From Piscinibacter caeni (GTDB taxonomy: Bacteria; Pseudomonadota; Gammaproteobacteria; Burkholderiales; Burkholderiaceae_C): a stretch of 55,808 bases of DNA. Both the position numbers and the translations under genes were made by a program. Of the stretch, positions 1 through 55,808 are shown piece by piece. Position 1 is the stretch's first letter; each line of letters opens with the position of its first letter. The stretch covers positions 1 through 55,808 of the forward strand of contig QJOU01000065.1 of the NCBI GenBank assembly GCA_003265685.1, given 5' to 3'. Below the pieces are notes generated by a model that was given only the letters and a program-made list of their open reading frames with translations, did no database searches and was not told the DNA's origin.

Positions 1-154
1 CGAACCGCCTGCCCTGCGCGATGCCCCGCGCGAGCCACCTGCCTTGCGCGAGGCCCCGCGCGAACCGCCGCGCCAGGCCCCGCGGGCGCAGCGCGAGCCG
101 CGTGAGCCACGTGAGGCCCGCCCCAACCCGGGCGGCCGCCAGCGCGCCGACTGA
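1..154 (+). CDS. C-terminal end of a Pro/Arg/Glu-rich protein (5' end outside window)
   Basis: An open frame enters from the left edge (codons in phase with position 2) and stops at TGA 152-154. The visible 50 residues are low-complexity and basic, built on a 10-residue unit of the type EPPALREAPR, followed by further EPR/EAR repeats and a final GGRQRAD. Such basic repeat tails are known at the ends of RNA-binding proteins, for example RhlE-type helicases or RluB-type pseudouridine synthases, but the catalytic part is outside the window and I cannot identify it. It converges on tesA with 9 bp between the stop codons. Confidence 0.55.
   Translation, partial: EPPALRDAPREPPALREAPREPPRQAPRAQREPREPREARPNPGGRQRAD
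2..85 (+). repeat. 30-bp tandem repeat, about 2.8 copies, coding
   Basis: Units at 2-31, 32-61 and a degenerate, shortened third from 62 encode EPPALRDAPR, EPPALREAPR and EPPRQAPR. The period is a multiple of three, so the repeat expands the protein tail without shifting frame. It is direct, spacerless and in frame, which argues against a CRISPR array. Confidence 0.6.
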
Positions 155-163
155 GCCGCCTGC

Positions 164-823
164 TCAGCGCTGCTTCAGCAGCGGCGCCAGCACCGGCCAG
201 ACGTTGGCCAGCATGCGCGGATGGGCCTGCGCCGTGGGGTGGATGCGGTCGGGCTGGAACAGCGTGTCGGCCTCCGGCGCATCGGCCACGCCGGCCAGCA
301 GGAAGGGCACCAGCGCGGCCTGTTCGGCCTTGGCCACGCTGCCGAACAGGGCCGCGAAGTCGTCGCCGTAGCGCCGGCCGTAGTTCGGCGGCACCTGCAT
401 GCCCACGATCACCACCTGCGCGCCGGCGGCACGCGCGGCTCGGGTCATCTCCACGAGGTTCTCGCGCGTCATCGCCAGCGGCAGCCCGCGCAGGGCGTCA
501 TTGCCGCCGAGCTCGATCACCACGTGCGTCGGCCGGTGCTGCTTCAGCAGCGCCGGCAGGCGCGAGCGCCCGCCGGAGGTGGTGTCGCCGCTGATGCTGG
601 CGTTGACCACGCTGGCGGCGATCTTCTCGCGCGCCAGCCGCTCGCCCAGCAGCGCCACCCAGCCGCTGCCGCGCGCGATGCCGTACTCGGCCGACAGGCT
701 GTCGCCCACCACCAGGATGGTGGCCGGTCGCGCCGCGGCCGCGAACGCCCCCGTGCCGGCGCCGGCCAGCAGCATCAGGCTACAGTGCGCCAGCCAGGCG
801 CGCCGATCGCGGCGACGAACCAT
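164..823 (-). CDS. tesA: Arylesterase / acyl-CoA thioesterase I (TesA), SGNH hydrolase
   Basis: A 219-residue SGNH/GDSL hydrolase expected to cleave acyl-CoA, acyl-ester or aryl-ester substrates in the periplasm. The N-terminus is basic then hydrophobic (about residues 1-30), a signal peptide ending near AFAAAA. Block I GDSL is at 40-43 with Ser41 as nucleophile, the GGND oxyanion block is at 106-109, and the catalytic Asp192/His195 pair lies in PDRIHP. Length fits the family. It is divergent from ybbA with only 13 bp between the start codons, the same head-to-head arrangement as in Escherichia coli, which supports both assignments. Confidence 0.93.
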   Translation of the reverse strand: MVRRRDRRAWLAHCSLMLLAGAGTGAFAAAARPATILVVGDSLSAEYGIARGSGWVALLGERLAREKIAASVVNASISGDTTSGGRSRLPALLKQHRPTHVVIELGGNDALRGLPLAMTRENLVEMTRAARAAGAQVVIVGMQVPPNYGRRYGDDFAALFGSVAKAEQAALVPFLLAGVADAPEADTLFQPDRIHPTAQAHPRMLANVWPVLAPLLKQR

Positions 824-836
824 TCACCACCCATCC

Positions 837-1526
837 ATGTCCGAACCCATCATCGCCGTCGAGCGTGTCACCAAGCAGGTGCGCGACGCGAGCGGCCCGC
901 TGACGATTCTCCACGAGATCGAATTCACCCTCGAGGCGCGGCAATCCGCCGCCATCGTCGGCGCCTCGGGCTCGGGCAAGAGCACGCTGCTGTCGATCAT
1001 CGCGGGGCTGGACACGCCCACCAGCGGCACGGTGAAGCTGGCCGGCATCGACCTGTTCGCCCTCGGCGAGGACGAGCGGGCCGCGGTGCGGGCGCAGAAG
1101 CTCGGTTTCGTGTTCCAGAGCTTCCAGCTGCTGGCCAACCTGACGGCGCTGGAGAACGTGATGCTGCCGCTGGAACTGCAGGGCCGGCACGACGCGCGCG
1201 AGCGCGCCACCGAGATGCTCGGCCGGGTCGGCCTGGGCGAGCGGCTGCGCCACTACCCGCGCGTGCTGTCGGGCGGCGAGCAGCAGCGCGTCGCGCTGGC
1301 GCGTGCCTTCGTCGTGCACCCGGCGGTGCTGCTGGCCGACGAGCCGACCGGCAGCCTCGACTTCGCCACCGGCGAGAAGGTGATGGAGCTGATGTTCGAG
1401 CTCAACCGCGAGGCCGGCACGACGCTGGTGCTGGTGACGCACGACCGCGGCATTGCCGGCCGTTGCGACCGCCAGCTGCGCATCGAGGCCGGGCGCCTGG
1501 ACGTCGGCGAGCAACTCGCGATGTGA
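837..1526 (+). CDS. ybbA: ABC transporter ATP-binding protein, YbbA/LolD-like
   Basis: A 229-residue nucleotide-binding subunit of the LolD/MacB-type (MacB_FtsX) ABC family. Walker A GASGSGKST is at about 42-50, the signature LSGGEQQR begins at 144, and Walker B with DEP is at 165-170, followed by a D-loop SLD and the H-loop THD. The ATG at 837 is chosen because homologues begin at this MSEP-type start; the frame stays open far upstream only as the antisense of tesA. The large membrane partner ybbP, usually next in enterobacteria, is missing here: a convergent operon follows, so the permease must be elsewhere or absent. Confidence 0.9.
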   Translation: MSEPIIAVERVTKQVRDASGPLTILHEIEFTLEARQSAAIVGASGSGKSTLLSIIAGLDTPTSGTVKLAGIDLFALGEDERAAVRAQKLGFVFQSFQLLANLTALENVMLPLELQGRHDARERATEMLGRVGLGERLRHYPRVLSGGEQQRVALARAFVVHPAVLLADEPTGSLDFATGEKVMELMFELNREAGTTLVLVTHDRGIAGRCDRQLRIEAGRLDVGEQLAM

Positions 1527-1527
1527 C

Positions 1528-1547
1528 GACGGCCCCGAAGGGCCGTC
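1528..1547. terminator. Hairpin between convergent ybbA and ppiC genes
   Basis: A perfect 8-bp stem, GACGGCCC (1528-1535) with GGGCCGTC (1540-1547), closes a CGAA tetraloop directly after the ybbA stop and 8 bp before the convergent ppiC stop. There is no T-run on either side, so strong intrinsic termination is uncertain. Confidence 0.45.
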
Positions 1548-1554
1548 CGTCACG

Positions 1555-2361
1555 TCATTGAGTGAGGAACTTGTAGTCCGTCTTGGACTTGGCCTTGATC
1601 TCGTCGCGGAACTGGGCCATCTTCTGCTGGCCCAGGCGCTGTTGGATCTGGCCCTTCACTTCCTCGAGCGGCGGGAACTTGGCCTCGCGCGTGTCCTCGA
1701 GCTTGATGATGTGCCAGCCGAACTGCGACTTGACCGGCGCCTCGGTCATCTCGCCCTTCTTCAGCTTGACCATGGCCTGCGAGAACTCGGGCACGTAGGC
1801 GTTGGGCGGGGCGAAGTCGAGGTCGCCGCCGTTCTCGCCCGAGCCCGGGTCCTTCGAGTTCTTCTTGGCCAGGTCCTCGAACTTGGCACCGCCCTTGATC
1901 TGCGCGATCAGCGCCTTGGCGTCTTCTTCCTTCTCGACCAGGATGTGGCGCGCACGGTACTCGGTGCCGCTGGCCTGGCCCTTGAACTTGTCGTACTCGG
2001 CCTGGATGTCGGCGTCGGTGACCGGGTTCTTCTTCTGGTAGTCGGCGAACAGCTCGCGGATCAGGATCGACTGGCGCGCGAATTCCATCTGGGCCTTGAA
2101 GTCGGGCGAGGCGGCCAGGCCGCGCTTCTCGGCCTCCTGCATGAACATCTCGCGCAGCACGACCTCGTCGCGCACCTGCTGCTCGAGCTCGGGCGTCTTG
2201 GGCTGGCCCTGCCGGGTGGCCTGCTGCAGCAGCGCCTCGACACGCGCCTTGGGCACGGCCTTGCCGTTGACGATGGCGATGTTCTGGGCGAACACGGGGG
2301 CGGCAAGCGCCAGGGCAGCGCCGAGCGCGGACAGGCGGACGGCCAGCGGGAGAGTCTTCAT
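1555..2361 (-). CDS. Periplasmic peptidyl-prolyl cis-trans isomerase, parvulin (PpiC) family
   Basis: A 268-residue exported parvulin isomerase that helps fold proteins in the envelope. The signal peptide (about 1-25) ends in APVFA-Q. A helical SurA/PrsA-like N-terminal region (30-130) precedes one rotamase domain (about 134-225) with the typical ARHILV, GGDLD and FGWHIIKLED blocks. The start at 2361 is chosen because MKT begins the signal peptide; an in-frame extension upstream is rich in Arg and Pro and not signal-like. It is the last gene of msrB-yciB-bolA-ppiC, 49 bp after bolA. Confidence 0.92.
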   Translation of the reverse strand: MKTLPLAVRLSALGAALALAAPVFAQNIAIVNGKAVPKARVEALLQQATRQGQPKTPELEQQVRDEVVLREMFMQEAEKRGLAASPDFKAQMEFARQSILIRELFADYQKKNPVTDADIQAEYDKFKGQASGTEYRARHILVEKEEDAKALIAQIKGGAKFEDLAKKNSKDPGSGENGGDLDFAPPNAYVPEFSQAMVKLKKGEMTEAPVKSQFGWHIIKLEDTREAKFPPLEEVKGQIQQRLGQQKMAQFRDEIKAKSKTDYKFLTQ

Positions 2362-2410
2362 GGATGGAGGGTCTTTCAGCGTGGAAGGGACGGCTGTGGC
2401 GCGGGGAGCG

Positions 2411-2677
2411 TCACGGCTCGTCCGGGGCCCGGGCATCGATGGCCAGCGCGTGGATGCCACGCGCGATCAACGGGCGCAGGGAATCATAAACGAGGCGGTG
2501 CCGGGCCACCCGTGACAAACCGTTGAAGCGCTCACTCGTCACGCGCACGGTGAAATGCCCGCCGTCACGCGCGCCGGCATGGCCGGCATGGGCGGCGCTG
2601 TCGTCGCGCACGGCGAGCGCCAGCGGCGCGAGCGCGGCCTGCAGCGCACGCTCGATGTCGTCCGCGCCGACGCTCAC
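2411..2677 (-). CDS. BolA family protein
   Basis: An 88-residue BolA/IbaG-type protein; the family works with monothiol glutaredoxins in iron-sulfur handling and as a stress morphogen. The core FTVRVTSERFNGLSRVARHR followed by VYDSL and ending near GIHALAID is the BolA signature, including the His at the end of the R-x-x-R-H-R segment. The GTG start at 2677 overlaps the yciB stop as GTGA, indicating translational coupling; ATG alternatives in this frame lie much further upstream inside yciB antisense-like sequence. Confidence 0.88.
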   Translation of the reverse strand: MSVGADDIERALQAALAPLALAVRDDSAAHAGHAGARDGGHFTVRVTSERFNGLSRVARHRLVYDSLRPLIARGIHALAIDARAPDEP

Positions 2678-3327
2678 GGCGCCGGCCCCGGCGAGGTGGC
2701 GGCAGCCTCCTCGTCGTCCTTCAGGTGGCGGCTGATGTACACGCCCTGCGCCACGGTGAAGGCCAGCATCAGCCCGATGCCGCCGAACAGCTTGAAGTTG
2801 ACCCAGGCGTCGGTGCTGAAGCTGTAGGCGACGTAGATGTTCGCCAGCCCCATGAAGGCGAAGAACGCGATCCAGGCGAAGTTCAGCCGCTGCCAGACGC
2901 GCCCGGGCAACTGCAGCTCGGCACCGATCAGCACCTGCAGCAGGTTCTTGCGGAACAGCGCCTGGCTGACCCAGAAGGTCAGGCCCATCACCCAGTACAG
3001 CACGCTGGGCTTCCACTTGATGAAGGTCTCGTTGTGGAACCAGATCGTCGCGCCGCCGAGCACGGTGACGAGGCCGAGGCTGACCCACAGCATCAGGTCG
3101 ATCTTGCGGCCGCGTGCCATCAGGATCGCCACCTGCGCCAGCGTGGCCGCGATCACCACCACGGTGGCCAGCAGCACCGGCGCCTCGTTCGGGCCGACCA
3201 CGCCGCCGGAGACCACGAAGCCGAGGTGGTCGGAGGCGAACTGCGCCGCCCAGTCCTTGCGGCCTTCGGCGAACTTGAAGGTACCGAAGAACAGGATGAT
3301 GGGCAGGAAATCGAGCAGGAGTTTCAT
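2674..3327 (-). CDS. yciB: Inner-membrane septation protein A (YciB/IspZ family)
   Basis: A 217-residue polytopic inner-membrane protein of the YciB family, involved in envelope integrity and septation. It opens with the family hallmark [14 protein letters not shown] and FKFAEG, and has about five to six hydrophobic segments, with the central [16 protein letters not shown] loop highly typical of the family. The ATG overlaps the msrB stop (ATGA) and its own stop overlaps bolA, so these three genes are tightly coupled. The C-terminal tail is short, acidic and Pro-rich. Confidence 0.93.
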
Positions 3328-3722
3328 TTGGCCGCGAAGTTTAAGGCGGCTGAATTGATGCAATAGCGCTCGCCGGTGGGCTGCGGCCCGTCGGGGAACA
3401 CATGGCCGAGGTGGGCGCCGCAGTTGCTGCAGCGCACCTCGACGCGCACCATGCCGTGGCTGCGGTCGACCACGCGCTCGACCACCTCGCCGTTGATCGG
3501 CTCCCAGTAGCTCGGCCAGCCGCAACCGGCGTCGAACTTGGTCTCGGAGCGGAACAGCGGCGTGCCGCAGCCGACGCAGTCGTAGCGGCCGTCGTGCCAG
3601 TGATCCCAGTAGCGGCCGGTGAACGGGCGCTCGGTGGCGGCGTGGCGCGTCACCTGGTATTGCATCGGGTCGAGCTGCTCGCGCCACTCGGCGTCTGTCT
3701 TGCGGACCTTGTAGTCGCTCAT
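3324..3722 (-). CDS. msrB: Peptide-methionine (R)-S-oxide reductase MsrB
   Basis: A 132-residue MsrB that reduces methionine-R-sulfoxide in proteins. Zinc ligands are two pairs, C49-x2-C52 (CVGC) and C98-x2-C101 (CSNC). The catalytic Cys121 lies in RYCINSAAL and a candidate resolving Cys67 in GCGWPSYW. The start at 3722 (MSDYKV) is chosen because the longer frame adds a non-conserved hydrophobic stretch. No signal peptide is seen, so it should be cytoplasmic. It is the first gene of the msrB-yciB-bolA-ppiC operon and divergent from the acyl-CoA ligase gene. Confidence 0.94.
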
Positions 3723-3795
3723 GGCCTGGACGGGAAGGAACGCTGAATCCGGCAGTGTATCGAGCGCGACTCCGGCCCACACGGCTAGGGGTAAA

Positions 3796-3817
3796 CCGCA
3801 GGAAGGTGGTCCTGCGG
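3796..3817. promoter_or_regulatory. Inverted repeat in the msrB/acyl-CoA ligase divergent region
   Basis: CCGCAGGA (3796-3803) and TCCTGCGG (3810-3817) form a perfect 8-bp inverted repeat around AGGTGG in the 142-bp divergent spacer. It lies 48 bp before the ligase start codon. It could be an operator or a leader hairpin; no regulator is indicated by the sequence. Confidence 0.35.
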
Positions 3818-3864
3818 CCGCTTCCTATGATCGGCCGCAGTTTCATACCTACCGGGAGTCCCGC

Positions 3865-5511
3865 ATGGCACGGCTGATGGGCCAGATGATGCAGATGCCG
3901 CTGATGATCTCGTCGCTGCTGCGGCATGCCGCGCGGCACGCGGGCGACGTGGAGATCGTCTCCAAGCGCGTCGAGGGCGACATCCACCGCTACACCTACC
4001 GCGATGCCGAGCTGCGCGCGCGCAAGCTGGCGCAGGCCCTGGCCCGGCTGGGCTGCGAGGCGAGCGACCGGGTCGGCACGCTGGCCTGGAACGGCTACCG
4101 GCACTTCGAGATCTACTACGGCGCCTCGGGCTCCGGGCTGGTGCTGCACACCATCAACCCGCGCCTGTTCCCGGAGCAGATCGCCTGGATCGTCAACGAC
4201 GCCGAAGACCGGGTGCTGTGCTTCGACCTGAGCTTCCTGCCGCTGGTCGAGAAGCTCGCGCCGCAGCTGCGCTCGGTGCAGCACTTCGTGCTGATGGCCG
4301 GCCGCAGCCACATGCCGGCGCAGTCCACGCTGGCAAACCTGCACAGCTACGAGGACCTGCTCGAGGCCGAGGACGGGGTCTACCACTGGCCCGAGTTCGA
4401 CGAGAACACCGCCTCGAGCATCTGCTACACCTCCGGCACCACCGGCAACCCGAAGGGTGCGGTCTACAGCCACCGCTCGACACTGCTGCACAGCTACGGC
4501 CTCTCGATGCCCGACGCGATGGGCGTGGGCGGCGCGGACGTGATCCTGCCGGTGGTGCCGATGTTCCACGTCAACGCCTGGGGCACGCCGTATGCCGCGC
4601 CGATGATCGGCGCCAAGCTGGTGTTCCCCGGGCCGCACCTGGACGGCAAGTCGCTCTACGAGCTGATGGAGGCCGAGAAGGTGAGCTTCAGCGCCGGCGT
4701 GCCGACGGTCTGGCTGGGCCTGATCAACTTCGCGAAGGCGCAGAACCTGAGGTTCAGCACGCTCAAGCGCACGGTGATCGGCGGCTCGGCCTGCCCCCCG
4801 GCGATGATGCGCACGCTGGAAGACGAATTCGGCGTCGAGGTGATCCACGCCTGGGGCATGACCGAGATGAGCCCGCTGGGCACGCTGGCGCGCCTGAAGG
4901 CCAAGCACCGCGAGCTGCCGGTCGAGGCGCAGCGCCGCATCCTCGAGAAGCAGGGCAAGGCGATCTTCGGTGTCGACATGGCCCTCGTCGGCGACGAGGG
5001 CCAGGCGCTGCCCTGGGACGGCCAGTCCTCCGGCAACCTGGTGGTGCGCGGGCCCTGGGTGATCCGCAGCTACTACCGGCGCGACGAGTCCCCGCTGATC
5101 GGGCTGGACGGGCAGCAGTGGTTCCCGACCGGCGACGTGGCGGCGATCGACGCCGACGCCTTCATGCAGATCACCGACCGCAGCAAGGACGTGATCAAGT
5201 CCGGCGGCGAGTGGATCAGCTCGATCGAGCTGGAGAACATCGCGATGGCGCACCCGGCGGTGCTGGAAGCCGCGGCGATCGCCTGCGCGCACCCGAAGTG
5301 GGACGAGCGGCCGCTGCTGGTGGTGGTGCGCAAGCCCGGCGCCGAGCTGACGCGCGAGCAGATGCTCGGCTTCTTCGAGGGCCGCATCGCCAAGTGGCAG
5401 GTGCCCGACGACGTGGCCTTCGTCGACGAGATCCCGCACACCGCCACCGGCAAGATCCAGAAGCTCAAGCTGCGCGAGATGTTCAAGGGGCACAAGCTGC
5501 CCGGCAGCTGA
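3865..5511 (+). CDS. Fatty-acid/short-chain acyl-CoA ligase (AMP-forming), DmdB-like
   Basis: A 548-residue ANL-superfamily ligase converting a carboxylic acid, ATP and CoA to acyl-CoA. Conserved cores: P-loop [11 protein letters not shown] (188-198), the A5 block WGMTEMSP, the A7 block GDVAAID, the hinge [16 protein letters not shown] and the catalytic lysine region [11 protein letters not shown] near the C-terminus. The overall pattern matches medium-chain/3-methylthiopropionate-type ligases; the substrate cannot be read from sequence. The start at 3865 has an upstream CGGGAG-type ribosome site. The neighbouring HAAT transporter and beta-oxidation genes suggest it activates the imported acid. 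Confidence 0.88.
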
Positions 5512-5532
5512 TGCCCCGGCGTGTCCCATGGG

Positions 5533-5560
5533 CGACAGGGCTTCGGGGTAGTCCCTGTCG
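5533..5560. promoter_or_regulatory. Inverted repeat upstream of the binding-protein gene
   Basis: CGACAGGG (5533-5540) and CCCTGTCG (5553-5560) are perfectly complementary around a 12-nt spacer, 21 bp after the ligase stop and 59 bp before the next start codon. There is no T-run behind it. It could end the ligase transcript weakly or be an operator for the liv genes. Confidence 0.35.
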
Positions 5561-5619
5561 CGCATGGAAAAGGCCTTGGGCTACCGTTGCAGCGCCCTCA
5601 ACCCCCGGGAGATGAGTCC

Positions 5620-6906
5620 ATGACGAGCCCCCTGCGCATGCTGTCGCGCCGAACCCTGGCACTGGCAGCAGGACTGGCCCTGACCGGCATCGCCTTCGCG
5701 CAGTCCAAGCCGGCCGCCAAGCCGGCGGCCAAGCCGCTGCAAGGCCAGGTGGTCAAGATCGCCTGGATCGACCCGCTGTCCGGGCTCATGGCGCCGGTGG
5801 GCAGCAACCAGCTCAAGAGCTTCCAGTTCTTCGCCGACAAGTTCAGCGCCACCAACCCGGCGGGCGTCAAGTTCGAGGTGATCGGCCTGGACAACAAGCT
5901 CAGCCCGACCGAGAGCCTGAACGCGCTCAAGGCGGCGATGGACCAGGGCGTGCGCTACATCACCCAGGGCAACGGTTCCTCGGTGGCGCTGGCGCTGGTC
6001 GACGCGGTCAACAAGCACAACGAGCGTAACCCGGGCAAGGAGGTGCTCTACCTCAACCACTCGGCGGTCGACCCGGACCTCACCAACAGCAAGTGCAGCT
6101 ACTGGCACTTCCGCTACGACGCCGACACCTCGATGAAGATGGAGGCGCTGTCCAGCTTCATGCAGGACCAGAAGGACGTCCAGAAGATCTACCTGCTGAA
6201 CCAGAACTACTCGCACGGCATGCAGGTGGCGGCCTACGCGAAGGAGACGCTCAAGCGCAAGCGGCCGGACATCCAGATCGTCGGCGAGGACCTGCACCCG
6301 CTGGCCCAGGTGCGCGACTTCGCGCCCTACATCGCCAAGATCAAGGCCTCGGGCGCCGACGCGGTGATCACCGGCAACTGGGGCTCCGACCTGGCGCTGC
6401 TCGTCAAGGCGGCCAACGAGGGCGGCTACAACGGCAAGTTCTTCACCTACTACACCGGCGTCACCGGCACGCCCACCGCGCTGGGCACGGGCCCGGCCGG
6501 GCGCGTGTTCCAGGTCGCCTACACCCACTACAACGTGGGCGGGCCGATGACCGCCTGGATGAAGGAATACAACGACAAGTTCGGCGACGACTTCTACACC
6601 GCCTCGGTGATCCGCATCTTCGAGTCGCTCGGCCAGGCGATGGCCAACGCGAAGTCGACCGACCCGGTCAAGGTGGCCGCAGCGCTCGAGGGCCTGAAGT
6701 TCCAGAGCTTCAACGGCGAGCTCGAGATGCGCAAGACCGACCACCAGCTGCAGCAGCCGCTGTACATCACCGTCTGGCAGAAGGCCGATGCGAAGTACCC
6801 CTACAGCCCGGAGAAGACCGGCATGACGCTGGTGCCGGTGAAGGAATTCCCGCCCTACGTCTCCAGCACGCCCACCAGCTGCCAGATGAAGCGTCCCGGC
6901 GCCTGA
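5620..6906 (+). CDS. HAAT-family ABC transporter periplasmic substrate-binding protein (LivK-like)
   Basis: A 428-residue type-I periplasmic binding protein. The signal peptide (about 1-29) contains SRRTLAL, weakly Tat-like, then a hydrophobic core ending AFA-QS, followed by an Ala/Lys/Pro linker. The mature part begins VVKIAWIDPLSG and has the two-lobed Peripla_BP_6 pattern with GNGSSVAL and SGADAVITGNWGSD. The start at 5620 is chosen for the signal peptide and the GGGAG site 5-8 bp upstream. It is the first gene of the transporter set. Ligand specificity is unknown; branched-chain amino acids, amides and aliphatic or aromatic acids are all known for this family. Confidence 0.9.
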   Translation: MTSPLRMLSRRTLALAAGLALTGIAFAQSKPAAKPAAKPLQGQVVKIAWIDPLSGLMAPVGSNQLKSFQFFADKFSATNPAGVKFEVIGLDNKLSPTESLNALKAAMDQGVRYITQGNGSSVALALVDAVNKHNERNPGKEVLYLNHSAVDPDLTNSKCSYWHFRYDADTSMKMEALSSFMQDQKDVQKIYLLNQNYSHGMQVAAYAKETLKRKRPDIQIVGEDLHPLAQVRDFAPYIAKIKASGADAVITGNWGSDLALLVKAANEGGYNGKFFTYYTGVTGTPTALGTGPAGRVFQVAYTHYNVGGPMTAWMKEYNDKFGDDFYTASVIRIFESLGQAMANAKSTDPVKVAAALEGLKFQSFNGELEMRKTDHQLQQPLYITVWQKADAKYPYSPEKTGMTLVPVKEFPPYVSSTPTSCQMKRPGA

Positions 6907-6920
6907 ACGAGCGCTGCCGA

Positions 6921-6960
6921 GGGCCCGACCGGCGCTAAGCTCGGCGGGCCCTTCTTCTTC
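6921..6960 (+). terminator. Terminator/attenuator between binding protein and permease genes
   Basis: GGGCCCG (6921-6927) pairs with CGGGCCC (6945-6951) and is followed by TTCTTCTTC (6952-6960), an intrinsic-terminator shape in a 63-bp gap. Because the permease genes continue in the same direction, it probably lets only part of transcription through, giving more binding protein than membrane complex. Confidence 0.6.
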
Positions 6961-6969
6961 GCGCCGCCG

Positions 6970-8004
6970 ATGGAGTTCTTCACCGTCTCGCTGCTCAACG
7001 GCCTCAGCTACGGCCTGCTGCTGTTCATGCTCAGCTCCGGGCTGACGCTGATCTTCAGCATGATGGGCGTGCTGAACTTCGCGCACGCGAGCTTCTACAT
7101 GGTCGGCGCCTACGTGGCGTACTCGATCGCCCGGCTGGTCGGCTTCTGGCCGGCGCTGCTGCTCGCGCCGCTGGTGGTGGGCCTGCTGGGGGCTGCGTTC
7201 GAGCGCTGGTGCCTGCGCCGGGTGCACAAGTTCGGCCACGTGCCCGAGCTGCTGGTCACGTTCGGGCTGTCCTACGTCATCCTCGAGCTGGTGCAACTGG
7301 TCTGGGGCCGCTCGGCGGTGGAGTTCCAGCCGCCGCCGGCGCTGCGCGGGCCGGCCTTCACGCTGGTCAATTCCTCGGCCGACGGCCTGAGCCTGGTGCT
7401 CGGCGCGGCGCCCGAGGCGCTGTGCCGCGCCGCCGACGCCGCAGTGCGCGTGGTGTGCTCGCCGTTCCCGGCCACGCGCGGCTTCATGATGCTGGTGGCG
7501 CTGGCGATGTTGGTGGCGCTGTGGGCGCTGCTGACACGCACCCGCATCGGCCTCGTCATCCAGGCCGCGTTGACGCACCCGGAGATGACCGAGGCGCTCG
7601 GCCACGACGTGCCGCGGGTGTTCATGGGCGTGTTCGGTGCCGGCGCGGCGCTGGCCGGGCTGGCCGGCGTGATCGGCGGCAGCACCTTTGTCACCGAGCC
7701 GGCGATGGCGCTGACGGTCGGCTCGGTGATCTTCGTCGTCGTCGTGGTCGGCGGCATGGGCTCGCTGGCCGGCGCCTTCCTCGCCTCGCTGCTGATCGGC
7801 GTGGTGCAGACCTTCGCGGTGGCGCTGGACTGGTCGCTCGGCGGCGCGCTGCGCGGCCTGGGCGTGGAGCTCGGCCCGGCGGCCGCCGGCAACACCTTGC
7901 TCAAGCTGACGATCGCGCAGGTGGCGCCGATCCTGCCGTACCTGTTCCTGGTGCTGATCCTGATCTTCCGGCCCAAGGGGCTGCTCGGCACGCGCGACGA
8001 GTGA
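6970..8004 (+). CDS. livH: HAAT-family ABC transporter permease, LivH type
   Basis: A 344-residue inner-membrane permease. It starts with the family pattern LLNGLSYGLLLFMLSSGLTLIFSMMGVLNFAHASFYM (not quoted further) and has about eight hydrophobic segments. The conserved GHDVPRVFMGVFGAGAALAG coupling-helix region and the VVVVVGGMGSLAGAF segment near the C-terminus are typical. It is somewhat longer than usual LivH proteins because of an insertion at about residues 115-175. It sits 1 bp before livM in the liv operon. Confidence 0.9.
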   Translation: MEFFTVSLLNGLSYGLLLFMLSSGLTLIFSMMGVLNFAHASFYMVGAYVAYSIARLVGFWPALLLAPLVVGLLGAAFERWCLRRVHKFGHVPELLVTFGLSYVILELVQLVWGRSAVEFQPPPALRGPAFTLVNSSADGLSLVLGAAPEALCRAADAAVRVVCSPFPATRGFMMLVALAMLVALWALLTRTRIGLVIQAALTHPEMTEALGHDVPRVFMGVFGAGAALAGLAGVIGGSTFVTEPAMALTVGSVIFVVVVVGGMGSLAGAFLASLLIGVVQTFAVALDWSLGGALRGLGVELGPAAAGNTLLKLTIAQVAPILPYLFLVLILIFRPKGLLGTRDE

Positions 8005-8005
8005 G

Positions 8006-9298
8006 ATGAGCACGCCCGTCTACCGCTTCAAGCCCTGGAACGTCGGCCGCGTCGTGGTCTGGGGCGTCTACGCGCTGCTGCTGCTCGTCGCCCCGCTGCT
8101 GTTCACGAGCAACCTGTCGCTGACCATGCTGTCGCAGATCGGCATCGCGATCGTCGCCTGCCTGTCCTACAACATGCTGCTGGGGCAGGGCGGCATGCTC
8201 AGCTTCGGCCATGCGGTCTACACCGGGCTGGCCTCGTTCGTGGCGATCCACGCGCTGAACCGCGTCGGCGCGGGCAGCCTGGCGCTGCCGGTCAGCCTGA
8301 TCCCGCTGGTGGGCGGCGTCGCCGGTGCCGGCTTCGCGCTGCTGCTGGGCTACGTGACCACGCGCAAGGCCGGCACCACCTTCGCGATGATCACGCTGGG
8401 CATCGGCGAGCTGGTATTCGCGATGTCGCTGATGGTGCCGGAGTTCTTCGGCGGCGAGGGCGGCGTCTCGGGCAACCGGGTGGTCGGTGCGCCGGTGCTG
8501 GGCATCAGCTACGGGCCGCAGATCCAGGTGTACTACCTGCTGGCGGTCTACACCTTCGTCTGCACCGCGGCGATGTTCGCCTTCACGCGCACGCCGCTCG
8601 GGCGCATGCTCAACGCGGTGCGCGACAACGCCGAGCGGGTGGAGTTCGTCGGCTACAGCACGCGCCACGTGCGCTACATCGCCTTCGTCGTGGCCGGCTT
8701 CTTTGCCGGCATCGCCGGCGGCATGTACGCGCTGAACTTCGAGATCGCCACCGCCGAGGTGGTGGGCGCGTTGCGCAGCGGCGCCTACCTGCTGTTCACC
8801 TTCCTCGGCGGCGCGGTGTTCTTCTTCGGGCCGATCATCGGCGCGGTGCTGATGGTGCTGGCCTCGGTGCTGCTGTCGGAGTTCACCAAGGCCTGGCTGC
8901 TCTACCTCGGCCTGGTGTTCCTGTTCATGGTGATGTATGCGCCGGGCGGCATCGCCAGCCTGATCATGATGAACCTGCGCGTGGCCGCCTTCGGCAAGCT
9001 GGGCCGGCTCTGGACCGCCTACCTCGCGCTCGGCGGCACCGCGCTGACCGTGCTGGCCGGCACGGCCGCGATGATCGAGATGGTCTACCACCTGCAGCTC
9101 AACGAGGCGCTCGGCCCGACCCTGCGCTTCGCCGGCGCGACGCTGGACGCGCGCAGCGTCGACGCCTGGTTCGGCGCCTGCTTCGTGCTCCTCACCGGCG
9201 CGGCGCTGTTCGAGCTGGCGCGGCGCCGCTTCGTGGCCGAATGGGGCCTGGCGCAGGAGGAGATCGAGAAGGAGATCAAGCGGAGAGAGGCTCTATGA
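8006..9298 (+). CDS. livM: HAAT-family ABC transporter permease, LivM type
   Basis: A 430-residue inner-membrane permease pairing with LivH. Conserved features include SYNMLLGQGGMLSFGHAVY, the EAA-like coupling region DNAERVEFVGYSTRHVRYIAFV, and GGAVFFFGPIIGAVL. It is about 80-100 residues longer than typical LivM, with an additional C-terminal stretch (about 340-430) holding two more hydrophobic segments and a basic tail QEEIEKEIKRREAL. Its stop overlaps the livG start codon (ATGA). Confidence 0.9.
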   Translation: MSTPVYRFKPWNVGRVVVWGVYALLLLVAPLLFTSNLSLTMLSQIGIAIVACLSYNMLLGQGGMLSFGHAVYTGLASFVAIHALNRVGAGSLALPVSLIPLVGGVAGAGFALLLGYVTTRKAGTTFAMITLGIGELVFAMSLMVPEFFGGEGGVSGNRVVGAPVLGISYGPQIQVYYLLAVYTFVCTAAMFAFTRTPLGRMLNAVRDNAERVEFVGYSTRHVRYIAFVVAGFFAGIAGGMYALNFEIATAEVVGALRSGAYLLFTFLGGAVFFFGPIIGAVLMVLASVLLSEFTKAWLLYLGLVFLFMVMYAPGGIASLIMMNLRVAAFGKLGRLWTAYLALGGTALTVLAGTAAMIEMVYHLQLNEALGPTLRFAGATLDARSVDAWFGACFVLLTGAALFELARRRFVAEWGLAQEEIEKEIKRREAL

Positions 9299-10056
9299 GC
9301 GTCGCCGTGGAACTCAAGGACGTGCACAAGCGCTTCGGCCGCACCGAGATCATCCGCGGCGCGAACCTGGCGGTGAACGCCGGCGAGCGGGTGGCGATCA
9401 TCGGGCCCAACGGCGCCGGCAAGTCGACCCTGTTCAACCTGATCAGCGGGCGCTTTCCGCCCAGCAGCGGGCAGATCCTGCTGCACGGCGAGCGCATCGA
9501 CGGCCTGCCGCCCTACGAGGTGAACCGGCGGGGGCTGGCGCGCAGCTTCCAGGTGAGCAACCTGTTCGGCCGGCTCTCGGTGTTCGAGAACCTGCGCTGC
9601 GCGGTGCTGTGGTCGCTCGGCTACCGCTACGCGTTCTGGCGCTTCCTGGCCGGCGCGAAGGACGCGAACGACCGCACCGAGGAGGTCATGAAGATGATCC
9701 GCCTCGACAAGCGGCGCGACGTGCCGGCGCTGAACCTCACCTACGCCGAGCAGCGCGCGCTCGAGATCGGCGTGACGATCGCGGGCGGCGCGAAAGTGAT
9801 CCTGCTCGACGAGCCCACCGCCGGCATGAGCCGCAGCGAGACCACGCGCTTCGTGCAACTGATCCGCGAGGTGACCGAGGGCCGCACGTTGCTGACCGTC
9901 GAGCACGACATGGGCGTGGTGTTCGGGCTGGCCGACCGCATCGCGGTGCTGGTGTACGGCGAGGTGATTGCCTTCGACACGCCGGAGAAGGTGCGCGCCG
10001 ACCCGCGCGTGCAGGAGGCCTACCTCGGCTCGGTGCTGGCGGAGGCGGGGCACTGA
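9295..10056 (+). CDS. livG: HAAT-family ABC transporter ATP-binding protein, LivG type
   Basis: A 253-residue nucleotide-binding subunit. Walker A GPNGAGKST is at about 37-45, the signature region reads LTYAEQRALEIG (148 on) where LivG proteins usually have LSYGEQ, and Walker B VILLDEPTAGMS and the H-loop VEHDMG are intact. The C-terminal LivG extension with VQEAYLG is present. The start at 9295 (MSVAVELKDV) overlaps livM and follows a GGAGAGAGG ribosome site. The Ser-to-Thr and Gly-to-Ala changes in the signature are notable together with the altered LivF Walker A. Confidence 0.92.
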   Translation: MSVAVELKDVHKRFGRTEIIRGANLAVNAGERVAIIGPNGAGKSTLFNLISGRFPPSSGQILLHGERIDGLPPYEVNRRGLARSFQVSNLFGRLSVFENLRCAVLWSLGYRYAFWRFLAGAKDANDRTEEVMKMIRLDKRRDVPALNLTYAEQRALEIGVTIAGGAKVILLDEPTAGMSRSETTRFVQLIREVTEGRTLLTVEHDMGVVFGLADRIAVLVYGEVIAFDTPEKVRADPRVQEAYLGSVLAEAGH

Positions 10057-10751
10057 TGCTGCAGGTCGAGAAGCTGCACGCCTTCTACGGCAAGAGCCAC
10101 GTGCTGCACGGTGTGAACCTGAACGTGCAGCCCGGCGAGATCGTCGCGCTGCTCGGGCGCAACGGCTCGGGCCGCTCGACCACCGCGAAGGCCATCATGG
10201 GCCTGGTTGACGCCACCGGCGACGTGCGCCTGCGCGGCGAGCCGCTGCTCGGCCGCAAGCCCTTCGAGATCGCCCGCCTGGGGCTGGGCTACGTGCCGGA
10301 GAACCGCGACGTCTTTCCCAAGCTCACGGTGCACCAGAACCTGATGCTGGGCGAGCAGCGCGGGCGCAAGACGCCGCGCTGGAGCTACGACGACATGTAC
10401 CGCCTGTTCCCGCGCCTGAAGGAGCGCCAGCACACCGCCGCCGGCGTGCTCTCCGGCGGCGAGCAGCAGATGCTCACGCTGTGCCGCACGCTGATGGGCG
10501 ACCCCGACCTGATCATGATCGACGAGCCGACCGAGGGGCTCGCGCCGATGGTCGTCGAGCTGGTGGCCGAGTACCTGGAGGCGCTCAAGGAGCGCGGCGT
10601 GTCGGTGCTGCTGATCGAGCAGAAGCTGACCATCGCGCTGACCATCTCGCAGCGCTGCTACGTGATGGGCCACGGCAGCATCGTGTTCGAGGGCACGCCG
10701 GCCGAGTTGCGGGGCAATGCCTATATTCGCAAGGAGTGGCTGGAGGTCTGA
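10056..10751 (+). CDS. livF: HAAT-family ABC transporter ATP-binding protein, LivF type
   Basis: A 231-residue nucleotide-binding subunit partnering LivG. The Walker A reads GRNGSGRST (34-42), with Arg40 in place of the invariant lysine (codon at 10173). The signature LSGGEQQML, Walker B LIMIDEPTEGLAP and the LivF-type VLLIEQKLT in place of a switch histidine are present. Start and preceding livG stop overlap as TGATG. The Lys-to-Arg change is seen directly; I recall similar GRS motifs in other betaproteobacterial LivF proteins, so it may be a lineage trait rather than a defect. Confidence 0.92.
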   Translation: MLQVEKLHAFYGKSHVLHGVNLNVQPGEIVALLGRNGSGRSTTAKAIMGLVDATGDVRLRGEPLLGRKPFEIARLGLGYVPENRDVFPKLTVHQNLMLGEQRGRKTPRWSYDDMYRLFPRLKERQHTAAGVLSGGEQQMLTLCRTLMGDPDLIMIDEPTEGLAPMVVELVAEYLEALKERGVSVLLIEQKLTIALTISQRCYVMGHGSIVFEGTPAELRGNAYIRKEWLEV

Positions 10752-10795
10752 CGCGTCTGTCGCTGCAGCGACAGTGGCCGCCGCCGCGCCCACCC

Positions 10796-10814
10796 TAGAA
10801 TCGAACGATCGTTC
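10796..10814 (+). promoter_or_regulatory. Promoter -10 element and 12-bp palindromic operator upstream of the fadB-like gene
   Basis: TAGAAT (10796-10801) matches the sigma-70 -10 consensus at 5 of 6 positions; no convincing -35 box is seen. It is followed immediately by the perfect palindrome GAACGATCGTTC (10803-10814), which would cover the transcription start. The next start codon is at 10836. The position and symmetry are those of a TetR-family repressor site; betaproteobacterial fatty-acid genes are known to be controlled by TetR-type regulators responding to acyl-CoA. No regulator gene is in the window. Confidence 0.6.
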
Positions 10815-10835
10815 TTTTTTGCAGGAACCTCTCCC

Positions 10836-12929
<2,094 letters not shown>

Positions 12930-12946
12930 ACCGAGGAAGCCGCACC

Positions 12947-14122
12947 ATGACCCGTGCCGTGATCGTCTCCACCGCCCGCACCCCGCTGGCCAAGAGCTGG
13001 AAGGGCGCCTTCAACCTGACCCACGGTGCCACGCTGGGCGGCTTCGCCGTCAAGGCGGCCGTCGAACGCGCCGGCATCGAGCCCGGCGAGGTCGAGGACG
13101 TGCTGATGGGCTGCGCCAACCCCGAGGGCGCCACCGGCTGGAACATCGCGCGCCAGGTGGCGCTGCGCGCCGGCCTGCCGGTGAGCGTGTCCGGCATCAC
13201 CGTCAACCGCTTCTGCTCCAGCGGCCTGCAGACCATCGCGATGGCCGCGCAGCGCATCATCGCCGGCGAGGGCGAGGTCTACGCCGCCGGCGGCGTGGAG
13301 AGCATCTCCTGTGTGCAGAACGAGATGAACAAGCACCTGTTCGCCGACCCCTGGCTGCAGGAGCACAAGCCCGAGATCTACTGGCCGATGCTGCAGACGG
13401 CCGAGACCGTCGCGAAGCGCTACGCGATCCCGCGCGAGCGCATGGACGAGTACGGCGCGCAGAGCCAGCAGAAGGCCTGCGCGGCGCAGGCGGCCGGCAA
13501 GTTCGCCGACGAGATCGTGCCGGTCACCGTGCTGGCCGGTGTGGCCGACCCGGTGCTGGGCCTGCGCACCAAGGAAGTCACGGTCAGCGCCGACGAGGGC
13601 CTGCGCCCCGGCACCACGGTCGAGGCGGTGGCCGGAATCAAGCCGGCCGTTCCCGGCGGCGTGGTCGCGGCCGGCAACGCCAGCCAGTTCAGCGATGGCG
13701 GCGGCGCCTGCATCGTGATGGACGAGGCGCTGGCGCAGAAGCGCGGGCTGAAGCCGCTCGGCCGCTTCCTCGGCTTCGCGGTGGCCGGCTGCGAGCCCGA
13801 CGAGATGGGCATCGGCCCGGTGTTCGCCGTGCCCAAGGTGCTCAAGCGCCTGGGCCTCGGCGTGGACGACATCGACCTGTGGGAGCTGAACGAGGCCTTC
13901 GCGGTGCAGGTGCTGTACTGCGCCGACCGGCTCGGCATCCCGATGGACCGGCTCAACGTCAACGGCGGCGCCATCGCCGTCGGGCATCCGTACGGCGTGA
14001 GCGGCCAGCGCCTCACCGGCCATGCGCTGATCGAGGGCAAGCGGCGCGGCGCGAAGCGCGTCTGCGTGACCATGTGCATCGGCGGCGGCATGGGCGCGGC
14101 CGGCATCTTCGAGGTGTTGTGA
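12947..14122 (+). CDS. Acetyl-CoA C-acyltransferase (thiolase)
   Basis: A 391-residue thiolase performing the last step of beta-oxidation or, in reverse, acyl condensation. The acyl-accepting Cys90 is in [10 protein letters not shown], the catalytic His347 in [11 protein letters not shown], and the second Cys377 in [10 protein letters not shown]. Length is normal. Placed immediately after the FadB-like gene it completes a FadB/FadA-type pair. A GAGGAAG ribosome site lies upstream of the ATG. Confidence 0.95.
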
Positions 14123-14141
14123 CGCGGGGCGAGGGGCGGTC

Positions 14142-15977
14142 ATGACCTTCCGCGCCACGCTCGACTTCCTGCTGCACGACTGGCTCGCCGTCGAGCGGCT
14201 GTGCGAGCGGCCGCGTTTTGCCGAGCATGGCCGCGAGACCTTCGCCGCGGTGCTCGACCTGTGCGAGACGCTCGCGGCCGAGAAGTTCGCGCCGGTCAAC
14301 CGACTGGTCGACACCGAGGAACCACGCTTCGACGGCGAGCGCGTCATCCTGCCCGCGGCCACGCAGGCGGCGGCGCGCGCCTATGCCGAGGCCGGCCTGC
14401 TGGCCGCCTCGCAGGACGCATCGGTTGGCGGCATGCAGCTGCCCTGCGTGGTCGAGATGGCGGCCAACGCCTTCTTCTCCAAGGCCGGCATCGGTGTGGG
14501 CGGCGCCAACATGCTGACCAGCGGCAACGCCAACCTGCTGATGGCGCATGGCAGCCCGGCGCAGCAGCGCGCCTTCGCCGTGCACGAATACGCCGGCCGT
14601 TTCGCCGGCACCATGTGCCTGTCCGAGCCGCAGGCCGGCTCGAGCCTGTCGGACATCACCACCCGCGCCGTGCCCGACGGCGCCGGCTTCGAAGCCGAGC
14701 CGCTCGGCCCGCGTTACCGGCTGCGCGGCACGAAGATGTGGATCAGCGCCGGCGAACACGAGCTGACCGAGAACATCGTGCACCTCGCGCTGGCCAAGAT
14801 CCCGGGGCCGGACGGCCGGCTCGTGCCGGGCACACGCGGCATCTCGCTGTTCATCGTGCCGAAGTGGCTGGTCGACGCCGACGGCCGGCTCACCGGCGAG
14901 CGCAACGACGTGTCGCTGGCCGGCCTGAACCACAAGCTCGGCTACCGCGGCATCCCGAACACGCTGCTCAACTTCGGCGAGGGGCGGCATCCGGTGCGCG
15001 GCGGGGCCGGCGCCGTGGGTTATCTGGTGGGCCGCCCGGGCGAGGGCCTGAAGGGCATGTTCCACATGATGAACGAGGCGCGCATCGCGGTCGGCCTCGG
15101 CGCCGCGATGATCGGCATGGCCGGCTACGAGGCGAGCCTGACCTACGCGAAGCTGCGCACGCAGGGCCGCCCGGTCGGGGCAGCCGGCAAGGACCCGGCG
15201 CAGCCCCCGATCCCGATCATCGGCCACGCCGACGTCAAACGCATGCTGCTGGCGCAGAAGAGCTGGTGCGAGGGCGCGCTGGCGCTCGAGCTGTACTGCG
15301 CGCGCCTGGTCGACGAGCAGCGCACCGGCGCGCCGGAGGACGCGGCGCAGGCCGGCCTGCTGCTCGAACTGCTGACGCCCATCGCCAAGAGCTGGCCCAG
15401 TCAGTGGTGCCTGGAGGCCAACAGCCTGGCGATCCAGGTGCACGGCGGCTACGGCTACACGCGCGACTTCCCGGTCGAGCAGTACTGGCGCGACAACCGC
15501 CTGAACATGATCCACGAGGGCACGCACGGCATCCAGGCGCTCGACCTGCTGGGCCGCAAGGTGCTGCTGGACGGCGGCGCGGCGATGAAGCTGCTGGCCG
15601 GGCGCGTCAACGCGACGATCGAGCGCGCGATGGCCGAGCCGGCGCTGGCGGCCTTCGGCAACGAGCTGGCCGGCGCGCTGCAGCACCTCGGGCGTGCCAC
15701 CAAGGCCGCCTGGGCCACCGGCCAGCCCGAGGAGGCGCTGGCCAACGCCACGCCCTACCTGCAGGCCTTCGGCCACGTGGTGATCGCCTGGGTCTGGCTG
15801 GACGTCGCGCTGTGCGCGCAACCGCGTGCCGGGCGCATGGACGAGGCGCAGCGCCAGGGCCTGCTGGCGGCCTGCCGCTACTTCTTCCGGCACGATCTGC
15901 CGCTGGTGGCGGCCTGGCTGAAGGTCGTCGAGACGCGCGACGACACCTGCCGCACCATGCACGAGGACTGGTTCTGA
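14142..15977 (+). CDS. Acyl-CoA dehydrogenase, long form with C-terminal extension
   Basis: A 611-residue flavin-dependent acyl-CoA dehydrogenase of the ~600-residue class that carries an extra C-terminal domain (as in DMSP- and medium-chain-acid-degrading proteobacteria). FAD-binding LSEPQAGSSLSDITT and WISAGEHELTENI are visible, as is the RDNRLNMIHEGTHGIQALDLLGRK segment with the putative catalytic glutamate. The extension (about 470-611) is helical and ends TCRTMHEDWF. It probably oxidises the acyl-CoA that feeds the FadB-like enzyme encoded upstream. The start at 14142 has GAGGGG 7-12 bp before it. Confidence 0.92.
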   Translation: MTFRATLDFLLHDWLAVERLCERPRFAEHGRETFAAVLDLCETLAAEKFAPVNRLVDTEEPRFDGERVILPAATQAAARAYAEAGLLAASQDASVGGMQLPCVVEMAANAFFSKAGIGVGGANMLTSGNANLLMAHGSPAQQRAFAVHEYAGRFAGTMCLSEPQAGSSLSDITTRAVPDGAGFEAEPLGPRYRLRGTKMWISAGEHELTENIVHLALAKIPGPDGRLVPGTRGISLFIVPKWLVDADGRLTGERNDVSLAGLNHKLGYRGIPNTLLNFGEGRHPVRGGAGAVGYLVGRPGEGLKGMFHMMNEARIAVGLGAAMIGMAGYEASLTYAKLRTQGRPVGAAGKDPAQPPIPIIGHADVKRMLLAQKSWCEGALALELYCARLVDEQRTGAPEDAAQAGLLLELLTPIAKSWPSQWCLEANSLAIQVHGGYGYTRDFPVEQYWRDNRLNMIHEGTHGIQALDLLGRKVLLDGGAAMKLLAGRVNATIERAMAEPALAAFGNELAGALQHLGRATKAAWATGQPEEALANATPYLQAFGHVVIAWVWLDVALCAQPRAGRMDEAQRQGLLAACRYFFRHDLPLVAAWLKVVETRDDTCRTMHEDWF

Positions 15978-15979
15978 CG

Positions 15980-16174
15980 ATGACGACGGCACGACTCGAA
16001 GCCCTGGTCTGGGTGTTGATCTACGGCGGGCTGATCCTGGTCGGGCTCGGGCTGGCGGTGCAGCGCCGGAACGAGCTGCTCGGCTGGAGCCTGGTGGGCC
16101 TGGGCGCCGTGGTCGCGCTCGCCGGGGCGGTGCTGGTGGTGGTGCGCGCGCGCCTGCCGGGAGACAAACCGTGA
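15980..16174 (+). CDS. Small two-helix membrane protein, function unknown
   Basis: A 64-residue protein with two hydrophobic segments (about 9-27 and 35-55), a polar NEL turn between them and a basic tail ending RARLPGDKP. The start codon lies 2 bp after the preceding stop and the stop overlaps the next gene's GTG start (GTGA), so it is translated as part of the operon. I do not recognise a named family; the length and topology resemble small inner-membrane proteins often annotated as hypothetical. Confidence 0.65.
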   Translation: MTTARLEALVWVLIYGGLILVGLGLAVQRRNELLGWSLVGLGAVVALAGAVLVVVRARLPGDKP

Positions 16175-18174
16175 GGCGCGTGGCTCGCCTCGCCCTGGCG
16201 GCCCTGTCCGGCATGCTGCTGGCCGTGGCCGCTGTGTCCGCGCGCGCCGCACCGTCCCCCGACCCCTTCCTCGGCCTGGACAACGCGGCGCGCATCGACG
16301 CCGACTGCCGGCGCCTGCAGCACGACCTGAAGGCCGACGAGCGCGCGCTCGAGCAGGCCCGGGCCGACACCTTGCTGCCGGCGCTCGACGCGCTGCAGCA
16401 GCGCGCCGAGGCCCTGGTCGGCCCGCTCGACCTGCTCGCTGCCGTGCACCCGGCCAAGCCGATCCGCGACGCGGCCGAGCGCTGCAGCAGCGCGGTGCAG
16501 GGGTTCTTCGCCGCCTTCCTGCAGAACCGGCGCGTGTTTGCCCGGCTGCTCGCGCTGGAGCCGGCCGATGCGGTCGATGCGCAGGCGCGGCGCGACCGGC
16601 TCGACGCCTTCGAGGACGCCGGCATCGCGCTCGCGCCGGCGGCGCGACAGCGCGCGCTCGAGATCAACCGCGCGCTGACGCGCCTGGGCCAGGACTTCGA
16701 GCGCCGCGTGCGCGAGGAGCGCACGCGCGTGGCCTTCGGCGTCGACGAACTGGCCGGCGTGCCCGAGTCGGTGTGGCGCACGGCCCCGCGTGACGCGCAC
16801 GGCCGCGTGCTGCTCGGCCTGGACTACCCGACGCTCGACCCGCTGATGCAGAAAGCCGAGCGCGCCGCCACGCGCGAGCGCATGTGGCGTGCCGCGAACG
16901 CCCGCGGGGGCGCCGAGAACCTGCGCGTGCTGGCGCGCCTGGCCGACCTGCGGCGCGAGTACGCGCGCCTGTTCGGCCTGGACAGCTACGCCGATTTCGT
17001 GCTGCGCCGGCGCATGGCCGGCAGCGCGGCGGCGGTGGGCGGCTTCCTCGACGCGGTGCGCCAGGTGGCTGGTCCGCGCGAGGCCGACGACCTGGCGCTG
17101 CTGCGCGCCGACAAGGCCCGGCTGCTCGGCACCGAGCCGGCGCAGACGGTGCTGCAGCGCTGGGACGTCGAGTTCCACCTCGAGCGCGTGCGGCGCGCGA
17201 ACTTCGCGGTCGACCAGGAGGCGCTGCGCGTGCACTTCCCGCCCGAGGCCAGCCTGCGCTTCGTGTTCGCGATCGCGCAGCGCCTGTTCGGTGTGCGTGC
17301 CGAGCCGCTCGGCCCCGCGCCCTGGCACCCGGATGCGCAGGCCTTCCGCATCGTCGAGGCGGCGGACGGCCGGCCGCTCGGCACGCTCTACGTCGACCTC
17401 TACCCGCGACCCGACAAGTACGGCCATGCCGCGATGTGGCCGGTGCGCGCCGGCGCGGCCGGCGTTCAGCCGGTGGCCGCGCTGGTGGCCAACCTCGACC
17501 GCCACGGCCTGACGCTGGACGAGCTCGAGACCCTGCTGCACGAGGCCGGCCACGCCTTCCACGCGCTGCTGGGGCAGACTCGCTACGCCCAGCACGGCGG
17601 CACCAGCGTGCTGCTCGATTTCGTCGAGGCGCCGTCGCAGATGCTGGAGGACTGGGTCTACGATCCGGCGGTGCAGGGGCTGTTCACGCAGGTCTGCGCC
17701 GAGTGCACGCCGATCCCGCGCGAGACGCTCGAGCGCGCCGCCCGCGCGCGCGATTTCGCCAAGGGCTGGCGCACCATGCGGCAGCTGCTGTTCGCGAGCT
17801 ACGACCTGGCGCTGTATGGCCCCATCAGCAGCACCACCCGCGGTCCCGCCCGCGAGACGCCGCTGGCGCTGTGGACCCGGCTCGAATCGGCCACGCCGCT
17901 CGGCCACGTGCCGGGCTCGCGCTTCCCGGCAAGCTTCGAGCACATCGCCGGCGGTTATGCGGCCGGCTACTACGCCTACCTGTGGAGCCTGGCCCAGGCC
18001 AAGGACCTGCGCAGCGCCTTCGCGTCCGACAAGCTCGATGCGGCCGTCGGGCGGCGCTACCGCGACACCGTGCTCGCCCCCGGCGGCGAGCAGCCGCCGG
18101 CCGAGCTGATGCGCCGCTTCCTCGGCCGGCCGGCCAGCAACGACGCCTTTTTCCGCTGGCTGCGCCAGCCTTGA
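16171..18174 (+). CDS. M3 family zinc metallopeptidase (thimet oligopeptidase-like), exported
   Basis: A 667-residue M3 peptidase. A cleavable signal peptide (about 1-26, ending SARA-APS) suggests a periplasmic oligopeptidase, unlike cytoplasmic OpdA. The zinc site HEAGH is at about 457-461, with the third ligand Glu486 in FVEAPSQMLEDW. The C-terminal HIAGGYAAGYYAYLWS segment is typical of M3 enzymes. The GTG start at 16171 overlaps the preceding stop. Its position in an acyl-CoA operon is unexpected and gives no hint of substrate. Confidence 0.9.
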   Translation: MRRVARLALAALSGMLLAVAAVSARAAPSPDPFLGLDNAARIDADCRRLQHDLKADERALEQARADTLLPALDALQQRAEALVGPLDLLAAVHPAKPIRDAAERCSSAVQGFFAAFLQNRRVFARLLALEPADAVDAQARRDRLDAFEDAGIALAPAARQRALEINRALTRLGQDFERRVREERTRVAFGVDELAGVPESVWRTAPRDAHGRVLLGLDYPTLDPLMQKAERAATRERMWRAANARGGAENLRVLARLADLRREYARLFGLDSYADFVLRRRMAGSAAAVGGFLDAVRQVAGPREADDLALLRADKARLLGTEPAQTVLQRWDVEFHLERVRRANFAVDQEALRVHFPPEASLRFVFAIAQRLFGVRAEPLGPAPWHPDAQAFRIVEAADGRPLGTLYVDLYPRPDKYGHAAMWPVRAGAAGVQPVAALVANLDRHGLTLDELETLLHEAGHAFHALLGQTRYAQHGGTSVLLDFVEAPSQMLEDWVYDPAVQGLFTQVCAECTPIPRETLERAARARDFAKGWRTMRQLLFASYDLALYGPISSTTRGPARETPLALWTRLESATPLGHVPGSRFPASFEHIAGGYAAGYYAYLWSLAQAKDLRSAFASDKLDAAVGRRYRDTVLAPGGEQPPAELMRRFLGRPASNDAFFRWLRQP

Positions 18175-18188
18175 CGGAGCACCCTGCC

Positions 18189-18980
18189 ATGAGCACACCC
18201 GTGCAGCAACTGTTCGACCTGACCGGCCGCCACGCCCTCGTCACCGGCGGCTCGCGCGGCCTCGGCCTGCAGATCGCCGAGGCGCTGGGCGAGGCCGGCG
18301 CGAAGGTCTTCCTCGTCGCGCGCAAGGCCGACGAACTGGAGTCTGCCGTCGCGCACCTGCAGGACAAGGGCATCGACGCGCGCTGGGCCGCCGCCGACAT
18401 GAGCAAGCCGGAGGACATCGAGCGTGTCGCCGGCGAGGTGCTGCGGCGCCAGGGCGACATCGACATCCTCGTCAACAACGCCGGCGCCACCTGGGGCGCG
18501 CCGGCCGAGGATCATCCGCTCGAGGCCTGGGACAAGGTGATGAACCTGAACGTGCGCAGCCTGTTCCTGATGTGCCAGCAGATCGGCCGGCGCAGCATGA
18601 TCCCGCGCAAGCGCGGCCGCATCGTCAACATCGCCTCGATCGCCGGGCTGTCGGGCTCGATGGACGCGCAGTTCATCGCCTACGGCGCGAGCAAGGGCGC
18701 GGTGGTCAACTTCACGCGCACGCTGGCCGGCGAATGGGGCCGCCACGGCATCAACGTCAACGCCATCGCGCCGGGCTTCTTCCCGAGCAAGATGACCCGC
18801 GCGACGATCGCCGAGACCGGCGCCGACAAGCTGGCGAAGATGGCGCCGCTCGGCCGCATCGGCGACGACGACGACCTGAAGGGCGCGGCGCTGCTGTTCG
18901 CCAGCGACGCCGGCAAGCACATCACCGGGCAGATCCTGGCCATCGACGGTGGCGTCTCGGCGGTGCACGGCGGCGGCTGA
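18189..18980 (+). CDS. SDR family oxidoreductase (3-oxoacyl-ACP reductase-like)
   Basis: A 263-residue classical short-chain dehydrogenase. Cofactor motif TGGSRGLG is at about 20-27, NNAG at about 97-100, and the catalytic Ser and YGASK (Tyr/Lys) follow at about 155-175; the end is IDGGVSAVHGGG. Probably reduces or oxidises a 3-hydroxy/3-oxo-acyl intermediate or an alcohol. It lies 14 bp after the M3 peptidase gene. Confidence 0.9.
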   Translation: MSTPVQQLFDLTGRHALVTGGSRGLGLQIAEALGEAGAKVFLVARKADELESAVAHLQDKGIDARWAAADMSKPEDIERVAGEVLRRQGDIDILVNNAGATWGAPAEDHPLEAWDKVMNLNVRSLFLMCQQIGRRSMIPRKRGRIVNIASIAGLSGSMDAQFIAYGASKGAVVNFTRTLAGEWGRHGINVNAIAPGFFPSKMTRATIAETGADKLAKMAPLGRIGDDDDLKGAALLFASDAGKHITGQILAIDGGVSAVHGGG

Positions 18981-19069
18981 CATGCGGCCCCCACGCTCAC
19001 TTCGTTCGCTGCCCCCCGAGGGGGCGCGTCAGCGCCTTCGGGCGGCCGGGCGGCGCTGACGTCCCCACC
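18981..19069 (+). repeat. Dispersed Burkholderiales-type intergenic repeat with hairpins
   Basis: The gap between the SDR and thioesterase genes contains a C-run/G-run hairpin (GCCCCC, GA, GGGGGC around 19012-19025) and CGTCAGCGCC (19027-19036) pairing perfectly with GGCGCTGACG (19052-19061). Sequence of this kind, with CGCTCACTTCGTTCGCT before the C/G stem, is a familiar high-copy intergenic repeat of Burkholderiales genomes. The 17-mer at 19027-19043 recurs at 29804-29820. Function unknown; it may affect readthrough within the operon. Confidence 0.6.
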
Positions 19070-19507
19070 ATGAAGTTCCTGTCCCACATTCCCTTCGTCG
19101 AGCTGCTCGGCCTGGAGCTGCTCGCCTGCGAGGCCGGCCAGGCCGAGATCGCGCTGACGCTGCGCGAGGAACTCACCAACTCCTGGAGCGTGGCCCACGG
19201 CGGCGTGACGATGACCTTGCTCGACGTGGCGATGGCCCATGCCGCGCGCAGCCCGAACCAACCGAAGCACCCCGAATCACACGGCGTGGTGACGGTGGAG
19301 ATGAAGACCAGCTTCATGCGCGCCGGCCTGGGCCGGCTGCACGCCAGGGCGCGCGTGTTGCAGCGCACCGTCTCGCTCGCGTTCTGCGAGGGCTCGGTGT
19401 TCGACGAGCAGGGCGCGCTGGTGGCGCATGCCACCGGCACCTTCAAGTACCTGCGCGGCCTGCCGGCGGGCGGGCGGCGCATCCAGCGGCTCAACGCGTC
19501 CGACTGA
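19070..19507 (+). CDS. PaaI-family hotdog thioesterase
   Basis: A 145-residue hotdog-fold acyl-CoA thioesterase. The NSWSVAHGGVTMTLLDVAMA segment holds the HGG motif and active-site helix, and MKTSFMRAG followed by LHARARVL forms the central strands. Likely hydrolyses or proofreads acyl-CoA formed in this pathway. The ATG at 19070 follows the intergenic repeat; the repeat provides no clear ribosome site, so translation efficiency is uncertain. Confidence 0.85.
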   Translation: MKFLSHIPFVELLGLELLACEAGQAEIALTLREELTNSWSVAHGGVTMTLLDVAMAHAARSPNQPKHPESHGVVTVEMKTSFMRAGLGRLHARARVLQRTVSLAFCEGSVFDEQGALVAHATGTFKYLRGLPAGGRRIQRLNASD

Positions 19508-19517
19508 GGAACACGAC

Positions 19518-20534
19518 ATGACGATGAACAAGCAATGGCTGCTGGCCTCGCGCCCGACGGGCGAGGCGAGCTTGGACAACTTCCGCCTCGTCGAGTCGCC
19601 GCTGCCGGCGCTGCAGGACGGCCAGGTGCTGGTGCGGCACCACTACCTCTCGCTCGACCCGTACATGCGCGGCCGCATGGACGCGAGCAGGAGCTACGCG
19701 CAGCCGCAGCCGCTCGATGCCGTGATGATCGGCGGCACGGTCGGCGAGGTGCTCGAGTCGCGCCACCCGAAGTTCGCCGCCGGCGACCAGGTGGTCGGCA
19801 CGGGCGGCTGGCAGCAGTACAGCGTGGTCGACGCGGGCCAGCCCGGCGCGCTGCGCAAGGTCGACACCACCCACGTGCCGCTCGCGGCCTACCTCGGCGC
19901 GGTGGGCATGCCGGGTGTCACCGCCTGGTACGGCCTGACGCAGATCTGCCAACCCAAGGCCGGCCAGACCATCGCGGTGAGTGCCGCCAGCGGCGCGGTG
20001 GGCGGCGTGGTGGGCCAGCTCGCCAAGGTGCGCGGCTGCCGCGCGGTGGGCATCGCCGGCGGGCCGGACAAGTGCCGCTACGTGGTCGAGGAGCTGGGCT
20101 TCGACGCCTGCGTCGACTACAAGGCGCACGCCGACCTGAAGTCGCTCTCGGCGGCGCTCAAGGAGGCCGCGCCGAATGGCATCGACGGCTACTTCGAGAA
20201 CGTCGGCGGCCTGGTGATGGACGCGGTGATGCTGCGCCTGAACGACTTCGGCCGCATCGCGGTGTGCGGGATGATCAGCAGCTACGACGGCACGCCGGTG
20301 CCGATGAGCTACCCGGCGCTGATGGTCAAGTCGCGCCTGCTGCTGCAGGGCTTCATCGTCACCGAGCACCACGAGCTGTGGCCGCAGGCGCTGCAGGAAC
20401 TCGGCACGCTGGTGGCCACCGGCAAGCTGAAGTACCGCGAGAGCATCGCCCAGGGCATCGAGGCCGCGCCCGAGGCCTTCCTCGGGCTGCTGAAGGGGCG
20501 CAACTTCGGCAAGCAGCTCGTCAAGCTGGTGTGA
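19518..20534 (+). CDS. Zinc-independent MDR-family NADP-dependent oxidoreductase
   Basis: A 338-residue medium-chain reductase of the leukotriene-B4/prostaglandin reductase type (CurA/YncB-like). It has the LDPYMRGRM N-terminal block, the nucleotide-binding AASGAVGGVVGQLAK at about 155-169, and DGYFENVGG; there is no zinc-binding Cys cluster. Typical substrates are alpha,beta-unsaturated ketones or aldehydes. It is 10 bp after the thioesterase gene and 1 bp before the AidB-like gene. Confidence 0.92.
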   Translation: MTMNKQWLLASRPTGEASLDNFRLVESPLPALQDGQVLVRHHYLSLDPYMRGRMDASRSYAQPQPLDAVMIGGTVGEVLESRHPKFAAGDQVVGTGGWQQYSVVDAGQPGALRKVDTTHVPLAAYLGAVGMPGVTAWYGLTQICQPKAGQTIAVSAASGAVGGVVGQLAKVRGCRAVGIAGGPDKCRYVVEELGFDACVDYKAHADLKSLSAALKEAAPNGIDGYFENVGGLVMDAVMLRLNDFGRIAVCGMISSYDGTPVPMSYPALMVKSRLLLQGFIVTEHHELWPQALQELGTLVATGKLKYRESIAQGIEAAPEAFLGLLKGRNFGKQLVKLV

Positions 20535-20535
20535 G

Positions 20536-22197
20536 ATGAAACCCACCCATGAGGTCACGAACCAGCCGCGGCCGCTGGTGGACGTCGACCTCTACGCCGG
20601 CAACCGGCCGCTGCGCGAAGCGCTGGCGTTTCACCTGCCCGGCGCCGACGAGGCGCCGCGCCATGCGCTCGGCCAGCTCGTGGGCAGCGCCGCGATGCAG
20701 GTGCATGCGCGGCTCGCCAACGAGCATCGCCCGCGCCTGCGCACGCACGACCGCTTCGGCCACCGCATCGACGAGGTCGAGTTCCACCCGAGCTACCATG
20801 CGCTGATGACCGCGGCGGTGGGCGCCGGGCTGCACGGCACGCCCTGGGCGAGGGGGCCGGGCGCCCATGTCGAGCGCGCCGCGGCCTTCATGCTGTTCAC
20901 CGAGCTGGAACCGTCGATCCTGTGCCCGGTGTCGATGAGCTACGCCGTCACGCCGGCGCTGCGCGCCAACGCCGCGCTGGCGGCCGACTGGTTCCCGAAG
21001 CTCGCGAGCACCGCCTACGACCCGCGGCTCGTGTCCTTCGCCGACAAGCCCGGCGTCACGATGGGCATGGGCATGACCGAGAAGCAGGGCGGCTCGGACG
21101 TGCGAGCCAACACCACGCGGGCCGAGTTCGCCGAGGCCACGCCCTGGGGCGACTGCTACCGGCTCACCGGCCACAAGTGGTTCTTCTCCGCGCCGATGTG
21201 CGATGCCTTCCTCGTGCTCGCGCAGGCGGCCGGCGGGCTGAGCTGCTTCTTCCTGCCGCGCGTGCTGCCCGACGGCTCACGCAACGCGCTGCAGATCCAG
21301 CGCCTGAAGGACAAGCTCGGCAACCATGCCAACGCCAGCTCGGAGGTGGAGTTCCACGGCGCTTTCGCCTGGCGCGTCGGCGACGAGGGCCGCGGCGTGG
21401 CGCAGATCCTCGAGATGGGCACGCTGACGCGGCTCGACTGCGCGCTCGGCACGGCCGGGCTGATGCGCCAGGCACTCTCCCTCGCGCTGAACCACTGCGC
21501 GCAGCGCCACGCCTTCGGCAAGCCGCTGGTCGCGCAGCCGCTGATGAAGAACGTGCTGGCCGACCTGGCGCTCGAATCCGAGGCCGCCACCGCGCTGGCG
21601 CTGCGCCTGGCGCGTGCGGTCGACCGCCAGGACGATCCGCACGAGGCCGCGCTGCGCCGCGTGCTCACGCCGGTGGCCAAGTTCTGGATCTGCAAGCGTG
21701 GCGCCGCCTTCGCCCAGGAGGCGATGGAATGCCTGGGCGGCAACGGCTATGTCGAGGAACACGGCGAGGGCGTGATGGCGCGCGTCTACCGCGAGATGCC
21801 GCTCAACTCCATCTGGGAAGGCGCCGGCAACATCATGGCGCTGGACCTGCTGCGCGCGCTGCGCGGCGGCGGCCGCGCGGGCACGGTGGTCGACGCGCTG
21901 TGCGCCGAGCTCGAGACGGCGCGCGGTGCCCACCCGGCCTGCGACGCGTTCGTCGACGCGCTGCCGCAGCACATCGACGAACTTGCTGACGAGCCTTCGG
22001 CGCGCCGCCTGGCGCAGCACATCGCGCTCGCGCTGCAGGCCGTGCTGCTGCACGCCCATGCGACACCCGCCGTGTTCGAGGCCTTCTGCCGCGCCCGCCT
22101 GGCCGGTGACGGCGGCGCGGTGTTCGGCACGCTGCCGGCGGGCATCGACTTCGACCACCTCATCGACCGGGCGCTGCCCGTGCAAGGACAGGCATGA
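20536..22197 (+). CDS. AidB-like acyl-CoA dehydrogenase family protein
   Basis: A 553-residue flavoprotein of the AidB branch of acyl-CoA dehydrogenases. It begins with the AidB-like TNQPRPLVDVDLYAGNRPL and FHPSYHALM, contains MTEKQGGSDVRANTT and GHKWFFSAPMCDAF (flavin and substrate region), and NSIWEGAGNIMALDLLRAL with the catalytic-position glutamate. AidB in Escherichia coli is tied to alkylation response; paralogues in beta-oxidation clusters may be true dehydrogenases. It overlaps the next SDR gene by 4 bp. Confidence 0.9.
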   Translation: MKPTHEVTNQPRPLVDVDLYAGNRPLREALAFHLPGADEAPRHALGQLVGSAAMQVHARLANEHRPRLRTHDRFGHRIDEVEFHPSYHALMTAAVGAGLHGTPWARGPGAHVERAAAFMLFTELEPSILCPVSMSYAVTPALRANAALAADWFPKLASTAYDPRLVSFADKPGVTMGMGMTEKQGGSDVRANTTRAEFAEATPWGDCYRLTGHKWFFSAPMCDAFLVLAQAAGGLSCFFLPRVLPDGSRNALQIQRLKDKLGNHANASSEVEFHGAFAWRVGDEGRGVAQILEMGTLTRLDCALGTAGLMRQALSLALNHCAQRHAFGKPLVAQPLMKNVLADLALESEAATALALRLARAVDRQDDPHEAALRRVLTPVAKFWICKRGAAFAQEAMECLGGNGYVEEHGEGVMARVYREMPLNSIWEGAGNIMALDLLRALRGGGRAGTVVDALCAELETARGAHPACDAFVDALPQHIDELADEPSARRLAQHIALALQAVLLHAHATPAVFEAFCRARLAGDGGAVFGTLPAGIDFDHLIDRALPVQGQA

Positions 22198-23102
22198 CGG
22201 ACTTCAAGGGCCGCACCGCGGTGATCACCGGTGCGGCGTCGGGTTTCGGGCTGGAGGCGGCGCGGCGCGCCGCGCGCGAGGGCATGAAGGTGGTGCTGGC
22301 CGACGTGCAGCCCGAGCCGCTGGGCGCCGCGGTCGAGGACGTGCGGCGCCTGGGCGGCGAGGCCATCGGCGTGCGGCTGGACGTCTCCAAGGCAGCCGAG
22401 GTGGAGGCGCTGGCCGACACGACGCGCGCCACCTTCGGCGTGCCGCACCTGGTGTTCAACAACGCCGGCGTGGCCGGCGGCGGGCTGGTGTGGGAACACA
22501 GCGTGCAGGACTGGGAGTGGGTGCTGGGCGTCAACCTGATGGGCGTGGTGCACGGCGTGCGCGTGTTCACGCCGATGATGCTGGCGGCCGCGCAGGCCGA
22601 CCCGGGCTACCGCGGCCACATCGTCAACACCGCCTCGATGGCCGGGCTGCTGGCGGCGCCCAACATGGGCGTGTACAACGTCAGCAAGCATGCCGTGGTG
22701 GCGCTGAGCGAGACGCTCTACCAGGACCTGGCGCTGATCACCGACCGCGTGCATGCCGCCGTGCTATGCCCGTACTTCGTGCCCACCGGCATCCACCGCA
22801 GCGAGCGCAACCGGCCCGACGGGCTGCGCCCCGGCGCGGCGCCCACGCGCAGCCAGCTCGTTGCGCAGGCGATGAGCGACAAGGCCGTCACCAGCGGCAA
22901 GGTGACGGCCGAGCAGGTCGCCGGCCTGGTGTTCGAGGCGTTGCGCGCGAACCGCTTCTACATCTACAGCCACCCGCAGGCGCTCGGCATGGTGCAGACC
23001 CGTCTCGAGGATGTGCTGCAGGGCCGCAACCCGACCGACCCGTTCGCGCAGAAGCCCGAGCTGGGTGAGCAGCTGCGCGCGGCGCTGCGCGCGGCCGGCT
23101 AG
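22194..23102 (+). CDS. SDR family oxidoreductase
   Basis: A 302-residue short-chain dehydrogenase with TGAASGFG (about 12-19), NNAG (about 89-92) and YNVSK (about 162-166) catalytic motifs. The C-terminal extension (about 200-302) with VFEALRANRFYIYSHPQ is typical of the ~290-residue SDR group in acyl-CoA clusters. The stop codon TAG (23100-23102) is built from a TA target site and the first G of the inserted element; without the element the same frame would read TAA. Confidence 0.9.
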   Translation: MTDFKGRTAVITGAASGFGLEAARRAAREGMKVVLADVQPEPLGAAVEDVRRLGGEAIGVRLDVSKAAEVEALADTTRATFGVPHLVFNNAGVAGGGLVWEHSVQDWEWVLGVNLMGVVHGVRVFTPMMLAAAQADPGYRGHIVNTASMAGLLAAPNMGVYNVSKHAVVALSETLYQDLALITDRVHAAVLCPYFVPTGIHRSERNRPDGLRPGAAPTRSQLVAQAMSDKAVTSGKVTAEQVAGLVFEALRANRFYIYSHPQALGMVQTRLEDVLQGRNPTDPFAQKPELGEQLRAALRAAG

Positions 23103-23131
23103 GGCCTGTTCACACTACGGGAGGGCTCGCG

Positions 23132-23230
23132 CCGGGGTGGCCCAAGGCGCTGGGCAAGGCGCGGCGCGCCGCCCAGGCTGGCGGCCTGGGCCAGCGGCGC
23201 AACGCGGCCCAGCGCCTTGGGGTACCCCGG
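23132..23230. repeat. Internal hairpin 1 of the MITE-like element
   Basis: Arms 23132-23155 and 23207-23230 pair over 24 bp with two mismatches. Inside, GCCCAGGC (23171-23178) and GCCTGGGC (23184-23191) form a perfect 8-bp stem with a 5-nt loop. Confidence 0.75.
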
Positions 23231-23243
23231 CCCGTGGGGTGAT

Positions 23244-23334
23244 CTCGACAAACAGGCGCCCGCCGCGTTGCCCGTCTTGCCCAGGCGTCCAGCCTGGGCT
23301 GCGCCGTGCGCCTTGCGGGCGCCTGTTTGTCGAG
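23244..23334. repeat. Internal hairpin 2 of the MITE-like element
   Basis: Arms 23244-23263 and 23315-23334 pair perfectly over 20 bp. Inside is the same 8-bp stem as in hairpin 1: GCCCAGGC (23279-23286) and GCCTGGGC (23292-23299) around GTCCA. Confidence 0.78.
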
Positions 23335-23366
23335 TCACGCGAGCCCTCCCGTAGTGTGAACAGACC

Positions 23367-24086
23367 CTAACAGCCGAGCCGCAGCGCCTGCAACGGCCGG
23401 CCGGTCGCCGCGTCGGTGACCACCAGGCTGACGGCGCGCGGATGGCCGTCCGGCGCCGGCGAGGCGGGCGCGAAGCGCAGCGACCCCGCGCCCTGCCAGG
23501 CCGGCACAGTGTGCAGCTCGCGTACCACCGCGTCGTGCGCCAGCGTCTCGCCGCGGTTCTCGCCGGCGGCGACGGCGCTGCGGTGGCCGTCCTCGGTGAC
23601 CGCCCACCAGGCCGCCAGCCGCACCGGTGCGCCCGGGCGAGGCATGACGCTGGCGTCGTAGCCGCCGGCCCGTGCCGCGAGCGTGATGTCTACCAGCGGC
23701 CGTCCGGCGATTTCGGTCGGCGCCGGGCGTGCGTGCCAGTCGCGGCTGTCGATGCCCTGCACCACCACCTGCGGCGTGTAGTTGTAGGGCGCGCCGTTGA
23801 CCGCTCGCTGCTCGGCCTGGCGGCGCGTGAACTCGGGGGTCGCGAAGCGGTCGCGCCAGCCCAGCGAATCCCAGTAGTTGACGTGGAAGGCGACTGCCAC
23901 CACGCCCGGCTCGCGGGCCAGGCGCGACAGCCAGCGGTCCGCCGGCGGGCAGGAGCTGCAGCCTTCGGAGGTGTAGAGCTCCACCACCGGTGCGATGCGC
24001 TCGCCGCTGCGCGCCTGGCAGGCGGGCGTGTCGGCGAGGGCGAGCGGGCTGGCGGCGAGCAACAGCAGGGGCAGGGCGATCTTCAT
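23367..24086 (-). CDS. DUF1223 protein, thioredoxin-like fold, exported
   Basis: A 239-residue DUF1223 protein with a signal peptide (about 1-18, ending ALA-DT). The family hallmark VVELYTSEGCSSCPPADRWL contains a CSSC redox-type motif at about 43-46, and VNYWDSLGWRDRF and TPQVVVQG are also family blocks. Function is unknown; a periplasmic thiol-redox role is inferred from the CxxC. The start at 24086 gives the signal peptide. Its stop TAG uses the right-hand TA and the terminal G of the element. It is divergent from the flavoprotein gene with 58 bp between starts. Confidence 0.9.
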   Translation of the reverse strand: MKIALPLLLLAASPLALADTPACQARSGERIAPVVELYTSEGCSSCPPADRWLSRLAREPGVVAVAFHVNYWDSLGWRDRFATPEFTRRQAEQRAVNGAPYNYTPQVVVQGIDSRDWHARPAPTEIAGRPLVDITLAARAGGYDASVMPRPGAPVRLAAWWAVTEDGHRSAVAAGENRGETLAHDAVVRELHTVPAWQGAGSLRFAPASPAPDGHPRAVSLVVTDAATGRPLQALRLGC

Positions 24087-24144
24087 GGCCGCTTGGTCGC
24101 GCGGCGCGGCCGGACCTGACGCCGCCGGTGTCACACTGCGTGCG

Positions 24145-25416
24145 ATGACTGCCGACGCGATGATGCTGCCCGGCGCGATGGTGGTGGGCGCCGGCCCGGC
24201 CGGACTGATGGCGGCCGAGGTGATGGCGCAGGCCGGCCTGCCGGTGGACGTGTTCGACGCCATGCCCTCGGCCGGGCGCAAGTTCCTGCTCGCCGGCAAG
24301 GGCGGATTGAACCTGACGCATGGCGAGCCGATCGAGCCCTTTCTCGCGCGCTACGGCGCGCGGCGGGCCCGGGTCGAGCCCTGGCTGCGCGCCTTCGGGC
24401 CCGAGGCCCTGCGCGACTGGGCGCGCGGGCTCGGCGTGGAGACCTTCGTCGGCAGCTCGGGGCGGGTGTTCCCGGTCGACCTGAAGGCGGCGCCGCTGCT
24501 GCGCGCCTGGCTGCATCGGCTGCGCGCTCAGGGCGTGCGCTTCCACATGCGGCACCGCTGGCTGGGCTGGGCCGAGGCGCCGGCCGGCGCCCACGCGCTG
24601 CGCTTTGCCACGCCGGCCGGCGAGCGTGTGTTCGGCGCGCGCGCGGTGGTGCTCGCGCTCGGCGGCGCGAGCTGGCCGCAGCTCGGCTCGGACGGCGCCT
24701 GGCTGCCGCGCCTGGCCGAGCGCGGCGTGGCCGTGGCGCCGCTGCAACCCTCCAACTGCGGCTTCGAGGTCGCCGCCTGGAGCGAGCACCTGAAGACACG
24801 CTTCGCCGGTGCGCCGCTGAAGAACATCGCGCTGCAGTGCAGTGCGCCGGACGGCCGGCAGTTCGCGCAGCGCGGCGAGGCGGTGCTGACGGCCACCGGG
24901 CTCGAGGGCCAGCTGGTCTATGCCGCCTCAGCGCTGCTGCGCGACACGATCGCCGCGCAGGGGCAGGCCGTGGCCACGCTCGACCTGCTGGCCGACCACA
25001 GCGCCGAGTGGGTGGCCGCCGAGGTGGCACGGCCGCGCGGCTCGCGATCGATCTCGACCCACCTGAAGACCCGCCTGAAGCTCGACGGCGCCAAGGCCGC
25101 GCTTCTGCACGAGCTGCTGCCGCGCGAGACCTTCGCCGACCCGGCCGCGCTGGCCGCAGCAATCAAGGCGCTGCCGGTCACGCTGGTGGCACCGCGGCCG
25201 GTGGCCGAGGCGATCAGCACGGCCGGTGGCGTGGCCTTCGAGGCGCTCGACGAGCACCTGATGCTGCGTGCGCTGCCCGGCGTGTTCTGCGCCGGCGAGA
25301 TGCTGGACTGGGAGGCCCCCACCGGCGGCTACCTGCTGACGGCGTGTTTCGCCGGCGCGAAGGTGGCCGGGGCGGGCGCGGCCGCGTACCACAACGCCTC
25401 GTCACGAAGCGCCTGA
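24145..25416 (+). CDS. NAD(P)/FAD-dependent oxidoreductase, HI0933/BaiN-like (PP_4765 type)
   Basis: A 423-residue flavoprotein of the HI0933-like family. The dinucleotide motif VVGAGPAGLMAAEVM starts at about 12; the family block SAGRKFLLAGKGGLNLTH is at about 41-58, and the C-terminal FAD contact reads CAGEMLDWEAPTGGYLLTACFAGAKVAG (shortened here to the key GYLL and AGAKVAG). The start at 24145 is chosen because the frame upstream is antisense to the divergent DUF1223 gene. The physiological substrate is unknown for this subgroup. Confidence 0.88.
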   Translation: MTADAMMLPGAMVVGAGPAGLMAAEVMAQAGLPVDVFDAMPSAGRKFLLAGKGGLNLTHGEPIEPFLARYGARRARVEPWLRAFGPEALRDWARGLGVETFVGSSGRVFPVDLKAAPLLRAWLHRLRAQGVRFHMRHRWLGWAEAPAGAHALRFATPAGERVFGARAVVLALGGASWPQLGSDGAWLPRLAERGVAVAPLQPSNCGFEVAAWSEHLKTRFAGAPLKNIALQCSAPDGRQFAQRGEAVLTATGLEGQLVYAASALLRDTIAAQGQAVATLDLLADHSAEWVAAEVARPRGSRSISTHLKTRLKLDGAKAALLHELLPRETFADPAALAAAIKALPVTLVAPRPVAEAISTAGGVAFEALDEHLMLRALPGVFCAGEMLDWEAPTGGYLLTACFAGAKVAGAGAAAYHNASSRSA

Positions 25417-25473
25417 ACCCCTGTGGCACACTGCGCCGCTTCGTGATCCGGCCCCCCTGCGGGCCCTGCCGAG

Positions 25474-27798
<2,325 letters not shown>

Positions 27799-27842
27799 GA
27801 ACCTGCGCTCCTGCCATCCCTTCCCCAAGCAGCCTCAGTACC

Positions 27843-28814
27843 ATGTTCAAGAACGCGCTCGTCTTCCACATCGAGCAGTGGGAGCCGCCCACGCTGGGCG
27901 ACGTCGAACGGCGCCTGGACGGCGCCCGTTTCGCGCCATGCCGCCCGAGCCAGCCCGAATCGGCCGGCTGGGTGGAGCCGCGCGGCCAGAAGCACGGCGC
28001 GCTGATGGAGAGTGTGGCGGGGCAGCTCGTGCTGAAGCTGTGCAGTGAATCCAAGCCCGTGCCCGGCAGCGTGGTCAAGGAGCAGCTCGAGGCGCAGCTC
28101 CAGAAGATCGAGGCGGAGACCGGGCGCCGGCCCAAAGGCAAGGCCGCGCGCGAGATCAAGGAGCAGATCCTGCACGAGCTGCTGCCGCGTGCCTTCCCGA
28201 AGCGGTCCACGACGCCGGTCTGGATCGACCTGGAGGCGCGCCGCGTGCTCATCGGCGCGGCCAGCGCGAAGAAGGCCGACGCGGTGGCCACCCAGCTGGT
28301 CGACCTGTTCGGCGGCCTGCGACTGGCGCCGCTGCAGACGGCGCTGTCGCCGGCGACGGCCATGGCGGCCTGGCTCAGCGACAAGCAGGCCCCGGCGGGC
28401 TTCAGTGTCGACCGCGACTGCGAACTCAAGCAGCCCGACAGCGAGAAGGCCTCGGTGCGCTACGCGCGCCACACGCTGGAGATCGACGAGCTCGGTGAGC
28501 ACATCAGGCAGGGCAAGCTGCCCACGCAGCTGGCGCTGACCTGGAACGGCCGCGTCTCGTTCGTGCTCACCGAGACGCTGGCGCTGAAGAAGATCAAGCT
28601 GCTCGACGTGGTTCTGGAAGGCCGCGGCCCCGCCGACGGGGCGGACGACGGCTTCGATGCCGACGTCGCGATCACGACCGGGGAACTGCAGCAGTTGCTG
28701 CCTGACCTGATCGCCGCGCTCGGCGGGCCGCTGGTGAAGCAGTCCCTGGCGGCCCCGGCCGGCGCCGCGGCGAGCGGCACCGACCCCGCGCCCTGGGACG
28801 CCATCGCGGCCTGA
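27843..28814 (+). CDS. rdgC: Recombination-associated protein RdgC
   Basis: A 323-residue RdgC, a DNA-binding ring protein that restrains RecA in proteobacteria. The N-terminus MFKNALVFHI is the family start, followed by VEPRGQKHGALM and KEIKEQILHELLPRAFPK-like blocks, with the conserved TEQ-equivalent ALKKIKLLDV near the C-terminus. Length is slightly above the enterobacterial protein, with an Ala-rich tail. It is 44 bp after tex and converges on the GDT1-family gene with 2 bp between stops. Confidence 0.95.
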   Translation: MFKNALVFHIEQWEPPTLGDVERRLDGARFAPCRPSQPESAGWVEPRGQKHGALMESVAGQLVLKLCSESKPVPGSVVKEQLEAQLQKIEAETGRRPKGKAAREIKEQILHELLPRAFPKRSTTPVWIDLEARRVLIGAASAKKADAVATQLVDLFGGLRLAPLQTALSPATAMAAWLSDKQAPAGFSVDRDCELKQPDSEKASVRYARHTLEIDELGEHIRQGKLPTQLALTWNGRVSFVLTETLALKKIKLLDVVLEGRGPADGADDGFDADVAITTGELQQLLPDLIAALGGPLVKQSLAAPAGAAASGTDPAPWDAIAA

Positions 28815-28816
28815 GC

Positions 28817-29389
28817 TCAGAACAAGCGCCCGACGTTCAGCAGCGTCAGCACGCCCAGCACCGCGAAGATCGCCGCGGCGATGCCGTGCACGATCTTCAT
28901 CGACACCTTCTGCGCGATCTTCTCGCCCAGGAACACCGCCGGCACGTTGGCCAGCATCATGCCGGCCGTGGTGCCCAGCACCACCGGCACGATGTCGGCA
29001 TAGCGCGCGGCCAGCGCCACGGTGGCGATCTGCGTCTTGTCGCCCATCTCGGCGAGGAAGAACGCGATCACCGTGGTGCCGAACACGCCGAAGCGATGCT
29101 TGCGCGCCGCCTCGTCCTCGTCGATCTCGTCGGGGATCAGCATCCACAGTGCCATCGCCAGGAACGACAGCCCGATCACCCAGCGCAGCAGGTCCGGCCC
29201 GAGCAGCTGCGCCACCCAGCCGCCCAGCGCGCCGGCCGCGGCATGGTTGACGACGGTCGCGACGAAGATGCCGAGGATGATGGGCAGCGGGCGGCGGAAG
29301 GCCGCCGCGAGCACGATGGCCAGCAGCTGGGTCTTGTCGCCCATTTCACCGAGCGCGACGACGCCGGTGGACACGAGAAAGGCTTCCAC
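28817..29389 (-). CDS. Manganese exporter of the GDT1/UPF0016 (TMEM165) family
   Basis: A 190-residue inner-membrane cation exporter. The two family signatures E-M-G-D-K-T are at about 15-20 and 114-119, in two inverted half-repeats of three hydrophobic segments each, separated by an acidic loop (PDEIDEDEAARKH). I prefer the GTG at 29389 (MEAFLVSTGVVALGEMGDKT), which has GGAG 9 bp upstream and matches usual family starts; a GTG at 29428 would add 13 residues. The upstream manganese riboswitch supports Mn(II) export, as shown for MneA-type homologues. Confidence 0.93.
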   Translation of the reverse strand: MEAFLVSTGVVALGEMGDKTQLLAIVLAAAFRRPLPIILGIFVATVVNHAAAGALGGWVAQLLGPDLLRWVIGLSFLAMALWMLIPDEIDEDEAARKHRFGVFGTTVIAFFLAEMGDKTQIATVALAARYADIVPVVLGTTAGMMLANVPAVFLGEKIAQKVSMKIVHGIAAAIFAVLGVLTLLNVGRLF

Positions 29390-29431
29390 GAGAAGAGTCT
29401 CCAGGGCCGGCGGGAATCCAGTGACCACACG

Positions 29432-29454
29432 GCCTCCCCGGCTCCACCGGAGGC
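29432..29454 (-). promoter_or_regulatory. Candidate expression-platform hairpin of the manganese riboswitch
   Basis: On the transcript strand, GCCTCC (complement of 29449-29454) can pair with GGAGGC (complement of 29432-29437), with a GGTGGAGCCGG-type interior. It lies just after the riboswitch 3' strand and 42 nt before the preferred start codon. No T-run follows, so control may be by termination elsewhere or by ribosome access; this is inference. Confidence 0.4.
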
Positions 29455-29580
29455 TGTGCGGTCAAAGGTCTTGCCAGGCTGTGGAGCTGCCCGCGCCATG
29501 GCCGTGAGGGCCAAGTGTGTTGACGCGGGCCCCTGCCGGGGCGGCAGGGCGGCTACTCCCCAATGACGATTGGGACGAAC
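29455..29580 (-). ncRNA. yybP-ykoY manganese riboswitch
   Basis: Read on the minus strand, the leader has the class hallmarks in order: CATTGGGGAGTAGCC (5' strand, complement of about 29551-29565), a GC-rich stem around CCGCCCCGGCAGGGGCC, CAACACACTTGGCC (the conserved ACAUACUUGG-like loop), and GGCAAGACCTTTGACC (3' strand, complement of about 29460-29475). GTCA..GG and CC..TGAC close P1. A -10-like TAGACT (complement of 29588-29593) lies just upstream, consistent with a transcript start near 29581. It precedes a GDT1-family exporter, the classic target. Confidence 0.9.
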
Positions 29581-29593
29581 GGGCGCGAGTCTA

Positions 29594-29833
29594 TCTCACC
29601 GGCCCGTACGCGGGCGCCCGTGCGCTGGCCGGGAGTGGGCAGTGCGGCATCGCGCACGCCCCGTTCGACCAGGTGGGCGCGCCGGGTGTGACATTTGCTC
29701 TGTATGGCACGTGCATTAACATACGAGTATCATTACAGTTGCGTTCAATGGCCTCTGCCGCAGCGATGTCGATCACCTACTGGCACCCCGGGCTTCACGA
29801 CTCCGTCAGCGCCTTCGGGCCGCGCCGCCGCCC
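29594..29833. promoter_or_regulatory. Intergenic region before the first hydrogenase-like module, with a candidate AT-richer promoter patch
   Basis: No gene is supported here. Positions about 29690-29745 are clearly AT-richer than their surroundings. TTGCTC (29697-29702), 16 bp and TAACAT (29719-29724) could be weak -35/-10 boxes for the hyf-like operon at 29834. GTGCAT (29711), GAGTATCAT (29725-29733) and TCATTACAGTTG (29730-29741) recur in similar form before the second module. 29804-29820 is a remnant of the dispersed repeat found at 18981-19069. Confidence 0.4.
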
Positions 29834-31834
29834 ATGAATGCACTGCTGGCAGCGCAGTGGGCCCTGGTGCTCGGCGCCGTGGCGTGCCTGCTGCCGGTGG
29901 CCAACACGGTGCGGGCGCTGCTGGGCGTCGCGTCGCAGGCCGTGGCCATGGTGCTGGTCGGCTTCGCGGTCGTGCCGGTGCTGGCCGGTGGTCCGGTGCT
30001 CGCCGGCTCGTTGCCCTGGGCGCACCCGGTGGGCACGCTGAGCGTCCGCCTGGACGGGCTCGGCGCGTTCTTCCTGGCCTGGTCACTGCCGATGACGCTG
30101 CTGGGCAGCGTCTACGCGGCGGGCTACCTGCGCCGCCACTTCGACACGCCGCGCCACGTCGGCGTGCACTACGCGCTGCTGAACATGACGGCGCTGTCGT
30201 TCGTGCTGATCTACAGCGCCGACCATGCACTGGTGTTCCTGCTCGGCTGGGAGATCGCCGCGCTGGCGGCCTGGCTGCTGGTGATCTGGGACTACAGCAA
30301 CCAGAAGGTTCGCTTCGCCGGCTTCAACTACCTGGTGTCGACCCACATCGGGCTGATTTTCCTGGTGGCGGCCTTCATGATCCTGTACACGCACTCGGCG
30401 TCGTGGGACCTGGGCAGCTTCGGCCAATGGCTGCGTGCGCATCCGGGGTCGGAGCGCAACCTCGTCTTCCTGCTGCTGCTGACCAGCTTCGCGCTGAAGT
30501 CGGCCTTCTTCCCGGTGCACTCCTGGCTGCCGCGCGCGCATGCCGCCGCGCCGGCCCATGTGTCGGCGCTGATGTCGGGCGTCATCCACAAGGCCGGGCT
30601 GTATGCGCTGGTGCGCTTCGTCCTGCTGATGGGCAGGCCCGACGAATGGATGGGCTGGTTCCTGCTCGGCTTCGGTGCGCTGTCGGCGGTGATCGGTGCG
30701 CTCTACACCGTCAACCAGCGTGACCTGAAGCGTCTGCTCGGCTACTCCTCCACGGAGAACGTGGGCATCGCCGCGATGGGCCTGGGCGTGGGCTGCCTGG
30801 GCCTCGCCTGGGGCAATGCCACGCTGGCGGCGCTGGGCTTCGCCGGCGGGCTGATGCACGTGCTCAACCACGCGTTCTTCAAGTGCCAGCTGTTCTACGC
30901 CGCCGGCGCGGTGTACCAGGCCGCGCACGGCGTGGACATGGAGCGGCTCGGCGGCCTCGCGCGCCTGATGCCCTGGACCGCGCTGGGCTTCCTGGTCGGC
31001 GGCGTGGCGATCTCGGCGCTGCCACCGTTCAACGGATTCGCCAGCGAGTTCCTCGTCTACTCCGGTCTGTTCACCGACCAGCCGGTGCCGGTCTGGGCCA
31101 AGGTCGCGCTGGCCGCGGCCGGCGCGGCGCTGGCCTTCGTCGGGGCGCTGTCGGCGCTGAGCATCACGCGCGCCTTCGGCGTGGTGTTCCTCGGCTCGCC
31201 GCGCAGCCCCGATGCTGGACAGGTTCACGAAGTCGGCTGGTTCATGCGCCTGCCGCTGCTGCTGCACGGTGCGGGCGTGCTGCTGCTCGGCGTGGCGCCG
31301 GCCCTGGGGCTGGTCTTGGTCGAACCGACCGTGGCGCTGGCGCTGGCCGGCGTCCCCGGCGCCACAGGGCAGGAGCTTGCGGGCCTCGGCGCCACGCTCG
31401 GACGCATCGGCGCCGTCTCGGCCCTGCTCGTGGGCAGCGTGGCGCTGGTGTGGTGGTGGCGCCAAGCGGCCGGGCCGGTGTCGCAGCGCCATGTCACCTG
31501 GGGCTGCGGCTACACCGCCCCCAATGCGCGCATGCAGTACACCGGCTCCAGCTTCTCCTGGGACTTCAGCCAGCGTTTCCGCTCGCTGATGGTGCTGCTG
31601 AACCGCCAGAAGGCCCCGGACGGGTACTTCCCGCAGGACGCCTATGTCGTCACCGACTGCGTCGATGCGGTCGAGCGCCGGCTCTACAACGTGATCGGCC
31701 ATGGCGACAGCTCGGCGAAGGACGTGTCGCGCTGGCTGCGCGAAGACGATCCCCGCATCGCCTTCGCGGCCGGCCTCGTCGCGCTGGTCGCGATGGCCGG
31801 CCTGGTGGTGCTGGCCGGCGGACCCTTGCGCTGA
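29834..31834 (+). CDS. hyfB: HyfB-like proton-translocating membrane subunit, module A (NuoL family)
   Basis: A 666-residue antiporter-like subunit of a hydrogenase-4/complex-I-type membrane arm, with about 16 hydrophobic segments. Residues expected for proton translocation are present: Glu in FLLGWEIAALAAW (about 140), Lys in FALKSAFFPVHSWLPRAHAA (about 220) with the following SALMSGVIHKAGLYAL, and Lys in NQRDLKRLLGYSS. The C-terminal HyfB/HycC extension has WGCGYTAPNARMQYT. It opens the first module; its stop is 7 bp before hyfC. The name reflects family only, because the cluster has no NiFe site. Confidence 0.9.
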   Translation: MNALLAAQWALVLGAVACLLPVANTVRALLGVASQAVAMVLVGFAVVPVLAGGPVLAGSLPWAHPVGTLSVRLDGLGAFFLAWSLPMTLLGSVYAAGYLRRHFDTPRHVGVHYALLNMTALSFVLIYSADHALVFLLGWEIAALAAWLLVIWDYSNQKVRFAGFNYLVSTHIGLIFLVAAFMILYTHSASWDLGSFGQWLRAHPGSERNLVFLLLLTSFALKSAFFPVHSWLPRAHAAAPAHVSALMSGVIHKAGLYALVRFVLLMGRPDEWMGWFLLGFGALSAVIGALYTVNQRDLKRLLGYSSTENVGIAAMGLGVGCLGLAWGNATLAALGFAGGLMHVLNHAFFKCQLFYAAGAVYQAAHGVDMERLGGLARLMPWTALGFLVGGVAISALPPFNGFASEFLVYSGLFTDQPVPVWAKVALAAAGAALAFVGALSALSITRAFGVVFLGSPRSPDAGQVHEVGWFMRLPLLLHGAGVLLLGVAPALGLVLVEPTVALALAGVPGATGQELAGLGATLGRIGAVSALLVGSVALVWWWRQAAGPVSQRHVTWGCGYTAPNARMQYTGSSFSWDFSQRFRSLMVLLNRQKAPDGYFPQDAYVVTDCVDAVERRLYNVIGHGDSSAKDVSRWLREDDPRIAFAAGLVALVAMAGLVVLAGGPLR

Positions 31835-31841
31835 GGTCAGG

Positions 31842-32798
31842 ATGCGTACGCTGCTGATCGCCACCCACGTGCTGCTGATGCTGGCCATGCCCATCCTGAT
31901 GGTCGGCCTGGTCAACCGCACCAAGTCGTGGTGGGGCGGCCGGCGCGGCCCGCGGCTCGCGCAGTCGGCCTGGGACCTGCTGCGCCTGCTGCGCAAGCAG
32001 CCGGTGACGAGCCGGGTGACCACGCCGCTGTTCCGCGCCGGGGCCTGGGTGGTGCTGGCTGCCACGCTGCTGGCGGCCCTGGTGGCGCCGATGCTGGGGC
32101 CGGTGGCACCACTGCAGTTCGGTCGCGATTTCATCGTCTTCGCCTACGCCTTGGGGCTGGCCCGCCTGGCGCTGATGCTCTCGGCGCTGGACACCGGCAG
32201 TTCCTTCGAAGGCATGGGCACGGCGCGCGAGGCCTCGTTCACCGCCTTCATCGAGCCGGCGCTGTTCCTGCTGATCGGCAGCGCCGGCGTGGTCACCGGG
32301 CAGGCGAGCTTCGCGGGACTGATCGGGGGGTGGGGCGCGCACGCCGGCTTCGCGTGGCTGGCGGCGCCGGCCGTCGCGGTGCTGTTCGTGCTGCTGCAGG
32401 CCGAGGCCGCGCGCGTGCCGGTGGACGACCCGCTCACGCACCTGGAGCTCACCATGATCCACGAGGTGATGGTGCTCGACCACAGCGGCCCGGAGCTGGC
32501 CGCGATGCAGTACGCCGCCGCGGTGAAGATGACGCTGTACGCCGGCCTGATCGCCACGCTGCTCAACCCCTTCGACCCGCTGCGCGACCCGGTCCCGGCG
32601 ATCGCCGTCTCGGTGGCCCTGATGGCGCTGGTCGCGGTGGCGGTGGGCTGCGTCGAGTCGCTCGTCGCGCGGCTGCGCATGCGGCTCGTGCCGCGTTACC
32701 TGCTGCTGGCCACGGCAGTGGCGGGCGGCGCTCTGCTGCTGGCCGGCGTCCTGGGCGCCGGCGGGTTCGCGCCCGCCCTGGCCGGGGGCGTGAAGTGA
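31842..32798 (+). CDS. hyfC: HyfC-like membrane subunit, module A (NuoH family)
   Basis: A 318-residue NuoH-family subunit that would anchor the hydrophilic arm and form the quinone-site/E-channel junction. About eight hydrophobic segments; family blocks GTAREASFTAFIEPALFLL and ARVPVDDPLTHLELTMIHEVM are intact, including the conserved acidic residues. The ATG at 31842 follows an AGG-type site 7 bp after hyfB. Its stop overlaps the next GTG start (GTGA). Confidence 0.9.
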   Translation: MRTLLIATHVLLMLAMPILMVGLVNRTKSWWGGRRGPRLAQSAWDLLRLLRKQPVTSRVTTPLFRAGAWVVLAATLLAALVAPMLGPVAPLQFGRDFIVFAYALGLARLALMLSALDTGSSFEGMGTAREASFTAFIEPALFLLIGSAGVVTGQASFAGLIGGWGAHAGFAWLAAPAVAVLFVLLQAEAARVPVDDPLTHLELTMIHEVMVLDHSGPELAAMQYAAAVKMTLYAGLIATLLNPFDPLRDPVPAIAVSVALMALVAVAVGCVESLVARLRMRLVPRYLLLATAVAGGALLLAGVLGAGGFAPALAGGVK

Positions 32799-33412
32799 CC
32801 GCGGCGCTCGCGCTCTTCCTGCTGGCCGTGGTGGTGCCGGTGTTTTTCGGCAAGATCCGCTCGGCGCCCGCGTGGCTGGTGCTGCAGGCGCTGGCCCTGG
32901 CGGCCATCGGCTTCCTGCAGCATGCCCATGCCTCGGTGCATGCGCTTGCCGCACTGGCCGAGGTGCTGCTGGTGCGCGCCGTCGTCGCGCCCTGGCTGCT
33001 GCGGCGCGCCATCCGCCGGCATGCGGGCCCCGACCTGGACCTGATGCCCTCCAACCTCTTTGCCTGGGCGGTGGCCATCGCGTTGGTGGTGCTGGCCTTC
33101 GAGTTCGGCGCTCCGGCCGCCGACGACCGGCATGCGCTCACGCTGGGGGCGGTCGCGGCCACCGTCGCCGTGGCGCTGCTGCTGCTGGCCACCAGCAGCG
33201 CGGCACCGACGCAGCTGGTGGCCGTGCTGTACATGGAGAACGCGCTGGGCCTGTTCGAAACCCTGCTGCCCGAGCCCTGGCCGCTGCCGGTGCACGTGGC
33301 GCTGGGTCTCATCTACCTGGGCACGGTGGCGGTGGGCAGCTGGCTCATCGGGTCGCCCGACGTGGCCCCCGCTGTCGACGCTTCGGGCGCGCTCGAAGGA
33401 GAGACCCCGTGA
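32795..33412 (+). CDS. hyfE: HyfE-like membrane subunit, module A (NuoK-like)
   Basis: A 205-residue membrane protein with about six to seven hydrophobic segments. It carries the HyfE features PSNLFAWAVAIAL, SAAPTQLVAVLYMENALGLFETLLPEPWP with the conserved MEN-Glu region (residues kept short here), and GLIYLGTVAVGSWLIG. HyfE proteins replace NuoK plus part of NuoJ in the membrane arm. GTG start at 32795 overlaps hyfC; the stop overlaps the next GTG start. Confidence 0.82.
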   Translation: MTAALALFLLAVVVPVFFGKIRSAPAWLVLQALALAAIGFLQHAHASVHALAALAEVLLVRAVVAPWLLRRAIRRHAGPDLDLMPSNLFAWAVAIALVVLAFEFGAPAADDRHALTLGAVAATVAVALLLLATSSAAPTQLVAVLYMENALGLFETLLPEPWPLPVHVALGLIYLGTVAVGSWLIGSPDVAPAVDASGALEGETP

Positions 33413-34839
33413 CGGCCGCCGCCGCACCCGCCCCGACCGCGCCGCGCACGGCGGGCGCCGCGCGCCACGCGTGGATGGGTCCGGCCCTGGTCGTGATCGC
33501 GCTGGCGCTGCTGTGCGGCTGGTCGGTCTTCTACGCACGCACGTCGCTGGCCGACCTGCCGCTTTATTTTGCGGGCCGCTTCCTGGTGATCGACGCCACC
33601 TCGCTGCTGTTCCTGCTGGTGGTCAACGCGGTGTTCCTCGGTATCAGCGTGTACATGTCCTCGCGCGTCAGCAGCTCGCGCGTGCTGGCCGACAAGCTGC
33701 TGCCGCGCAGCGCACTCACGCTGGCGTTCATGCTGGCCATGAACCTGGGCCTGATGGCCAACCACCTGCTGCTGCTGTGGGCCTTCATCGAGCTCACCAC
33801 GCTGTGCCTGGCGCCGCTGGTGGCGCAGGGCGACGCGCTGGCGCCGCGCCGCGTGGCCTGGCACTACCTGCTGTACTCCAGCATGTCGCTGGCGCTGACC
33901 TTTATCGGGCTCATGTGCCTGACGCGTTCGGCGCAGCTGCAGGGCGTCGAGATGAGCTTCATGCTCGACGACATGGCCATCCCCGCCTCGGTCGACAGCT
34001 GGCAGCGCCTGGGCCTGGCCCTGATGCTGTTCGGCCTGGGCAGCAAGCTGGGCCTGGCGCCGCTGTATGCCTGGCTGCCCGAGACCTACGAGGCCGCGCC
34101 CACCAGCACCAGCGCGCTGCTGGCAGCGGTGCAGTTCAACATCAGCATCGTCATGGTGCTGCGCGTCCTGCAGGTCTTCCGCGGCCAGGACACCGGCTTC
34201 GTCGCCCACGAGCTGCTCATCATGGGCTGCCTGTCGCTCACGGTCGCGGCGGTGCAGGTGATGGCGGCGCGCAACTACAAGCGGCTGATCGCCTATGCCA
34301 GCGTGGCCTCGTCGGGGGTCATCGCCATCGGCCTGTCGGTGGGCCGTGCGGCGGCCTATGGCGTGCTGCTCTACGTGGTCAGCAACGCCTTCGTGAAGAG
34401 CCTGCTGTTCCTCACCGCCGGGCGGCTGCGCGCGGTCTACGGCACCAACGAGACGGCGCCGCTGGCGGGCGTGGTGCGGGTGCTGCCGTTCTCGGGCGCG
34501 CTGTTCGCGGTGGGCACCTTCGCGCTGCTGGGCTTTCCGCCGTTCGGCAGTTTCATGGCCGAGATGCTGATCCTCTCGGGCATCGTGCAGGCCGGCAACC
34601 TGGTGGCCTTCACGCTGATGTGCACCATGCTGACCATCATCTTCGTCGCCACCGGCCGGGCCATCTTCCCGATGCTGTGGAACCCGCCCGCGCAGCACCT
34701 GCCGCCGGTGCGGGAGACCTGGGTCACCGCGCTGCCCAAGCTGGGCTTCGTGACCGTGCTCGTGCTGCTGGGCGTGTACACGCCCGCGCCGATCAGCGAT
34801 CTGCTGGTGCAGGTGGCGCAGTCGATCGGAGGCCGCTGA
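33409..34839 (+). CDS. hyfF: HyfF-like proton-translocating membrane subunit, module A (NuoM/NuoN family)
   Basis: A 476-residue antiporter-like subunit with about 14 hydrophobic segments. Expected proton-path residues: Glu in LLLWAFIELTTLC, Lys in FGLGSKLGLAPLYAWLPETYE, and Lys in AARNYKRLIAYASVASSG. The N-terminal 25 residues are an Ala/Pro-rich extension before the first helix. GTG start at 33409 overlaps hyfE; the stop overlaps hyfG as TGATG. A second antiporter-like subunit beside HyfB implies at least two ion paths in this module. Confidence 0.88.
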   Translation: MTAAAAPAPTAPRTAGAARHAWMGPALVVIALALLCGWSVFYARTSLADLPLYFAGRFLVIDATSLLFLLVVNAVFLGISVYMSSRVSSSRVLADKLLPRSALTLAFMLAMNLGLMANHLLLLWAFIELTTLCLAPLVAQGDALAPRRVAWHYLLYSSMSLALTFIGLMCLTRSAQLQGVEMSFMLDDMAIPASVDSWQRLGLALMLFGLGSKLGLAPLYAWLPETYEAAPTSTSALLAAVQFNISIVMVLRVLQVFRGQDTGFVAHELLIMGCLSLTVAAVQVMAARNYKRLIAYASVASSGVIAIGLSVGRAAAYGVLLYVVSNAFVKSLLFLTAGRLRAVYGTNETAPLAGVVRVLPFSGALFAVGTFALLGFPPFGSFMAEMLILSGIVQAGNLVAFTLMCTMLTIIFVATGRAIFPMLWNPPAQHLPPVRETWVTALPKLGFVTVLVLLGVYTPAPISDLLVQVAQSIGGR

Positions 34840-36332
34840 TGCACGACATGGCAGGCCCGCACAAGCCGGTGATCATGCGCCTGACGCGTGAGCTGGCGCC
34901 GCTGGCACTGGCCGACTGGGCGGAGGCCATCGCGGCTGCGCTGCGCGCAGGCGACCGCGTGCTGTCGCTGTTCGGCCGCCGCGCCGGCAACGCGCAGACC
35001 GTGGTCACGGCCGTGCTGCTGCGCGCGGCCGGGGGTCTGGAGGTGCTGCGCGGCAGCGGCCGGCACGACGAGGGCTACCCGTCGCTGACGGCCCGTTTTC
35101 CCGCCGTGCAGGTGCTTGAGCGCGAGCTGTGGGAGCAGACCGGCCTCGTGCCGCAGGGTCACCCCTGGCTCAAGCCGGTGCGCTTCGAGGGCGAGCGCCA
35201 GCGGCGCATGCACGAGGTCCCGTTCTTCACGGTGCGCGGCCAGGAGGTGCACGAGGTCGGCGTCGGCCCCATCCATGCGAGCGTGATCGAGCCGGGGCAC
35301 TTCCGCTTCATGTGCCATGGCGAAACGGTCCACCACCTCGAGATCCAGCTCGGCTACCAGCATCGCGGCATCGAGGCCTTGATGCTGCAGCGTCCGCTGC
35401 CGGCACTCACGCCGCTGGCCGAGACCATCGCCGGTGACACCAGCATCGCGCACGCCTGGGCCCACTGCGCCGCCATCGAGGCCTTGGCCGGCGTCCAGAT
35501 GGATCCCGAGGTGGAGCTGGTCCGCGGCATCGCGCTGGAACTGGAGCGCATCGCGATGCACCTGGTGGCGCTCACCGGCCTGGCCACCGACATCGCCTTC
35601 CTGCAGGGCGGCGCTACCTACGGCCGGCTGCGCACCGCCATCATCAACGCCACGATGCGCGTGTGCGGCAGCCGCTTCGGGCGCGGCTGGCTGCGCCCTG
35701 GCGGCGTGCGGCACGGAATCACGCCGGAACTGCGCGCCGACCTCCTGAAGACCCTGGCCGCCTTCAGCCGCGACTTCGCCGAGGTCAACGAGTTGATGCG
35801 GGCCGCCCGCTCGGTGCAGTCGCGCTTTCAGGGCGTGGGCGTGGTCAGCCACCAGGCGGCGCAGGACATCGGCATGGTCGGGCTCGCGGCACGCGCCAGC
35901 GCGGTCGCGCTCGACACCCGGGCCAGCCTGCCGGGGCGGCTCTACGAGCGCCACCCGTCCGAACTGCTGATCGAACCCGGCGGCGATTGCTGGGCGCGCC
36001 TGGTGCTGCGCATGCGCGAGGTCGATGCGTCGCTGCGCTGGCTGGAGGCCGTGCTCGGCGGCGTGGACTCCCGGCTCGATGGCCACGCCTTGCAGCCGCC
36101 GGGCAGGGTCTATCCGGACACGCTGTGCGTCTCGGTGCGCGAAGGTTTCCGCGGGCCGGTGCTGCACGCGCTGGAGATCGGGCCCGACGGCCGGCTGCTG
36201 CACGTCAAGCTCCAGGATCCCTCGCTGTTCAACTGGTTCGGCCTGGCGCTGGCCGTGCGCAACAACGAGATCTCCGACTTCCCGATCTGCAACAAGAGCT
36301 TTGATCTCTCCTACTGCGGGAACGACCTGTAG
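34839..36332 (+). CDS. hyfG: HyfG-like large subunit, module A (NuoC-NuoD fusion, lacks NiFe ligands)
   Basis: A 497-residue fusion of a NuoC-like N-terminal domain (about 1-110) and a NuoD/[NiFe]-large-subunit domain (about 130-497). Family blocks VGPIHASVIEPGHFRF and YQHRGIEALM are clear. At about 194-203, where [NiFe] enzymes have RxCGxC, it reads ETIAGDTSIA, with no cysteine. The C-terminal DPCxxC is also absent; the protein ends SDFPICNKSFDLSYCGNDL. It therefore cannot bind the NiFe centre in the usual way and is closer to Ehr-type or complex-I proteins. Confidence 0.88.
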   Translation: MHDMAGPHKPVIMRLTRELAPLALADWAEAIAAALRAGDRVLSLFGRRAGNAQTVVTAVLLRAAGGLEVLRGSGRHDEGYPSLTARFPAVQVLERELWEQTGLVPQGHPWLKPVRFEGERQRRMHEVPFFTVRGQEVHEVGVGPIHASVIEPGHFRFMCHGETVHHLEIQLGYQHRGIEALMLQRPLPALTPLAETIAGDTSIAHAWAHCAAIEALAGVQMDPEVELVRGIALELERIAMHLVALTGLATDIAFLQGGATYGRLRTAIINATMRVCGSRFGRGWLRPGGVRHGITPELRADLLKTLAAFSRDFAEVNELMRAARSVQSRFQGVGVVSHQAAQDIGMVGLAARASAVALDTRASLPGRLYERHPSELLIEPGGDCWARLVLRMREVDASLRWLEAVLGGVDSRLDGHALQPPGRVYPDTLCVSVREGFRGPVLHALEIGPDGRLLHVKLQDPSLFNWFGLALAVRNNEISDFPICNKSFDLSYCGNDL

Positions 36333-36342
36333 GGGCTGCGCC

Positions 36343-37092
36343 ATGTTCAAGTCCATCGCCGTTCGCCGCTCCCAGGGCAGCCAGTTCATCCCCGATCCGC
36401 GTCGCGCCGAGCCCCAGGGCTTCCGCGGCCGGCCGGTGGTGGGCGTCGCACCCTGCCAGGCCGGCTGCGACGCCTGCATCGCCGCCTGCACCACCCGGGC
36501 GATCCAGGCCGGGCCGCTGCGCATCGACCTCGGCCGCTGCATCCAGTGCGGCGACTGCGCCCCGGCGTGCCCGGCGGACAAGCTCTCCTTCAGCAACGAC
36601 GTCAAGCTCGCCGCCACCGATCCGGCGGGGCTGGTCATCGGCGTCGACCGCCCCGCACCCGATCCGATCAAGGTCTCGGCGGCGTTGCGCAGCCGCTTCG
36701 GCCGCTCGCTCAAGCTGCGCTCGGTGTCCGCCGGCGGCTGCAACGGCTGCGAGCTGGAAGTCAACGCGCTCACCAACGTCAACTTCGACATCGGCCGCTA
36801 CGGCATCGACATCGTCGCCTCGCCGCGCCACGCCGACGGCCTGGTGCTGACCGGCCCGATCAGCCGCAACATGGCCGATGCGCTGCAACTGTGCTGGGAC
36901 GGCATGCCCGAGCCCAAGCTCGTGATCGCGGTGGGCGCCTGCGCCATCTCGGGCAGTCCCTTCGAAGGCTCCGAGGCGCTGGACCGCGGCTTCCTCGAGC
37001 GCTTCAAGCCGAGCCTGTACGTGCCCGGCTGCCCCCCGCACCCGCTGACCTTCATCTGCGGCATTCTCGATCTGCTGGGCATTCCTTCCTGA
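36343..37092 (+). CDS. HyfI-like small subunit fused to a 2[4Fe-4S] ferredoxin domain, module A
   Basis: A 249-residue fusion equivalent to NuoI plus NuoB. N-terminal ferredoxin: first cluster Cys38, 42, 45, 49 with unusual C-x3-C-x2-C-x3-C spacing (CQAGCDACIAAC), second cluster Cys66, 69, 72, 76 with canonical CIQCGDCAPACP. The NuoB-like part keeps the proximal (N2-type) cluster ligands Cys133, Cys136 (GGCNGCE), Cys200 (GACAISG) and Cys230 (PGCPPHP). It can thus carry electrons to the NiFe-less large subunit. It starts 10 bp after hyfG. Confidence 0.88.
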   Translation: MFKSIAVRRSQGSQFIPDPRRAEPQGFRGRPVVGVAPCQAGCDACIAACTTRAIQAGPLRIDLGRCIQCGDCAPACPADKLSFSNDVKLAATDPAGLVIGVDRPAPDPIKVSAALRSRFGRSLKLRSVSAGGCNGCELEVNALTNVNFDIGRYGIDIVASPRHADGLVLTGPISRNMADALQLCWDGMPEPKLVIAVGACAISGSPFEGSEALDRGFLERFKPSLYVPGCPPHPLTFICGILDLLGIPS

Positions 37093-37105
37093 GTGCCGGC
37101 GTCGA

Positions 37106-37888
37106 GTGCAACCCATCACCCTGCGACAGCCCGTGCCCGAAAGCCTCGATCCCGCCAAGCACGTCAAGCCCTTCGTCTACGAGTCGCTCACGCGCAAGGC
37201 GCTGCACTTCTCGATCGGCGAGATCCAGAGCCGCATGGACCTGCGCGACCCGTACGCGCTCGACCTGGAGTACACGCGCACGATGATGGCCTTCCTGCTG
37301 TTCGTGCCCGAGCCCGGGCAGATCGCGATGATCGGCCTGGGGGGCGGCTCGCTGGCCAAGTTCTGCCACCGGCACCTGCCGGGCACGCGCATCCATGTCG
37401 TCGAGATCAATCCGCACGTGATCGCGCTGCGCGACGAGTTCCACGTGCCGCCCGACGACGAGCGGTTCCGCGTGGTTCCCGGCGATGGCGCCCACTACGT
37501 GCGCCATCGCACCACGCGCTGCGACGTGCTGATGGTGGACGGCTTCGACAGTGACGGCCTGCCGGGCGGGCTGTGCTCGCAGCGCTTCTATGACGAAGCC
37601 TTCGAGCTGCTGCACCCCGGCGGCGTGATGGTGGTCAACCTGCACTTCGGGCACCGCGACCACGCGCGCCATGTCGAGCGGATCCGGCGCAGCTTCGCCG
37701 GTGCCGTGCTGGTCGTCGACGACAGCGACTGCAGCAACACCGTCGTCTTCGCCTGCAAGGGCCCCGCCATCGAACGGTTCAAGGCCGGCGTGGTGCGCCC
37801 GCCCAAGGGCCTGAGCAAGGACGCCGGCCGCCAGCTGCTGGCCGGGTTCGCGCGCGTGGCCTCCGCGTGGAAGCAGCAGTTCGGCTGA
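37106..37888 (+). CDS. Spermidine synthase-like class I methyltransferase-fold protein
   Basis: A 260-residue spermidine/spermine-synthase-like (PABMT) protein. The nucleotide motif IAMIGLGGGSLAKF is at about 72-85, followed by the acidic VVEINPHVIAL and DVLMVDGFDSDGLP. There is no fused decarboxylase or membrane domain. The GTG start at 37106 lies 13 bp after the ferredoxin/small-subunit stop, so it is probably cotranscribed with module A. A role in polyamine synthesis or in modifying the complex is equally open; its position between modules is unusual. Confidence 0.8.
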   Translation: MQPITLRQPVPESLDPAKHVKPFVYESLTRKALHFSIGEIQSRMDLRDPYALDLEYTRTMMAFLLFVPEPGQIAMIGLGGGSLAKFCHRHLPGTRIHVVEINPHVIALRDEFHVPPDDERFRVVPGDGAHYVRHRTTRCDVLMVDGFDSDGLPGGLCSQRFYDEAFELLHPGGVMVVNLHFGHRDHARHVERIRRSFAGAVLVVDDSDCSNTVVFACKGPAIERFKAGVVRPPKGLSKDAGRQLLAGFARVASAWKQQFG

Positions 37889-37901
37889 GCGCAGCGCTTC
37901 T

Positions 37902-37929
37902 TTGCGATGCACCTGGCGAGGAGTACCAT
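37902..37929 (+). promoter_or_regulatory. Candidate promoter for the RHH gene and second module
   Basis: TTGCGA (37902-37907), a 16-bp spacer and TACCAT (37924-37929) match -35 and -10 at four of six positions each. The surrounding spacer is AT-richer than flanking genes. Words GAGTACCAT, GTGCAT and TTCATCCAGTTG here resemble words before module A. Confidence 0.35.
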
Positions 37930-37968
37930 GTGCATGAAATCTTCATCCAGTTGTCATACCGAGGAGCC

Positions 37969-38199
37969 ATGGAGCTCAAGACCGCGCGACTGACGCTTCT
38001 CATCGATCCGAACAAGAAGGCGGCCTTCGAACGCCTGTGCGCGCAGCAGGACCTGACGCCGTCGCAGGTCGTGCGGCGCCTGATCCGCGACTACCTGGCG
38101 CACCATGGCGCAACCTACCAGCCCAGCGGGGCAGGCGACGAGGTGGACGAGGCCGCTGCGCGACCTGCCAAGCGCGGCCCCCGCTCACCGCAGGACTGA
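37969..38199 (+). CDS. Ribbon-helix-helix (CopG/Arc-type) protein
   Basis: A 76-residue protein: a basic/hydrophobic strand MELKTARLTLLID, then two helices (KKAAFERLCAQQ and TPSQVVRRLIRDYLAHH), the RHH fold of small DNA-binding repressors and antitoxins. The C-terminal 25 residues are disordered and acidic then basic. A GAGGAG ribosome site is 3-8 bp upstream of the ATG. No toxin gene is adjacent; the next gene is hyfB of module B, 19 bp on. A regulator of the hyf-like modules is the simplest reading. Confidence 0.75.
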   Translation: MELKTARLTLLIDPNKKAAFERLCAQQDLTPSQVVRRLIRDYLAHHGATYQPSGAGDEVDEAAARPAKRGPRSPQD

Positions 38200-38218
38200 A
38201 GCACACGGAAGCCGCGCG

Positions 38219-40231
38219 ATGAACCCGGCGCACTGGCTCGTCATCGACTGGATGATGGCCGTCGCCGTCGGCTGGGTCGTCGTCGGTGCGCTGGGCGTGG
38301 CGGCGCTTCACCGCCTGGGCTTCGTCGCCCATGTGCTGTTTCCCATCGGCGGCGTGCTCAGTCTGGCGCTGGCAGGTCTGTCGGCCGCGGCACTGCTGGG
38401 CACGCCCGAAACCGCCGTGCTGCCCCTCGGCCTGCCGGACCTGCCGTTGCACCTGCGCCTGGACAGCCTGGCCGCCTACTTCCTGCTTGTGATCGGTGCC
38501 GCCTCGGCCGGCATCTCGTTCTTCGCCGCCGGCTACTTCCGCAAGGGCGAGGGCACGCCGCCGGGCCTGCTGTGCCTGGAGTACCACGTGTTCCTGGCCA
38601 GCATGCTGGGCGTGGTGCTGGCTGACGATGCCTACGGCTTCATGGTGATGTGGGAGACGATGGCCTTGTCCTCGTACTTCCTGGTCACCGCCAACCACCG
38701 CGTGCCCGAGGTGCGCAGCGCGGGCTACCTCTACATCACGATGGCACGCGTGGGTGCCATCGCCATCCTGCTCACCTTCGGCGTGCTGCAGGCCAACACG
38801 GGCGACTACACCTTCGCCAACATGCGCGCCCAGCAGCTCACGCCGTTCTGGGCCTCGGTCGGCTTCCTGCTGGCCGTGTTCGGCTTCGGCGCCAAGGCCG
38901 GCATCCTGCCGTTGCACGTGTGGCTGCCCGAGGCGCATCCGGCCGCACCGTCACCGGTGTCGGCACTGATGAGCGGCGTGATGCTCAACACCGCCATCTA
39001 CGGGCTGTTGCGCGTCTCGATGGACCTGCTGCACCTGCGGCTGTGGTGGTGGGGCGCGCTGCTGCTGGCGGCCGGCCTGGCCACCGCGCTGTACGGCGTG
39101 ATCTTCGCCGCCGTGCAGACCGACATGAAGCGCCTGCTGGCCTATTCCTCGATCGAGAACATGGGGCTGCTGTTCGTCGGCATGGGCCTGACGCTGATCT
39201 TCGCCGGCTACGACATGAAGCCGATGGCCGCGCTGTCGCTCACCGCCACGCTGTACCACGTGGCCAGCCACGCGTTCTTCAAGAGCCTGCTGTTCCTGGG
39301 CACCGGCAGCGTGCTGCACGCCACCGCCGAGCGCAGCCTGGGCAAGCTGGGCGGCCTGATCCGCACCATGCCCTGGGTCGGCTGGTTCACGCTGCTGGGG
39401 GTGCTGGCCAGCGCCGGGTTGCCGCCGCTGGGCGGCTTCGTCTCCGAGTGGCTGCTGCTGCAGAGCTTCCTCTTCACGCCCGGGCTGCCGGTGCCGCTGC
39501 TGACGATGCTGATCCCGGTGGTGGCCGCGCTGATCGCGCTGGTGGCGGCGCTGGCCGGCTACACGATGGTGAAGTTCTTCGGCGTGATCTTCCTCGGTCA
39601 GCCGCGCGAAGAGAAGCTCGCCCAGGCCCACGACGCCGGCACGCGCGAGCGCATCGGCATGGGCTGGCTCGCGGCCGGCTGCCTGGGGCTGGGCCTGCTG
39701 CCGGTGCCCTTCATCACGCTGATCGATCCGGTCATCCGCCAGCTGGCCGGGGCCGGCCTCGCCGAGCGCGTGGCCACCAGCGGCTGGCTGCTCGCCCCGA
39801 ACAGCCTGGAGCAGGCCAGCTACGGCCCGGTGGTGTTCCTGCTCGGCATCCTCGGCAGCTTCGCGCTCGCCTTCTTGCTGGTGCGGCGGCTGTATCACGG
39901 CCGCCTGCGGCGCGGCATCCCGTGGGGCTGCGGCTTTCCCTGGGCCACGGCGCGCGCACAGGACACGGCTGAAGGCTTCGGCCAACCGATCCGGCAGATC
40001 TTCGAGCCCTTCTTCCAGATGACGCGCGAACTGCCGACACCCTTCGACGCGCAGCCGCGCTACCGGGTCGTCATCGAGGACCACTTCTGGCGCTGGCTCT
40101 ACCTGCCCATTGCCGACTTTGCCGGCACCCTGGCGCGCCTGATCGGCCTGATGCAGCAGGGCCGCATCGCGGTCTACCTGCTCTACAGCTTCCTCACGCT
40201 GGTGGCCACGCTGCTGGCCGTGATGCGATGA
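38219..40231 (+). CDS. hyfB: HyfB-like proton-translocating membrane subunit, module B (NuoL family)
   Basis: A 670-residue antiporter-like subunit. Expected residues: Glu in FMVMWETMALSSYF, Lys in GFGAKAGILPLHVWLPEAHPAA, and Lys in VQTDMKRLLAYSSIENMG with the following HAFFKSLLFLGTG. The C-terminal HyfB/HycC-type extension contains WGCGFPWATARAQDT and FWRWLYLPIADF. It is clearly a paralogue, not a copy, of the module A protein, so the modules diverged long ago or were acquired separately. Confidence 0.9.
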   Translation: MNPAHWLVIDWMMAVAVGWVVVGALGVAALHRLGFVAHVLFPIGGVLSLALAGLSAAALLGTPETAVLPLGLPDLPLHLRLDSLAAYFLLVIGAASAGISFFAAGYFRKGEGTPPGLLCLEYHVFLASMLGVVLADDAYGFMVMWETMALSSYFLVTANHRVPEVRSAGYLYITMARVGAIAILLTFGVLQANTGDYTFANMRAQQLTPFWASVGFLLAVFGFGAKAGILPLHVWLPEAHPAAPSPVSALMSGVMLNTAIYGLLRVSMDLLHLRLWWWGALLLAAGLATALYGVIFAAVQTDMKRLLAYSSIENMGLLFVGMGLTLIFAGYDMKPMAALSLTATLYHVASHAFFKSLLFLGTGSVLHATAERSLGKLGGLIRTMPWVGWFTLLGVLASAGLPPLGGFVSEWLLLQSFLFTPGLPVPLLTMLIPVVAALIALVAALAGYTMVKFFGVIFLGQPREEKLAQAHDAGTRERIGMGWLAAGCLGLGLLPVPFITLIDPVIRQLAGAGLAERVATSGWLLAPNSLEQASYGPVVFLLGILGSFALAFLLVRRLYHGRLRRGIPWGCGFPWATARAQDTAEGFGQPIRQIFEPFFQMTRELPTPFDAQPRYRVVIEDHFWRWLYLPIADFAGTLARLIGLMQQGRIAVYLLYSFLTLVATLLAVMR

Positions 40232-40247
40232 CGCACCCGGTGACGCC

Positions 40248-41195
40248 ATGAGCTGGACCGGAGCGCTTTCCCAACTGCTGGAGATCGTGCTCGCGATCGC
40301 GCTGGCGCCGATGCTCAGCGGGTGGGTGAACCAATGGCGTGCTTGGCTGCAGAACAAGTCCGCACCCAGCCTGTGGCAGCCCTACCGGATGCTGCACAAG
40401 CTGTTCGTCAAGGAATCGGTCGTCGCCGAGAACGCCTCGCGGCTGTTCCGCGCGGCGCCCTACATCGTCTTCGGCTGCATGGTGCTGGCCTGCGCCATCA
40501 TCCCGACGCTGTCGACCGATCTGCCGCTGGCGCCCGCCGCCGATGCCATCGCCCTGGTGGGCCTGTTCGCGCTGGCGCGCGTGTTCATCTCGCTGGCGGC
40601 GATGGACGTCGGCACCTCGTTCGGCACGCTGGGCGCGCGGCGCGAGATGCTGATCGGCTTCCTGGCCGAACCGGCGCTGCTGATGGTGCTGTTCTCGGCC
40701 TCGCTGATCTCGAAGTCGACCTCGCTGACCACCATCGTCGAGACGCTGGCGCACCGCGAACTGGCGATCTACCCCGGCCTGGCCTTCGCCGGCGTGGCCT
40801 TCACGATGGTCTCGCTGGCGGAGAACGCGCGCGTGCCGGTGGACAACCCGGCGACCCACCTCGAGCTGACGATGATCCACGAGGCCTTGATCCTCGAATA
40901 CTCGGGCCGGCACCTGGCGCTGATCGAGTGGGCGGCCAGCCTGAAGCTATTCGCCTATTCCTGCATCGGGCTGGCGCTGTTCTTCCCCTGGGGTGTGGCC
41001 GAGGCCCAGGCGCCGCTGGCCATGCTGCTGGCGCTGCCCGCGCTGGCCTTCAAGCTGGCCGTCGGCGGCTTCCTGCTGGCACTGCTGGAAGCGCTGTCGG
41101 CCAAGATGCGCATCTTCCGCGTGCCCGAGTTCCTGGCCACTGCCTTCCTGCTGGCGGTGATCGGCATGCTGGTGCACCTGCTGCTGGCCCGCTGA
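40248..41195 (+). CDS. hyfC: HyfC-like membrane subunit, module B (NuoH family)
   Basis: A 315-residue NuoH-family subunit with about eight hydrophobic segments. Family blocks SLWQPYRMLHKLFVKE, TLGARREMLIGFLAEPALLM and ARVPVDNPATHLELTMIHEAL are intact. Start at 40248 (MSWTGAL) is 16 bp after hyfB. It matches hydrogenase-4 component C proteins more closely than NADH dehydrogenase NuoH by the LAxxDVGTSFGTLGARRE region. Confidence 0.9.
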   Translation: MSWTGALSQLLEIVLAIALAPMLSGWVNQWRAWLQNKSAPSLWQPYRMLHKLFVKESVVAENASRLFRAAPYIVFGCMVLACAIIPTLSTDLPLAPAADAIALVGLFALARVFISLAAMDVGTSFGTLGARREMLIGFLAEPALLMVLFSASLISKSTSLTTIVETLAHRELAIYPGLAFAGVAFTMVSLAENARVPVDNPATHLELTMIHEALILEYSGRHLALIEWAASLKLFAYSCIGLALFFPWGVAEAQAPLAMLLALPALAFKLAVGGFLLALLEALSAKMRIFRVPEFLATAFLLAVIGMLVHLLLAR

Positions 41196-41199
41196 CATC

Positions 41200-41865
41200 A
41201 TGCAGATGAACACGCTGCTCACCCAGTTCGTCAACCTGCTCGGCGCGCTGCTGCTGATCCTGGCCTTCGCGATGATCGCCCAGCGCCGCATCCTGTCGCT
41301 GGTGCATCTGTTCACGGCCCAGGGCGCCACCCTGGCACTGGCCACGGCGGTGGTGGGTTATGTCACGCACCAGCCGCACCTGTACCTGTCGGCGGGAGTC
41401 ACCTTCGTGCTCAAGGTGCTGCTGATCCCCTGGCTGCTGCACCGGGTGATCGTGCGGCTGGACATCCGCTGGGAGCTGGAAAGCCTGATCAACATCCCGA
41501 CCACCATGCTGATCGGCATCGGGGTGGTGATCTTCGCCTTCAACCTCGCGCTGCCGATCTCGCAGCTGTCCAACACGCTGGCCAGCGGCACGCTGGGCAT
41601 CGCGCTGGCCTGCGTGATGCTGTCGTTCCTGATGATGATCACGCGCGCCAAGGCGGTGCCGCAGGTCATCGGCTTCCTGTCGATGGAGAACGGGCTGTTC
41701 TTCGCGGCCACCTCGGCCACCTACGGCATGCCGATGGTGGTGGAGTTCGGCATCGCGCTGGACGTGCTGATCGGCGTGCTGATCCTGGGCGTGTTCATGT
41801 TCCAGATCCGCGAGCAGTTCGACAGCCTGGACATCCGCCACCTGGAAAAGTTGAAGGAGGACTGA
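41200..41865 (+). CDS. hyfE: HyfE-like membrane subunit, module B
   Basis: A 221-residue membrane protein with about seven hydrophobic segments, carrying HyfE features: RILSLVHLFTAQGATLAL, PQVIGFLSMENGLFFAAT with the conserved SMEN segment, and a polar C-terminus LDIRHLEKLKED. Start 4 bp after hyfC; the next gene's TTG start follows 3 bp after its stop. Confidence 0.87.
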   Translation: MQMNTLLTQFVNLLGALLLILAFAMIAQRRILSLVHLFTAQGATLALATAVVGYVTHQPHLYLSAGVTFVLKVLLIPWLLHRVIVRLDIRWELESLINIPTTMLIGIGVVIFAFNLALPISQLSNTLASGTLGIALACVMLSFLMMITRAKAVPQVIGFLSMENGLFFAATSATYGMPMVVEFGIALDVLIGVLILGVFMFQIREQFDSLDIRHLEKLKED

Positions 41866-41868
41866 GGC

Positions 41869-43332
41869 TTGATCACGCTGGCCTGCCTGCTCGCGATCCC
41901 GCTGCTGGGTGGCATCGTGCTGGGCCTCGTGGGCCACCGCGACCGCGCGCGCGACCTCAACGTGGCCTTCAGCGCCGGCACCTTCGTCGCGGCCTGCGTG
42001 CTCACGGCGGAGGTGGTCGCCGAGGGGCCGATGCTGCTGTGGGACCGCGAGTTCTACATCGACGCACTGAACGTCTTCCTCGTCACGCTGACGGCCTTCG
42101 TCGGCCTGACGACCTCGATCTTCTCGCGCCCCTACATGCGCGTGGAGCGCGACCACGGCAAGATGACCCCGCCGCGGCTGCGCCTGTACCACAGCATGTA
42201 CCAGCTGTTCAACTTCACGATGCTGCTGGCGCTCACCACCAACAACCTGGGCCTGGTGTGGGTGGCGATGGAGGCGGCCACGCTGTCGACGGTGCTGCTG
42301 GTCAGCGTCTACCGCACCGCCGCCAGCCTGGAGGCGGCGTGGAAGTACTTCATCCTGTGCGGCGTGGGCATCGCGCAGGCGCTGTTCGGCACCGTGCTGC
42401 TGTACATGGCGGCCGAGAAGGTGATCGGCGCCGAGATGGGCGGCGCGCTGCTGTGGACCAACCTCGACGCGGTCAAGGCGCAGCTCGACCCGAACATCAT
42501 CACCCTGGCCTGGGCCTTTCTCTTCATCGGCTACGGCACCAAGGTGGGCCTGGTGCCGGTGCACAACTGGCTGCCCGACGCCCATGCGGAAGGCCCGACG
42601 CCGGTGTCGGCGGTGCTGTCGGGCCTGCTGCTGAACGTGGCGCTTTACGCGGTGCTGCGCTGCAAGGTGCTGACCGACGGCGCGCTGGGCGGCAACGCGC
42701 TCACCGGCGGGCTGATGATGGGCTTCGGCCTGGTGTCGGTGGTGGCGGCGGTGTTCTTCATCATCCGCCAGCGCGACGTCAAGCGCATGTTCGCCTACTC
42801 GTCGATCGAGCACATGGGCATGATGACCTTCGCCTTCGGCATGGGCGGCCCGATCGCGAGCTTTGCCGGGCTGCTGCACATGACCGTGCATTCGCTGATC
42901 AAGTCGGCGATCTTCTTCGCCGTCGGCCACGCGACGCAGAAGGCCGGCTCGCAGATCATGGACGAGATCCGCGGCCTGATCCGCGTCAGCCCCACGGTGG
43001 GCTGGGGCCTGATGCTCGGTGCGCTGGCCATCCTGGGCATGCCGCCCTTCGGCGTGTTCGCCAGCGAGTTCCTGATCGTCACCACCGCCATGCGCGACCA
43101 CCCCTGGGCCACGCCCTTCCTGCTGATCGCGCTCGGCGTGGCGTTCGCCTCGGTGTTCAGCCGCGTGCAGCCGATGGTGTTCGGCGAGACCACGCTGAAG
43201 GCCCTGGCCCATCCGCCCGCGCTCATCCCGGTGTTCGTGCACCTCGGGCTCGGGCTGATGCTGGGCCTGTATATCCCGCCCTACCTCGATGCCTGGTATC
43301 GGCAGGCGGCGGCCATGCTGGGAGGGGGCTGA
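41869..43332 (+). CDS. hyfF: HyfF-like proton-translocating membrane subunit, module B
   Basis: A 487-residue antiporter-like subunit with about 14 hydrophobic segments. Proton-path residues: Glu in VWVAMEAATLSTV, Lys in IGYGTKVGLVPVHNWLPDAHA, and Lys in RQRDVKRMFAYSSIEHMGM followed by HSLIKSAIFFAVGH. The start is TTG at 41869 (AAGGAGG ribosome site about 7 bp before), giving a hydrophobic N-terminus; no ATG is available in frame nearby. Confidence 0.9.
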   Translation: MITLACLLAIPLLGGIVLGLVGHRDRARDLNVAFSAGTFVAACVLTAEVVAEGPMLLWDREFYIDALNVFLVTLTAFVGLTTSIFSRPYMRVERDHGKMTPPRLRLYHSMYQLFNFTMLLALTTNNLGLVWVAMEAATLSTVLLVSVYRTAASLEAAWKYFILCGVGIAQALFGTVLLYMAAEKVIGAEMGGALLWTNLDAVKAQLDPNIITLAWAFLFIGYGTKVGLVPVHNWLPDAHAEGPTPVSAVLSGLLLNVALYAVLRCKVLTDGALGGNALTGGLMMGFGLVSVVAAVFFIIRQRDVKRMFAYSSIEHMGMMTFAFGMGGPIASFAGLLHMTVHSLIKSAIFFAVGHATQKAGSQIMDEIRGLIRVSPTVGWGLMLGALAILGMPPFGVFASEFLIVTTAMRDHPWATPFLLIALGVAFASVFSRVQPMVFGETTLKALAHPPALIPVFVHLGLGLMLGLYIPPYLDAWYRQAAAMLGGG

Positions 43333-43336
43333 CGCC

Positions 43337-44884
43337 ATGCCGCTGGCCAGCCTCGGGCGGCAGACCCGTCGACTTTCCGCCCCGCTGCCGATCTGGCACG
43401 CGCAGGCCGATCGCACGCAGTGGTCCAGCGCCGCCGCGCGGCTGGCGGCGGCCGGCGGCCGGCTGGTGGCGCTGTGGGCCGGCGAGCGACCGGCCACCGG
43501 ACCCGATGCCACCGCCGTCCACGCGGCCCTGGCCGGCGACTTCGGCCTGCTGTGGCTGGAACTCCCGCTGGCCGCCGGCGAGGCCTACCCCGACCTCTCG
43601 ACCTCCTTCACCTGTGCCGGCCGGATGCAGCGCGCCGCGGCCGACCTGAGCGGGGTGCACGCTGCGGGCGCGGCCGATACCCGCCCCTGGCTGGACCACG
43701 GTCTGTGGGGCGGCAGCGCCCCGCTGCGCCCAGGCTCGACGGCGGCCGGTGCGGCGCCGGACGTGCTGCCCGCGGACTATGCCTTTGTCCGGGTCGAAGG
43801 CGATGGTGTGCACGAGATCCCGGTCGGCCCGGTGCACGCCGGCATCATCGAGCCGGGGCACTTCCGCTTCTCGGTGGTGGGCGAGAAGGTGCTGCGCCTG
43901 GAAGAGCGCCTGGGCTACAAGCACAAGGGCATCGAACGCCGGTTCACGACACTGCCTGCACACGAAGGCCACCGGCTGGCCGGTCGTGTCAGCGGCGACT
44001 CGACGGTGGCCTACGCCTGGGCCTACAGCATGGCGCTCGAAAGCGCGGCCGCGGTCGAGATCCCCGAGCGCGCGGCGTGGCTGCGCGCGCTGATGCTGGA
44101 GCGCGAGCGCGTGGCCAACCACCTGGGCGACCTGGGCGCCCTGGGCAACGATGCGGCCTTCGCCTTTGGCCTGGCGCAGTTCTCGCGGCTGCGCGAGGAC
44201 TGGCAGCGTCTGTCGAAGGACCTGTTCGCGCACCGCTTCATGATGGACGCCGTCGTCCCCGGCGGCGTTGCGCTCGACCTCGACCTGGCAGCGCGTGACC
44301 GCCTGCGCGCGCAGTGCGACGCCATCGAGCGCGAGCTGCGCGTGCTGCGTGGCATCTACGACGAGCACGCGGGCCTGCAGGACCGCTTCATGACCACGGG
44401 CCGCGTGCCGCGCGAACTGGCATTGCGCCTGGGGCTCACGGGTCTGGCCGCGCGCGCCAGCGGCCTGACGCAGGACCTGCGCGCGGACTTCGGCCTGAAG
44501 CCCTATGGCGACCTCGGCAGCAAGGCCTGCGTGCGCCCGGAAGGCGACGTGGCGGCCCGGGTGGCGGTGCGTTTCGACGAGGTGTTCGTTTCGCTGCGCC
44601 TGATCCGCGACCTGTGCGCCCGGCTGCCGACGGGCGAGACGAAAGTCGACGTGCCGCTTCCGGACACGCCGCAGCAGGGCCTCGGCTGGGTGGAAGGCTG
44701 GCGCGGCGAGGTGCTGGTGGCGCTCGAGCTCGGCCCGGGCGGGCGCATCCTGCGCTGCCACCCGCACGACCCCTCCTGGCAGAACTGGCCGGTGCTCGAG
44801 CATGCGGTGATCGGCAACATCGTTCCCGACTTCCCGCTCATCAACAAGTCGTTCAACCTCAGCTATTCGGGGCAGGATCTCTAG
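43337..44884 (+). CDS. hyfG: HyfG-like large subunit, module B (NuoC-NuoD fusion, lacks NiFe ligands)
   Basis: A 515-residue fusion of a degenerate NuoC-like domain (about 1-145) and a NuoD/[NiFe]-large-subunit domain (about 150-515). It has IPVGPVHAGIIEPGHFRF and YKHKGIERRF. At the proximal NiFe motif it reads RVSGDST (217-223) against RVCGIC in hydrogenases: both ligand cysteines are replaced, by Ser in the best alignment. The C-terminus DFPLINKSFNLSYSGQDL lacks DPCxxC altogether. Start 4 bp after hyfF, stop abutting the small-subunit start. Confidence 0.9.
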   Translation: MPLASLGRQTRRLSAPLPIWHAQADRTQWSSAAARLAAAGGRLVALWAGERPATGPDATAVHAALAGDFGLLWLELPLAAGEAYPDLSTSFTCAGRMQRAAADLSGVHAAGAADTRPWLDHGLWGGSAPLRPGSTAAGAAPDVLPADYAFVRVEGDGVHEIPVGPVHAGIIEPGHFRFSVVGEKVLRLEERLGYKHKGIERRFTTLPAHEGHRLAGRVSGDSTVAYAWAYSMALESAAAVEIPERAAWLRALMLERERVANHLGDLGALGNDAAFAFGLAQFSRLREDWQRLSKDLFAHRFMMDAVVPGGVALDLDLAARDRLRAQCDAIERELRVLRGIYDEHAGLQDRFMTTGRVPRELALRLGLTGLAARASGLTQDLRADFGLKPYGDLGSKACVRPEGDVAARVAVRFDEVFVSLRLIRDLCARLPTGETKVDVPLPDTPQQGLGWVEGWRGEVLVALELGPGGRILRCHPHDPSWQNWPVLEHAVIGNIVPDFPLINKSFNLSYSGQDL

Positions 44885-45415
44885 ATGTGGCAAATCCTGC
44901 GGCAGATCGCGCGCACCGGCATCGTCACCGAGCCGGCGCCGGCCGCCGACGATGCGATGCGCGTCGAGGCCTCGCGCATCCAGGCCGAGATCCTCGGCGT
45001 CCTGGGCCAGGCGTTGACGATCCGCGAGGTCGACGCCGGTTCGTGCAACGGCTGCGAGCTCGAGATCAACGCCGTCAACAACCCCTACTACAACCTCGAG
45101 GGCCTGGGCATCAAGTTCGTGGCCAGCCCGCGCCATGCCGACATGCTGCTGGTCACCGGGCCGGTGTCGCGCCACATGGCCGAAGCCCTGCGGCGCACCT
45201 ATGACGCCACGCCCGAGCCCAAGCTGGTGGTTGCCGTGGGCGACTGCGGCTGTTCGGGCGGCATCTTCGGCGCGAGTTACGCCAGTTGCGGACGCGTGGC
45301 GGACGTGATCCCGGTGGACGTGGAGGTGACGGGCTGCCCGCCCGAGCCGATCGAGATCCTGCGCGGCATCCTGACGGCGGTGAACCGGCGCGACGGCCGA
45401 GGTGGCCGGCCCTGA
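44885..45415 (+). CDS. hyfI: HyfI-like small subunit (NuoB family), module B
   Basis: A 176-residue NuoB/HyfI-type subunit with the [4Fe-4S] ligands Cys54 and Cys57 (SCNGCE), Cys121 (GDCGCSGG, with Cys123 nearby) and Cys151 (TGCPP). Unlike module A's small subunit there is no ferredoxin domain and no separate HyfH/NuoI gene follows, so module B lacks its own electron-input clusters. It begins on the base after the hyfG stop and ends the cluster, converging on the dpp-type operon. Confidence 0.9.
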   Translation: MWQILRQIARTGIVTEPAPAADDAMRVEASRIQAEILGVLGQALTIREVDAGSCNGCELEINAVNNPYYNLEGLGIKFVASPRHADMLLVTGPVSRHMAEALRRTYDATPEPKLVVAVGDCGCSGGIFGASYASCGRVADVIPVDVEVTGCPPEPIEILRGILTAVNRRDGRGGRP

Positions 45416-45480
45416 GCCGACCAGCACGTTGCAGAGGCCATAGCGCCGCCGAGACCGACCAGCTGCGCTGCCGGGCCGTC

Positions 45481-45507
45481 AGGTCGCCAGGTCGCCAGGT
45501 CACCAGG
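45481..45507. repeat. Short 8-bp tandem repeat, about 3.4 copies
   Basis: AGGTCGCC occurs at 45481 and 45489 and as AGGTCACC at 45497, followed by AGG. It lies in the 97-bp spacer between the module B stop and the convergent binding-protein stop. No clear terminator hairpin is seen in the rest of this spacer. Confidence 0.5.
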
Positions 45508-45512
45508 CCGCG

Positions 45513-47105
45513 TCACTCCTTGAGGTCGACCCCGAAGAAGTTGTGCCGCCCGAACGGGCTGAGCTTGAAGTCGATCACTTCCTTGCGCACCGGCTTGAGC
45601 TGCACCGCGTGGGCGATGGTGAACCAGGGCGCCTGCTCCTTGAAGATCACCTGCGCCTTCTTGTACAGCTCGGTGCGCTCGGCCGGGCTGCTGGCGGTCT
45701 TGGCCTTCAGCACCAGCTCCTCGAAGGGCTGGAAGCAGAACTTGGCCACGTTGCTGCCGTTGGTCTTGGCCGAGTCGCAGCCCAGCAGGGTGTGCAGGAA
45801 GTTGTCGGGGTCGCCGTTGTCGCCGGTCCAGCCGAGCATGCCCATCTGGTGCTCGCCGGCCTGCATGCGCTTGCGGTACTCGCCCCACTCGAAGGTCTTG
45901 ATCTCCGCCTTGACGCCGATCTTCGCGAGGTCGGCCTGCATCAGCTCGGCGATGCGGCGCGCGTTCGGGTTGTAGGGGCGCTGCACCGGCATGGCCCAGA
46001 GGTCGGTCTCGAGGTTGCTTACGCCGGCCTGGGCGAGCAGCTTCTTCGCGGCCTCGGGGTCGTAGGGGTCGTCCTTCACCGCGTCGTTGTAGGCCCACAT
46101 CGACGGCGGGATCGGGTTCTTCGCCGCGATGCCGGTGCCGAGGTAGACGGCATCGAGGATGCCCTGCTTGTTGATGGCCATGTTGATGGCCTTGCGCACG
46201 CGCACGTCGTCGAAGGGCTTCTTCTGCGTGTTGTAGGCGAGGTAGCCGACGTTCAGCCCGGCCTGCTCGAGCACGACGACGTTCGGGTCCTTGCGGATCG
46301 CCGGCAGGTCGGCCGGGTTGGGGTAGGGCATCACGTGGCACTCGCCCTTTTGCAGCTTGGCCCAGCGCACGGAGGCATCCGGCGTGATCGCGAACACCAG
46401 GTCGTCGATCTTGGGCTTGCCGCCCCAGTGCTGCGCGAAGGCCTTGTAGCGCACCACCGCGTCCTTCTGGTACTGCACGAGGAAGAACGGCCCGGTGCCG
46501 ATCGGCTCCTGGTCGAGCTTCTCGGGCGTGCCGGCCTTGAGCATCGCGTCGGCGTATTCCTTCGACTGGATGCCGGCGTACTCCATCGCGAGATTGGAGA
46601 GGAACGGCGCCTCGGGCCGGTTGAGCGTGAAGCGCACCGTGTAGTCGTCGACCTTCTCGAGCGACTTGATCAGCTTGCCCATGCCCATGTCGTTGAAGTA
46701 CGAGTGGTTCGGGCTGGTGACCTTGAAGTACGGATGCTCCTCCTTCCACTGCCGCTCGATCGCGAACACGATGTCGTCGGCGTTGAAGTCGCGCGTGGGC
46801 TTGAAGTTCTTGTTGGCATGCCACTTCACGCCCTTGCGCAGGAAGAATGTGTAGGTCAGGCCGTCCTTCGAGATCTCCCAGCGCTCGGCCAGCCCGGGCA
46901 CCACCGTCGTGCCGCCGCGCTCGAAGTCGACGATGCGGCTGTAGATCTGGCTGTTGGCGTCGAACGAGGTGCCGGTGGTGTTGATGCCGGGGTAGAAGTT
47001 CTCGGGGCTGCCTTCGGAGCAGAAGACCAGCGTCTTGGCCGATGCGGCGCCGGTGGCGACGAGTGCGGCGAGGGCGAGGGGGGCAACTCGGTGGGCTGCG
47101 TTCAT
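45513..47105 (-). CDS. Dipeptide/oligopeptide-type ABC transporter substrate-binding protein
   Basis: A 530-residue family-5 extracellular solute-binding protein. Signal peptide about 1-23 (ending ASA-KT). The mature start TLVFCSEGSPENFYPGINTTGTSFDANSQIY resembles DppA; AERWEISKDGLTYTFFLRKGVKWH and QMGMLGWTGDNGDPDNFL are typical family blocks (quoted in part). It is the last gene of the minus-strand run, 43 bp after dppF. The substrate could be a dipeptide, but the operon context leaves a nitrile, amide or other solute possible. Confidence 0.9.
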   Translation of the reverse strand: MNAAHRVAPLALAALVATGAASAKTLVFCSEGSPENFYPGINTTGTSFDANSQIYSRIVDFERGGTTVVPGLAERWEISKDGLTYTFFLRKGVKWHANKNFKPTRDFNADDIVFAIERQWKEEHPYFKVTSPNHSYFNDMGMGKLIKSLEKVDDYTVRFTLNRPEAPFLSNLAMEYAGIQSKEYADAMLKAGTPEKLDQEPIGTGPFFLVQYQKDAVVRYKAFAQHWGGKPKIDDLVFAITPDASVRWAKLQKGECHVMPYPNPADLPAIRKDPNVVVLEQAGLNVGYLAYNTQKKPFDDVRVRKAINMAINKQGILDAVYLGTGIAAKNPIPPSMWAYNDAVKDDPYDPEAAKKLLAQAGVSNLETDLWAMPVQRPYNPNARRIAELMQADLAKIGVKAEIKTFEWGEYRKRMQAGEHQMGMLGWTGDNGDPDNFLHTLLGCDSAKTNGSNVAKFCFQPFEELVLKAKTASSPAERTELYKKAQVIFKEQAPWFTIAHAVQLKPVRKEVIDFKLSPFGRHNFFGVDLKE

Positions 47106-47148
47106 GCGACGGACTCCTCGTGGGTGGGTCGATCAGGGTAGGGCGATG

Positions 47149-48108
47149 CTAGGCCGATTCCTCGGCGAAATGGCAGGCGACCTGCGAGCCGTCGAGGTCG
47201 CGCAGCGCCGGGCGCTCGGCACGGCAACGTTCGGCCGCGCGCGGGCAGCGGGTGTGGAACACGCAGCCCGGCGGCGGGGCGAGCGGCGAGGGCAGTTCGC
47301 CCGTCAGCACGACCGGCTCGCGCCCGAGGCCCGGCGTCGAGCCGAGCAGCGCGCGGGTGTAGGGGTGCAGCGGCCGCGCGAACAGGCGTGCCTTGGGGGC
47401 GTGCTCCATCACGCGGCCGAGGTACATCACCAGCACCTCGTCGGCGAGGTGGCGCACCACGGCCAGGTCGTGCGAGATGAACAGATAGGCCAGGCCGAGC
47501 TGCTGCTGCAGGTCGGCGAGCAGGTTCAGCACCTGGGCCTGCACCGAGACATCGAGCGCCGAGACCGGCTCGTCGGCCACCAGCAGCGCCGGTTCGGGCA
47601 TCAAGGCGCGCGCGATCGCGATGCGCTGGCGCTGTCCGCCGGAGAACATGTGCGGGTAACGCTGGCCATGCTCGGGCCGCAGGCCGACGCGCGCGAGCAT
47701 CGCCTGCGCCTTCTCGCGCCGCTCGGCGGCGGGCAGCGTGGTGTGGATGGCCAGCGGCGTCTCGAGCGCGGTGAGGATCTTCTGGCGCGGGTTCAGTGAG
47801 CCGTAGGGGTTCTGGAACACCAGCTGCACCGCGCGGCGCAGCCGGGTGCGATCGGCCGCCGGCGGCCGCACCGCATCCACGCCGAGCAGTTGCAGCTGCC
47901 CGGCCGCCGGCGGCTCGATCAGCGTGACCATGCGCGCCAGGGTCGACTTGCCGCAGCCGGATTCACCCACCACGCCGAGCGTGCGGCCGGCCTCGAGCCG
48001 GAACGAGACCTCGTCCACCGCCAGCAGCCGCGCCGGTGCCCGCCCCCAGCCGCGCCGGATCGCGTAGGACTGCTGCAGCCCATGGGCCTCGGCGACGATG
48101 CGGTTCAT
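47149..48108 (-). CDS. dppF: Dipeptide-type ABC transporter ATP-binding protein, DppF/OppF type
   Basis: A 319-residue nucleotide-binding subunit. Walker [10 protein letters not shown] (about 51-59), signature [15 protein letters not shown], Walker [15 protein letters not shown] and H-loop SHDLAV are intact. The C-terminal oligopeptide-transporter domain has [14 protein letters not shown], the Cys-containing segment known in Dpp/Opp ATPases. The start at 48108 ([10 protein letters not shown]) overlaps dppD as ATGA; an in-frame extension upstream lies within dppD. Confidence 0.93.
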
Positions 48109-49082
48109 GGCGCGTCGACCGGGAAGTGGCAGCGCCACGCCCGCGCTGCCTCGACGCGCAGCCCGGGGGGCACGCTGCACTCCGGCGCCGCCTTCGCGCA
48201 GCGCGGCGCGAACAGGCAGCCCGCTGGGCGGTCCCACGCGCCGGGCACGGTGCCGGGGATGCTGGCCAGGCGGCTGCGGCCCTGCGCGTCGGGCACCGCG
48301 CGCTCGGGCAGCGCGGCCAGCAGCGCGGCGGTGTAGGGGTGGCGCGGCGCGGCGAACAGCGCCTCGGTGGGCGCCTGCTCGACCAGCTGGCCGGCATACA
48401 TCACCGCGACGCGCTGCGCCATCTCGGCCACCACGCCCATGTTGTGCGTGATCAGCACCAGCGCCATGCCGCGCTCGCGCTGCAGCGTGCGCAGCAGCTC
48501 GAGGATCTGGGCCTGGATCGTCACGTCCAGCGCCGTGGTCGGCTCGTCGGCGATCAGCAGGCGCGGGTTGCAGGCGATCGCCATCGCGATCATCACGCGC
48601 TGGTTCATGCCGCCGGAGAGCTGGTGCGGGTAGTCGTTCAGGCGGCTCGCGGCGGCCGGGATGCCGACCTGCTCGAGCAGTTCGATGCTGCGCCGCGCCG
48701 CCGCGCGCCGGTCCAGGCCGAGGTGGTGGCGCAGCACCTCGGCGATCTGGAAGCCGACGGTGAAGCTCGGGTTCAGGCTCGCGCCCGGGTCCTGGAAGAT
48801 CATCGCCACGTCGCGGCCGGTCAGCGCGCGGCGCTGCCGCTCGCTCATGCGCAGCAGGTCCTGCCCGGCGAAGGCCAGACGCGCGGCGCGCACCCGGCCC
48901 GGGAAGCCGACCAGCCCCATCAGCGCCAGCATCGCCACGCTCTTGCCGGAGCCGGATTCGCCGACGATGCCGAGCACCTCGCCCTCGCGCAGCGTGAGCG
49001 ACAGGCCGTCGACGGCCCGCAGCGTCGCGCCGTGCAGCGCGAACTCGACCTGCAGGTCGTCGATCTCGAGCAGCGTGCTCAT
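48105..49082 (-). CDS. dppD: Dipeptide-type ABC transporter ATP-binding protein, DppD/OppD type
   Basis: A 325-residue nucleotide-binding subunit pairing with DppF. Walker A GESGSGKS (about 41-48), signature [16 protein letters not shown], Walker [15 protein letters not shown] and H-loop THNMGV are intact. The C-terminal [14 protein letters not shown] segment matches the Cys-rich end of the family. Start at 49082 ([10 protein letters not shown]) overlaps the dppC stop as ATGA. Confidence 0.93.
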
Positions 49083-49973
49083 CTTTTCAACTTGGGATCG
49101 AGCGCATCGCGCAGCCCGTCGCCCAGCAGGTTGAAGGCCAGCACCGTGACCAGGATCGCGAGGCCGGGGAAGGTGACCACCCACCAGGCGCGCAGCACGA
49201 ACTCGCGTGCGTCGGCGAGCATGGTGCCCCACTCGGCCGCAGGCGGCTGCGCGCCCAGGCCGATGAAGCCGATCGCCGCCGCGTCGAGGATGGCGGTGGA
49301 GATGCCGAGCGAGGCCTGCACGATCAGCGGCGCCGCGCAGTTGGGCAGCACCTCGCGCAGCATCAGGCGCCAGCGGCCGGCCCCGGCCACGCGCGCGGCG
49401 GTGACGTAGTCCTTGGCCATCTCGGCGATCACTGCGGCGCGTGTCAGCCGCACGTAGTGCGGCAGCACCACCAGCGCCACCGCGAACATCGCGTTCATCA
49501 GCCCGGGGCCGAGCACCGCGACGATCACGATCGCCAGCAGCAGGCTGGGCAGCGAGAGGATCACGTCCATCAGACGCATCACCGCGGTCTCGAACCAGCC
49601 GCGGAACAGGCCCGCCGCCAGCCCGAGCGCGATGCCGACCACGGTGGACAGCGCCACCACCGCGATGCCGATCACGAGCGAGAGCCGCGCGCCGTGGATC
49701 AGGCGCGAGAGCAGGTCGCGCCCGATCGCATCCGTGCCCAGCAGCCAGGCGCGGCTGCCGCCCTCCTGCCAGGCCGGCGGCTTGAGCAGCGCGGCCGGGT
49801 TGGTCTGGTCGGGTGGGTAGGGCGCGATCCAGGGCGCGAAGGCGGCCAGCAGCAGCACGCCGATCACCACCGCGAGGCCGATCACCGCGCCGGTGTTCGC
49901 GCTGAAGCTGGCCCAGAACTCGCGCAGCGGCCCCGGCGGGGCGGACGGTGCGGTGCCGGCGGGCAGGGAGGTG

Positions 49974-49984
<11 letters not shown>
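49079..49984 (-). CDS. dppC: Dipeptide-type ABC transporter permease, DppC type
   Basis: A 301-residue inner-membrane permease. A Pro/Ala-rich cytoplasmic N-terminus precedes the first helix (about 33-52). Typical DppC blocks: [21 protein letters not shown], and the EAA-type coupling segment [24 protein letters not shown] (quoted in part). It overlaps dppB by 11 bp and dppD by 4 bp. Confidence 0.93.
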
Positions 49985-50984
<1,000 letters not shown>

Positions 50985-50993
50985 GCGCGCGCG

Positions 50994-51350
50994 TCAGGGC
51001 TCGAAATCCTGCGGCTGCAGCTCGATCGGCGCGCCGTGCGGCGTGCGGTGGGCGGCGTGCGCCCAGGCGTCGCGGTGGCGCGCGAGTTCGACGTCGCTGC
51101 TCGCGCCCTTGGCGGCCACCAGCGCCTCGAGCGCGGCGAGCCAGTGGTGGTAGTAGGTGTCGCCGAGGTCCGCATCACCGCCGGCCTGTGCTCGCCGGAT
51201 CTGCTCGGCCAGCGCCGCCGCCCACTCGGTCCAGCTGAACAGGCCGCGCTGGTGCAGCGTGACGGCCAGCGCGAAGGCATGTGCCTCCCAGGGTTCGCGG
51301 AACACCGGCTCGTCGCCCTGGGCCGGCTGGCCGGGCAGTAGCGGCCTCAT
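50994..51350 (-). CDS. Nitrile hydratase activator/accessory protein (P14K-like, NHase beta-like fold)
   Basis: A 118-residue protein similar to the N-terminal part of nitrile hydratase beta subunits: EPVFREPWEAHAFALAVTLHQRGLF, WTEWAAALAEQI and DTYYHHWLAALEALV. Such self-subunit-swapping or metallochaperone proteins load metal into cobalt-type enzymes and are encoded just after the alpha and beta genes, as here. It overlaps the beta gene by 4 bp. The start at 51350 (MRPLLPGQ) is chosen because the upstream extension lies in the beta gene. Confidence 0.85.
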   Translation of the reverse strand: MRPLLPGQPAQGDEPVFREPWEAHAFALAVTLHQRGLFSWTEWAAALAEQIRRAQAGGDADLGDTYYHHWLAALEALVAAKGASSDVELARHRDAWAHAAHRTPHGAPIELQPQDFEP

Positions 51351-52009
51351 GCAGCGGCCTCCAGGTAGGGCTCCCAGGCGTCGATGGAGACGCTCAGGCC
51401 CGGCGTGGCACCCGCGCCCCACAACTCGACGCCGTCGAACGCGACGGTGTAGAGCCACTGCGGCTGCTCGCCCAGCCCCTGCGCGTTGCTGTCGGCAAAC
51501 ACGTGGGCGCCGTGCACACGCTCGACGACGCCCCGCTTGCCGCGTGCGTAGCCGGGCAGGCGGGTGTGGTGCCCGGCCGCGATGGCGATCGCGCGCACCG
51601 CGTCGCCAACGCTGAAGCGCGCCGGCGCCGTCGCGGGCCGTTCGGTCGGCGAGCCCTTCGCGAGCACCGCGGGCACGTCGGCCGCCCGCAACAGGCGCGG
51701 CAGCGGCGGTGCGGCATGCAGCGCGCGGCCGGCGGCGAGTTCGTCGCTCTGCAGCAGGCCGCGTTCGGCCAGCAGGCGCTGCAGCGCGGCGAGCCAGATG
51801 CGGTAGTAGTCGAGCTGCGCGTAGTCGGGCAGCGTCTCGCGTGCGCTGCGGCTCATGTCGATGTTCCAGGCGCCGGTGGCGCCCATCGCCAGCGTGAGCG
51901 CCAGCGCACGCGGCTCCCAGGGCGCGTGGAACAGCTCGCCCTCGGGCTCGGGCATCACCGCCCCGAAACCGTCGCGGCCGCCCAGGTCGGCATGGCTGGC
52001 GTAGATCAT
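51347..52009 (-). CDS. nthB: Nitrile hydratase subunit beta
   Basis: A 220-residue beta subunit. Start [16 protein letters not shown] is the family N-terminus; [18 protein letters not shown] and [14 protein letters not shown] follow, then the C-terminal SH3-like barrel with [34 protein letters not shown] (quoted in part) and VELWG. Overlaps both neighbours with ATGA junctions. Cytoplasmic, forming the catalytic heterodimer with NthA. Confidence 0.94.
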
Positions 52010-52632
52010 GGCGAGCGCGCGAGGCCGGTGCCGATCATCGAGTCGCGTGTCACCAGCGCGGCGAGACGTTCCTCGTCGAAGCCTTCGGTGCCCGCGGGCC
52101 GGCGCGGGATCACCAGGTAGCGTACCTCGGCGGTCGAGTCCCAAACGCGGATGCACGTGTGCTCGGGCAGCACCACGCCGAAGTCGGCCAGCACGCCGCG
52201 CGGATCCTTCACCGCGCGCGAGCGGTAGGGCGCGCTCTTGTACCAGGTGGGCGGCAGGCCCAGCACCGGCCAGGGGTAGCAGCTGCACAAGGTGCACACC
52301 ACCAGGTGGTGCGTGTCCTCGGTGCATTCGACCGCCACCATGTGCTCGCCCTGGCGGCCGGTGTAGCCGAGCGAGGCGATGGCCGCGGTGGCGTCGCGCC
52401 GCAACGCCTCGGCGAAGGTCGGGTCGGCCCAGGCCCGTGCCACCACGCGCGCGCCGTTGCGCGGGCCGATGCGGGTCTGGTAGGTGTCGATCAGGACGTC
52501 GAGGGCGGCCGGGTCGATGTAGCCCTTCTGGGCCAGCACGGTCTCGAGGGCGCGCACGCGCAGGTCCATCTCGCCGAGTTCGCTGTGCTCGTCGTGATCG
52601 TGATCGTGGTCGTGGTCGTGACCATGCGCCAT
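52006..52632 (-). CDS. nthA: Nitrile hydratase subunit alpha, cobalt type
   Basis: A 208-residue alpha subunit that hydrates nitriles to amides. The metal claw VCTLCSC (Cys113, 116, 118) has Thr at the second position, the cobalt-type signature; iron enzymes have Ser. [12 protein letters not shown] and [17 protein letters not shown] are conserved. The N-terminus [16 protein letters not shown] is an unusual His/Asp run that could bind metal. First gene of the nth-dpp run; its start codon is 40 bp from the divergent patatin start. No amidase is in the window. Confidence 0.95.
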
Positions 52633-52672
52633 GGCCGCCGATGGTAACCGCGAGCCGATACAGTCGCGCCCC

Positions 52673-53746
52673 ATGCAAGCCCTGGAGATCCATGCCGGCG
52701 CGCGGGCGTTGAAGCACCTGCGCGAGCACGGCCTGCGCGCGGCCGATGTGCGTGCCATTCCCGCCGCGGCGGGCGGGCCCAAGGGGCTGATCCTGAACGC
52801 GCTTGACCGCTTCGTGTTCGGCCGCTGGCTGGCCGGCGCCGATCACACCGTGCACCTGCTGGGCGCGTCGATCGGGGCCTGGCGCATGGCCACCGCCTGC
52901 CTGGCCGACCCGGACCAGGCCTTCGCGCAACTGGCGGCCGACTACATCGCGCAGGACTATCCGCATGCGCCGGGCCAGTCGCCGCGGCCCACGGTGGTCA
53001 GCGCGGTGTTCGGCGCCAAGCTGACGGAGCGTTTCGGCGGCCGCGAGGCGCAGCTGCTGCAGCACCCGCGCTACCGGCTGCATGTGTTCACGAGCCGCGG
53101 CCGCCACCTGCTCGGGCGCGAAGGGCGGCTGCGCACACCGCTCGGCTACCTGGGCGCCTTCGCGACCAACGCGCTCAGCCGCGAGGCGATGGGCGGCTGG
53201 CTCGAGCGGGTGATCTTCTCCGACGCGCGCGACCCGCTGCCGCTGCACCTGCACGACTACCGCACGCAGAGTGTGCCGCTCGCGCCGGGCAACCTGCAGC
53301 GGGCGCTGCTGGCGAGCTGCTCGATCCCGTTCTGGCTCGAGGCGGTGCACGACATCCCCGGTGCCCCGCGCGGCGCCTACTGGGATGGCGGCATCACCGA
53401 CTACCACCTGCACCTGGACTACGCCTCGATGCCCGAGGGCCTGGTGCTGTACCCGCATTTCCAACGGTCCGTCGTGCCCGGCTGGCTGGACAAGGCGCTG
53501 CGCCACCGCCATCGCGCCAGTGCGCGGCTCGACAACGTGGTGCTGCTGTCGCCGGCGCCGGGCTGGGTGGCGACGCTGCCCGGTGGCAAGCTGCCCGACC
53601 GCAGCGACTTCAAGCGCTTCACCGACGACACGCCCGGGCGCATCGCCGAGTGGAGCCGCGCGCTGCGCGAGAGCGAGCGCCTGGCCGAGGACTTCGCGCG
53701 CTGGCTGGAGTCGCCCGGGTCGATCGAGGTGAAGCCGCTGCCCTGA
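52673..53746 (+). CDS. Patatin-like phospholipase family protein
   Basis: A 357-residue patatin-type acyl hydrolase. The oxyanion-hole glycine motif AAGGPKG is at about 32-38, the nucleophile elbow GASIG at 64-68 (Ser66), and the catalytic dyad Asp238 in [10 protein letters not shown]. No signal peptide, so probably cytoplasmic or peripheral at the membrane. The ATG at 52673 is preferred; an in-frame ATG at 52631 would overlap the nthA start codon. It is divergent from the nitrile hydratase genes and may share their control region. Confidence 0.88.
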
Positions 53747-53916
53747 GGGCCACTGTTCTACGCAGACCTGCGCCGCGCGGATGCAAGGCCATGCGCCGCG
53801 CTCGGGTCGTCGATCCGCGCCGTCACGGCCGGCGTAAGGCCGTCCACACCACGGCTGCGCCGCGGTGACCCCCCGGCCCCGGCCGGGCGCCTTCACCGGA
53901 CACCCAGGACGACCCC

Positions 53917-55491
53917 ATGAGCACCTTCACCTCCCTCCCGCGCAGCGTGCTGCCGCTGGCGGCCGCGCTCGCCGCGGCCTTCGGCAGCCTCGCCGTGCAG
54001 GCCTCGAGCCATCGCGAGGCGCCGTTCATCACCACCGCGCCCAAGGTCGACGGCACCGACCTCTACATGTTCATGAGCTACGAGGCCGGCCGCAGCGACT
54101 ACGTGACGATCATCGCCAACTACCAGCCGCTGCAGGCGCCGTACGGCGGGCCGAACTACTTCAAGATGGATCCGAACGCGCTGTACGAGATCCACGTCGA
54201 CAACAACGGCGACGCGAAAGAGGACCTGAGCTTCCAGTTCCGCTTCGAGAACAAGCTGAACTCGATCGCGCTGCCGATCGGCGGCAAGAACGTGCCGATC
54301 GCGCTCACCCAGGCCGGCACGGTGAGCGACCCGCGTGCCGCGACGCTGAACGTCAACGAGACCTTCAGCGTCGACCTGGTGCGCGGCGACCGGCGCAGTG
54401 GCCAGCGCGCGTCGGTGACCAACGCCGCCAGCGGCGCCAGGGTGTTCGACAAGCCGGTGGACAACATCGGCACCAAGACCATCCCCGACTACGCCGCCTA
54501 CGCGGCCAAACACATCTACAGCGTCAACGTGCCGGGCTGCAACGTGCCCGCGAAGCTGTTCGTCGGCCAGCGCAAGGAGGCCTTCGCGGTCAACCTCGGC
54601 ACGATCTTCGACCTGGTCAACGCGCCGGTGTCGGTGATCACCGACCCGGCCTTGATCAACGCCGCGCCCAACACCATCGACGATGCCAACGTCACCTCGC
54701 TGGCGGTGGAGATCCACAAGAGCTGCCTGACGCAGGGCAGCGAGCCGGTGATCGGCGCCTGGACCACCGCCAGCCTGCGCCAGGGCAGCCTGCTCGACCC
54801 GACGCCGAAGAAGGGCCACCAGACCACGGCCATCACCGGCGGGGCGTGGACGCAGGTGTCGCGCCTGGGTATGCCGCTGGTCAACGAGGTGGTGATCGGC
54901 CTGCCCGACAAGGACCGCTTCAACGGCAGCAAGCCGAAGGACGACGGCCAGTTCGCCGACTACGTGACGAACCCGACCCTGCCAGCGCTGCTGGAGATCG
55001 CGCTCGCGCTGCCGAACACCGCGCCGACCAACCTGCCGCGCACCGACCTGGTCACGACCTTCCTGACCGGCATCCCGGGCGTGAACCAGCCCGGCAAGGT
55101 GACGGCCTCGGAGATGCTGCGCCTGAACACCGCGATCCCGCCGGTGCCGTTCGCGCAGCAGAACCGGCTCGGCATCGTCGGCGAGATCCTGCGCGTCGGC
55201 GGGCCGCAGAACCTCGGCCAGGCGGTCGACCTGGCGGGTTACCCGAACGGCCGCCGGCCCAAGGACGACGTGGTCGACATCTCGCTGGTGGCGGTGATGG
55301 GCGGCCTGTGCGTGGCCAACGGCGACAACAACGCGCTCGGCTTCGGCGCGGCGTGCAAGCCCTCGGCCGTGCCGCTGGGGGCGACCGCCTTCAAGCTGCA
55401 CGACGGCGTCGACCAGGCCGTGGTGCCGCTGCTGCCGGGCTTCCCGTACCTCTTCACGCCGACCCCGGGTGCGGGCGCGGCGGCGCAATGA
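53917..55491 (+). CDS. DUF4331 domain-containing exported protein
   Basis: A 524-residue DUF4331 protein. Signal peptide about 1-30 (ending VQA-SSH), then the family hallmark SSHREAPFIT, DGTDLYMFMSYE, VDNNGDAKEDLSFQFRF and VSRLGMPLVNEVVIGLPDKDRFN (quoted in part). Function is unknown; these proteins usually sit with small lipoproteins and TPR-type secreted proteins. The 170-bp gap upstream has no other gene and no clear promoter boxes. Confidence 0.88.
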   Translation: MSTFTSLPRSVLPLAAALAAAFGSLAVQASSHREAPFITTAPKVDGTDLYMFMSYEAGRSDYVTIIANYQPLQAPYGGPNYFKMDPNALYEIHVDNNGDAKEDLSFQFRFENKLNSIALPIGGKNVPIALTQAGTVSDPRAATLNVNETFSVDLVRGDRRSGQRASVTNAASGARVFDKPVDNIGTKTIPDYAAYAAKHIYSVNVPGCNVPAKLFVGQRKEAFAVNLGTIFDLVNAPVSVITDPALINAAPNTIDDANVTSLAVEIHKSCLTQGSEPVIGAWTTASLRQGSLLDPTPKKGHQTTAITGGAWTQVSRLGMPLVNEVVIGLPDKDRFNGSKPKDDGQFADYVTNPTLPALLEIALALPNTAPTNLPRTDLVTTFLTGIPGVNQPGKVTASEMLRLNTAIPPVPFAQQNRLGIVGEILRVGGPQNLGQAVDLAGYPNGRRPKDDVVDISLVAVMGGLCVANGDNNALGFGAACKPSAVPLGATAFKLHDGVDQAVVPLLPGFPYLFTPTPGAGAAAQ

Positions 55492-55502
55492 GGGAGGCGG
55501 CG

Positions 55503-55754
55503 ATGAAGACCCTCAACCGCCTGTCGATGTTGCTGATCGTCGCCACGCTGGCCGCCTGCGGCGGCGGTGGCGGAGACGACACGCCGGCGCCTCCGCCAAC
55601 CGACAGCGTGCCCGACAGCGCCAGCGCGAGCACCACCGGCATGGTGGCCTGGCTGAAGCGCCTGGCCGGCATCGCGCCGGAGGACAAGGAGGCGCTGGAC
55701 GCCGGCCGCTTCGCGCCGCCGCGGCCGGACGACGCCGAGCCGGAGGTGCTGTGA
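55503..55754 (+). CDS. Small lipoprotein
   Basis: An 83-residue protein with a lipoprotein signal: MKTLNRLSMLLIVATLAAC with lipobox LAAC (Cys19), then GGGGGDD and a Pro/Ser/Asp-rich linker. A short helical segment VAWLKRLAGIAPEDKEALD is followed by an acidic, Pro-rich end. The start at 55503 has GGGAGG upstream; an in-frame ATG at 55488 would include that site in the coding sequence. It follows the DUF4331 gene by 11 bp. Function unknown. Confidence 0.75.
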   Translation: MKTLNRLSMLLIVATLAACGGGGGDDTPAPPPTDSVPDSASASTTGMVAWLKRLAGIAPEDKEALDAGRFAPPRPDDAEPEVL

Positions 55755-55808
55755 AGCGCGGCCCGCGCGCCCGCGCCGGCGCGCCGGCGCTGCTGCTCGC
55801 CGGCCTCG
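55751..55808 (+). CDS. Start of a further exported protein (3' end outside window)
   Basis: A GTG at 55751 overlaps the lipoprotein stop (GTGA) and opens a frame to the window edge. The 19 visible residues are basic (KRGPRARAGAP) then hydrophobic (ALLLAGL), a signal-peptide start. Identity cannot be told; TPR-type proteins often follow DUF4331 genes. Confidence 0.5.
   Translation, partial: MKRGPRARAGAPALLLAGL

Follow-up and report, generated by a model that had tools for sequence, protein, structure and literature searches.

Gene content and organisation of the locus

The window, i.e., the whole 55,808-nt stretch of Piscinibacter caeni contig QJOU01000065.1 that was analysed, was found to contain two six-gene sets on the plus strand, M1 (29834–37092) and M2 (38219–45415), both with the gene order HyfB-C-E-F-G-I (Table 1). 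Gene calls and family matches thus confirmed the initial annotation, which had described two consecutive sets in the same order on one strand with four antiporter-like, two NuoH-like, two NuoCD-like and two NuoB-like subunits. B1, F1, B2, and F2 all matched Proton_antipo_M in Pfam (E-values from 1e-38 to 7e-53), and C1 and C2 matched NADHdh. Each set has its own NuoH-like anchor besides two antiporter-like subunits. With the NCBIfam hydrogenase-4 B and F models, B2 and F2 scored above the cut-offs and B1 and F1 under them. E1 showed no Pfam match, and it is called HyfE-like from its position, which is the same in most M1 loci mapped, and from its match to E2.

Table 1. Genes of M1 and M2 and accessory genes at the locus
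Gene	Product	Coordinates	Strand	Evidence
B1 (M1)	HyfB-like antiporter subunit, 666 aa	29834..31834	+	Proton_antipo_M 2.5e-52
C1 (M1)	HyfC/NuoH-like membrane anchor, 318 aa	31842..32798	+	NADHdh 1.3e-24
E1 (M1)	HyfE-like subunit, 205 aa, GTG start	32795..33412	+	Position; E2 match, 25% identity, E 6e-10
F1 (M1)	HyfF-like antiporter subunit, 476 aa, GTG start	33409..34839	+	Proton_antipo_M 1.1e-38
G1 (M1)	HyfG/NuoCD-like large subunit without NiFe ligands, 497 aa	34839..36332	+	Complex1_49kDa 5e-30
HI1 (M1)	Fusion of 2x[4Fe-4S] ferredoxin and NuoB/HyfI-like small subunit, 249 aa	36343..37092	+	Oxidored_q6 5e-25, Fer4
Accessory	Spermidine-synthase-like, not core, between M1 and M2	37106..37888	+	Spermine_synth 3.8e-9
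Accessory	RHH_9 ribbon-helix-helix regulator, directly 5′ of B2	37969..38199	+	RHH_9 1.3e-22
B2 (M2)	Hydrogenase-4 subunit B-like antiporter subunit, 670 aa	38219..40231	+	NF005086 6e-269, above cut-off
C2 (M2)	HyfC/NuoH-like membrane anchor, 315 aa	40248..41195	+	NADHdh 3e-34
E2 (M2)	HyfE-like subunit, 221 aa	41200..41865	+	NF008556 hydrogenase-4 membrane subunit 3e-24, under cut-off
F2 (M2)	Hydrogenase-4 subunit F-like antiporter subunit, 487 aa	41869..43332	+	NF005045 2e-270, above cut-off
G2 (M2)	HyfG/NuoCD-like large subunit without NiFe ligands, 515 aa	43337..44884	+	Complex1_49kDa 8e-32
I2 (M2)	NuoB/HyfI-like small subunit without ferredoxin domain, 176 aa	44885..45415	+	Oxidored_q6 1.6e-31

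Both sets had been described as ending in a HyfI-type gene, which was correct for I2; HI1 was shown to be a HyfH-HyfI fusion whose ferredoxin domain had been missed. Residues 38–76 of HI1 hold two [4Fe-4S] ferredoxin motifs, and the protein matches MbhJ/HycG plus MbhN/HycF. Its 12 cluster cysteines are invariant (10) or nearly so (2) in 27 sequences from across phyla, and all 11 further family genomes that were retrieved with G1, not the ferredoxin domain, as query carried the fusion. No ferredoxin subunit is encoded by the six M2 genes, and I2 measured 171–178 aa in 14/14 M2 loci among those listed. M1 and M2 each encode a large and a small peripheral subunit of their own, with an N2-type cluster motif. 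The small-subunit motif is of the spaced CNGC kind found in hydrogenases and not the paired cysteines of complex I, a contrast drawn in passages of PMC9474812.

Among 16 flanking genes scanned, which are part of the ORFs of the window, no maturation, formate dehydrogenase or NADH-module gene was present, as had been stated earlier, and M1 and M2 themselves also lack an NADH-oxidising NuoEFG module. Clustering of the neighbours of 23 and 82 loci revealed no recurring oxidoreductase or redox partner beside the modules, in agreement with the redox partner having been left unassigned. The recurring M1 neighbours in the 82-locus clustering, which counted groups present in at least four loci, were RHH_9 (16), methionyl-tRNA synthetase (12), spermidine-synthase-like proteins (8), and ABC transport ATPases (8), in addition to a sigma-54-type regulator named by eye (9/82). 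Such clustering undercounts relative to tblastn, by which 23 RHH and 9 spermidine-synthase-like relatives were found at 80 M1 loci. The palindrome ATACGAGTAT before B1 was rejected as a shared operator, its pattern occurring in 1/64 M1 and 0/15 M2 upstream regions, not above shuffles.

The former NiFe site and the closest known systems

Alignment with HycE showed that the positions of C241, C244, C531, and C534 are occupied by A/T/S/G in G1 and by S/S/S/G in G2. The 35-residue tail that follows DPCYSC in HycE and HyfG is missing from G1 and G2, the C-termini of which lie three residues past the position of HycE C534. In group 4a enzymes, the C-terminal extension past the last ligand is removed by a protease. 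With the CGIC and DPCxxC ligands and this extension absent, G1 and G2 fall outside group 4a, and the loss points to M1 and M2 being of Ehr type and not hydrogenases, which upholds the earlier view of two Ehr-type sets without NiFe ligands. That M1 and M2 are genuine NiFe hydrogenases of group 4 (hydrogenase-4 or formate hydrogenlyase-2) is extremely improbable: the best PDB relative of G1, both by sequence and by fold, is HycE of formate hydrogenlyase (7z0s_E), and M1 genomes often have NiFe hydrogenases elsewhere, but all four metal-binding cysteines are gone, there is no extension to process, and M1 is present in three genomes (G135, G143, and G292) without any PF00374 hydrogenase match.

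The replacement site of G1-type proteins, GD in the first motif and C-NKSF-L-SYCG-DL in the last, was invariant in 36/36 aligned sequences, which suggests that the site is maintained and not decaying. Two invariant cysteines near the former metal site correspond to C484 and C493. The predicted G1 model has a mean pLDDT of 83.8, with values below 50 at residues 144–152, 485–488, and 490–497, and because of this low-confidence tail we make no claim on the geometry of the former metal site.

Ehr complexes, which we take to be energy-converting or Ech hydrogenase-related complexes with NuoL-, NuoH-, HyfE-, NuoN/M-like, large and small subunits as their full set, resemble M1 and M2 in their group-4-hydrogenase-like arm without NiFe-binding CxxC and their NuoL-like and HyfE-like membrane subunits. 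A ligand-less large subunit and the full subunit set were found in both modules, E1 being counted by position and a weak E2 match. Ehr features are described, with function unknown, in passages of PMC7894505 (naming four subunits), PMC10284858, PMC10432482, and PMC6349859, and published examples in such passages are Geobacter GSU0739-45, Nitrospira, ammonia-oxidising archaea, and Margulisbacteria. M1 differs from this published description in the fusion of its ferredoxin part with the small subunit and in the two invariant cysteines, and the present locus differs in having two different sets adjoining.

Cupriavidus metallidurans CH34 and C. eutrophus H16 carry the same six genes as M2 (hyfBCEFGI), and a CH34 site matched G2 at 67.7% along its full length (match listed without annotation). 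Passages of PMC2864759 judge these genes very unlikely to serve lithotrophic growth, and passages of PMC5596200 describe the M2 cluster, as a gene set, also from Nitrospira. The Cupriavidus genes are described as one six-gene set, whereas M2 here adjoins M1. A described 12-gene family with known function had been named as grounds for abandoning the initial annotation; a six-gene M2 cluster is indeed published, but with no function known.

The subunit types B, C, E, F, G, H, and I are common to the modules and E. coli hydrogenase-4 and formate hydrogenlyase-1 (hyf, hyc), with best subunit matches of 22–45% identity and none for E1. Unlike hyf and hyc, the modules have no NiFe ligands or processed tail, and no HyfA, HyfD, HyfJ or HyfR gene lies inside or between them. 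Pyrococcus MBH and MBS (MbhL, MbsL) have a ferredoxin-type subunit and an antiporter-like arm as in M1, but in MBH the ferredoxin subunit, MbhN, forms a chain of its own, whereas the ferredoxin part of HI1 is fused. G1 was closer to MbhL (6cfw_L, 3e-28) than to 6u8y_L (4e-16), presumably the MBS chain. According to passages of PMC9474812, MBS is a relative with a reaction other than H2 turnover.

Homologues of NuoD, NuoB, NuoH, and NuoL/M/N are common to the modules and complex I, which differs in its NADH module and in two quinone-site residues not retained in G1; the separate, much stronger 49-kDa match of this genome lies on contig C4. M1 and M2 could be ion-pumping ferredoxin:quinone or donor:quinone reductases with an evolved quinone site like that of complex I, a rather unlikely reading. 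It is consistent with the common superfamily, with the retention of HycE E193 and R478 equivalents in both modules, and with the complex I pocket being an altered NiFe site (passages of PMC9474812). The small-subunit motif argues against it, as do the positions of Tyr87 and His38 (complex I numbering as we assume it), which are Gly and Ile in the G1 alignment.

In the membrane arm, B1 retains equivalents of HycC E135, K336, E391, C537, and the TM7 Lys, and by likeness to HycC may carry a C-terminal ND3-like extension. The TM7 Lys is retained in the modules and is Leu in HycC. F1 residues E128, K213, K291, and K330 are common to F2, HyfF, B1, B2, and HyfB, and many charged columns of C1 are common to C2, HyfC, and HycD; in B2, two HycC charged positions are lost (K239 to Asn, D354 to Ser). 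Most residues of the ion path are retained, and the modules would couple a redox reaction to ion transport. Retained antiporter-like residues and the lack of a recurring partner gene would also suit ion channels or antiporters whose peripheral arm senses redox state or a ligand without catalytic turnover. This is quite unlikely, since the conservation of HI1 cluster ligands across phyla fits electron transfer better and a wire of three clusters would seem superfluous in a sensor.

Divergence, distribution and linkage of M1 and M2

Identity between corresponding subunits was 34% (B), 35% (C), 25% (E), 27–28% (F), 36% (G), and 47% (HI/I). This range of 25–47% excludes a recent tandem duplication, the exact copying that the initial annotation had listed as an objection, and indicates from the sequences that M1 and M2 are anciently diverged relatives. 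M1-type genes were found as far as Myxococcota, Planctomycetota, Acidobacteriota, Spirochaetota, and Riflebacteria. In a midpoint-rooted large-subunit tree, for which no NuoD row passed the filter for an outgroup, two sets of rows stood apart from HycE and HyfG. The separation of M1 from M2 rows is partly built in, because rows were labelled M1 or M2 by the better BLAST query. L126 formed a very long branch in this tree.

The suggested survey of whether both modules always co-occur gave a negative answer. M2 was not found in 16 of the 50 M1 genomes checked, two 99% complete Extensimonas genomes among them, many surveyed genomes being incomplete assemblies, and M2 occurred without a full M1 in about 38/399 family genomes as counted by eye. 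On the G1 tree, from which L126 and rows <380 aa were excluded, M2 presence switched at least 13 times, a count that leans high because 'unlinked' rows include fragmented assemblies. Both modules lay within about 22 kb, or continued over a contig end, in 18 of the 38 genomes with both, and these linkages, which are non-independent events, suggest linked roles.

The initial annotation had left open whether the locus encodes separate pumps or paralogous halves of one larger complex. One complex would be in keeping with the recurrent linkage and with the tandem M1-M2 order seen here and in Variovorax sp. PBL-E5 plasmid 3 and Aquabacterium, Piscinibacter, Ramlibacter, and Rubrivivax records. However, linked loci show three arrangements that differ in orientation and distance, an anchor and peripheral subunits are present in each module, and the switches in M2 presence, even if perhaps inflated, speak for independence. 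Because either module is found without the other, two separate complexes are the likelier alternative, and a single complex appears very unlikely.

The ferredoxin-reducing 2-oxoacid oxidoreductase TIGR03710 was detected above cut-off in 11/13 M1, 15/20 M2-only, and 11/30 genomes with neither module; any Ehr differed from neither (p = 0.0009) and M1 did not separate from M2-only (p = 0.68), all p values in this comparison being uncorrected for kinship or for the four families and the comparison genomes hand-picked. NiFe hydrogenases were commoner in M1 genomes (10/13) than in genomes with neither (7/30, p = 0.002), which may point to a link to H2 metabolism; in P. caeni itself, other contigs encode large subunits of true NiFe hydrogenases. 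No association of M1 with formate dehydrogenase (E up to 1e-200) was seen, with 10/13 M1, 14/20 M2-only, and 18/30 neither (M1 versus neither p = 0.49), and Rnf (E up to 1e-60; 2/13, 1/20, and 0/30, respectively) gave no useful association.

Proposed function and significance

We consider it reasonably probable that M1 and M2 form two separate Ehr-type complexes of the complex I superfamily that are encoded side by side, probably with roles in one physiological state, with M1 as a ferredoxin-oxidising pump. M1 would oxidise a low-potential donor, most likely reduced ferredoxin, and electrons would pass from the ferredoxin arm with its two [4Fe-4S] clusters through the N2-type cluster to an acceptor where the NiFe site, now remodelled, used to be; candidates are a quinone, or a dithiol or small molecule located there. 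This would drive export of H+ or Na+ through B1 and F1. M2 would have the same architecture, with electrons entering or leaving near its single N2-type cluster via a soluble partner. We count in favour of this reading of two complexes the ligand loss, the kept replacement site, the ion-path residues, the ferredoxin arm, separability, linkage, the M1 genomes without PF00374, and TIGR03710; against it stand the missing neighbouring redox enzyme, the lack of M1 specificity of TIGR03710, the NiFe enrichment, the lack of association with formate dehydrogenase, the losses in B2, the low-confidence stretches of the G1 model at the site, and the non-independence of the linkage counts together with the many incomplete assemblies. 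A further proposal, in which M1 is a distinct, phylum-crossing class of energy-converting ferredoxin oxidoreductase whose former NiFe site has turned into a redox site around C484/C493 and the NKSF-x-L-SYCG-x-DL tail, forming with M2 a matched pair in one electron circuit with two pumps of different driving force, is unlikely.

A literature search, with subscription journals mostly outside its scope, yielded no description of a ferredoxin-NuoB fusion or an M1/M2 pair. Between hydrogenases and complex I, Ehr complexes mark an acknowledged gap: passages of PMC10284858, PMC10432482, and PMC7894505 call their role unknown or never studied. The M1 ferredoxin arm offers a clue beyond the plain Ehr set, pointing to a testable donor. 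Isolates are among the carriers, which makes clean deletion tests of each putative pump possible: both modules are present in Hydrogenophaga taeniospiralis and Aquabacterium humicola, while for Extensimonas and Quisquiliibacterium M1 was detected and M2 was not.

Gene content and surroundings of the two modules

Gene calls and family scans bore out the two consecutive six-gene Hyf-type sets on one strand described in the initial annotation, termed here M1 (B1, C1, E1, F1, G1 and HI1) and M2 (B2, C2, E2, F2, G2 and I2), with the Hyf-like order B-C-E-F-G-I common to both. The best family matches reached E-values down to 2e-270, so chance is no issue for the subunit identities. M1 and M2 subunit pairs showed 25–47% identity, which rules out a recent duplication of one module.

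Features located in the window
Feature	Position	Strand	Remarks
M1	29834–37092	+	gene calls, family scans
M2	38219–45415	+	gene calls, family scans
Spermidine-synthase-like gene	37106–37888		between M1 and M2; also at M1 loci L004, L056, L060, L065, L071, L081, L082, L089, L092 and L126
RHH_9 ribbon-helix-helix regulator	37969–38199		between M1 and M2
HI0933-like flavoprotein	23995–25416		about 4.4 kb before B1
DUF4331 protein	53917–55491		E 5e-145

The HI0933-like flavoprotein was the sole nearby redox-type gene among the 16 flanking genes scanned. Together with GDT1-like and Tex genes it lies nearest upstream of M1, with acyl-CoA metabolism genes farther upstream and an oligopeptide ABC cluster downstream of both modules. 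Of these flanking genes, ABC ATPases alone were found repeatedly beside M1 elsewhere. Across 80 M1 loci the commonest neighbour was the RHH_9 regulator (23/80, in either orientation, close to B1 or ahead of B2), for which no shared operator was found, and a short spermidine-synthase-like gene lay near M1 in 9/80, besides the window and L004 (Variovorax sp. PBL-E5 plasmid 3). Clustering of the M1 neighbours gave no recurring oxidoreductase. Near the plasmid end in L004 (36048–37464), a fragment of a spermidine-synthase-like gene, an RHH gene and an HI1-like fragment of 42 residues were found in a row, perhaps a decayed further copy.

Large subunits, ferredoxin arm and membrane subunits

Alignment with E. 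coli HycE, the formate hydrogenlyase large subunit, confirmed the absence of NiFe ligands from both modules: the positions of the four NiFe-binding Cys are occupied by A, T, S and G in G1 and by S, S, S and G in G2. Furthermore, the 35-residue tail that follows DPCYSC in HycE and HyfG is absent from G1 and G2, which end three residues past the last ligand position. The replaced ligands and the absent tail rule out M1 and M2 as hydrogenases. Several true NiFe hydrogenase large subunits are encoded on other contigs of the same genome (C61, C100, C34 and C94), and NiFe maturation genes are therefore probably present elsewhere in it.

The former NiFe site has not simply decayed, since GD in the first motif and the terminal C-NKSF-L-SYCG-DL were invariant in 36/36 aligned G1-type proteins, spanning Pseudomonadota to Riflebacteria. 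NKS was kept in all 35 large-subunit tails compared (1 M1-type, 34 M2-type). The two invariant Cys at the G1 end, C484 and C493, correspond to Ile and Ser in G2, and several M2-type tails have Cys at the C484 position. Among HycE residues with functional roles described in the excerpts of PMC9474812, E193 and R478 are kept in G1 and G2, whereas the D529 position holds Asp (G1) or Asn (G2) and the S283 position Met (G1) or Asn (G2). A fold search with the predicted G1 model ranked HycE first, followed by complex I subunits. A quick large-subunit tree (n = 117; no complex I outgroup, long-branch warning, labels taken from the better BLAST query) split 79 M1-type and 36 M2-type rows by branch, with SH-aLRT of 100 and 95, both apart from HycE and HyfG.

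The N-terminus of HI1 is a ferredoxin domain with two [4Fe-4S] motifs fused to a NuoB-like domain, and its halves separately matched MbhN/HycF and MbhJ/HycG. I2 contains no ferredoxin domain and measured 171–178 aa in the 14/14 listed M2 loci. A fused HI1 gene adjoined the G1-type gene in 11/11 further family genomes that have such a gene (at least 57% identity; G1, not the ferredoxin domain, as query), and HI1 was entire in G338, a genome holding only an M1 remnant.

In the antiporter-like subunits B1, B2, F1 and F2, the TM5 Glu, the TM7 Lys and several further ion-path residues are kept; the exceptions are two HycC positions in B2, where K239 is replaced by Asn and D354 by Ser. The TM7 Lys is shared by HyfB, B1 and B2 and is Leu in HycC. 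Many charged columns of the NuoH-like subunits are common to HyfC and HycD.

Distribution and linkage of M1 and M2

Within the family Burkholderiaceae_C, a G1-type gene was found in 12 of 399 genomes, the window's own included, besides the G338 remnant. M2-type genes were present in about 48 (counted by eye at 33–38% identity to G1, leaving out weaker matches of 30–33%, E 1e-37 to 1e-42), and nine genomes contained both. A sample of 200 genomes from the phylum yielded M2-like genes and no further M1-type G1 (no other long match above 39%). When named genome contigs were searched more widely, with the M1 ferredoxin domain as query, the best 80 of 84 relatives were kept as loci, which thus hold the fused domain by construction. 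These were mostly from Betaproteobacteria, but also from two gammaproteobacterial bins, Myxococcota, Planctomycetota, Acidobacteriota, Spirochaetota and Riflebacteria. Wherever the flank was long enough, the genes followed the order B-C-E-F-G-HI, except in the broken or degraded L069, L086, L126 and L134. One locus in a MAG labelled Bifidobacterium breve, with M1 genes 64–75% identical to those of the window, is probably a mis-binned contig.

The modules, whose constant co-occurrence had been raised as a question, do not always occur together but are often near each other. Of 50 whole genomes carrying M1 (reduced to a remnant in G411; some overlap the family sample), 34 contained an M2-type G2 of at least 57% identity, which was not found in the other 16. 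These 16 include isolates of Quisquiliibacterium transsilvanicum and two of Extensimonas; most others are incomplete bins, in which absence is less sure. In an additional 29 genomes, most of them from distant phyla, the same cut-off gave an M2 in four, and four more showed 42–45% matches that were left unclassified. In 18 of 38 genomes with both, M1 and M2 were linked, either no more than about 22 kb apart on a single contig or continuing across a contig end (L057 and L126). Such closeness by chance in genomes of 3–7 Mb is estimated to be rare, about 1% per genome, with linkage counts non-independent owing to kinship. Locus maps showed a head-to-tail arrangement in 6/80 and a convergent one in 10/80, and in one genome (G404) the modules are divergent, about 16 kb apart. 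The G1 tree requires a minimum of 13 changes in M2 presence and of 10 in linkage, counts that take in fragmented assemblies. In Rhodoferax sp. STA_46 (L070, 3404–18000; contig C58 of G412), three Ehr-type sets (resembling group 4 hydrogenases without NiFe ligands) lie close together. M1 faces, at a distance of 1.5 kb, a divergent M2 that shows 39–64% identity and is not part of the tree branch holding the M2 of the window. The same contig carries an ordinary M2 as well, about 22 kb from M1. Pairing at this locus therefore seems to have come about with a different partner.

Candidate redox partners and relation to known systems

Co-occurrence was compared in 63 hand-picked family genomes (13 with M1, G338 counted, 20 that had only M2 and 30 with neither). 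Matches above the cut-off for a ferredoxin-reducing 2-oxoacid oxidoreductase were obtained in 11/13, 15/20 and 11/30, respectively (uncorrected p = 0.0009 for any Ehr and 0.007 for M1, each versus neither), with no separation of M1 from M2-only genomes (uncorrected p = 0.68). At E-values of 1e-50 or below, NiFe hydrogenases were detected in 10/13, 8/20 and 7/30; M1 needs no hydrogenase, since three genomes (G135, G143 and G292) carry it without a hydrogenase match. Rnf and formate dehydrogenase gave no useful signal in these genomes, although formate dehydrogenase has been proposed as an Ehr partner elsewhere (PMC6349859, in excerpt), and PMC7894505 (in excerpt) reports higher abundance of Geobacter Ehr on formate than under hydrogen-containing conditions. 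Ferredoxin is the best-supported donor for M1, on anatomy first and on the weak 2-oxoacid oxidoreductase association second.

According to excerpts of the respective papers, the six-gene cluster is in print as hyfBCEFGI for Cupriavidus metallidurans CH34 and C. eutrophus H16 (PMC2864759) and for Nitrospira (PMC5596200), and Ehr without CxxC and of unknown role occurs in comammox Nitrospira and ammonia-oxidising archaea (PMC10284858, PMC10432482). One place in C. metallidurans CH34 gave a full-length match to G2 at 67.7%. Our literature search found no description of the ferredoxin-NuoB fusion clade or of the pairing of M1 with M2. M1 and M2 look like two separate Ehr-type ion-pump operons, whose mechanism beyond this anatomy we infer; M2 is of an already known kind, and M1 is a new form with a built-in ferredoxin arm.
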